From an uncultured Acidimicrobiia bacterium (GTDB lineage Bacteria; Actinomycetota; Acidimicrobiia; Acidimicrobiales; CAIXPF01), in contig CAIXPF010000060.1 in the NCBI GenBank assembly GCA_903921205.1, forward strand, positions 1 to 34,380: a stretch of DNA of 34,380 nt, written 5' to 3'. This document shows positions 1 to 34,380 of this stretch, piece by piece (positions within the stretch are counted from its first letter, which is position 1; each line of letters begins with the position of its first letter). Both the position numbers and the translations under genes were made by a program. The notes under the pieces are model-generated. The model made no database searches. It was not told the DNA's origin and saw nothing but the letters and a program-made list of their open reading frames with translations.

Positions 1-1775
1 CCGCAGACGATGTGGTTGGTGGTGTCGACGCTGGAGGTCACGTCGGCCCAGGCACCGCCGGTGTAGTGGAGGATCTGCGGGTTGGTGCCCGTCGGGTAGT
101 CCGCGGCGTTGTAGGACAGGCAGATGGTGAGGTCACCGGTGAACGAGGCGGTCGTGGCCACCTCGTAGTAGGTGGGGGAGGTACCCAGCGTGAAGCCGTT
201 CGGGGCGACATAGGTGGGGTCGGTGTTGGTGACCGTGGAGACGGTGGTGGTGCCGGCGGTGGCGACGGTGCCGAAGGTGATCGAACCGGCCTCGCTGGTG
301 CCGCTGTAGAAGCTCTGGGCCACGTCGCTGCCGGTGCTGGTGGGCACCGGGGCGCCGACAGGGAAGCCCTCGACCACGTCGAGCGGCCAGAAGCCGGGCT
401 GTCCGGCCTTGGTGGCGTCGTCGGTGTAGGAGGCCATCCACGGGGTGGTGTCGATCGAGTTGAAGCCGCAGAACACGTCGCCCGGGCCGCTGCCGGCGCC
501 CCAGTAGTTGCGCTCGGCCACCAGGTTGCCGGTGCTGGCGGCGCCCACGATGGTGGCGTTGGTCTCGCTACCGGCGGTGGCGCAGTTCTTGGCCGCCGAG
601 GGGGCGTTGAACTTGTTGTTGCGGATGGCGATGGTGGCCACGTCGACACTGGGCTCGGCGAGACCGAGGAAGTTGTTCGAGGCGAACGTGAAGGAGTTGT
701 TCTCGATGTCCACGTTGGCCGAGGGCCGGGTGAAGCCGTACTGGGTGCCCCACAGGCTGAAGTACGCGCCGCCCTGGAAGGTGTTGCCGGCGACGGTGCT
801 GTTGATCAGGCCGATGTAGCCGCCGGCGTAGTTCGTCGTGGCGGCGTCACCGAAGGTGTTGCCGGTGACGGTGCCGTTGTCGACGTTGCCGAAGTTCATG
901 GTGCCGGCGGCGATGGTGTTGCCGGTCATCGTGAAGTTGTTGATGAGGTACGAGCCCGGTCCGCCACCGTGGGCGATGGACCGGTTGCTGCCACCGGAGC
1001 GGGGCAGCGCCGTCATGACGTTGTTGGTGATGGCGAAGTTGGTGGTGGTGGAGCCGCCACTGTGGCCGATGAGCGCGCCCTGGGTGTTGTACCAAGGGGT
1101 GTTGGCGTACATCAGGTTGTTGGTGACGGTGACGCCGGTGAGCGGGTCGGTGGTGACCGAGCCGCCGGTGTTGACGTTGAGGGCCACCGACCGGAAGTGA
1201 CCGTTCATCCCGGCGTACTGGCCGCTGGTCTGGTCGGCGTGCATCCAGTTGTTCTTGATGGTGATGTTCGACCGGCCGCCGTGCCCGCCGGGGACGCTGA
1301 TGCCGTAGGAGTAGTCGTCGAACTCGAAGCCGTCGATCTCGACGTTGCTGGCCTCGACGCTCATGATGGCGTTGTTCTGATAGGCGTGCAGCTGGCTCTC
1401 ACCGCCGCTGCGTCCGCCGGCGACCGGGGTGACGCCGGCCTGGGCGCCGCGCAGGGTGAGCGACTTGGTGATGCGGATCGTCGGGGTGCTCGAGGCCGGG
1501 GTGAAGGTCCCGGCGTTCACACAGATCACGTCGCCTGCCGTGGCGGCGGTGATGGTGCTCTGCAGGGCGGACAGGTTCACCGTCGTGGTGCACGCCGACA
1601 CCGCCCCGGCGCTGGGGGCCACGGCCAGTGAGGTGCTCACCAGCGCCGAGGCGACCAGCGACGCCACGCCGAGACGCCGCCACAGGCCCCGCTTGTGCCG
1701 GTTGGCGCACCGGACGCCCGGGCCGCGGCCGGGCGAGTCGTGGGTTCGAATCGGGGAGTCGTAGACGAGGTCCAC
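1..1775 (-). CDS. Secreted right-handed beta-helix repeat protein (partial, 3' end outside window)
   Basis: One uninterrupted minus-strand frame runs from a GTG at 1775 off the left edge, giving at least 591 residues. An in-frame TGA lies shortly upstream, so GTG 1775 is the furthest usable start. No good Shine-Dalgarno is visible. The N-terminus has a basic stretch (RHKRGLWRRLG) and a hydrophobic Ala/Val/Leu core ending at AVSA, which is a typical Sec signal peptide, so the protein is predicted to be exported. From about residue 60 to 400 there are irregular repeats rich in N-N, G-N-T-F and I-x-N-N motifs (for example VTGNTF, VAGNTFQGG, IENNSF). This is the asparagine-ladder pattern of pectate-lyase-like beta-helices. 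After it comes a Ser/Thr-rich beta domain with TICLSYN and a closing TTNHIVC, resembling a domain common at the end of bacterial surface proteins. The enzyme activity or ligand is unknown. Alternative starts nearer the signal peptide are possible. Confidence 0.8.
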   Translation of the reverse strand, partial: MDLVYDSPIRTHDSPGRGPGVRCANRHKRGLWRRLGVASLVASALVSTSLAVAPSAGAVSACTTTVNLSALQSTITAATAGDVICVNAGTFTPASSTPTIRITKSLTLRGAQAGVTPVAGGRSGGESQLHAYQNNAIMSVEASNVEIDGFEFDDYSYGISVPGGHGGRSNITIKNNWMHADQTSGQYAGMNGHFRSVALNVNTGGSVTTDPLTGVTVTNNLMYANTPWYNTQGALIGHSGGSTTTNFAITNNVMTALPRSGGSNRSIAHGGGPGSYLINNFTMTGNTIAAGTMNFGNVDNGTVTGNTFGDAATTNYAGGYIGLINSTVAGNTFQGGAYFSLWGTQYGFTRPSANVDIENNSFTFASNNFLGLAEPSVDVATIAIRNNKFNAPSAAKNCATAGSETNATIVGAASTGNLVAERNYWGAGSGPGDVFCGFNSIDTTPWMASYTDDATKAGQPGFWPLDVVEGFPVGAPVPTSTGSDVAQSFYSGTSEAGSITFGTVATAGTTTVSTVTNTDPTYVAPNGFTLGTSPTYYEVATTASFTGDLTICLSYNAADYPTGTNPQILHYTGGAWADVTSSVDTTNHIVC

Positions 1776-1781
1776 GGGAGG

Positions 1782-1793
1782 TCTCTCTCTCTC
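1782..1793 (-). repeat. (GA)6 dinucleotide run just upstream of the beta-helix gene start
   Basis: On the minus strand, six GA units end 6 nt before the GTG start at 1775, where a ribosome binding site would normally sit. The run is short and may be a weak purine-rich ribosome site. Confidence 0.5.
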
Positions 1794-1859
1794 GCGATGC
1801 CCTCAGGAACTTCTGGACATACCCATAGGGGTAGTCGACCCGGAGTGCTCTCGGAAAGG

Positions 1860-1886
1860 GGCGTTCGACCCAGTTTGATGAACGCC
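1860..1886. promoter_or_regulatory. Inverted repeat upstream of the beta-helix gene
   Basis: Seven-base arms GGCGTTC (1860-1866) and GAACGCC (1880-1886) are separated by 13 nt. They lie in the 183-nt gap between the beta-helix gene start and the 3' end of the CoA-transferase gene. The repeat could be the terminator of the CoA-transferase gene or an operator for the beta-helix gene; the sequence does not decide. Confidence 0.35.
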
Positions 1887-1958
1887 GTTGCCCGATTCGG
1901 GTGGTCGCGGACGGTTCGGGCCCCTGCCGTGACCATTTCGGGGACCGCCCGGCGGCGA

Positions 1959-3170
1959 TCAGGGGATGATGCCGGCCTCCTTGAGGGCGTCGATGCGGTC
2001 CCAGTCCCAGCCCAGCTCCATGAGCACCAGCTCGGTGTCCTGGCCCAGCTCGGGCACGGCCAGCTCGGCGAAGTGCGACCGTCCGGAGAAGTCCACCGGG
2101 GAGGCCACCATGCGGGCGGTCGTGCCGTCCGCCATGGGCACCTCGATGAACCCGCCGGCGGCGCTGACCTGCGGATCGTCGACGAGATCGTGGGTGTGCT
2201 GCACCCGGGCCCACCACACGCCCTCCCGGTCGAGGATCGGCGCCCATTCGTCGCGGCTGCGGGTGGCGAAGCGTTCCTGCAGGGTCGTGGTGACCGTCTC
2301 GGCGTGGTCGCGCCGGCCGTCCATGCCGGCGAATGCCGGGTCCTCGGCGAGGTGCTCGAGCTCCAGCGCCCGCATCACGTTGGGCCAGTGGCGGTCGCCC
2401 TCTAGGCACAGCAGCCACACCCAGGCGTCATCCGCGCAGCGATAGCCGGTGAGCAGCGGGTTGGCCACCTTGCGTATCGAGGCGGCCACGGTCGGCAATC
2501 CGGCCCGAACGTTGGTGTTGAGGTCGGTACCCATCTGGTACATCCCGGCGCGCAGCAGCGACGTGGCCACCAACTGGCCTTCGCCGGTGCGGTCGCGCTG
2601 ATACAGCGCAGCGGCCACGCCACCGGCGAGGGACATGCCGGTGAGGTGGTCGCCCACCCCGCCGCGCTGGTAGGGCAGGTCCTGGCCGGGCAGGGTCAGC
2701 GAGGCCGCCACCCCGGCCCGGGCCCAGTAGGCGCCCATGTCGTAGGCGGCGCGGTCGCGTTCGGGGCCGTCGAGGCCGTAGCCGGTGATGCTGGCGTAGA
2801 TCAGCCGGGGGTTGTGGGCATGCAGCGCCTCCCAGCCGAGCCCCAGCCTGTCGAGCCCGCCGGGCCGGTAGTTGGTGACGAACACGTCGGCCTCGGCCAG
2901 TAGGGCCAGGGCCACCTCGAGGCCCTCGGGGCGGCGCAGGTCGACCGACACCGAGCGCTTGCCCCGGTTGTCGAGCTCGAAGGGCGGGTTGATGTGGCCG
3001 CCGAACATCCAGGCGTAGCCCCGGAACGGGTCGCCGTCGAGCGGTTCGAGCTTGGTCACCGACGCGCCCCAGTCGGCCAGGATGGCGGCACAGGCCGGGC
3101 CGGCCAACCACAGACCCAGTTCCACCACCCGGACCCCGGCCAGTGGTCCGCTCGTGCTCGTGTCGCTCAT
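1959..3170 (-). CDS. Family III (CaiB/BaiF) acyl-CoA transferase
   Basis: This 403-residue protein has the usual length of a single-domain family III CoA-transferase. These enzymes move CoA between carboxylic acids through an aspartyl-CoA thioester. Family signatures are the N-terminal GVRVVELGLWLAGP, the LADWGASVTKLE segment, LDNRGKRSVSVDL and YASITGYGLDGP. RAAYDMGAYWARAG places the expected catalytic Asp at residue 144. The start at ATG 3170 is set by homology, since the frame stays open much further upstream but only as antisense of tex. The gene is divergent from tex with 144 nt between starts. Its partner acid is unknown. It stands alone and not in an obvious operon, although other acyl-CoA genes are nearby. 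Confidence 0.9.
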   Translation of the reverse strand: MSDTSTSGPLAGVRVVELGLWLAGPACAAILADWGASVTKLEPLDGDPFRGYAWMFGGHINPPFELDNRGKRSVSVDLRRPEGLEVALALLAEADVFVTNYRPGGLDRLGLGWEALHAHNPRLIYASITGYGLDGPERDRAAYDMGAYWARAGVAASLTLPGQDLPYQRGGVGDHLTGMSLAGGVAAALYQRDRTGEGQLVATSLLRAGMYQMGTDLNTNVRAGLPTVAASIRKVANPLLTGYRCADDAWVWLLCLEGDRHWPNVMRALELEHLAEDPAFAGMDGRRDHAETVTTTLQERFATRSRDEWAPILDREGVWWARVQHTHDLVDDPQVSAAGGFIEVPMADGTTARMVASPVDFSGRSHFAELAVPELGQDTELVLMELGWDWDRIDALKEAGIIP

Positions 3171-3256
3171 CTCGTCGTCCCCGTGTCGTCGCCCTGCCGG
3201 GCGGGTGCGGGCCCATTCGTAGCACCGCTCGGCCCAGCGGTGCGGGGCAGGCCCAC

Positions 3257-3262
3257 TACGCT
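3257..3262 (+). promoter_or_regulatory. Possible -10 box for tex
   Basis: TACGCT matches the actinobacterial -10 pattern TANNNT and lies 52 nt before the tex ATG, which would give a leader of roughly 45 nt. No convincing -35 was seen. Confidence 0.35.
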
Positions 3263-3314
3263 CGGCGGGCTCTCGGCCGGGTCGGTGGCCCGGGGGCGAC
3301 GGCAACGAGGGGGC

Positions 3315-5744
3315 ATGGTGGCGAGATCGGTCGAGCAGGTGATCGCGAGCGAGCTCGGGGTACGCGAACACCAGGTCCAGGCGGCGGTCGGTCTGCTCGA
3401 CGGCGGTGCCACGGTGCCCTTCGTGGCCCGCTACCGCAAGGAGGCCACGGGCGGCCTCGACGACGCCCAGTTGCGCACCCTGCACGAGCGCCTCGGCTAC
3501 CTGCGCGAGCTGCACGAGCGCCGTGCCGTGGTGCTCGAGTCCATCCGGTCGCAGGGCAAGCTCACCGACGAGCTCGCCGCCCAGATCGCCGCCGCCGACT
3601 CCAAGGCCCGCCTGGAAGACCTCTACCTGCCCTACCGGCCCAAGCGGCGGACCAAGGCCCAGACGGCCCGGGAGGCCGGGTTGGAGCCGTTGGCCGATCG
3701 GCTGTTGGCCGACCCCGACCTCGACCCGGTCACGGTGGCGGCCGGCTACGTGGACGACGGCCGGGGCGTGGTCGATGCCGCCGCCGCCCTCGACGGGGCG
3801 CGGGCCATCCTGGTGGAGCGTTTCAGCGAGGACGCCGACCTGGTGGGTGAGCTGCGCGAGCGCATGTGGGGCCAGGGTGCGATGCGGGCCACGGTCCGCG
3901 ACGGCATGGCCGAGGCGGGAGCCAAGTTCGCCGACTACTTCGCCTTCGCCGAGCCGTTCACCAAGCTGCCCTCGCACCGGATCCTGGCCCTGCTGCGCGG
4001 CGAGGCCGAGCAGGTACTCGACCTCGATCTCGACCCCGAACCACTGGCGCCGGTTCGGGTTGCGGCAGGCACGCTCGGTGCAGATGCTTCCGGTGCGGAT
4101 GCTTCCGGGATCGCGGGACCGTCGGTCTACGAGCGGGCGATCGCCGCCCGTTTCGGGCTGGCCGACCGTGCCCGGCCCGCCGATCGTTGGCTGGCCGACA
4201 CCGTCCGCTCGACCTGGCGCACCCGGATCAAGCTGCGTCTGACCGTCGACCTGCGGATGCGGCTGCGGGAATCGGCCGAGGACGAGGCCGTGCGGGTGTT
4301 CGCGGCGAACCTCCGTGACCTGCTGCTGGCGGCCCCGGCGGGGACCCGCACGACGATGGGCCTCGACCCCGGCTATCGCACCGGCACCAAGGTCGCGGTG
4401 GTCGACGGCACCGGGAAGGTCGTGGCGACCGACACCATCTACCCGCACAAGCCCCAGGGCCGTTGGGACGAGGCCCTCGATCGCCTGCGACGCCTGGCCG
4501 CGACCCACGGGGTGCAGCTGGTGGCCATCGGCAACGGCACCGCCTCACGCGAGACCGAGAAGCTCGCCGCCGAGCTGGTGCGGGCGGTGCCCGAGCTGAA
4601 GCTGACCAAGGCCATGGTGTCCGAGGCGGGGGCATCGGTGTACTCCGCGTCGGCCTACGCCTCCCAGGAGCTGCCCGACCTCGACGTGACCCTGCGCGGG
4701 GCGGTGTCGATCGCCCGTCGTCTGCAGGACCCGCTGGCCGAGCTGGTCAAGATCGACCCGAAATCCATCGGTGTCGGCCAGTACCAGCACGACCTGGCCG
4801 AGTCGAAGCTGTCCCGCTCGCTCGACGGGGTCGTGGAGGACTGCGTGAACGCGGTCGGGGTGGACGTCAACACCGCCTCGGTGCCGCTGCTGGGCCGGGT
4901 GGCCGGGATCACGCCGTCGCTGGCGGTCTCCATCGTCGCCCATCGCGACGCCAACGGGCCCTTCGCCGATCGGGGCGCGCTCAAGGCGGTGCCCCGGCTG
5001 GGGGAGCGGACCTTCGAGCAGTGCGCCGGGTTCCTGCGCATCCGCGGCGGCGCCGACCCCCTCGACGCCTCCGCCGTACACCCCGAGGCATACCCCTTGG
5101 TACGCAGGATGGCGGTCAAGGCCGGTGGCCGCGTCGACGCGCTGATCGGCAACCGCGAGGTGCTGCGCACCATCCGCCCGGACGAGTTCGTCGACGACCG
5201 GTTCGGTCTGCCGACGGTGACGGACATCCTCGCCGAGCTCGACAAGCCCGGCCGTGATCCCCGGCCGACCTTCACCACCGCCACGTTCGCCGAGGGGGTC
5301 GAGGACGTCGCCGACGTACGCCCAGGTATGGTGCTCGAGGGCGTGGTCACGAACGTGGCCGCGTTCGGGGCCTTCGTCGACATCGGGGTGCACCAGGACG
5401 GGCTCGTGCACATCTCGGCGATGTCGCGCAGCTTCGTGTCCGATCCCCGCCAGGTGGTCAAGCCGGGTGACGTGGTCAAGGTCAAGGTGCTCGACGTCGA
5501 CCTGGCCCGCAAGCGCATCTCGTTGACCCTGCGCCTCGACGACGAGATCGACCCGTCGGGCTCGAAGCCGGCAGCCCGCTCCGGCGGCAGCACCCGGGGC
5601 GATCGGGGCTCCCGGGGCGATCGAGGCTCTCGAGGCACCGACGGCAACCGTTCCGGCAGCGGCAACCGTTCCGGGGGCGGGTCGCCCGGCCAGTCCGGCG
5701 GCGCCATGGCCGACGCCCTTCGCCGTGCGGGGCTCACCCCCTGA
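3315..5744 (+). CDS. tex: Tex, S1-domain RNA-binding transcription accessory protein
   Basis: The 809-residue product matches Tex, a cytoplasmic nucleic-acid-binding protein of the Spt6-related family linked to transcription and stress tolerance. An N-terminal helical Tex domain comes first (VARYRKEATGGLDD near residue 35, YLPYRPKRRTKAQ near 105). Next is a YqgF/RNase H-like domain (TMGLDPGYRTG from about 347) and a helix-hairpin-helix region (about 515-595, VNTASVPLLGRVAGI). A C-terminal S1 domain follows (about 668-740, GVVTNVAAFGAFVDIG ... DGLVHIS). The ATG at 3315 fits the Tex N-terminus and follows an AACGAGGGGG purine stretch. Oddities are a tandem five-residue insertion (GADAS twice, near 255-264) between the N-terminal and YqgF parts, and a low-complexity Gly/Arg/Ser/Asp tail from about 750 ending in ADALRRAGLTP. 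Identification is secure; the tail's role, perhaps RNA binding, is inference. Confidence 0.97.
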   Translation: MVARSVEQVIASELGVREHQVQAAVGLLDGGATVPFVARYRKEATGGLDDAQLRTLHERLGYLRELHERRAVVLESIRSQGKLTDELAAQIAAADSKARLEDLYLPYRPKRRTKAQTAREAGLEPLADRLLADPDLDPVTVAAGYVDDGRGVVDAAAALDGARAILVERFSEDADLVGELRERMWGQGAMRATVRDGMAEAGAKFADYFAFAEPFTKLPSHRILALLRGEAEQVLDLDLDPEPLAPVRVAAGTLGADASGADASGIAGPSVYERAIAARFGLADRARPADRWLADTVRSTWRTRIKLRLTVDLRMRLRESAEDEAVRVFAANLRDLLLAAPAGTRTTMGLDPGYRTGTKVAVVDGTGKVVATDTIYPHKPQGRWDEALDRLRRLAATHGVQLVAIGNGTASRETEKLAAELVRAVPELKLTKAMVSEAGASVYSASAYASQELPDLDVTLRGAVSIARRLQDPLAELVKIDPKSIGVGQYQHDLAESKLSRSLDGVVEDCVNAVGVDVNTASVPLLGRVAGITPSLAVSIVAHRDANGPFADRGALKAVPRLGERTFEQCAGFLRIRGGADPLDASAVHPEAYPLVRRMAVKAGGRVDALIGNREVLRTIRPDEFVDDRFGLPTVTDILAELDKPGRDPRPTFTTATFAEGVEDVADVRPGMVLEGVVTNVAAFGAFVDIGVHQDGLVHISAMSRSFVSDPRQVVKPGDVVKVKVLDVDLARKRISLTLRLDDEIDPSGSKPAARSGGSTRGDRGSRGDRGSRGTDGNRSGSGNRSGGGSPGQSGGAMADALRRAGLTP
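4077..4106 (+). repeat. 15-bp tandem duplication inside tex
   Basis: GGTGCAGATGCTTCC is followed at once by the same sequence with one change (A to G). It encodes Gly-Ala-Asp-Ala-Ser twice and keeps the frame. It lies in a linker between the N-terminal and YqgF regions. Confidence 0.85.
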
Positions 5745-5798
5745 GCTCCGCCGCCGTCGGGTTCGGCCGGCGGGCGGGTCGGCGGGTCGGCCGGCCGT

Positions 5799-5829
5799 CG
5801 ATTCGGTGCGGCGAATCGACGGCGAATCG
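5799..5829. repeat. CGAWTCG heptamer cluster, locus A
   Basis: Three heptamers occur here: CGATTCG at 5799-5805, CGAATCG at 5812-5818 and CGAATCG at 5823-5829. The last two are 11 bp apart start to start and form a CGAWTCG-N4-CGAWTCG pair. The cluster lies in the 207-nt gap between the convergent tex and two-domain CoA-transferase genes. It belongs to a family with copies at 11276-11337, 19126-19143 and 23724-23789. Confidence 0.75.
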
Positions 5830-5887
5830 GCCCGACGTGTTTGCCGCCGTCCGGGACCGGGGAGCCTCGGCCGAGAATCCGGCGCCG

Positions 5888-5913
5888 ACGGTGGGTCAGC
5901 GCGCGCCCACCGT
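5888..5913. terminator. Hairpin between convergent genes
   Basis: Perfect 8-bp arms ACGGTGGG (5888-5895) and CCCACCGT (5906-5913) enclose a 10-nt loop between the 3' ends of tex and the two-domain CoA-transferase gene. There is no T tract, as is common in high-GC actinobacteria. It is probably a bidirectional terminator. Confidence 0.5.
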
Positions 5914-5951
5914 GGTCAACCGGGGCGCCGGGGGCGCTCGGCCAGACGCGC

Positions 5952-8432
5952 TCAGCCGAGGGCGCCGGCGGCGCGCAACGCGGCCACCCGTTCCGGGTCG
6001 AGCCCCAACAGGCCGGTCAGCACCTCGTCGGTGTGCTGACCGAGCGTCGGCGCGGCCGATCGCACCCGGGTGTCCTCGCCGTCGATGACCCACGGCACCC
6101 CGGCGTGGGTCCGCACCCCGACCTCGCGGTGGGCCAGCCGGGTCAGGAACCCCCGGGCGAACAGGTGCGGGTCGTCGGCGAGATCACGCGGTGACAGCGT
6201 CGGGAACGCCGCCACCCCTGCAGCCTGCAGCGCCTCGGTGGCCGCCCACCGGGTTCGCTCGAGGCACCAGGCGGCGACCGTGGCGTCGAGGTCGTCCTCG
6301 TTGGCCTTGCGATCCGTTGCGGTGGTGAACCGGGCGTCGGTGGCCAGACCCTGGGTGCCGTCGGGGTCGAGGACCTCGCACAGGGCCAGCCAGTCGGTGT
6401 CGTCGGTGACGGCGATGGTCACGAAGTCACCCGCCTCCTCGCCCGGTTCGCCGTCGGGGGCGCAGCGGTAACAGTTGTGCGGCGCCCATTGGGCATGGCG
6501 GTTGCCGATGCGCTCCGCCTCGGTGCCCTGCAGCAGCCAGGCCATCCACCCCTCGAGGCCGTTGACGGCGGTGGCCTCCCACAGCGACGTGTCGAGGCGG
6601 GCGGTACGGCCGGTCCGGCGCCGGGTGACCAGGGCGGCCACCACCCCCCAGGCGCAGGCGATGCCGGCGGCGGGGTCCCCGAAGGCGATGCCGAGCTCCC
6701 GCGGGCCGTCGCCCGGTTCGTACCCGGTGAGCGAGGCGATGCCCGACAGCGGCGAGGTCGTCGGCCCGTAGCCCATGTAGGCCCGCAGCGAGCCGGTCTG
6801 TCCGTACCCGGCGATCGAGGCCACGATCACGTCGGGGTTGATCGCCCGCAGCTCGTCCACGCCGAGGCCGAGCCGCTCCATGACCCCGACGGCGAAGTTG
6901 TCGATGACCACATCGGCCTCGGCCACCAGGCGGCGGGCCAGGTCGAGCCCTTCGGGGCAGCCCAGATCGAGCGAGATGGAACGCTTGCCCTGGCTCCACT
7001 GGTTGAAGTAGCCGCTGGTGTTCACGGTCGGCTCGACGCCGGGCGGGTGGAACGGCAGTCGACGCCCCAGGCACAGCCGGGCCGGGTTCTCCACCTTGAT
7101 CACGTCGGCCCCGAGGTGGGCCAGCTGCATCGTGCAGAACGGCCCGGCCCACACCCAGGTGAAGTCGAGCACGCGGACGCCCTCGAGGGGCCGGGGTGCC
7201 GATCCGGCCGCGTTCCCTCCGAGGCCGCCCGGCCCGTCGGCCCCTGCCCCGTCGGCCCCGGCCGCCCCGGCACCCGGGGTGCGGGCATCCCAGCCGGGTG
7301 TCGGTGAACCGGCGAGGGCCGGTGCGGGGGAGCGCAACGCCCACGGCGAGGCGGTCTGCTCGCCGGAGCTCTGCCACACGAAGGGGGCCCCGGGTAGCTC
7401 GACACGGCCGAGGTCGGGTTGGTCGACGGTGGCGAAGAATCCCCGCTCGCGCAGATGGGGCTGCTGGGACAGATCGTGCATGGAGAACACCGGGGCGAAG
7501 GCGATGCGCCGCTGCTGTCCCTGATGCCAGAGGTACTCGACGGTATGTTCCTCGGTGAAGGATTCGACCAGGGCGAAGAGGGCCTCGGCGGTCTCGTTGC
7601 GGCCGGCTGCGGTGGAGAAGATCTCCTCGGTCGCCCATTCGGGCGAGCCCATGAACTCGACCAGGCGCGCCCACTGGTCCTCCTCCACGCAGACCAGGAA
7701 CACCAACCCGTCCCGGCAGCGGAAGATGCCCCACGGGTTGAGGGTGCGGATGCCCATCCGGTCGGGGTTCCAGCCCGGATAGGTCCAGGCGATGAACGCC
7801 GCCTCGAGCATCGAGGTGACATGGGCCTGCATCGAGTAGTCGATGTGGGCGCCGATCCCGGTGCGCTGGGCCCGGTCGACGCAGGCCAGCGCGCAGATCG
7901 CCGCGCCGGTGGCCGACTGCAACGAGGCCAGGTCGACCGGCGGGCGCAGCGGCGGCAGGTCCGGCCGTTCGGAGGCACCCGGTGCCAACCACGCCCAGCC
8001 GCCGCCGTGCACCACCCCGATCTCGGTCGCCCGGTACCCGGCATACGGCCCGGTATGACCGAACGGGCTCAGCGAGCACACCACCAGGTCGGGCCGGGTG
8101 GCGCGCCAACGATCGGGGTCGATGCCCCACGCCGGCCACTGCGCCGGCGGCAACTCGTGTACCACCAGGTCGGCGCCGGCCACCAGGGCATCGAGGTCGA
8201 CCGCGCCGGCGCGGACCGAGGTCTTGTTGGTGTTCAACGCCACGAACAGCCCGGCGGTGTCGGGATCGCCCTCCTGGCCGGGCCGCCACGGTCCCCGGCG
8301 ACGGACCGGGTCGCCGTCGGGGCCTTCCACCTTGACCACCTCGGCGCCGAGGTCGGCGAGGAGCTTGGCCGCGTACCCGGCCGCCACCCCGCCACCGATC
8401 TCCACCACACGGATACCTTCGAGCCCATGCAT
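5952..8432 (-). CDS. Two-domain (tandem) family III CoA-transferase
   Basis: This 826-residue protein carries two CaiB/BaiF domains in one chain. The first (about 1-365) begins GLEGIRVVEIGGGVAAGY with LADLGAEVVKVEGPDGDP. An Ala/Gly/Pro-rich linker covers about 366-412. The second (about 413-826) begins PLEGVRVLDFTWVWAGP with LAHLGADVIKVENP and SQGKRSISLDL. ATG 8432 fits the domain start, and a TACCGT box 9 nt upstream supports a leaderless start there. As I align them, the position of the catalytic Asp is Glu137 in the first half (GYRATEIG) and Gly in the second (YMGYGPTTSPLSG), so the usual aspartyl-CoA chemistry is in doubt. Tandem family members are known. The gene is divergent from the MFS gene at 8518. 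The substrate is unknown. Confidence 0.88.
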   Translation of the reverse strand: MHGLEGIRVVEIGGGVAAGYAAKLLADLGAEVVKVEGPDGDPVRRRGPWRPGQEGDPDTAGLFVALNTNKTSVRAGAVDLDALVAGADLVVHELPPAQWPAWGIDPDRWRATRPDLVVCSLSPFGHTGPYAGYRATEIGVVHGGGWAWLAPGASERPDLPPLRPPVDLASLQSATGAAICALACVDRAQRTGIGAHIDYSMQAHVTSMLEAAFIAWTYPGWNPDRMGIRTLNPWGIFRCRDGLVFLVCVEEDQWARLVEFMGSPEWATEEIFSTAAGRNETAEALFALVESFTEEHTVEYLWHQGQQRRIAFAPVFSMHDLSQQPHLRERGFFATVDQPDLGRVELPGAPFVWQSSGEQTASPWALRSPAPALAGSPTPGWDARTPGAGAAGADGAGADGPGGLGGNAAGSAPRPLEGVRVLDFTWVWAGPFCTMQLAHLGADVIKVENPARLCLGRRLPFHPPGVEPTVNTSGYFNQWSQGKRSISLDLGCPEGLDLARRLVAEADVVIDNFAVGVMERLGLGVDELRAINPDVIVASIAGYGQTGSLRAYMGYGPTTSPLSGIASLTGYEPGDGPRELGIAFGDPAAGIACAWGVVAALVTRRRTGRTARLDTSLWEATAVNGLEGWMAWLLQGTEAERIGNRHAQWAPHNCYRCAPDGEPGEEAGDFVTIAVTDDTDWLALCEVLDPDGTQGLATDARFTTATDRKANEDDLDATVAAWCLERTRWAATEALQAAGVAAFPTLSPRDLADDPHLFARGFLTRLAHREVGVRTHAGVPWVIDGEDTRVRSAAPTLGQHTDEVLTGLLGLDPERVAALRAAGALG

Positions 8433-8441
8433 CGGCCCGGG

Positions 8442-8447
8442 ACGGTA
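8442..8447 (-). promoter_or_regulatory. Leaderless-type -10 box (two-domain CoA-transferase)
   Basis: On the minus strand TACCGT ends 9 nt before ATG 8432 and no Shine-Dalgarno is present. This spacing puts the transcription start at or next to the start codon. Confidence 0.5.
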
Positions 8448-8503
8448 GCGCACCGCGGCGCCCCGACGGTTCCGTTCCCGGCGCAGGTCGGCACCGGGCG
8501 CGT

Positions 8504-8509
8504 TACGCT
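8504..8509 (+). promoter_or_regulatory. Leaderless-type -10 box (MFS exporter)
   Basis: TACGCT ends 8 nt before ATG 8518 with no Shine-Dalgarno, which supports this start. It lies back to back with the minus-strand box at 8442-8447. Confidence 0.5.
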
Positions 8510-8517
8510 CCCGCGCC

Positions 8518-9855
8518 ATGACCTCGGCCCGCGACGATGTGGCGACCGGTGACGCGACGCCCGTTGCGATGCCCGACCTGGCGACCGGCGACGTGGCCAT
8601 GCCGGGCGGTATCGAGCCGGGAGCGGCGCGGCCGGCCGGTTTCGGCCACGCCTTCGCCTCGCTGCGCTGCCGGCACTTCCCGAAGGTCTATGCCACCGGC
8701 TGGATCTGGAGCATCGCCCGGTGGGGGCTCGGTTTCCTCGGGGCGTTCGTCGCCAACGACCTGACCGGTTCGCCCCGCCTGGTGCAGTTGACCGGCACCA
8801 TGATGTGGGGGCCGTTGCTGTTCGCCGGCCTGATCGGCGGCGCGGTCTCGGACCGTTTCGATCGGCGCCGCACGGTGCTGGTGCAGCTCGGGGTGCTCGT
8901 CCCGCTGACCGCGATGATGGGTGCCCTGGCCCTCACCGACGCCCTGCGGGTGTGGATGATCTACCCGTTCATGCTGGTGGTGGGCCTGGGCTGGATCGTG
9001 GACATGACCGCACGGCGGGCGCTCATCTACGACCTCGTCGGCGCCGAGCAGATCAACGGGGCGATGGCGCTCGAGATGCTCAGCTCGTCCGCCGGCCTGC
9101 TGCTCGGCGCGCTCATCGGCGGCACGGTCATCCAGACGCTGGGTGTGGGTGCCGCCTACCTGGTCATCGCCGCCGGGCTGCTGGTGGCCATGCTGATCAT
9201 GTGGCGGGTGCCCGCGCCCGGCGTCGCCCCTGCGAGCCTCGCGGCGCCGGTCGAGAAGCCGCCGCCGTTCCTGCGGGCCGTCGCCGAGGGCTTCCGGGCG
9301 TTGCCGGCCAACCTGGCGCTGGTGTCGATCCTCGGGGTGACCGTCTTCGTGGACTTCTTCCACTTCTCCTACTTCCCCATCGTGCAGGTGATGGGCAAGC
9401 GGGTCGGGGCGTCCCCGGCGATGATCGGCCTGATCTCGGCCGCAGCGGGTGCCGGGATGATGGCCGGGTCGTTGTGGGTGGCGATCCGCACCCCGCACCG
9501 TGGCAAGGCCTACGTCGGCGGGTCCCTGGTCGCCTGCGTGTTGCTCATCGGCTTCGCCACCCTGCCCTCGTACTGGATGATGGTGGCCTTCGCCGGGGCT
9601 GCCGGTGCGGCCCTGGGCCTGTTCGGCGCGACGCAGACAGCGTTGGCCATCACCACCACCACGCCCGAGATGCGGGGCCGGGCCATGGGCCTGCTCAGCA
9701 TGGCCATCGGGGCGTTGCCGGTGGGCATGTACGCCCTCGGGGAACTGGCCCAGGCGGTGGGTGCCCCCACGGCGCTGGTGATCTTCAACGTGGCGGGGTT
9801 CGTCGGACTGCTGGTCTGGCTGCGGGTGCGTCCCGAGGTGCTGTCGGTCCGCTGA
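8518..9855 (+). CDS. MFS transporter, EntS/MFS_3-like exporter
   Basis: This 445-residue membrane protein belongs to the major facilitator superfamily. About 45 polar residues precede the first membrane segment (WSIARWGLGFLGAFVAN), which is longer than usual, so a later start is possible. The -10 box 8 nt before ATG 8518 favours the long form. Roughly twelve hydrophobic helices follow. The loop motif GGAVSDRFDRRRTV sits between helices 2 and 3, as in the MFS_3/enterobactin exporter group, and ITTTTPEMRGRAMGLL matches the second-half loop. It is expected to move a small molecule across the membrane by proton antiport. Substrate and direction cannot be told. It is followed after 108 nt by an amidohydrolase gene on the same strand. 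Confidence 0.88.
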   Translation: MTSARDDVATGDATPVAMPDLATGDVAMPGGIEPGAARPAGFGHAFASLRCRHFPKVYATGWIWSIARWGLGFLGAFVANDLTGSPRLVQLTGTMMWGPLLFAGLIGGAVSDRFDRRRTVLVQLGVLVPLTAMMGALALTDALRVWMIYPFMLVVGLGWIVDMTARRALIYDLVGAEQINGAMALEMLSSSAGLLLGALIGGTVIQTLGVGAAYLVIAAGLLVAMLIMWRVPAPGVAPASLAAPVEKPPPFLRAVAEGFRALPANLALVSILGVTVFVDFFHFSYFPIVQVMGKRVGASPAMIGLISAAAGAGMMAGSLWVAIRTPHRGKAYVGGSLVACVLLIGFATLPSYWMMVAFAGAAGAALGLFGATQTALAITTTTPEMRGRAMGLLSMAIGALPVGMYALGELAQAVGAPTALVIFNVAGFVGLLVWLRVRPEVLSVR

Positions 9856-9898
9856 GCCCGTCGGTCGCTGCGGTTCGAGCCTGCCGCCGGACAGCGCA

Positions 9899-9938
9899 TA
9901 CCATGCTCCTGCACACAGACCTGATCGGACCGTCAGGT
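9899..9938 (+). promoter_or_regulatory. Possible promoter and operator for the amidohydrolase gene
   Basis: TACCAT (9899-9904) resembles a -10 box. Just downstream, ACCTGA (9919-9924) and TCAGGT (9933-9938) form a 20-bp inverted repeat with an 8-nt spacer, where a TetR-type repressor could bind. The start codon at 9964 has its own Shine-Dalgarno, AAGGAG. The operator role is inference. Confidence 0.35.
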
Positions 9939-9963
9939 TCGCGGGAGACGAAGGAGCGCGGCG

Positions 9964-11154
9964 ATGACCATGACCGCACCGCAGCAGGGCGACATCCTCG
10001 CCGGGCTGAAGATCATCGACACCGACACCCACCTGTCGGAACCGGCCGACCTGTGGACCTCGCGTGCCCCGGCGCGTTACCGCGACGAGGTGCCCCGCCA
10101 GGTCGAGCTCAACGGCCGCCGGCGCTGGGTCATCGGCGGTGACATCGACCTCGGCGGGGTCGGTGCCGCCAGCGTGGTCGATCCGGCCGGCGAGAAGATC
10201 TACGGCGTCGGCTGGCTGAAGCTGTCCGTCGAGGAGGTCCACGCCGCCTCGTCGCAGATCCCCGCCCGCCTGAAGCTGATGGACGAGGTCGGGGTGTACG
10301 CCCAGATCGTGTACCCGAACCTCGCCGGGTTCGGGAACCAGGCCTTCATGCGGGTCCAGGACAGCGAGCTGCGCCTGCTGTGCGCGCAGATCTACAACGA
10401 CGCCGGGGCCGAGCACCAGGAGCAGTCCGGTGAGCGGATCTTCACCATGGCGCTGGTGCCGTGGTGGGACATCGACGCGTCGGTGGCCGAGGTGCGGCGT
10501 TGCGCGGCGATGGGCATGCGCGGCGTGGTGATGTGCTCCAACCCCGAGGACGCCGGCATGCCCGATCTGGGCCAGCCGGTGTGGGCGCCGTTCTTCGAGG
10601 CGTGCGAGGAGCTGGGCATGCCGATCAACTTCCACATCGGGGCCAGCTCCGGGGAGATGGACTTCTTCGGCAAGACCCCGTGGAAGTCCCACGGCGGCGA
10701 GACCCGCCTGGCGCTCGGGTCGGCCAACCTGTTCCTGGGCAACGCCCGGGTGATCGGCAACCTGATCTACTCCGGTGTGCTCGAGCGCTATCCGACGCAG
10801 CGGTTCGTGTCGGTCGAGTCGGGTCTCGGCTGGATCCCGTTCTATCTCGACGCCCTGGACTACGAGATGTCCGAGACGATGCCCAACGACTCCAAGAAGC
10901 TGTCGCTGACGCCGTCGGAGTACTACAAGCGGCAGTTCTACAGCTGCTTCTGGTTCGAGAAGACCGGCCTGAAGACCAACATCGAGGCGCTCGGCGCCGA
11001 GCGGGTGCTCTTCGAGACCGACTTCCCGCACCCGACCTGCCTCTATCCCGGTGGTGGCGACCACATCCGTTCGTCGCTGTCGGGCCTCGACGACTACACC
11101 CGTCGCCGGGTGCTGCAGGACAACGCCGCCGACCTGTACCGCATCGGCCTCTGA
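9964..11154 (+). CDS. Amidohydrolase family 2 (ACMSD-like) metal-dependent hydrolase or decarboxylase
   Basis: The 396-residue protein fits the Amidohydro_2/ACMSD-like TIM-barrel family, whose members hydrolyse or decarboxylate small, often aromatic-derived acids using a divalent metal. DTDTHLSEP near residues 19-27 holds the N-terminal Asp-x-His metal motif. INFHIGASSGEMDFFG supplies the central His, and FETDFPHPTCLYPGG near 350 supplies the late catalytic Asp. ATG 9964 is preceded by AAGGAG at good spacing. A second member of the family lies at 23833-25020; the two are clearly different sequences. The reaction is not identifiable from sequence alone. Confidence 0.88.
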   Translation: MTMTAPQQGDILAGLKIIDTDTHLSEPADLWTSRAPARYRDEVPRQVELNGRRRWVIGGDIDLGGVGAASVVDPAGEKIYGVGWLKLSVEEVHAASSQIPARLKLMDEVGVYAQIVYPNLAGFGNQAFMRVQDSELRLLCAQIYNDAGAEHQEQSGERIFTMALVPWWDIDASVAEVRRCAAMGMRGVVMCSNPEDAGMPDLGQPVWAPFFEACEELGMPINFHIGASSGEMDFFGKTPWKSHGGETRLALGSANLFLGNARVIGNLIYSGVLERYPTQRFVSVESGLGWIPFYLDALDYEMSETMPNDSKKLSLTPSEYYKRQFYSCFWFEKTGLKTNIEALGAERVLFETDFPHPTCLYPGGGDHIRSSLSGLDDYTRRRVLQDNAADLYRIGL

Positions 11155-11159
11155 CCCCG

Positions 11160-11188
11160 GGCGGACACCGCTCGCCCCGGTGTCCGCC
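11160..11188 (+). terminator. Hairpin terminator after the amidohydrolase gene
   Basis: Perfect 10-bp arms GGCGGACACC and GGTGTCCGCC enclose a 9-nt loop, starting 6 nt after the stop codon. No T tract follows. Confidence 0.7.
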
Positions 11189-11211
11189 GCCGGCGGACCC
11201 CGACCCTTCGA

Positions 11212-11239
11212 CGAGCCCGGCCCTCTGCGGCCGGGCTCG
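11212..11239. terminator. Second hairpin in the convergent gap
   Basis: Perfect 11-bp arms CGAGCCCGGCC (11212-11222) and GGCCGGGCTCG (11229-11239) enclose the 6-nt loop CTCTGC. It could end transcription from either the amidohydrolase or the nitroreductase side. Confidence 0.65.
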
Positions 11240-11275
11240 CTGCGTCCCCGGCCGTCGGCCCCGGGTGGAGCATGG

Positions 11276-11343
11276 CGAATCGGCACCGATTCGGCGTGAT
11301 GCCCCACGGGGTATCGCAGCGAATCGACGTCGATTCGCTGCGA
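11276..11343. repeat. CGAWTCG heptamer cluster, locus B, with 30-bp perfect palindrome
   Basis: There are two inverted heptamer pairs, each with 11-bp start-to-start spacing. They are CGAATCG at 11276 with CGATTCG at 11287, and CGAATCG at 11320 with CGATTCG at 11331. The second pair sits inside a perfect 30-bp palindrome at 11314-11343, centred on ACGT at 11327-11330 with no loop. The cluster lies 11 bp before the stop codon of the nitroreductase gene, in a convergent gap. A palindrome without a loop suits a protein-binding dyad as well as a terminator. Confidence 0.8.
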
Positions 11344-11354
11344 CGGTGTCGAAT

Positions 11355-12245
11355 TCAGTCGAGGCGAAAGCCTTTTCGGCGCAGAAACGCGGCCAGGTCG
11401 GCACGCTCCGTGGCGGAAACCTGGCGGGCCTTGTCCAGCGACCACCCGTAGAAGTCGGCGGTCCCGAACCGCTCACGGTACTGCTGGCGGTCGGGCGGGA
11501 TGGAGAACACCGCATCGCGCCGACGGTCGTAGCCGTCGAGTTCGTCGACGAACGCCGCATCGTCGTAGCGGTCACGGTGCACGGTCAGCGCCGGTGGGAG
11601 TCGAAGCACCTGGTGGCCGGTGTCGCCACGGTGCCCGATGCACAGCCCCGATATCGGGAACACCAGGTCGGGCAGCTCGCAGATCTCGCTCACCGCATCG
11701 ATGTGGTTACGGACCACCGAGATCGGACAGGTCCCCAGGCCCATCGACTCGGCCGCCCAGACGAAGCTCGACAGGTGCAGGGCGGCGTCGACCGCCGGGT
11801 TGAGCACGGCGTCGAGGTGGTCGTTGCCGAACTCGATGCCGTGCAGCTCGCAGATGCGGCGGATCCGCCGCCCGTCGCCGCAGAACAGCAGGAACCGGGC
11901 GCACGAGCGGATCCACGGCATGTCCGGGATCAGGTCGGCGATGCGGCCCCGACGCTCGGGATCGTCCACGACGATGATCGCCACCTGCTGCAGGTCCGAC
12001 TTCGCCGGGGTCGACAGTGCCGCCGCGAGCAGGCGTTCCAGGGTCGCCTCGTCGACGGGTTCGTCGGTGAAGCGCCGGCAGATGCGGTGCCGCAGCATGG
12101 TCGCCACCGTCTCGGTCGGTGGCGCGTGCTGGGCGAAGTGCGGCGCCACACCGAACCGTGCCTCGATCAGCGCCGCGGTGTCGGGTCCGTTGCGCTCCGG
12201 TCCGCCGCTCGCCCGTTCACCGCTCGCCTGTCCGTCCGTCGACAT
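11355..12245 (-). CDS. Nitroreductase-family flavoenzyme
   Basis: This 296-residue protein is a nitroreductase-fold enzyme. The family binds FMN and uses NAD(P)H to reduce nitro groups, quinones or conjugated bonds, or works in reverse in dehydrogenations. The N-terminal FMN-phosphate motif is RHRICRRFTDEPV (about 52-64), followed by LLAAALSTPAKSDLQQ. The later segment ESMGLGTCPISVVRN matches the second flavin-contact region. The chain is longer than the usual 200 or so residues, with an N-terminal 45-residue lead and a C-terminal extension ending SATERADLAAFLRRKGF. ATG 12245 follows GAGAGGACGGGT and lies 10 nt after the stop of the isocitrate lyase-like gene. It is therefore the last gene of a three-gene operon starting at 14624. 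The substrate is unknown. Confidence 0.88.
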   Translation of the reverse strand: MSTDGQASGERASGGPERNGPDTAALIEARFGVAPHFAQHAPPTETVATMLRHRICRRFTDEPVDEATLERLLAAALSTPAKSDLQQVAIIVVDDPERRGRIADLIPDMPWIRSCARFLLFCGDGRRIRRICELHGIEFGNDHLDAVLNPAVDAALHLSSFVWAAESMGLGTCPISVVRNHIDAVSEICELPDLVFPISGLCIGHRGDTGHQVLRLPPALTVHRDRYDDAAFVDELDGYDRRRDAVFSIPPDRQQYRERFGTADFYGWSLDKARQVSATERADLAAFLRRKGFRLD

Positions 12246-12255
12246 ACCCGTCCTC

Positions 12256-13128
12256 TCAGGTGCCGGGCTCGGTGGTGGCCCGCTCGATGTCGTAGAGCTC
12301 CTCGAGACCGGCCAGCGGGGCCAGCTGGTGGTAGAAGGCGTTGCGCGGCCGCAGGTCGTCGCCGGCCCGGTCGGGGTGGTCCAGCTGCCGCTGGTAGAGG
12401 TCGCGCACCGCGGCCATCGCCGCGACCTGGCCGCTCATGGGGTCGATCACCATGGCGTAGCCGAGCTCGGCCCACTGCGCCGGCGGCCGCACGTCGAGCA
12501 TCGTCATCGCCACCACGGGCACGCCGAGCCGCTTCGGCGCCTCGGCCCACTGCTCGTCGGTCTGGGGGAACAGCATGATGGCGTCGGCCCCGGCTGCGAC
12601 GTAGGCCTCGGCCCGTTCCAGGGCGGCCTCGAAGCTCTCGTGGCGCACCGCCCCGGTCCGGGCGATCAGCACGAAGTCGGGGTCGCGGCGCTGGGCGACG
12701 GCCACCTCGATCTTGGCCACCATGTCGGCGACGGGCACCAGGTGCTCGATGCCGCGGTGATGGCTGACCCGCTTGGGGGCCACCTGGTCCTCGAGCTCCA
12801 CCCCGACCGCGCCGGTGGCCTCGAACTCCCACATCATGCGGGCCACATGCACCGGGTCGCCGAAGCCGACGCCCCCGTCGATCACCAGGGCCAGGTCGCT
12901 GCGCCGGGTGATGGCCCGGGCGAAACCGGCCAGCTCGTCGACGGTCAGCAGCGCCTCGGACACCGCCAGCTGGTAGCCCAGCCCGCCGCCGGAGAGATAG
13001 CCCGATTCGTAACCGATCTGGCTGGCCAGCCGGGCGGTCAGCGGGTCGAGGCACAGCGGGGCCAGCAGCGGCGCGGCCTCACCGGCGGCCGCGGCCTGCA
13101 GCCGGGCCCGGAACGCCGGGCGATCCAT
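12256..13128 (-). CDS. Isocitrate lyase/PEP mutase superfamily protein with altered active site
   Basis: The 290-residue TIM-barrel protein belongs to the superfamily that includes methylisocitrate lyase, PEP mutase and oxaloacetate decarboxylase, all of which act on C-C or C-P bonds of alpha-oxo or hydroxy acids. Family marks are LCLDPLTARLASQIGYESGY (about 25-44), VIDGGVGFGDPVHV (about 82-95) and VELEDQVAPKR (about 110-120). Two canonical sites differ. The metal motif D-x-D-x-G-Y/F-G reads D84-G-G-V-G-F-G, and the lyase loop K-R-C-G-H reads K119-R-V-S-H, so the catalytic Cys of lyases is absent. Its ATG overlaps the TGA of the upstream flavoprotein gene by one base (TGATG), so the two are translationally coupled. 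It may be a decarboxylase, hydrolase or non-lyase member. Confidence 0.85.
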   Translation of the reverse strand: MDRPAFRARLQAAAAGEAAPLLAPLCLDPLTARLASQIGYESGYLSGGGLGYQLAVSEALLTVDELAGFARAITRRSDLALVIDGGVGFGDPVHVARMMWEFEATGAVGVELEDQVAPKRVSHHRGIEHLVPVADMVAKIEVAVAQRRDPDFVLIARTGAVRHESFEAALERAEAYVAAGADAIMLFPQTDEQWAEAPKRLGVPVVAMTMLDVRPPAQWAELGYAMVIDPMSGQVAAMAAVRDLYQRQLDHPDRAGDDLRPRNAFYHQLAPLAGLEELYDIERATTEPGT

Positions 13129-14624
13129 CAGCGCACCGCCGCCGCAGCGCTCGTGCCGGCGATCTTGCCGAACACCGACCCGGCCACCAGGCCGGTGCCA
13201 CCGGGGTAGTTGTGGTAGAAGAGCCCGCCCACCAGCTCCCCGCAGGCGAACAGGCCGCTGATCGGGGTCTCGGTGGTGTCGAGCACCTCGCAGTCGTTGG
13301 ACACCTTCAACCCGCCGAAGGTGAAGGTGATCCCGCAGGTGACGGCATAGGCCTCGTACGGCGGGGTGTCCAGCACGTTGGCCCAGTTGGTCTTGGGGAA
13401 GGGAATGCCCGGGGTGCCCCGACCGTCCTTGATCGCCGGGTTGAACGGGACGTCGGTCTGCACTGCGGCGTTGTAGGCCTTGATGGTCTCGAGGCACTGC
13501 TGCGGGTCGACCCCTTCGAGCTTGGTGACCAGTTCCTCCAGCGAGTCGGCCCGGACCCGGGTGACCTCGCGGATGCGGTACTCGTCGCGCAGCAGGTCCA
13601 GCACCTTGGCGTCGAAGATCTGCCAGGCGAACATGTCGGGCTGATTGAGGATCACTGCGCCGTACTTGGCGTAGGTGTAGTTGCGGAAGTCGGCGCCCTC
13701 GTCGACGAAGCGCTCGCCCCGGGCGTTGACCATGATGCCCAGCGGGTACGAGTGCTTCTGGAAGCCGTCGCCGACCGCCAGGTCACCGAAGGGCGGGGCA
13801 TTGAGGTCCCAGCCCACGGCGTGCGAGCCCGACCAGTGCCCGTAGGGCATGGCCCCGATGTCGAGGGCCATGCGGATGCCGGCGCCGGTGTTGTACTTGG
13901 TGCCGCGCACCTTGGCCAGATCCCAGTTGGTGCCCAGGTAGCGGGCCCGCCACTCGGCGTTGGCCTGGAACCCGCCCGCCGCCAGCACGACCGCCTTGGT
14001 GGCGACCTCGTGGACCTGCCCATCGTGGCGGATGCGGATCCCGGTGACGCAGCCGTGCTCGTCGGTCACCAGCGACTGGCCGGCTGCGCCGTAGACCACC
14101 CGGATGCCGTCGCGCCGGCAGGCCTTGTGCTCGAGCTCGACGAGGCCCTCGCCGCCACCCCATGCCTCGACCGCCAGGCCACCCCAGAAGGTGAACTTCC
14201 CGTCGACCTTGAACGCCTGGCGTCCGTAGCTGGGCTGGAAGCGCACGCCCTTCTCCCGCATCCACACCATCGTGGGGAAGCTGTTGCGCACCAGCAGCTC
14301 GACCAGGTCGGGGTCGGCCCGGTACTGGGTCACCCGGGCCATGTCGTCGAAGTACTGCTGGTCGGTGTACGTCCCGAAGTTGACGTTGGTGCGCTCGTCC
14401 TCGGTGAGGTCGGGCATCAGCTGCACCAGGTCGTCCACGCCGTTGAACACGACCCGCATGGCCCCGGCGGTGTACCGGGTGTTGCCCCCGGAGTGCGACT
14501 CGGGTGCGGCGTCGATCATCAGGACCGACGCACCCCCTTCCCGCGCCGCAAGCGCAGCGCAGGCCGCGGCATTGCCGGCCCCCACGACCACGACATCAAC
14601 CGGTTCGAACGTATCGGTCCCCAT
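13128..14624 (-). CDS. FAD-dependent dehydrogenase, fumarate reductase/tricarballylate dehydrogenase-like
   Basis: The 498-residue flavoprotein belongs to the FAD-binding family of succinate dehydrogenase/fumarate reductase A subunits. It most resembles the stand-alone tricarballylate dehydrogenase (TcuA) type. The dinucleotide fold is VDVVVVGAGNAAACAALAA near the N-terminus, followed by the PESHSGGNTRYTAGAM segment typical of this group. PLGIMVNARGERFVDEG is the conserved substrate-domain stretch, and the C-terminal GLFACGELVGGLFYHNYPG with TGLVAGSVFGKIAG closes the FAD site. A TAGCGT box 8 nt before ATG 14624, with GTGACG 17 nt further up, suggests a leaderless promoter. It leads an operon with the PEP mutase-like and nitroreductase genes, and likely oxidises a polycarboxylate or enoate. 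Substrate unproven. Confidence 0.88.
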   Translation of the reverse strand: MGTDTFEPVDVVVVGAGNAAACAALAAREGGASVLMIDAAPESHSGGNTRYTAGAMRVVFNGVDDLVQLMPDLTEDERTNVNFGTYTDQQYFDDMARVTQYRADPDLVELLVRNSFPTMVWMREKGVRFQPSYGRQAFKVDGKFTFWGGLAVEAWGGGEGLVELEHKACRRDGIRVVYGAAGQSLVTDEHGCVTGIRIRHDGQVHEVATKAVVLAAGGFQANAEWRARYLGTNWDLAKVRGTKYNTGAGIRMALDIGAMPYGHWSGSHAVGWDLNAPPFGDLAVGDGFQKHSYPLGIMVNARGERFVDEGADFRNYTYAKYGAVILNQPDMFAWQIFDAKVLDLLRDEYRIREVTRVRADSLEELVTKLEGVDPQQCLETIKAYNAAVQTDVPFNPAIKDGRGTPGIPFPKTNWANVLDTPPYEAYAVTCGITFTFGGLKVSNDCEVLDTTETPISGLFACGELVGGLFYHNYPGGTGLVAGSVFGKIAGTSAAAAVR

Positions 14625-14632
14625 GGCGCCAC

Positions 14633-14661
14633 ACGCTACCTGCGCGCCGGTGGGGCGTCAC
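14633..14661 (-). promoter_or_regulatory. Promoter of the flavoprotein operon
   Basis: On the minus strand, GTGACG (14656-14661) and TAGCGT (14633-14638) are spaced by 17 nt. The -10 ends 8 nt before ATG 14624, so the transcript is probably leaderless. Confidence 0.55.
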
Positions 14662-14703
14662 CACCGCAGGTTCCCCTGTCCTCGGGACCGCCGACGTGAA
14701 TGC

Positions 14704-14731
14704 GTCAAGTGTCTTCGGCCGAAGATAAACT
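14704..14731 (+). promoter_or_regulatory. Promoter and 14-bp palindromic operator of the CsoR/CstR-like gene
   Basis: TAAACT (14726-14731) ends 8 nt before the GTG start. A weak -35 (GTCAAG, 14704-14709) lies 16 nt upstream. The perfect palindrome TCTTCGGCCGAAGA (14712-14725) fills the spacer and abuts the -10. A repressor bound there would block RNA polymerase, so autoregulation is likely. Confidence 0.6.
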
Positions 14732-14739
14732 CGCCGCCA

Positions 14740-15009
14740 GTGGAGCTTCCCGACGAAATCCTCAACGACCTGCAGAAGCGATTGCGCCGGGCCGAAGGCC
14801 AGCTGCGAGGTGTCCAGGCGATGCTCGAAGATGGCAGGGACTGCCGCGAGGTCGTCACCCAGCTGTCCGCCGTCATCGGCGCCCTCGAACAGACCGGCTT
14901 CAAGCTGGTGGCCAGCGGGCTCACGTGGTGCATCGCCAACCCCGACGAGGCCAAGGCCAACGGCCTGGGCGTCGACGAGGTGCAGCGCATGTTCATGAAG
15001 CTGACCTGA
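14740..15009 (+). CDS. CsoR/RcnR/CstR-superfamily repressor, CstR-like Cys pair
   Basis: The 89-residue all-helical protein is a DUF156 (CsoR/FrmR) repressor. It begins at GTG 14740 with a leaderless -10 8 nt upstream, and its N-terminal core is LQKRLRRAEGQLRGVQAMLEDGRDC. Cysteines stand at 35 and 64, the spacing used for ligand sensing across the family. The histidine that copper-sensing CsoR carries four residues before the second Cys is Gly60 here (VASGLTWC). A Cys-Cys pair without that His is the signature of CstR-type sensors, which respond to persulfides rather than copper. That assignment is inference. No rhodanese, persulfide dioxygenase or copper pump gene is in the window. The gene is divergent from the flavoprotein operon with 115 nt between starts and might control both. 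Confidence 0.88.
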   Translation: MELPDEILNDLQKRLRRAEGQLRGVQAMLEDGRDCREVVTQLSAVIGALEQTGFKLVASGLTWCIANPDEAKANGLGVDEVQRMFMKLT

Positions 15010-15026
15010 CCCCGCCGCCTTCACCG

Positions 15027-15045
15027 GCCCGGTCGTCGACCGGGC
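15027..15045. terminator. Hairpin between repressor and MaoC-like gene
   Basis: Arms GCCCGGTC and GACCGGGC around a 3-nt loop (GTC) lie in the 66-nt gap between two convergent stop codons. Confidence 0.6.
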
Positions 15046-15075
15046 GGCCGGGCCCAGTCGGTCGGGGCTGCCGGA

Positions 15076-15480
15076 TCAGTCGGCCAGTTCGACCGTGGCG
15101 GTGCCGATCACCGAGGTGACACCCTCGTGGTTCAGCATCGTCAGGTCGACCTCGACCAGGCGGTTGTCCTCGTCGAGGTCGGTGACCGCCCCACGACAGG
15201 TGGCGGAGGTGTCCACCACCATCGTGGTGCGGAACACGGTGTCGAGCTTGCGGATCTTCGCCCCGGGCGCCCACTGGTGGATCATGGCGGCCAGGAACCC
15301 CTGGCTCATGACCCCGGGCACGATGGCTCCGGGCAGTCCTTCGGACTTGGCGAACTCGTGATCGGTGAAGCGGGGGAAGTCCATGTAGGCGGCCTTCACG
15401 AACAGCCGGACCTTGTCCATGGAGATGTCGGGGTGGGTCTCGGGCAGGTCGTCGCCCAGCTCGACCTCGGAGAATCGCAC
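15076..15480 (-). CDS. MaoC-like hotdog protein (small subunit of a paired hydratase)
   Basis: The 134-residue protein is a single hotdog-fold MaoC-like domain, the size of one half of a heteromeric (R)-enoyl-CoA hydratase. GTG 15480 starts 2 nt after the stop of the partner gene, with GGAGG inside that gene about 9 nt upstream. The segment AAYMDFPRFTDHEFAKSEGLPG with IVPGVMSQGFLAAMIHQWAPG aligns with the hydratase-2 motif A-G-D-x-N-P-x-H-x-D. The catalytic Asp and His positions appear as Met and Phe. Such a pair with a MaoC_N-like partner is common in actinobacterial steroid or fatty-acid clusters. It is the last gene of the operon starting at 18992. It may be a structural partner or act on an unusual acyl-CoA. 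Confidence 0.82.
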   Translation of the reverse strand: MRFSEVELGDDLPETHPDISMDKVRLFVKAAYMDFPRFTDHEFAKSEGLPGAIVPGVMSQGFLAAMIHQWAPGAKIRKLDTVFRTTMVVDTSATCRGAVTDLDEDNRLVEVDLTMLNHEGVTSVIGTATVELAD

Positions 15481-15482
15481 GA

Positions 15483-15929
15483 TCAGCCCTCCACGGCCTT
15501 GATCTGGCGCAGGTCGACGGTGGCGACCGGCTCATCGTTCTGGTTGAAGAAGTTCAGCCGGTGCACGATGAACAGCATCGTGCCGCTGCGGCCGGTCTTG
15601 GCGTAGATGTCGGCGATCTCCGAGCGGGCCGAGAGGCGGTCGCCGGGGCGGATCGGGGCGAGGATCTCGACCGACTTGCCGCCGTCGATGCTGCGGCCCC
15701 GGCCGAGATCGGGGAAATCCTTCGGGGTCATGGCGTCACGGGTGTTGCCCAGACAGCCGATGAAGGTCGGGTGCGCCTCGAAATCGGGGTTGGACGGATC
15801 GCTGTAACGCGGATCGGTATCACCGCAGGAGGCGGCGTAGTCCAGCACCTGCTGTTCCTTGATGGTGTACTCGGCGCGATGGAACTCTTTGCCGACCCAG
15901 TCGCGTCGGAGGGAATCAATATCGACCAC
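15483..15929 (-). CDS. MaoC N-terminal/FAS1-like hotdog dehydratase subunit
   Basis: The 148-residue protein matches the MaoC_dehydrat_N family (FAS1-like dehydratase half), which pairs with a second hotdog subunit to hydrate enoyl-CoA or dehydrate hydroxyacyl thioesters. The motif region DYAASCGDTDPRYSDP keeps the Asp but has Tyr in place of the catalytic His of the D-x4-H signature. PTFIGCLGNTRDAM and IRPGDRLSARSEIADIYAKTG are typical of the fold. GTG 15929 lies 11 nt downstream of the PHP gene stop, with AGGCGG close by as a possible ribosome site. The next gene begins 2 nt after its stop, consistent with a 1:1 complex. Confidence 0.83.
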   Translation of the reverse strand: MVDIDSLRRDWVGKEFHRAEYTIKEQQVLDYAASCGDTDPRYSDPSNPDFEAHPTFIGCLGNTRDAMTPKDFPDLGRGRSIDGGKSVEILAPIRPGDRLSARSEIADIYAKTGRSGTMLFIVHRLNFFNQNDEPVATVDLRQIKAVEG

Positions 15930-15940
15930 GGCAATACCGC

Positions 15941-16567
15941 CTATCGGAAGGTGCGGGCACGACAGCGTCCGGCCTGCAGCGCGGACACCAGATCATCGAT
16001 GCTACGGATGGGATCGTCGAACTCGGTGGCGGCGTAGCCGATCCGGCTGACGATGTGGGAGTCGCTACCGCCGAACCCGCGGTAGCCGAAACGGTCGGCC
16101 TCGGCCTCGGACATCTCGTCCTCGCCGGGGCGGCTTCCGCCGTTGTAGATCTCCACCAGGTCGACCCCGTCGATGGGGCCCTTGCGCTCGAAGTGGGCGA
16201 ACAGCCCGACATTGGGCCGGCCCGGGTGGCAGGGGGCGGCCACCGCACCGCAGCGCCGGGCCGCGGCCAGGACGTCGCCGATGTGGTTGTCGACCCGGGC
16301 GAAGTCGAAGGCGTGGGTGAGCTCCTCGTTGACCCCGAAGACCAGCACATGGCCGTAGTCCGTCTCGACCTCACTGGCCTTGAGGATCAGCAGACCGTAC
16401 TGGTCCTCGAGATCGCGGTAGTCGGAGGTGTCGTCGTACTGACGGTGCTCGGTCAGCACGAAACCGTCGAGCGGGAGCTCCTTCTTGCGGATCCACTGGC
16501 AGTAGTTGTCGACCTTGGCCCGGCCGTCGTCGGAACGAACGGAGTGGGTGTGCAGATCCAGGATCAT
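15941..16567 (-). CDS. PHP-domain metal-dependent phosphoesterase-like protein
   Basis: The 208-residue protein is a stand-alone PHP (polymerase and histidinol phosphatase) domain, a metal-binding barrel found in phosphoesterases. The ligand set looks complete. It comprises DLHTHS at 4-9, LTEHRQYDD near 38-46, KASEVETDYGHVLVFG near 63-78, AAPCHPGRP near 110-118 and GFGGSDSHI near 169-177. ATG 16567 begins 27 nt after the DUF35 gene stop and its own stop lies 11 nt before the MaoC_N-like gene. It therefore sits in the middle of an acyl-CoA operon, where a phosphoesterase has no obvious step. It might hydrolyse a nucleotide or CoA-derived phosphate, or act as a metal hydrolase on a ring. Substrate unknown. 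Confidence 0.85.
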   Translation of the reverse strand: MILDLHTHSVRSDDGRAKVDNYCQWIRKKELPLDGFVLTEHRQYDDTSDYRDLEDQYGLLILKASEVETDYGHVLVFGVNEELTHAFDFARVDNHIGDVLAAARRCGAVAAPCHPGRPNVGLFAHFERKGPIDGVDLVEIYNGGSRPGEDEMSEAEADRFGYRGFGGSDSHIVSRIGYAATEFDDPIRSIDDLVSALQAGRCRARTFR

Positions 16568-16594
16568 CGTCGGTCAGTCAGCCCCGTTGTTCGA

Positions 16595-17017
16595 TCAGTC
16601 GGCAGGACGGAAGCGCACCACGGCGAACTGCTCGCCATCGGTACGTTCCTGCGGCTGGAAGTCGGCCACGACGGCCATGCCGATCCGCACGGCCTCGGGG
16701 TCGCAACCCACGATGTGGGTCAGGATACGCGGGCCTTCCTCGGTCTGGACGTAGGCCATGACGTAGGGGCACGCCGCAGCGAAGGGCGGGGCCTGGTTCT
16801 GGTGGGTGACGGTGAAGGTGTACACCGTGCCCCGGCCCGAGGCCACGATGTGCTCGAGGTCGCCCGACAGGCAGGTGGCACAGACGCCGCGCGGCTTGTG
16901 CTGCACCGTCGAGCAGGCCCGGCAGCGCTGCAGCACCAGCTCACCACGAGCGGCGCCCTCCCAGTACCCCCGGGTCTCCCAGGAGGCGTGGACCTTCGGA
17001 TGGGTGAGATCGGCCAT
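16595..17017 (-). CDS. DUF35 zinc-ribbon/OB-fold acyl-CoA-associated protein
   Basis: The 140-residue protein has the DUF35 layout. An N-terminal helix (SWETRGYWEGAARGEL) precedes a zinc ribbon with Cys 32, 35, 46 and 49 (RCRACSTVQHKPRGVCATC). An OB fold follows (SGRGTVYTFTVTHQNQ ... PYVMAYVQTEEGPRILTHIVG). DUF35 proteins partner with SCP2-thiolase-like enzymes; in steroid degradation a DUF35 domain and Ltp2 form an aldolase complex. Here the ATG overlaps the stop of the SCP2-like gene by one base (TGATG), which strongly suggests the two products bind each other. An Ltp2-type retro-aldolase partner role is inference. Confidence 0.9.
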   Translation of the reverse strand: MADLTHPKVHASWETRGYWEGAARGELVLQRCRACSTVQHKPRGVCATCLSGDLEHIVASGRGTVYTFTVTHQNQAPPFAAACPYVMAYVQTEEGPRILTHIVGCDPEAVRIGMAVVADFQPQERTDGEQFAVVRFRPAD

Positions 17018-18177
17018 CACTCGACTCCCAGGATCAGCGTGGCGCCGGAGTGCGCCACCCCCAATGTGCCACCGGTGCCGTGGGCCACCGCCAGCTTGGC
17101 GTTGGCGACCTGACGGTCGCCGCACTCGCCGCGCAGCTGCTTGGTGGCCTCGATCGCCAGGAAGATGCCCCGCATGCCCGGGTGGTTGGAGGACAGGCCG
17201 CCGCCGTCGAGGTTGACCGGCAGCTCGCCGCCGAGGCCGATACGGCCGCCGGAGACGAAGTCGCCGCCCTCGCCGACCTTGCAGAACCCCAGGTTCTCCA
17301 GCGTGGAGAGCACGGTGATGGTGAACGAGTCGTAGACCATCGCCAGGTCGATGTCGGAGCGCTGCACCCCGGCCATGCCGAAGGCCCGCTCGCCGGCCTG
17401 GCGGGCACCCATGGTGAGCAGGTCGGGCGAGCCGATCTCCTGGTGGCACACCGATTCGCCGCACCCGAGGATCTGTACCGGCTTGCGGCGCAGATCCTTG
17501 GCCCGCTCGGTGGAGGTGACGACGATGGCGCCGCCGCCGTCGCTGATGATGCAGCAGTCGAGCAGGTGCAGCGGGGCGCTGATCAGCCGGGACGACAGCA
17601 CGTCGTCGACCGTGATCGGCGTGCGCATCTTCGCCGCCGGGTTCATCGAGGCGTGGCGCCGCATGGTGACGGCGATCTCGGCGAGCTGCTCGGGCTTGGT
17701 TCCGTAGCGCTGCATGTGCAGCTGGGCGACCATGGCGTAGCTGCCGACGGTGGTCATGCCGTAGGGCGACTGGAACGAGTCCCACGGGTTGCGGCTGCCG
17801 TGGCCCATGCCGGTGCCGATGGCGACGGAGTGGCTGGCCGCGGTCGAGCCGTACAGCACGATCGCCACCTGGCACAGCCCGGCGTGGATGGCCGCCGCAG
17901 CGTGGGTCACGTGGGCCAGGAACGACGAGCCACCGATGTTGGTGCCGTCGATGTAGTTCGGCTTGAGGTTCAGGTACTCGGCGAGTTCGACGATGCCCAT
18001 GGCCCCCATGGTCATCGAGGCGCCGAACAGGCCGTCGACGTCGTCGATGGTCAGCCCGGCGTCGTCGAGGGCGCCCTTGGCCGACTCGGCCATGATCTGG
18101 AACTCGGTCTTGTCGGGCGCCCAGCGGGTCGGGTGCTCGTAGACGCCGGCGATGGAGCAGGCTCCGGACAGGCTCAT
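17017..18177 (-). CDS. SCP2-thiolase/Ltp2-like protein (non-thiolytic, possible retro-aldolase)
   Basis: The 386-residue protein has the thiolase fold of the SCP-x/Ltp group. Marks are TNIGGSSFLAHVTHAAAAI (about 79-97), AMVYDSFTITVLSTLENLGF (about 279-298), LDGGGLSSNHPGMRG (about 323-337, His332) and AHGTGGTLGVAHSG (about 365-378). The Cys nucleophile of true thiolases is missing at the GGSS segment, and the second Cys of the C-terminal C-x-G motif is also absent, so acyl transfer to CoA is unlikely. Ltp2-type relatives are retro-aldolases that use Tyr and a DUF35 partner. Tyr282 is in the conserved YDSFTITVL motif and the DUF35 gene follows directly. The start overlaps the upstream hydrolase-like gene by 4 bases (ATGA). 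The aldolase role is inference. Confidence 0.85.
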   Translation of the reverse strand: MSLSGACSIAGVYEHPTRWAPDKTEFQIMAESAKGALDDAGLTIDDVDGLFGASMTMGAMGIVELAEYLNLKPNYIDGTNIGGSSFLAHVTHAAAAIHAGLCQVAIVLYGSTAASHSVAIGTGMGHGSRNPWDSFQSPYGMTTVGSYAMVAQLHMQRYGTKPEQLAEIAVTMRRHASMNPAAKMRTPITVDDVLSSRLISAPLHLLDCCIISDGGGAIVVTSTERAKDLRRKPVQILGCGESVCHQEIGSPDLLTMGARQAGERAFGMAGVQRSDIDLAMVYDSFTITVLSTLENLGFCKVGEGGDFVSGGRIGLGGELPVNLDGGGLSSNHPGMRGIFLAIEATKQLRGECGDRQVANAKLAVAHGTGGTLGVAHSGATLILGVE

Positions 18178-18992
18178 CGGGTCACCTCGGTGGACGTGGC
18201 GGCGGCATCGACGATCTCGGCGAGCGCCGCAGGGGCTTCGATCACACCGTGCCGGCCGGCGCCGGCGAGCGTCGCCACCGTGGCGTTCGGCAGCTCGGCG
18301 GCGAGGGCCTCGGCGGTGGCGCGGGCGGCGGCGTCCTCGTGCTCGCCGACCACGACGGTGACCGGGCAGGTGACGGCGCCGAGACGGCCTCGGCCGTCCC
18401 ACGCCTGCTGGGCGAGACGGTCGCCCAGGGTGGCCCGGGGGTCGGTACGGACCCATTCGGCGAAGGCCTTCTGGAAGACCTCCTTGGCGGTGTCGGGCGC
18501 ATAGCCGGTGTTGTCGAAGTTCCGACGGGCCTTGCCGCTGGTGATGCGGCGTAGCTCGTCGACGACGGCGTCGAGCCCGTCGAAGTGGGCGGCAGCACCC
18601 CCGACCAGCACCAGGGCCTTGGGCCAGGCCGGATCGGCGATGGCGGCGGCGAGGGCGACGGCGGCACCGAGGCCCTCACCGACCAGCACCGGCCGACCGA
18701 GGCCGAACCCGGAGGCGAGGCCGCGCAGCTGGGCGACCATGGCGTCCACCGAGCCGGCGCTGTCGAGACTGCCCGAACGGCCGTGACCGGGTCGGTCGAA
18801 GGCCAACGGGCTGTGCGACGAGGCGAGGGCGTCGAGCAACGCGCCGAAGCTGTTGCCGTTGTCGCCGGCCTCGTGCAGGCAGATGACCACCTCGCCCTGC
18901 GTCGTCGCGGGTGGATGGCCCGGAAGGGTGGTGGGTCCACGATGATGGACCAGGGTCGCCACACCGTCGACCGAGAGATACTTCTGGGGCAC
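18174..18992 (-). CDS. Alpha/beta-hydrolase fold protein lacking the Ser nucleophile
   Basis: The 272-residue protein has the alpha/beta-hydrolase fold: VVICLHEAGDNGNSFG (oxyanion region), PLAFDRPGHGRSG, and a C-terminal AGAGRHGVIEAP with the expected catalytic His. The nucleophile elbow, normally G-x-S-x-G, reads G105-E-G107-L-G109 within PVLVGEGLGAA, so Gly replaces the catalytic Ser. Ordinary ester or thioester hydrolysis is therefore unlikely. It may be a lyase, a cofactor-independent enzyme or an acyl-binding partner. GTG 18992 is chosen because a good promoter ends 6 nt upstream; a TTG 12 codons earlier lies inside the -35. It is the first gene of a six-gene operon, overlapping the SCP2-like gene by 4 bases. 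Confidence 0.83.
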   Translation of the reverse strand: MPQKYLSVDGVATLVHHRGPTTLPGHPPATTQGEVVICLHEAGDNGNSFGALLDALASSHSPLAFDRPGHGRSGSLDSAGSVDAMVAQLRGLASGFGLGRPVLVGEGLGAAVALAAAIADPAWPKALVLVGGAAAHFDGLDAVVDELRRITSGKARRNFDNTGYAPDTAKEVFQKAFAEWVRTDPRATLGDRLAQQAWDGRGRLGAVTCPVTVVVGEHEDAAARATAEALAAELPNATVATLAGAGRHGVIEAPAALAEIVDAAATSTEVTR

Positions 18993-18998
18993 CCGCGG

Positions 18999-19028
18999 AC
19001 GGTAACGGTGACTTGACGCCCACGTCAA
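18999..19028 (-). promoter_or_regulatory. Promoter of the six-gene acyl-CoA operon
   Basis: On the minus strand a TTGACG -35 (19023-19028), an 18-nt spacer and a TACCGT -10 (18999-19004) lead to GTG 18992 only 6 nt later. This is the best promoter match in the window and implies a leaderless mRNA. Confidence 0.68.
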
Positions 19029-19125
19029 AGAGGCCGATGGGGGCTATCTCTCCAGGCTATGGCGCGGCCGTAGCTATCGCTGGAGGAGGGAGGTGGGGTG
19101 GGGTTGGTGTCCGACTCCCTCGGAG

Positions 19126-19143
19126 CGATTCGACGTCGATTCG
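19126..19143. repeat. CGAWTCG heptamer pair, locus C
   Basis: CGATTCG at 19126 and again at 19137 form a direct pair with ACGT between, at 11-bp spacing. A related ATTCGGATTCGCCG follows to about 19161. The pair lies in the 262-nt gap between the acyl-CoA dehydrogenase stop and the operon promoter. Confidence 0.7.
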
Positions 19144-19184
19144 CCGCAATTCGGATTCGCCGAAACCGTCGACTTCGCCGGTCG

Positions 19185-19213
19185 GGCCGGGTCGGGCCCG
19201 GCGGGGCCCGGCC
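19185..19213 (-). terminator. GC-rich hairpin after the acyl-CoA dehydrogenase gene
   Basis: Arms GGCCGGG (19185-19191) and CCCGGCC (19207-19213) enclose a 15-nt GC-rich loop, about 40 nt past the acyl-CoA dehydrogenase stop. Several registers of pairing are possible. Confidence 0.45.
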
Positions 19214-19254
19214 GGCAGGGTCGAGCCGAACCGGTCCCACCGACTCGTCGGTGG

Positions 19255-20436
19255 TCAGTGTTCGCCCTTGCGGGCCTTGCTCCAGGGGATGTCGCGGTCG
19301 ACGCGGGGTTCGCTGGGCAGGCCGAGGACCCGCTCGCCCAGGATGTTGCGCTGGATCTCGTCGGTGCCACCGCGGATCGACATCGACGGTCCGGTCAGGA
19401 ACTCGACGTGGCCCTCATGGTCGGCCAGCATGCCCTCGGCCCCCCGGCTGTCCTTGTCGAGGTAGGCCCGGCCCTGGAACGAGAAGGTCTTGTGCACCTT
19501 CGCCCCCGATCCGGCAGGCCCCGGGTTGCGTGACGCACTGGCCCGGTCCGCGGTCCAGCCGGCTGCGGCGTCGCGGGCGTGGATCGTCATGGCCCGCTGG
19601 CGGGCCACCGGGCTGCGCAGGGCGTCGCGGCCGGCGAGATCACGCAGCCAACCGGGCGTGCGCACGCCCTTGATGCCGCCGTCGCCACCGCCCCGGTTGG
19701 TGCCGGCCGCGGCCCGCTCGTGGGCCAGCACGGTCATTGCCACCTTCCAGCCTGCACCGACGTCGCCGATCCGCCAGGCGTCGGGCACCCGGGCGCCGCT
19801 GAGGAACACCTCGGAGAAGTGGCCGTCGCCGTTCATCTGCACCAACGGCCGGACCTCGACCCCGGGCGCCTCCATGTCCACGGCGAACATGGTGAGCCCG
19901 GCGTGCTTGGGCACCTCGGGGTCGGTCCGGGCCAGGCACAGGCCCCAACGGGCCCACACCGCGCGGCTGGTCCACACCTTCTGGCCCTCGAGCGTCCATT
20001 CGTCACCGTCACGGGTGGCCCGCAGCGCCAGGTTGGCCAGGTCGGAGCCGGCCTCCGGCTCGGAGAACATCTGGCACCAGATCTCGGCCCCGGACGCAAT
20101 GGTCGGCAGCCAGCGCTGCTGCTGCTCGTCGGTGCCGTGGGCCAGCAAGGCCGGGCCGCACATGCCGAGGCCGATCATGTAGGCGTAGAGGTCGGGCACG
20201 GAGAAATCGCGCAGCACGCGGTTGATCAGCGCCACCTCCTCGGGGTCGGCATCACGCCCGCCGAACGCCTTGGGCCACGACGGCAGGGCCCATCCGCCTT
20301 CGACGGTGGACGCCAGATACGCACGGGCCGGCTCGAGGTCGTCGCTGCCGGCGCCCATCGTGGTCATGCGTTCGTCGGCCCGGCGGGGCGTCAGGATCTG
20401 GGCGAGTGCGTTGCGGATCTCATCCTCGGTGATCAC
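19255..20436 (-). CDS. Acyl-CoA dehydrogenase
   Basis: The 393-residue flavoprotein is an acyl-CoA dehydrogenase, which makes a 2,3-enoyl-CoA using FAD and passes electrons to ETF. Marks are the Trp-containing N-domain (WALPSWPKAFGGRDADPEE), the substrate/FAD loop WCQMFSEPEAGSDLANL, WTLEGQKVWTSRAVWARWG, FSEVFLSGARVPDAWRIG, and the C-terminal IRGGTDEIQRNILGERVLGLP. GTG 20436 is chosen because TACCGT lies 7 nt upstream; a longer frame exists but would overlap the divergent gene's start. Two features fit the acyl-CoA dehydrogenases of side-chain degradation: the TDEIQRN ending and the nearby thiolase-like/DUF35/MaoC operon. Confidence 0.92.
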   Translation of the reverse strand: MITEDEIRNALAQILTPRRADERMTTMGAGSDDLEPARAYLASTVEGGWALPSWPKAFGGRDADPEEVALINRVLRDFSVPDLYAYMIGLGMCGPALLAHGTDEQQQRWLPTIASGAEIWCQMFSEPEAGSDLANLALRATRDGDEWTLEGQKVWTSRAVWARWGLCLARTDPEVPKHAGLTMFAVDMEAPGVEVRPLVQMNGDGHFSEVFLSGARVPDAWRIGDVGAGWKVAMTVLAHERAAAGTNRGGGDGGIKGVRTPGWLRDLAGRDALRSPVARQRAMTIHARDAAAGWTADRASASRNPGPAGSGAKVHKTFSFQGRAYLDKDSRGAEGMLADHEGHVEFLTGPSMSIRGGTDEIQRNILGERVLGLPSEPRVDRDIPWSKARKGEH

Positions 20437-20443
20437 CGCGGCG

Positions 20444-20479
20444 ACGGTAGCCGCGCCGCTCGCCACGCGCCGATAGCGT
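20444..20479. promoter_or_regulatory. Back-to-back leaderless promoters
   Basis: TACCGT on the minus strand (20444-20449) serves GTG 20436, and TAGCGT on the plus strand (20474-20479) serves ATG 20486. They leave 7 and 6 nt respectively before the start codons. The two starts are only 49 nt apart, so the promoters must overlap and may compete. Confidence 0.55.
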
Positions 20480-20485
20480 GCGGCG

Positions 20486-21172
20486 ATGGAGCTGATCGTG
20501 GCCCCCACGCCCGCCGCTGCGGCTCGGGCCCTCGCCGGACGTCTCACCGTGCTGGCCCGTCAGGCCATGGGTCGGCGGGGGGTGTTCAACCTGGTGCTCG
20601 GTGCCGGACCGGGGTCGTCGCCGCTGTTCGAGGCGCTGGTGAACACCGAGATCTTCTGGGGCCGGGTGAACGTGTTCCAGCTCGACGAGGGCGTCCCCGG
20701 CGACGGCGCCCGCGCCCGCTCGGCAACGGTGCTGCTCGAGGAGTTGTCCGACCAGGTCGGCCTGCCACCCGGCCGGCTGCACGTGGTCGATCCCGTGGCC
20801 CCCGACCGGGACGCCGCGGCCCGGCGCTTCGCTGCGTCGCTGCCGGACCACGTCGACGTGGCGGTGCTCGGACTTGCCGCCGACGGCCGCCTCGCCGGCT
20901 GGCCCGTCGCGGCCGGGTCGGCCGACGACGGACTCGATGAGCTCGGCGGCGCGGCGGTGGCGATGGTCGGCCCTGCCGAGGACCGCCGGCTGACGCTGAC
21001 GCCGGTGGTGGTCAACCGCGCCGAACACCGCTTCGTGCTGGCGGTCGGCGCCGATTGCCGTGCCGCCCTCACGGCGCTCGCGGCCGGCGAGCCGGCGTCG
21101 TGGGCCGCCCGCCGGCTCGGCCCGGCCGTCGCCTACGCCGACCGCGCCGCCGCTGACGAGCAGGCCGAGTAA
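20486..21172 (+). CDS. 6-phosphogluconolactonase/glucosamine-6-phosphate isomerase-like protein with altered active site
   Basis: The 228-residue protein has the NagB/6-phosphogluconolactonase fold. LVLGAGPGSSPLFEAL stands for the sugar-phosphate loop, FWGRVNVFQLDEGVPGD for the W-x-x-V-x-F-x-x-D-E-R segment, and VAVLGLAADGRLAGWP for the G-x-G-x-D-G-H-x-A-S/F loop. In the last, the His that is catalytic in lactonases is Arg135, and DER reads DEG at 68-69-70 or so. These losses make normal lactonase or isomerase activity doubtful. ATG 20486 is supported by a -10 box 6 nt upstream. The gene stands alone on this strand, divergent from an acyl-CoA dehydrogenase, with no pentose phosphate genes around. 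It may be a sugar-phosphate-binding or sensing paralogue. Confidence 0.72.
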   Translation: MELIVAPTPAAAARALAGRLTVLARQAMGRRGVFNLVLGAGPGSSPLFEALVNTEIFWGRVNVFQLDEGVPGDGARARSATVLLEELSDQVGLPPGRLHVVDPVAPDRDAAARRFAASLPDHVDVAVLGLAADGRLAGWPVAAGSADDGLDELGGAAVAMVGPAEDRRLTLTPVVVNRAEHRFVLAVGADCRAALTALAAGEPASWAARRLGPAVAYADRAAADEQAE

Positions 21173-21177
21173 CCGGA

Positions 21178-21251
21178 GCTGTCCTACCCGCGCACCGCCC
21201 TGCGGGCGATCGCTGTCCTACCCACGCACCGCCCTGCGGGCGATCGCTGTC

Positions 21252-21279
<28 letters not shown>
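21178..21279. repeat. 34-bp tandem repeat, three copies, with hairpin in each
   Basis: Three units of exactly 34 bp (21178-21211, 21212-21245, 21246-21279) differ at only one or two positions. The last unit contains the final codons and stop of the acyl-CoA dehydrogenase gene at 21252, so the 3' end of that gene has been copied twice downstream. Each unit holds CGCCCTGCGGGCG, a 5-bp stem with a 3-nt loop, giving three serial hairpins between convergent genes. They may act as a terminator. Confidence 0.9.
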
Positions 21280-22430
<1,151 letters not shown>

Positions 22431-22442
22431 GCCAGCAGCGTG

Positions 22443-23699
22443 TCAGACCTTCGCCGTACTGGCCAACCGGGACCGCGACGGCAGCCCACCCAGCACCAGT
22501 GCCATGGCCAGGGCACACGCCGACAGCAGCATCGCCGGCAGGCTGTAGCCCCCGGAGGCACCGGCAGCGCTGCCCACCAGCAGCGGTCCGACCACGCCAC
22601 CGACCTCGCCGGCGGTGAAGTACAGGCCCCCGGCCACCGCCATGTTGGCTGCGCCCACGCCCGGGTCGTCCATCAGCAGCATCATGCCCAGCGGCAGCGC
22701 TGCGGCGCGGGTGATGCCCACCGCCACCAGCGCCACGAACACCGTGGCACCGTCGAGGTGGGGGACCAGCGCCACCCCGACGGCACCGAGCAGGTAGACG
22801 CCGAGGTAGATCGGCTTGCGGCGGGCCGGGGTCGCCAGCCGGGGTACGACCAGGGCCGAGGCGATCCCGACCAGGGTGGTGAGGGCCGCCAGGTCGGCCG
22901 CCTGCCCGGCGGTGCGGCCACCGGCGCGCAGCATCTCCACCAGCCAGTTGCCGATGCCGTGGTTGTACAGGAACGAGCCGAGCGCCAGGACCAGAACCAG
23001 CTGCACCGACTTCATGGCCAGCAGCTGCCGGCTCGTCGCCGTCGGCACCGCGTCCTGCAGCTCGTGCCGGGCGGCGTGGTCGTCCTCGGCGGTCGCGGCG
23101 GGCCCGGCGGCGGTCGTGGTCGGTACCGAGACGGGCGCCGTGGCCGAAACCAGCCACCACACCACGCCGGTCGACAGCGTGAACCCGGCATAGAGCAGCA
23201 TGGCGCCCCGCCACGAGCCGGTGAGCGGGATGGCGATGCTGTGCATGGCGAACAGGGCGATCATCGCCCCGACCGCCGGCGCGGTGCTGAACAACCCGAC
23301 GACCTTGCCCCGATCGGCCGGGGGGAACCAGGTGGCGATCAGCTTGGGGCCGCCGATGGAGATCAGCGGCCCGCCGAGCCCGAAGATGGCCACCGCCAGG
23401 TACAGCGTCCAGAACCCCTGGGCCCCGGCGCGGGCCGCCCCCGAGGCCGCCACCAGCACCGCGGTGGCCGTGACGGCCCGGCGCGCGCCGATACGGTCGA
23501 TGACGCGACCGCCGGGGATGGCGGAGAACAGGTACACCAGCTGCCAGGCGCCGAGGACCAGGCCCATCGCGGTGGTGGACAGGCCGAGGTCGGTACGGAT
23601 CTCGCCGACCACCGGGGCCATCGCCCCCGAGGTCAGCCCGAAGCCGGCATAGACCAGCCAGGCCGCGGCGAACAGGGTCCAGCGTCGGCGGTCGGTCAT
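22443..23699 (-). CDS. MFS transporter
   Basis: The 418-residue membrane protein is a twelve-helix major facilitator. It starts at ATG 23699 (MTDRRRWTLFAAAWLVYAGF). GGRVIDRIGARRAV is the loop 2-3 motif, FPPADRGKVVGLFSTAPAVG is in the central part of the first bundle, and a polar loop (about 205-235, rich in Ala, Thr and Asp) splits the two six-helix bundles. It resembles importers of small organic anions (CynX/nitrate-sialate-like branches), but the substrate cannot be assigned. The acyl-CoA dehydrogenase gene follows after 12 nt. Upstream, a 133-nt gap with CGAWTCG repeats separates it from the amidohydrolase gene. Confidence 0.88.
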   Translation of the reverse strand: MTDRRRWTLFAAAWLVYAGFGLTSGAMAPVVGEIRTDLGLSTTAMGLVLGAWQLVYLFSAIPGGRVIDRIGARRAVTATAVLVAASGAARAGAQGFWTLYLAVAIFGLGGPLISIGGPKLIATWFPPADRGKVVGLFSTAPAVGAMIALFAMHSIAIPLTGSWRGAMLLYAGFTLSTGVVWWLVSATAPVSVPTTTAAGPAATAEDDHAARHELQDAVPTATSRQLLAMKSVQLVLVLALGSFLYNHGIGNWLVEMLRAGGRTAGQAADLAALTTLVGIASALVVPRLATPARRKPIYLGVYLLGAVGVALVPHLDGATVFVALVAVGITRAAALPLGMMLLMDDPGVGAANMAVAGGLYFTAGEVGGVVGPLLVGSAAGASGGYSLPAMLLSACALAMALVLGGLPSRSRLASTAKV

Positions 23700-23723
23700 G
23701 CGGTCCGATGCCGCCCGTCGGCC

Positions 23724-23789
23724 CGATTCGCCGCCGATTCGCTGCGGCGACCCGGCGACAGGCCGTTGCACCGAATCGCCACCGATTCG
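23724..23789. repeat. CGAWTCG heptamer cluster, locus D (two pairs)
   Basis: CGATTCG at 23724 and 23735 make a direct pair with CCGC between. CGAATCG at 23772 and CGATTCG at 23783 make an inverted pair with CCAC between. Both pairs have 11-bp start-to-start spacing and are followed by GCTGCG, as at locus B. They lie in the gap between two same-strand genes, upstream of the MFS start, so a pure terminator role fits less well here. Confidence 0.78.
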
Positions 23790-23832
23790 CTGCGATCGGT
23801 CGGCATCGGCGGCTTCGACCTCGGCCGGGGGA

Positions 23833-25020
23833 TCAAGCGGCGGCCGGGACGGCGGTAGGCAGGTGCGGGCCCATGAGGTCGGCCATGTTGAGCTCGTAGA
23901 AGTGGTCGAGCTCCTCCTCGGTGCAGTCCTCGGTGGTGGCGGCGAAGCGCTTGAGCGGGTTGCGTCCGCCCTCCACGTGGGGATAGTCCGACGAGAACAT
24001 GCAGATCCGCGGATCGCTCTGGCGGATGATCCAGCCGCTGTCCTCACCCGGGTACGGCGTCACCCGTACCTGGCGGCGCACGTAGTCGCTGGGCTTCATC
24101 GACAGCTTCTGCAGCCGTTCCTCGTTGCGGAGGAACGAGCCGTAGGCCGAGTCGAGGTAGCGCATCCAGCCCGGCACCCACGACGCGCCCAGCTCGACGA
24201 TGCCGATGCGCAGCTCGGGGAACCGGTCCAGCACCCCGTCGAGGATCAGCGTGGCCAAGGTCTGCGCAGGCTGTACCGGGATCGCCATGTAATCGATGGA
24301 ACGGAAGTTCTCGGCACCGCCGTGGAAGTCGAGCACCGGCGGCAGCCCGTTCTCGAAGTACTTCGGCGACAGCAGCTGGCCGGTACCGCCGACGTGCATG
24401 ACCACGGGGATGCGGGCCTCGGCGGCCTGGGCCCACACCCGGTCCAGGGCCACGTGGCTGGGGGAGTGCTCCGCCGGGCAGGCACTGGCGATCATCAGCG
24501 CCTTGCAGCCCATCTCGATGGCCCGAGAGGTCTGAGCCGCGGCCTGCTCGAAGTCCATCAACGCCACGTAGCCGACCGGCAACAGCCGGGGGTCGACCGA
24601 GCAGAACTCGACCATGCCCCGATTGTGGGCGTCGGCCATCGCGTAGGCGAAGGCCACGTCGCCACCGTGCTCGGCGGCCACCAGCGGCGCCGAGCTCCAG
24701 GTGTTGAACACCAGCTGCGAGGCGAAGCCGAGCTGGTCGAGGGCCTGCGGACGGTGGGCCCGTTCGAAGCTGCCGACCGCGTAGTAGTTCTTGCGCAGCA
24801 GCAGCTGCGTCTCGTCGTCACGGTAGGCGGGATCGTTGTGCAGCGGGCAGGTCTTGGCCTGCCAGTCGGTGGTGGTGCCGGCCGCCTCGCCGATGGCCGA
24901 GATGCCCAGCCGCGGCATGCGGTCCCGGAAGGCCGGGTCGGCATGGTCCCGCAGGAAGTCGGGCAGCTCCATGATGTGGCTGTCGGCGTCGTGGTAGGTG
25001 CGTCCGCTGGCGTAGGCCAT
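23833..25020 (-). CDS. Amidohydrolase family 2 (ACMSD-like) enzyme (second)
   Basis: The 395-residue protein shares the Amidohydro_2 fold. YHDADSHIMELPDFL near the start holds Asp-x-His, IPVVMHVGGTGQLL the central His, IGIVELGASWVPGWMRYLD the barrel strand with Glu, and CMFSSDYPHVEGGRNPLKRF the late Asp-Tyr-Pro-His. ATG 25020 follows GAAGGAT at suitable spacing. It lies 83 nt downstream of a hydrolase gene in the run from P450 to acyl-CoA dehydrogenase. Members of this family often decarboxylate or open rings of aromatic-type acids; the actual substrate is unknown. It is only a distant paralogue of the enzyme at 9964. Confidence 0.88.
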   Translation of the reverse strand: MAYASGRTYHDADSHIMELPDFLRDHADPAFRDRMPRLGISAIGEAAGTTTDWQAKTCPLHNDPAYRDDETQLLLRKNYYAVGSFERAHRPQALDQLGFASQLVFNTWSSAPLVAAEHGGDVAFAYAMADAHNRGMVEFCSVDPRLLPVGYVALMDFEQAAAQTSRAIEMGCKALMIASACPAEHSPSHVALDRVWAQAAEARIPVVMHVGGTGQLLSPKYFENGLPPVLDFHGGAENFRSIDYMAIPVQPAQTLATLILDGVLDRFPELRIGIVELGASWVPGWMRYLDSAYGSFLRNEERLQKLSMKPSDYVRRQVRVTPYPGEDSGWIIRQSDPRICMFSSDYPHVEGGRNPLKRFAATTEDCTEEELDHFYELNMADLMGPHLPTAVPAAA

Positions 25021-25103
25021 CGTCGGTGATCCTTCGGTTCGTGCAGGAGGTACGGGGACGGGAGGGTGTCGGCGGTCCGTGTTCCCTCCGGACGAGCGTG
25101 CGA

Positions 25104-25988
25104 TCAGGACAGCGGGACGTGACGGCCCAGGAAGTCTGCCACCGCAGCCGTGAATGCGTCGTTGTCGTCGCCGGCGACCATGTGCCCGGCCCCGCGGACG
25201 TCGACGTACCGGGCCCGGGGCGCAGCGGCGCGCAGGGCAGCCACGGCATCGTCGCTCACCAGGTCCGACTGCAGGCCGCGCACCAGCAGCAGCGGCGCCT
25301 GCATCGCCCCGGCCGAGTCGTGCAGCCGGTCGGCCATGGCCTGCCGCTCGGCCGCCCAGGTCTCTGGATCGGACTCCATGAGCGCATGGCGTTCGGTCAT
25401 GAACCGGGGATCCCAGTGCCAATGCCAGCGACCGTCGGCGCCCTGACGCAGCACCTTGGACAGCCCGGCCGCGTTGGAGGGCGGGGGCCGGTGCGGGTTG
25501 TAGGCGGCGATGGCCGCAGCGGCGTCCTCGAGGTCGGCGAAGCCGTCGGGATGGGCGGTCATGAACGCGACGATGCGTCGCACGCCGTCGAGTTCCACCT
25601 GCGGGGTGATGTCGACCAGTACCACGGCGCTGTAGAGGTCTCGGTAGTCGGTCACGGCGTGGGCCTCGAGCGCCGTGATCCCGCCGAGGGAGGCGCCGAC
25701 CACGGCCGGCCGGTCGCCGCCGATCTGGTCCATGACCGCCAGCAGGTCATGGGCCATGGTCTGCATCTCGTACTGGGCGTCGGGGCACCAGGCGGAGTCG
25801 CCGTGGCCCCGGGCGTCGAGGGAGATCACCCGGTAGCCGCGCTCGGCCAGGGCCGCGCCGCTGCCCTTCCATGCCAGGCGGTTCTGGCCGCCGCCGTGCA
25901 GCAGCAGCACGACCGGACCCTCGGCCGGACCGTGCTCGTCGGCGACGATGGACAGCCCGGAGCTGCCCCGGAACTCGATGGTCTGCAT
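25104..25988 (-). CDS. Alpha/beta hydrolase
   Basis: The 294-residue protein is an alpha/beta hydrolase with an intact triad. The oxyanion region is VVLLLHGGGQNRLAW, the fold strand VISLDARGHGDSAW, the nucleophile elbow VVGASLGG (Ser100), and the His lies in VDVRGAGHMVAGDDN. ATG 25988 is preceded by AAGGTGAG. Likely reactions are ester, lactone, epoxide or C-C bond hydrolysis, as in ring-fission product hydrolases; the sequence does not choose among them. The P450 gene ends 63 nt upstream and the amidohydrolase gene starts 83 nt downstream. In contrast with the fold relative at 18174-18992, this one keeps its Ser. Confidence 0.9.
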   Translation of the reverse strand: MQTIEFRGSSGLSIVADEHGPAEGPVVLLLHGGGQNRLAWKGSGAALAERGYRVISLDARGHGDSAWCPDAQYEMQTMAHDLLAVMDQIGGDRPAVVGASLGGITALEAHAVTDYRDLYSAVVLVDITPQVELDGVRRIVAFMTAHPDGFADLEDAAAAIAAYNPHRPPPSNAAGLSKVLRQGADGRWHWHWDPRFMTERHALMESDPETWAAERQAMADRLHDSAGAMQAPLLLVRGLQSDLVSDDAVAALRAAAPRARYVDVRGAGHMVAGDDNDAFTAAVADFLGRHVPLS

Positions 25989-26051
25989 CGGCTCACCTTG
26001 GCCGGTTCGGTGTGGCGGCCACAAACCCGGCGACACCGGGCCGGCCGCCCG

Positions 26052-27296
26052 TCAGAGGACGACGGGCAGGTCGCGGATCGAACGGCCCAGTGGGTTGCCC
26101 CGCCAGCGGGGCGGCTCGCCGTCGGGCCGCAGGTCGGGGAAGCGCCGGTACAGCTGGCCCAGGGCGATGGTGCCCTCGAGCCGGGCCAGGTTCGCCCCCA
26201 GGCACAGGTGGCTGCCCCAACCGAAGCCGAGCTGCGGGTTGTAGGTCCGGCCGAGGTCGAGCCGGTACGGATCGGCGAAGGTGGCCGGGTCCCGGTTGGC
26301 CACCAGCATCACCAGGAACACCGTGTCGCCCACCCGCAGCTCGTGGCCGCCGCGCTCGTGGGCCTCGGCAACCTTGCGCACCATGGCCTTGGCCGGCCCC
26401 GCCACGCGCATCAGCTCGTCGCAGAAGGTGTCCTCCACCTCGCCGCGACGGATGCGCTCCACCTCGCCGGGGTGGTCGAACAGCGTCCGCACGCTCGACG
26501 CCAGCAGGTTCGTGGTGGTCTCGTGTCCGGCGAACAGCAGCAGGGTGCAGGCGCCGACGACCTCGAGCTCGGTCAGCTCGTCGAGGCCGCTGTTGACGAC
26601 CTTGGAGATCAGGTCCTCGCCGGGGTGGTGGCGGCGGTGTTCCATCTGCTCGGTGAAGAAGGAGATGAACTCCTCGGTGGCGGCCACGATGCCGGCCTCG
26701 TCGTAGTTGTCGGTCTCCACCGAGAACACGATCTCGGCCAGCCGGTCCGACCACGCCTGGAACCGCACCCGCTCCTCACGCCGCACCCCGAGCAGGTCGG
26801 CGATGACCAGTGCCGGCAGCGGGTTGGCGAAGCGGGCCTTGAGGTCGAGGTGCTCGCCACGTTCGAAGCCGCCGAGCAGCTCGTCGACGGTGTCCTCGAC
26901 GGACTGGCGCAGCCGCTCCATCACCTTGGGCGTGAACGCCCGGCGCACCGGTTCGCGCAGACGGGTGTGGGTCGGCGGGTCGCGGAAGACCATCCAGCCC
27001 GAAAGCAGCTCGTAGGTGCGCTCGAAGGCGGCGCCGCGCCGTTCGATCTGGCGGGTGAAGGTCCGGGTGCGGTCCGACGAGAAGCGGGGATCGAGGAAGC
27101 CCTCGGTCGCTGCCTTGTAGGACATCAGCAGCCACGCCCGGTTTCGTTCGCTGCGCCGGATCGGGTCGCCGGCCAGCATCCGCGTGGCGAACGCGTCGGG
27201 ATCGGCGTTCACCGACCAGTGGCCGAGGTCGATGTCGTCGTCACCCCCGGCCCCGGTGACGTCTCCCCGATCAGCAGACCCTTCAACTCCATACAT
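26052..27296 (-). CDS. Cytochrome P450
   Basis: The 414-residue protein is a soluble bacterial cytochrome P450, which inserts one oxygen atom using electrons from a ferredoxin. The oxygen-binding I helix is FAGHETTTN (about 255-263), the K-helix E-x-x-R is E294-L-M-R297, and the haem loop is FGWGSHLCLG with Cys365. MVFRDPPTHTRLREPVRRAF is the usual C-helix region. ATG 27296 is the first Met of a frame that begins with an acidic, glycine-rich lead, and a later start is possible. It heads the run of minus-strand genes down to 21252 and is divergent from the thiolase at 27436. No ferredoxin or reductase gene is in the window. Confidence 0.95.
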   Translation of the reverse strand: MYGVEGSADRGDVTGAGGDDDIDLGHWSVNADPDAFATRMLAGDPIRRSERNRAWLLMSYKAATEGFLDPRFSSDRTRTFTRQIERRGAAFERTYELLSGWMVFRDPPTHTRLREPVRRAFTPKVMERLRQSVEDTVDELLGGFERGEHLDLKARFANPLPALVIADLLGVRREERVRFQAWSDRLAEIVFSVETDNYDEAGIVAATEEFISFFTEQMEHRRHHPGEDLISKVVNSGLDELTELEVVGACTLLLFAGHETTTNLLASSVRTLFDHPGEVERIRRGEVEDTFCDELMRVAGPAKAMVRKVAEAHERGGHELRVGDTVFLVMLVANRDPATFADPYRLDLGRTYNPQLGFGWGSHLCLGANLARLEGTIALGQLYRRFPDLRPDGEPPRWRGNPLGRSIRDLPVVL

Positions 27297-27376
27297 GGCG
27301 CCAGCCTGCCACAGCGTCGCCGCCGGTCGCGACCCTGCACCCCGGGGCCGCGCTTGTGGAGGGGGTACCCGGCCCG

Positions 27377-27398
27377 GCACGCTGGAGGCTGAGCGTGC
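27377..27398. promoter_or_regulatory. Inverted repeat in the P450/thiolase divergent region
   Basis: GCACGCT (27377-27383) and AGCGTGC (27392-27398) form a 22-bp dyad with an 8-nt spacer, 38 nt before the thiolase start and about 80 nt before the P450 start. Size and place suit a TetR-type operator, but no regulator gene is adjacent. Confidence 0.4.
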
Positions 27399-27435
27399 GG
27401 GCAGACACCGCACTGCCGGGCAAGGGGGATCGCGG

Positions 27436-28620
27436 ATGCGTGACGTGGTGATCGTCGAGGCAGGTCGTTCGGCCATCGGGAAGCGGGGTGGCTCGCTCGC
27501 CGCCACCCACCCGGCCGACGTCCTGGGGCCGGTGCAGATGGAGGTCATCCGTCGTGCCGGGTTGGAGTCGGGTCAGGTCGACCAGGTGGTCGGCGGGTGC
27601 ATCAACAAGGTCGGCGCCCAGGCCATGAACATCACCCGGACCGCGTGGCTGTCCCACGGCGGTGCCGAGCACGTGGCCTCCACCACCATCGACGCCCAGT
27701 GCGGCTCCAGCCAGCAGGCCCTCAACCAGGCCTACAGCCTGATCGCCTCGGGTGCCGAGGACGTGGTGCTCGCCTGTGGTGTGGAGAACATGAGCCGCCT
27801 GCCCATCGGGTCCGACGCCTTCGCCGGCGCCAAGGCCGGGTACGGCAAGCCGATCTCGCGCAGCTACTTCGCCCACTACGAGTTCGCCAGCCAGTTCGAG
27901 GGCGCCGAGCGCATCGCCGAGAAGTACGGCATCACCCGCCTCGACGCCGACCGTCTCGGCCTCGAGTCCCAGATCCGTGCCGCCCGGGCCATCGCCGAGG
28001 GCCGCTTCGAGACCTCGATCATCCCGCTCGAGGTCGACGTCGTCGACGAGAACGGTGAGCGCACCGGCGAGCGCCGCGTCGTCACCCGCGACGAGATCCC
28101 CCGTGAGACCTCGCTGGAGAAGCTGGCCACCCTCAAGCCGGTGGCCCGTGAGAACGGCATCCACACCGCCGGGTCGGCCTCGCAGATCGCCGACGGCGCC
28201 TCGGCCGTGCTGGTGATGTCGGCCGAGCGTGCCGAGAAGCTCGGCGTGCGCCCGCTGGCCCGCATCGTGGGCACCGCCCTGGTCGGCTGCGACCCGGTGC
28301 TGATGCTCGAAGGCCCCATCCCGGCCACCCGCAAGCTGCTCGATCGGGCCGATCTCACCATCGGCGACATCGACGTGGTCGAGATCAACGAGGCCTTCGC
28401 CTCGGTGGTGCTGGCATGGGCCAAGGAGCTGCAGCCCGACATGGAGCGGGTCAACCCCAACGGCGGCGCCATCTCGCTGGGCCACCCGCTGGGCGGCACC
28501 GGCACCTTCCTGGCCACCAAGGCGGTGCACGAGCTGGTGCGCACCGGCGGTCGTTACGGCCTGATCACCATGTGCTGTGGTGGCGGGCTCGGCACCGGGA
28601 CCCTGATCGAGCGCATCTGA
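27436..28620 (+). CDS. Thiolase (acetyl-CoA acyltransferase family)
   Basis: The 394-residue protein is a true thiolase with all catalytic groups: nucleophile Cys89 in IDAQCGSSQQA, His350 in AISLGHPLGGTG, and Cys380 in MCCGGGLGTG. Such enzymes cleave 3-oxoacyl-CoA with CoA to shorten a chain by two carbons, or condense acetyl-CoA. ATG 27436 has AAGGGGG at good spacing. The gene is alone on this strand, divergent from P450 and convergent with an SDR gene, and is closed by a strong hairpin. Its intact site contrasts with the SCP2-like protein at 17017, so this is probably the enzyme that does thiolysis in the region. Confidence 0.95.
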   Translation: MRDVVIVEAGRSAIGKRGGSLAATHPADVLGPVQMEVIRRAGLESGQVDQVVGGCINKVGAQAMNITRTAWLSHGGAEHVASTTIDAQCGSSQQALNQAYSLIASGAEDVVLACGVENMSRLPIGSDAFAGAKAGYGKPISRSYFAHYEFASQFEGAERIAEKYGITRLDADRLGLESQIRAARAIAEGRFETSIIPLEVDVVDENGERTGERRVVTRDEIPRETSLEKLATLKPVARENGIHTAGSASQIADGASAVLVMSAERAEKLGVRPLARIVGTALVGCDPVLMLEGPIPATRKLLDRADLTIGDIDVVEINEAFASVVLAWAKELQPDMERVNPNGGAISLGHPLGGTGTFLATKAVHELVRTGGRYGLITMCCGGGLGTGTLIERI

Positions 28621-28652
28621 CCGCTCGCCCCCAGGGCGTGACGGGAACCTGT

Positions 28653-28685
28653 CCGGCCCGGAGCGGCTCAGCCGCTCCGGGCCGG
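28653..28685. terminator. Strong bidirectional hairpin terminator
   Basis: Perfect 16-bp arms CCGGCCCGGAGCGGCT and AGCCGCTCCGGGCCGG flank a single C. The real loop would open a few base pairs. It lies between the convergent thiolase and SDR stops. No T tract is present. Confidence 0.8.
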
Positions 28686-28732
28686 TGCGCGTCCGGGCCG
28701 GCGCAGCGGCCGGCGAGGGGCTCCCTGCTCGA

Positions 28733-29491
28733 TCAGGGTGCGCCGCCGTCGATGCGCAGCAGGGCACCGGTGGTGTAGCTCGAGGCGTCGCTGGCGAAGT
28801 ACAGGGCGGCCCCGACGATCTCGTCGGGCTGGCCGCCGCGGCCGAGGGCGTAGCTCGCCTGCACCCGGGCGTTGAACACGTCGAGGTCCCAGGCCTTGGA
28901 GATGTCGGTGAGGAACGGGCCGGCCACGATGCAGTTGACCCGGACCTTCGGGCCGTAGGCATGGGCGTAGGCGACGGTGAGGGCGTTGAGACCGGCCTTG
29001 GCCGCGGCGTAGGCCGTCTCCACCGGGGTCGGCCGGATCGAGGCGATCGAAGACACGTTGATGATCGAGCCCCCATCGCCCTGCGCCATGCGGTCCCCGA
29101 CGAGGGCCATCAGCCGGAACGGGCCCTTGAGGTTGACCGACAGCACCTTGTCGTAGAGCTCCTCGCTCACGTCGACCAGCGACTCGTACAGCGGCGACAT
29201 GCCGGCATTGTTGACCAGCACGTCCACCCGGCCGAAGTGGTCGTAGGCCGCGTCGGCGAGCCGGTTGCAGTCCTCCCAACGGCCGACGTGGGCGGCCACG
29301 GCAAGCGCCCGCCGGTCGGGGAAGCGGGCGGTGACCTCGGCGGCGAGCGCCTCACAGGCGTCGAGCTTGCGGCTGGCGATGACCACGTCGGCCCCGCTCT
29401 CGGCGAAGGCCAGCACCATCTCCCGGCCCATCCCACGGCTCCCGCCGGTGACGACCGCGATCTTCCCGGACAGGTCGAAACGGTTTCCCAT
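28733..29491 (-). CDS. Short-chain dehydrogenase/reductase (SDR)
   Basis: The 252-residue protein is a classical SDR. The cofactor motif is VVTGGSRGMGREM, the structural motif is LVNNAGMSPLYE, catalytic residues are in INVSSIASIRP and TAYAAAKAGLNAL (Tyr-x3-Lys), and YFASDASSYTTGALLRIDGG is the normal C-terminus. VIASRKLDACE after strand 2, with an Arg, points to NADP(H) preference. ATG 29491 gives the normal length. It likely interconverts an alcohol and ketone, such as 3-hydroxyacyl-CoA and 3-oxoacyl-CoA feeding the neighbouring thiolase, but that is inference from position. It is divergent from the peptidase gene at 29605. Confidence 0.93.
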   Translation of the reverse strand: MGNRFDLSGKIAVVTGGSRGMGREMVLAFAESGADVVIASRKLDACEALAAEVTARFPDRRALAVAAHVGRWEDCNRLADAAYDHFGRVDVLVNNAGMSPLYESLVDVSEELYDKVLSVNLKGPFRLMALVGDRMAQGDGGSIINVSSIASIRPTPVETAYAAAKAGLNALTVAYAHAYGPKVRVNCIVAGPFLTDISKAWDLDVFNARVQASYALGRGGQPDEIVGAALYFASDASSYTTGALLRIDGGAP

Positions 29492-29590
29492 GGCCAGATT
29501 CCAGCAGGTCCACGAGGCGGCGGCCCAACAGATCGCGGCATCGCGCAGCCGGTCGGCCGGGTTGCGAGCCGCTTGCCGGGCCCCGTCCCC

Positions 29591-29596
29591 TACCCT
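29591..29596 (+). promoter_or_regulatory. Leaderless-type -10 box (M15 peptidase)
   Basis: TACCCT ends 8 nt before ATG 29605. A GGAGG lies between them but is only 3 nt from the ATG, too close for normal use. This also supports ATG 29605 over the TTG at 29596. Confidence 0.45.
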
Positions 29597-29604
29597 TGGA
29601 GGCG

Positions 29605-30807
29605 ATGCAGGGACGGATCGGACGGCGCCGCAGCCGACTCCTCGGCGCGGTGGCGGTGGCCGCAGTGCTCGCCGGCGCGTCGGCATCGCTGCTCGCGGCC
29701 CCGGTCCAGGCGCAGGCGGCGAGCCTGCAGCAGCAGCAGGACGAGCTGCGTCGCGAGGAGGCCGCCAAGGCCGCCGAGGTCGATGCGCTGACCGCCGACG
29801 CCGACGCGGTCGACGCGGCCATCACCGCGTTGGACGCCGAGGTGGCCCGCCAACAGGCCCGCGCCGACGACGCCGAGACCAACGTGCGGGCGGTGCAGGC
29901 CGAGCTGGTGCAGGCCGGCAACCAGAAGGCCGAGGCCGATGCCGCCCTGGCGGCATTGCGCGCCGAGCTGGCGGATGCTGCGCTGTCGGCCTACGTGCGC
30001 CCCCCTTTCGACGATCTGGCCACCGTGCTGGCCGACGAGGACCCCAGCGCCGGGGCCAAGCGCACGGTGCTGGCCGCCACCCACACCCGCAGCGTCGCCG
30101 ACGTCATCGACGAGATGCGAGCGGCGTCGGAACGGGCCCGACGCGCCGGGGTCCGGGCTGCAGCGGCCCTGGTCGCCGCCCGCGAGGCCGCCGCTCAGGA
30201 ACAGCGGGTGCTGGCCGAGCTCGACGACTCGCTCGCTGCGCAGCAGGCCCTCGCGGATGACGTGCAGGTCCGTCTCGACCGGGCCCTCGGGGAAGCTGCG
30301 GTCATCAGCGCCCGCAGCCAGGAGCTGGCCGATCAGATCAGCAGCCGCGAACGCCAGCTCGCCTCCCGGGTGGGCTCGGGGACTGGTGGCACGCGGCCGT
30401 CGTGGGTGTCCTCGGGGGTCCGGGTGGCCACCGTGGCCGGTATCACGGTCAATGCCTCCATCGCCTCGTCCGTGGCGGCACTGTTGCTCGACGCCGAGGC
30501 CGACGGGGTGTACCTCACCGGGTACGGCTACCGGGACATCGCCACCCAGATCGAGCTGCGCATGGAGCACTGCGGTACCAGCGAGTACGCCATCTGGGAG
30601 ATGAACTCGATGGAGTGCTCGCCGCCGGTGGCCCGTCCGGGCTACTCGATGCACGAGCAGGGTCTGGCCGTCGACTTCGTGGTGGGCGGCGACCTGATCC
30701 GCAGCCGCTCCTCGGCGGCCTACCAGTGGCTGGCGGCCAACGCCGCAGGGTACGGGCTGTACAACCTGCCCAGCGAACCGTGGCACTGGAGCACCACCGG
30801 GTCCTGA
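29605..30807 (+). CDS. Secreted coiled-coil M15-family (VanY/DD-carboxypeptidase-like) peptidase
   Basis: The 400-residue protein begins with a clear signal peptide (basic RIGRRRSRLL, hydrophobic core, AQA cleavage near residue 38). A long Gln/Ala/Glu/Asp-rich coiled coil (about 40-250) follows. The C-terminal M15 peptidase domain has SMHEQGLAVDF, giving zinc ligands His350 and Asp357, and SEPWHWS, giving Glu391 and His394. M15 enzymes cut D-Ala-D-Ala or related cross-links of peptidoglycan outside the cell. The coiled coil resembles those of septal hydrolase activators or RipA-like proteins, which position the enzyme. The overall layout of coiled coil plus M15 is a cell-wall remodelling design. 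Its stop codon lies inside a hairpin shared with the convergent NurA-like gene. Confidence 0.9.
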   Translation: MQGRIGRRRSRLLGAVAVAAVLAGASASLLAAPVQAQAASLQQQQDELRREEAAKAAEVDALTADADAVDAAITALDAEVARQQARADDAETNVRAVQAELVQAGNQKAEADAALAALRAELADAALSAYVRPPFDDLATVLADEDPSAGAKRTVLAATHTRSVADVIDEMRAASERARRAGVRAAAALVAAREAAAQEQRVLAELDDSLAAQQALADDVQVRLDRALGEAAVISARSQELADQISSRERQLASRVGSGTGGTRPSWVSSGVRVATVAGITVNASIASSVAALLLDAEADGVYLTGYGYRDIATQIELRMEHCGTSEYAIWEMNSMECSPPVARPGYSMHEQGLAVDFVVGGDLIRSRSSAAYQWLAANAAGYGLYNLPSEPWHWSTTGS

Positions 30808-30839
30808 ACCGGCCGCAGTCCGGCCGGGCCTGGTTCAGG
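30803..30839. terminator. Hairpin containing both convergent stop codons
   Basis: Arms CCTGAACC (30803-30810) and GGTTCAGG (30832-30839), with inner GGCCG/CGGCC pairing, span the whole gap. The TGA of the peptidase gene (30805-30807) and the TGA of the NurA-like gene (30835-30837, minus) occupy equivalent places in the two arms. Confidence 0.7.
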
Positions 30840-31773
30840 CGAGCGCAGCCCGCAGCGCCCGGTAGAGCATCAGGCCGTCGCCGAGGCGGTGACGCAGCTG
30901 CGACTCCAGCCCGCTGATGGGGGTCAGGTTCTGCGGGGCGCGCGGGTCGCGCGCCGGCCGGGAGGCGAAGCGGGGGATGAGCGCGGCGGCGAGGTCGGCG
31001 AGACGCCGGGCCTCGTGCTCGTCGTCGACGGCGATCTCATGGCGGACGATCCCCGACCACGGGTGCTGCCGCGGGCCGGGCAGTCGCAGGTACCACGACA
31101 GCCGGGGGAACGGGGCCCCGATGGCGAACATCGGCGTGCGCTCACCCGCGTCGAGCTCGCCGATGATCGGAGCCAGCGCCGGCGGCAGGTACCGATGGTG
31201 GTGGGTCTTGATGTGACCGACCGCGTTCGGGACGCCCTCACGACGGCGGATCGGCCCGTCGACCACCACCAGCTCGGCCCGGTGGGCGGCGTCGGCGGCG
31301 ACGGACACCTCGAGGTCGGCCATCACCTGCTGCAGCTCGATCGACAGCCGGCCGGGGTCCTCGACGGTGCCGCGCAACGGTCGGTGGCGCCAGGTGCCCG
31401 ACCGGGTGCGCAGCGCCTCGGCCGGAACGCCCAGCAGCAGCACCCGGTCCACGGCGACGTCGGTGATGCGGGCCTCGCCGTCGCAGCGCACGACCCCGGC
31501 CGCCACCGACGCTGCAAGGCCGAGGTGGATGGTGCCGTCGTCGGCGGTCCACACCAGGTTGCCGTCGACCCGGCGGACCCCGTCGGTGAAGGCCACCGGT
31601 CGTTCGGGGACCGACGGCGGCCGCCGCGGTTCCCAGGCCGCGACGGGAACCTCGACGCCGAAGTCGAGTCCGGTCGGGTCGTCGCCGTCGACGGGTGCGC
31701 CGTCGTCACCCTCGAGCGGTGAGCCGTACTCGGGCGACCACGCCTCGACGCTCAGCCGTCCCCCGCCGCTCAT
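30835..31773 (-). CDS. NurA-domain nuclease-like protein coupled to sbcC
   Basis: The 312-residue protein resembles the NurA nuclease family. AFTDGVRRVDGNLVW supplies the first conserved Asp-Gly (Asp64), LVVVDGPIRRREGVPNAVGHIKTHHHRYLP the second Asp-Gly (Asp172) with Lys189 and the following His residues, and APFPRLSWYLRLPG with WSGIVRHEI the late core. NurA proteins are RNase H-like 5'-3' nucleases that work with HerA and Mre11-Rad50 in archaeal break repair. The ATG overlaps the sbcC stop by 4 bases (ATGA), and no HerA gene is in the window. Function in end resection with SbcCD is a reasonable inference. The family call rests on motifs seen by eye. Confidence 0.68.
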   Translation of the reverse strand: MSGGGRLSVEAWSPEYGSPLEGDDGAPVDGDDPTGLDFGVEVPVAAWEPRRPPSVPERPVAFTDGVRRVDGNLVWTADDGTIHLGLAASVAAGVVRCDGEARITDVAVDRVLLLGVPAEALRTRSGTWRHRPLRGTVEDPGRLSIELQQVMADLEVSVAADAAHRAELVVVDGPIRRREGVPNAVGHIKTHHHRYLPPALAPIIGELDAGERTPMFAIGAPFPRLSWYLRLPGPRQHPWSGIVRHEIAVDDEHEARRLADLAAALIPRFASRPARDPRAPQNLTPISGLESQLRHRLGDGLMLYRALRAALA

Positions 31774-34172
31774 GCCAGCACGCGTTCGACGGTGGCGCCG
31801 TCGGGTCCCTTGGTCACCTCGAAGCGGACCGGGAGCCGCTCGGCCAGGTCGCGCACGTGGGTGACCAGGCCCACCATCCGGCCCGAGCTGCCCAGCTCCT
31901 CGATGGCGGTGGCCACGGCGTCGAGGGTGTCGGGGTCGAGGGTGCCGAACCCCTCGTCGAGGAACAACGACTCGAGCGGCGCGGCGGTGGGCCCGGCAAG
32001 GGTGACCACCTGCTCGGCGAGGGCCAGCGCCAGCGCCAGCGAGGCGAGGAAGGTCTCGCCGCCGGACAGGGTGCGGGCCGAGCGCACCGCGTCGGCGTTG
32101 TTGTGGTCGATGACGGCGAAGTCCTTGCCCTCCATGACCAGCGAGTACGCACCACCGGAGAGTCGTTGCAGCAGCCCGGTGGCCCCCTGGACCAGCTGCT
32201 GCAGCGCCTCGTCGAGGATCCAGGCCCCGAAGCGGTCGGCCCGAAGCAGACGGGCCAGTTCCCCGGCCACGTGCTCGTCGTCGATTGCGGCCTGCAGGTC
32301 GGCGCGTGCGGTCTCGGCGCGGTCGAGGTCCGCGGCGAGTTGACGGCGCTCGGCCTGCAGCTCGGCGCCGGCCGCCACCGCCTGGTCGCGGATCGTCGGC
32401 AGGTCGTTGCCGCGGACAGCGGGCAGGACGCGCTCGGCCTGGGCGCGCAACCTGTCGAGGTCGACCTGCCGGCGGGCGGTCAGCTCGGCAGCCTTGGTAG
32501 CGGCCCGGGTGGCGACCTCGTCGAGCCGGTCGCGTTCGATCCGGGCCCACCGCACCAGCCGGTCCCAGTCCTCAGCGAGGTCGGCGCGTTCCGCAGCCGG
32601 CGGACCGAAGGCGGCCAGCCGGTCGCGGGTCCGGTCGAAGTGGGCCCAGGCGTGCTGCTGGGCCTGGACCGATTTCTGCACCGCGGTGCGGGCCCGCTGC
32701 ACCTCGCGGGTGTGCCGGTCGCGCTCCTTGCGGACGGCGGCGAGCTCGGTGGCGGCGGCTCGCGTCGCGACGAGGGCCGTCTCGGCGGTGGTGGCGTCGG
32801 GCCCGGAGGCGAGGGCCTCGGCCAGGGTCTGGTACTCGCCGTTGACCTGTTCGAGCTTGGCCTCGATGCGGGCCAGCTCGGTCTCGGCGGCATGGCGTGA
32901 CCTGATGCGTTCCTCGGCATGCGCCGCCGCCCGGGTCCGGGTCGCGTCGGCCTCGTCAAGACCATTCGGTATGGTATGGAGCAGGGTGTCGATGGGCCGG
33001 CCGCACACCGGGCAGTCGTCGCCGGCGTGCAGATGCGCGGCCAAGGCCGCTGCCGCCGTGGTGGTACGCGCCGCCTCGAGGCTGCGTTCGGCCGCCTGCA
33101 GCCCGGCGTCGGCAGCCTCGGCGTCGGCCACGGCCTGCGCGAGCTGCGCACGTTGCGCCTCGGCAGCGGCCTCGCCCCGGTCCACCTGGTGGCCGAGTCG
33201 TTCGAGTTGGGTGTGGGCCTCGACGGTCCGTGCGCTGTCGGCCTCGGGCGGCAGCTCGGCGAGGGCCGCCTCGGCTCGTTCGACGGCCGCCCGGTGTGGC
33301 TCGTCGTCGGTCTCGGCCTCGGCGAGCGCGGCGACGAGCCGGTTGTGGGCGTCGGCGAGGGCAGCGACGTCGTCGGGCTCGGCCACGGCCGACAGCTCTC
33401 CGGCGCCGCGGCGTGCGGCGTCGCCGGCCGATTCCGCCTCGGCGAGTTGCGTGGCGAGCAGGTCGAGGGTGGGCCGGGCACGATCGCATGCCTCGAGCAG
33501 GTCGTCGACGGCGGCCTGCCGCTGTTCGAGCGCGGCGGCGGCCTCGTCGGTGGCGCCGGACAGCTCGGAGAGGCGGGCGCGGGCGAACTCCGACCGGGCG
33601 CCGGCGAGCCTGGCGTGCTGGCCGGCCCGGCGCTGCAGCCGGTCGTACAGCCCGAGGTCGAGCAGTTCCTTGAGCAGGGCCTGACGGTCGGCGGCCTTGT
33701 GGTGCAGGAACCGGGCGAACTCGCCCTGGGGCAGGACGACCGCGGTGGTGAAGTGCTCGTAGGTGAGGCCCAACAGCTTCTGGACCTCGCGGCTGACCTC
33801 GTCGGCGTCACCGGCGAGCAGCTCGGTGGTGCCGTCCGCCAGGCGGCGTTCGAGCCGGGCCTCCTTGGTGGAGGCCGAACCGTTGGCGGTGGCCCGCACG
33901 ACCCGTACCGCGCGGTATCGGTCGGGCCCGACGCTGAAGTCGAAGCCGAGGCGGGCCTCGACGAGGCCTTGGCTGATCACCGGGCCGACCCGGCGCCGGT
34001 CGGCGAGACGCGGCACCGTGCCGTACAGGGCGAACACGATGGCATCGATCAACGACGACTTGCCGGCCCCGGTCGGTCCGGAAAGGGCGAAGAGGTCGGC
34101 GTCGGTGAAGTCCACCACGGTCCGCCGCCGGAAGGCGGTGAAGCCCTCGAGCTCGAGTCGTTCAGGCCGCAT
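31770..34172 (-). CDS. sbcC: SbcC, Rad50-like nuclease-complex ATPase
   Basis: The 800-residue protein is SbcC, the SMC-like ATPase of the SbcCD complex that binds DNA ends and hairpins and lets SbcD cut them. Walker A is GPTGAGKSS (about 32-40), the Q-loop region is FTTAVVLPQGEFARFL, and long heptad-rich coils run out to a zinc hook CPVCGRP (Cys387 and Cys390). The signature is LSGGETF (about 702-708), followed by Walker B SLFLDEGFGTLD. It is somewhat short, with shorter arms than the Escherichia coli protein. ATG 34172 follows GGAGGTGA and overlaps the sbcD stop by 11 bases, and its own stop overlaps the NurA-like gene, so the three are translated as a unit. Confidence 0.97.
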   Translation of the reverse strand: MRPERLELEGFTAFRRRTVVDFTDADLFALSGPTGAGKSSLIDAIVFALYGTVPRLADRRRVGPVISQGLVEARLGFDFSVGPDRYRAVRVVRATANGSASTKEARLERRLADGTTELLAGDADEVSREVQKLLGLTYEHFTTAVVLPQGEFARFLHHKAADRQALLKELLDLGLYDRLQRRAGQHARLAGARSEFARARLSELSGATDEAAAALEQRQAAVDDLLEACDRARPTLDLLATQLAEAESAGDAARRGAGELSAVAEPDDVAALADAHNRLVAALAEAETDDEPHRAAVERAEAALAELPPEADSARTVEAHTQLERLGHQVDRGEAAAEAQRAQLAQAVADAEAADAGLQAAERSLEAARTTTAAAALAAHLHAGDDCPVCGRPIDTLLHTIPNGLDEADATRTRAAAHAEERIRSRHAAETELARIEAKLEQVNGEYQTLAEALASGPDATTAETALVATRAAATELAAVRKERDRHTREVQRARTAVQKSVQAQQHAWAHFDRTRDRLAAFGPPAAERADLAEDWDRLVRWARIERDRLDEVATRAATKAAELTARRQVDLDRLRAQAERVLPAVRGNDLPTIRDQAVAAGAELQAERRQLAADLDRAETARADLQAAIDDEHVAGELARLLRADRFGAWILDEALQQLVQGATGLLQRLSGGAYSLVMEGKDFAVIDHNNADAVRSARTLSGGETFLASLALALALAEQVVTLAGPTAAPLESLFLDEGFGTLDPDTLDAVATAIEELGSSGRMVGLVTHVRDLAERLPVRFEVTKGPDGATVERVLA

Positions 34173-34380
34173 CGTCGTCACCTCCGTCGTGGGCCTCGCT
34201 GCTGTCCTGTTCGACCAGCTCGGCGAACATCGCCCCGATCCGGGGGTCGTCGATCGACTGGTGGGCCAGGAACTCGTCGAACAGCTCCTGGGGGCTGCGT
34301 CCGAGCCGGCGGGGGATGGCGGTCCCGGCATGGCCGTTCCCGTCCTCACCGGGTTGCTCGACCGGTTCGATGCGGACGTC
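34162..34380 (-). CDS. sbcD: SbcD (Mre11-like nuclease), C-terminal part only
   Basis: A minus-strand frame enters from the right edge and gives 72 residues before TGA at 34162. It contains RSPQELFDEFLAHQSIDDP and GAMFAELVEQDS, the usual C-terminal capping region of actinobacterial SbcD, and an acidic tail (EAHDGGDDDAA). Catalytic phosphoesterase motifs lie outside the window. The call rests on this short segment and on the 11-base overlap with sbcC, the normal sbcDC order. Confidence 0.82.
   Translation of the reverse strand, partial: DVRIEPVEQPGEDGNGHAGTAIPRRLGRSPQELFDEFLAHQSIDDPRIGAMFAELVEQDSSEAHDGGDDDAA

What the first reader, a model, noticed from the sequence alone, without database searches (positions are those of the whole stretch)
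5799..23789. Dispersed intergenic element CGAWTCG-N4-CGAWTCG with fixed 11-bp phasing
Six heptamer pairs fall in four intergenic gaps. They start at 5812/5823, 11276/11287, 11320/11331, 19126/19137, 23724/23735 and 23772/23783. In every pair the two heptamers start exactly 11 bp apart, about one helical turn, whether inverted or direct. CGATTCG and CGAATCG are reverse complements differing only at the centre. Flanks are also shared (GC-rich, often GCTGCG after). This is too regular for chance base composition, and it is neither a CRISPR nor a known SOS box pattern. It may be a binding site for a dimeric or cooperative protein (nucleoid, regulator), or a REP-like short mobile repeat. I know of no named element with this pattern.
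Basis: seen in the sequence. Interest (0 to 1): 0.75.

Follow-up and report, generated by a model that had tools for sequence, protein, structure and literature searches.

The report
Strict paired DNA motif between genes
A few related high-GC actinobacteria carry up to about 120 paired copies of an unusually exact short DNA motif, one helix turn apart and mostly between genes, which looks like the docking site of a protein that is not yet identified.

Summary
All six pairs are in place; the genome holds 122 CGAWTCG-N4-CGAWTCG pairs, 0 for the reversed control. The unit is an 11-bp palindrome, RNCGAWTCGNY, repeated end to end at 11 bp: 215 of 228 heptamers in paired clusters obey the R/Y rule, against 65 of 138 isolated heptamers and 192 of 424 CGASTCG controls. 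Near-misses are rare: 175 exact, 11 one-mismatch pairs. Between two close species, heptamer bases changed at 6 of 258 aligned sites, flanks at 222 of 1228, so the unit is under constraint. Sites are gained and lost: window 23714-23826 is missing in two congeners. Inverted pairs carry covarying outer stems in four genomes; direct pairs mostly do not. The nine genomes with three or more pairs lack Y1 transposases; three with one or two pairs have them, which argues against RAYT-mobilised REPs. Carriers are scattered through one order; 0 of 221 genomes from other classes of the phylum match. Best reading: a strict, cooperative paired operator for an unidentified DNA-binding protein, perhaps marking gene boundaries. 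Neither protein nor function is shown.

The parts
5799..5805 (.). extra heptamer CGATTCG in the first cluster, starting 13 bp before the pair
5812..5829 (.). direct pair CGAATCG-ACGG-CGAATCG between convergent genes (Tex, ends 5744; CoA-transferase III, ends 5952)
   Evidence: pair intact in G001
11276..11293 (.). inverted pair CGAATCG-GCAC-CGATTCG between convergent genes
   Evidence: heptamers intact in G001 while spacer and flanks differ; absent with most of the gap in G003
11320..11337 (.). inverted pair CGAATCG-ACGT-CGATTCG inside a hairpin-forming palindrome (about 11314-11343)
   Evidence: RNA fold -23.4 kcal/mol, z -4.7; G001 keeps the pairing with two G-T wobbles
19126..19143 (.). direct pair CGATTCG-ACGT-CGATTCG, folds no better than shuffles
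   Evidence: intact in G001; G002 and G003 lack it at this place
23724..23741 (.). direct pair CGATTCG-CCGC-CGATTCG between two minus-strand genes
23772..23789 (.). inverted pair CGAATCG-CCAC-CGATTCG, hairpin-forming
   Evidence: z -4.2
23714..23826 (.). 113-bp stretch holding both pairs, absent in congeners G001 and G002 (insertion or deletion)

Best explanation
The element is a double-stranded DNA binding site made of two or more copies of an 11-bp palindromic unit, RNCGAWTCGNY, laid end to end so that neighbouring units sit one helical turn apart on the same face. Shown: the unit, its exactness, the need for a partner unit, the 11-bp phase, conservation at orthologous places, and gain and loss. 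Inferred: a strictly sequence-specific protein (probably a dimer on each unit) binds two units cooperatively and hardly tolerates a mismatch. Also inferred, and weaker: because the sites are commonest per gap between convergent genes, often lie near stop codons and stand beside genes without an obvious common task, the complex acts as a general boundary or architecture mark (blocking read-through or organising the nucleoid) rather than as the operator of one regulon. Many inverted copies have in addition a palindromic outer stem, so their transcripts would form strong hairpins; this may be a second function of that class.
For: Unit rule: R at -2 and Y at +2 in 215 of 228 heptamers of paired clusters (27 of 27 of those in called coding sequence) against 52 of 106 coding singles, 13 of 32 intergenic singles, 6 of 9 in clusters without an 11-bp pair and 192 of 424 CGASTCG controls. 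The rule was first read from the same two genomes. In gaps other than 11 bp, pooled over seven genomes, 118 of 120 unit ends obey it, and 293 of 302 at 11 bp. One rule thus covers the spacer (NYRN) and the outer flanks. Nearest-neighbour spacing: 151 at 11 bp, 12 at 16, 6 at 13, 6 at 19, and 1, 2, 0 and 0 at 10, 12, 14 and 15. Runs of 3-4 units at exact 11-bp period. Exactness: 175 exact, 11 one-mismatch pairs over seven genome samples, the latter near the background at other spacings. Constraint between G000 and G001: heptamer (non-centre) 6 of 258 changed, spacer 17 of 84, flanks 222 of 1228, Fisher p 2e-13. Some orthologous places also hold pairs in the more distant G003. Polarity: same-letter pairs 118, AT 56, TA 1 of 175. 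Convergent gaps 37 loci for 253 gaps, others 68 for 978, p 2e-4 (with each gap counted once 36 against 65, p 3e-4); 31 of 46 tandem loci nearer the upstream stop, p 0.026.
Against: No binding protein was identified. Covarying outer stems in the inverted class point to a hairpin in RNA or single-stranded DNA, which a duplex-binding model does not need. Such exactness is unusual for transcription factors (general knowledge). The polarity is not uniform: in G002 21 of 33 pairs are AT. 22 of 105 intergenic loci are between divergent genes, which does not fit a pure gene-end function; the stop-codon bias is weak and reversed in G007 (3 of 8). 'No common task' rests on Pfam scans of ten window proteins and protein comparisons of neighbours, which did show a few groups shared between families: an acyl-CoA-dehydrogenase-like gene in G001, G002, G003 and G007 (name by likeness), a polymerase-like gene in G007 and G015 and one short match between G015 and G043. 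In G007 all 13 strict sites lie within 245 kb of a 4.58-Mb chromosome, at neither dnaA nor the dif-like site, unexplained. Most G001 stretches compared were picked because they hold pairs, which hides losses by point mutation.
Confidence: 0.5

Rival explanations
1. RNA (or single-stranded DNA) hairpin element: the pair is the apical part of a hairpin with lineage-specific outer stem, working as a bidirectional terminator or 3'-end stabiliser.
For: Inverted class: outer flanks pair more than expected in G000 (58 vs 39.8 pairs, 0 of 2000 permutations), G001 (66 vs 45.4, 0 of 2000), G002 (108 vs 91.9, p 0.003) and G003 (26 vs 17.3, p 0.04). 38 of 50 inverted loci and 26 of 81 direct loci have an outer stem, null about 8% per pair. 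Stems change together at corresponding places: L032/L138/L213 and L031/L149; L134 and L212, beside the same kind of gene, have different stems around the same core. Direct pairs of G015 also have paired arms, and copies in G007 and G048 show outer stems by eye. Convergent bias.
Against: Same-letter (direct) pairs are the majority (118 of 175); their flanks do not pair beyond permutation in G000, G001, G002, G003, G005 or G007 (p 0.16-0.98; in G007 the copies share one stem, so the test has little power), only in G015 (p 0.0005). The three direct pairs of the window fold no better than shuffles. No T-run: 0 of 78 tails hold TTTT; no terminator-like call at a site in window 5001-25000. No Rfam family at the elements searched. 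Runs of three units and the R/Y rule at unpaired units do not follow from a hairpin. 22 divergent loci. Covarying arms can also arise by template-switch correction of palindromes without selection (general knowledge).
Confidence: 0.2
2. REP/BIME-like selfish palindromic repeat spread by a transposase.
For: Dispersed, mostly intergenic, clustered, lineage-specific outer stems, presence/absence between species.
Against: PF01797: 0 matches in the nine genomes with three or more pairs (G000-G003, G005, G007, G015, G043, G048); 13 of 59 genomes searched have one, among them G021, G032 and G046, which hold one or two pairs. No end tag; cores exact and constrained at orthologous places; copies within a genome mostly share little beyond the core. 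Only 7 viral stretches match one form of the pair.
Confidence: 0.15
3. Methylation-driven motif, like HIP1 in cyanobacteria: an orphan methyltransferase plus mismatch repair keeps an exact palindrome.
For: Exact odd palindrome with W centre that contains GAWTC; few one-mismatch forms.
Against: Isolated heptamers do not follow the R/Y rule, and in the window only 4 of 17 heptamers lie outside the clusters, where about 6 are expected in all; the 11-bp pairing and the flank rule are not features of a methylase site. No methylase was searched for.
Confidence: 0.07
4. Operator of one response regulator of the OmpR/PhoB kind (PHO-box geometry).
For: 7-nt repeats with 4-nt gaps, 11-nt units, same-letter orientation commonest, extra units.
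Against: Inverted AT pairs are about a third of all (56 of 175); sites between convergent genes; mixed neighbours; strictness. No response regulator was tested.
Confidence: 0.08

Closest known systems
PHO box (PhoB/PhoP direct-repeat operator)
   Same: two 7-nt repeats separated by 4 nt, read as two 11-nt units, with varying number and organisation of units in Streptomyces (PMC4415409, passages seen)
   Different: here the heptamer is a palindrome with a W centre, inverted pairs occur, little degeneracy, many sites between convergent genes
pSM19035 parS / omega heptad arrays (ribbon-helix-helix ParB)
   Same: short repeats each bound by one dimer, in both orientations, low affinity for a single repeat, function only in arrays (PMC9499535, abstract and passages seen)
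   Different: omega heptads are contiguous at 7 bp and not palindromic; here 11-bp palindromic units at dispersed chromosomal sites
REP elements, GTAG and CGTC families
   Same: small palindromic intergenic repeats, dimers and clusters, varied stems (PMC3733652, abstract and passages seen)
   Different: no such tag, no Y1 transposase in the genomes rich in pairs, exact core; Actinobacteria is not a word of that paper's main text
HIP1 of cyanobacteria
   Same: an exact iterated palindrome (PMC4390886, abstract and section list seen)
   Different: HIP1 is a single high-frequency octamer; ours is paired, phased and mostly intergenic
DNA uptake sequences of Neisseria/Pasteurellaceae
   Same: short exact motif, sometimes as inverted pairs at terminators (recalled; only listing and abstract starts seen)
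   Different: about 120 pairs per genome here, against hundreds to thousands of motifs there (abstract start of PMC2346458); isolated copies here do not follow the unit rule

Membership tests
REP (GTAG/CGTC, RAYT-mobilised) | Y1/RAYT transposase in the genome | tested here: not met
   PF01797: 0 matches in the nine genomes with three or more pairs, most of them drafts; 13 of 59 genomes positive, including three (G021, G032, G046) with one or two pairs
REP (GTAG/CGTC, RAYT-mobilised) | GTAG or CGTC tag at one end | tested here: not met
   outward flank profile of G000 and G001 shows no tag beyond NYGCRA to position 12
REP (GTAG/CGTC, RAYT-mobilised) | short stem-loop | tested here: inconclusive
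   inverted class yes, direct class mostly no
PHO-box-type operator | 7+4 nt repeats, 11-nt period | tested here: met
PHO-box-type operator | PhoB/PhoP consensus and Pho-regulon neighbours | tested here: inconclusive
   the heptamer is CGAWTCG, unlike the PhoP consensus as recalled; window neighbours with Pfam matches are Tex, CoA-transferase, amidohydrolases, nitroreductase, acyl-CoA dehydrogenase and MFS; neighbours elsewhere were not scanned
PHO-box-type operator | bound by an OmpR-family response regulator | not tested
   no binding data; no regulator searched
Intrinsic terminator | GC hairpin followed by a T-run | tested here: not met
   0 of 78 tails of inverted hairpins with TTTT; none called at the window sites
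Known structured RNA | match to an Rfam family | tested here: not met
   window at gathering scores: 0; four loci at E<=1: two matches, neither at an element
parS-like (ori-proximal) or ter sites | clustering at origin or terminus | tested here: not met
   one genome only, G007: dnaA at 225, dif-like site at 2,320,404 (2 mismatches to a recalled consensus), strict sites at 1.28-1.53 Mb; the dif pattern found nothing in four other genomes and drafts could not be mapped
HIP1-type methylation motif | matching orphan methyltransferase | not tested
   not searched
CRISPR array | repeats of 20 nt or more with unique spacers of similar length beside cas genes | not tested
   no CRISPR or cas search was run; the repeats are 7-11 bp and dispersed

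The most novel reading that the evidence does not exclude
A chromosome-wide punctuation system confined to scattered lineages of one actinobacterial order: a protein reads paired 11-bp palindromes with almost restriction-enzyme strictness and marks gene boundaries, and in its inverted form the same site also encodes an RNA hairpin, so that one element works at both the DNA and the RNA level.
Probability: 0.2. Interest if true: 0.8.

Novelty: new variant of a known kind. Interest (0 to 1): 0.6.

Why it matters
Dispersed intergenic repeats are often degenerate and treated as selfish debris. This one has few near-misses, needs a partner one helical turn away, is conserved at orthologous places while flanks and spacers drift, and yet is gained and lost between close species. 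If a cognate protein exists, the paired unit is a ready bait for it and it would define a new global DNA-binding protein in a poorly studied group; if none exists, the exactness needs another cause, such as a mutational or repair drive.

Tried and rejected
Chance and base composition: rejected. CGASTCG controls: 0 and 1 pairs at 11 bp in the two samples, mixed W/S pairs 0 and 2. Origin or terminus marks: rejected for G007. The reversed-pattern control is weak because it breaks the CG content. Phage or virus origin: 7 viral stretches carry CGATTCGNCGTCGATTCG; I take this for about chance by a rough reckoning from recalled collection size. Y1 transposase: not in the nine pair-rich genomes, present in three with one or two pairs. 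Regulon by neighbours: one search compared 235 neighbour proteins from seven genomes; most groups are orthologues of close species, with an acyl-CoA-dehydrogenase-like group in G001, G002, G003 and G007 (element on the 5' side in two and the 3' side in two) and a polymerase-like group in G007 and G015; I could not make a regulon of these. Literature: heptamer letters, 30 of 2203 papers listed, none by title about such an element, none by title and abstract start about such an element in this group; one REP survey lists Acidimicrobium ferrooxidans in a table (passage seen). One search returned nothing.

Rows dropped or biased: G002, G003, G005 and G015 stretches, and most G001 stretches, were chosen around known pairs or homologous places, so loci per gap are inflated for all contexts. 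Ortholog test: 17 of 27 G000 loci had a G001 counterpart in hand, 9 did not and 1 was skipped for a short flank. Two further loci (L030) sought by homology both hold exact pairs in G001 with changed unit numbers, and the G003 stretches fetched for them hold no pair. In one search sets of fewer than three pairs and TA pairs were left out, and only runs of exactly two units were used. In one search repeated gaps within a cluster were counted once. The single or double matches in G014, G021, G032 and G046 were not looked at. Gene calls come from my own codon-usage caller, which can invent short genes.

Full report
Observation. The six pairs exist exactly as listed, in four gaps between called genes, with one further heptamer at 5799. 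The genome that holds the window (4.36 Mb, 208 contigs; 71% G+C in the sample) has 122 CGAWTCG-N4-CGAWTCG pairs and none for the reversed pattern. In 412 kb of it, heptamer pairs at distance 11 number 43; no other distance up to 60 exceeds 9.

Anatomy. Pooling clusters shows one rule. Each heptamer sits in an 11-bp palindrome, R N C G A W T C G N Y (first seen). In G000 and G001 the rule holds for 215 of 228 heptamers in paired clusters, but only for 65 of 138 isolated heptamers, 6 of 9 in clusters without an 11-bp pair and 192 of 424 CGASTCG controls, so isolated heptamers look like chance. Over seven genomes it holds for 118 of 120 unit ends at gaps other than 11 bp. Abutting units give the 11-bp phase and the NYRN spacer. 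Nearest-neighbour distances are 11 bp (151), 16 (12), 13 (6) and 19 (6), with 1, 2, 0 and 0 at 10, 12, 14 and 15. Runs of three and four units occur.

Exactness and polarity. Seven genome samples hold 175 exact pairs, 11 with a single mismatch and 12 with one in each heptamer, the last two close to the background at other distances. The W centre is not free: same-letter pairs 118, A..T 56, T..A 1; but G002 departs from this, with 21 of 33 A..T.

Selection and turnover. Against G001 (90-95% identical over the main aligned pieces), 24 runs at 17 orthologous loci show 6 changes in 258 heptamer positions outside the centre, 3 of 42 at the centre, 17 of 84 in the spacer and 222 of 1228 in the flanks. 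Most of those G001 stretches were picked for holding pairs. The window loci were not: four runs there are intact and two lie in a stretch that is missing in G001, and one outer position of the 5799 cluster holds a heptamer in G001 but not in G000. The two L030 loci, also sought by homology, both hold exact pairs in G001. Several loci are occupied in G003 too. Turnover is by whole pieces: 113 bp with two pairs (23714-23826) are absent in G001 and G002, and the gap around 11276-11337 is about 22 bp instead of 200 in G003. Array lengths change between species.

Two classes. Inverted pairs mostly carry an outer palindromic stem: 38 of 50 inverted loci against 26 of 81 direct loci; the null is about 8% per pair, somewhat more for the best of a cluster. 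Outer flanks of inverted pairs match their own partner better than other partners in G000 and G001 (0 of 2000 permutations each), G002 (p 0.003) and G003 (p 0.04), not significantly in the three pairs of G015; G005, with two, was left out. Direct pairs show it only in G015 (p 0.0005); in G007 the test has little power because the copies share one stem. Hairpins at corresponding places keep pairing through changes on both sides, and L134 and L212, beside the same kind of gene, have different stems around the same core. The three direct pairs of the window fold no better than shuffles. There is no T-run.

Place. Of 131 loci, 105 are intergenic (37 convergent, 46 tandem, 22 divergent), 22 in called coding sequence and 4 without two neighbours. 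Convergent gaps are enriched (37 loci for 253 gaps against 68 for 978, p 2e-4; 36 against 65 with each gap counted once, p 3e-4). Tandem loci lie nearer the upstream stop in 31 of 46 (p 0.026), not in G007 (3 of 8). Window neighbours have no obvious common task. Across families a few neighbour groups recur: an acyl-CoA-dehydrogenase-like gene in G001, G002, G003 and G007, a polymerase-like gene in G007 and G015, and one short match between G015 and G043; the element's side differs in the first.

Distribution. Of 59 genomes searched, the window's own included, 13 have a match: own 122; same genus 107, 112 and 16; same family 105 and 0; elsewhere in the order 15, 10, 5, 3, 2, 2, 1 and 1. Of the low-copy ones I looked at G048, where 3 of 4 loci are in called coding sequence, and G043, where none is. 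With the stricter pattern, 8 of 296 class genomes match, four of them once, two of these four outside the order. Among 246 phylum genomes only the window's own and one same-order genome match; 221 are of other classes and have none. In G007, a single-contig genome, all 13 strict sites lie between 1.28 and 1.53 Mb, away from dnaA (225) and from a dif-like site (2.32 Mb). I have no explanation for that.

Interpretation. A strict palindromic unit that counts only in pairs one turn apart, conserved while its spacer and flanks drift, is what a cooperative, dimeric, duplex-DNA-binding protein would leave. The geometry is that of a PHO box; the logic of weak single and strong array units is that of omega heptads. 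No protein was found, so this is inference. The hairpins of the inverted class are well supported but cannot be the common denominator. A RAYT-driven REP family is unlikely because the pair-rich genomes lack Y1 transposases, although gain and loss by whole pieces shows that copies do come and go somehow. A methylation- or repair-driven origin (as proposed for HIP1) was not tested and remains a minor rival.

Limits.

Noticed in passing
L176-L180 (G007 C1, five stretches between 1265001 and 1535000): All 13 strict pairs of this single-contig genome lie in one 245-kb region, neither at dnaA nor at the dif-like site; the 14 pairs in the stretches fetched are all direct.
   Followed up: partly
G001 and G007 intergenic samples: A second motif (CGCTGAC/GGGTCA words recurring at 8- and 16-bp intervals) shows up among the commonest repeated words between genes in both genomes.
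   Followed up: no
L191 10301-10395: Glycine riboswitch (RF00504, 70.8 bits), on the same strand as a large gene that I take for a glycine dehydrogenase (recall), in G048; the only pair of G048 outside called coding sequence lies on the 3' side of that gene.
   Followed up: no
window 5745-5798 against L151: G001 has about 370 extra bases downstream of tex just before the first cluster, with tandem GGTGGGTGGTCGGGGCC-like repeats.
   Followed up: no
L177 15560, L204 416: In two different families a pair lies next to a gene that looks like a DnaE2-type polymerase (name from recall; the match between the two proteins is).
   Followed up: no
L144 6464, L248 17173, L210 4704, L180 10074: An acyl-CoA-dehydrogenase-like gene stands beside a pair in G001, G002, G003 and G007, on its 5' side in two and its 3' side in two.
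   Followed up: no
window 19126-19143, L160 1038: The hydrolase-like gene that has the 19126 pair on its 5' side also has a pair on its 5' side in G001 and, in another genus, G005.
   Followed up: no
L026 11886-11930, L133 3082-3153: An orthologous array lies inside a called long reading frame in both G000 and G001, with changed unit number and centre letters; fusion, insertion or a wrong gene call was not decided.
   Followed up: no
G038: A relative without pairs is rich in Y1 transposase matches (27), many of them fragments.
   Followed up: no
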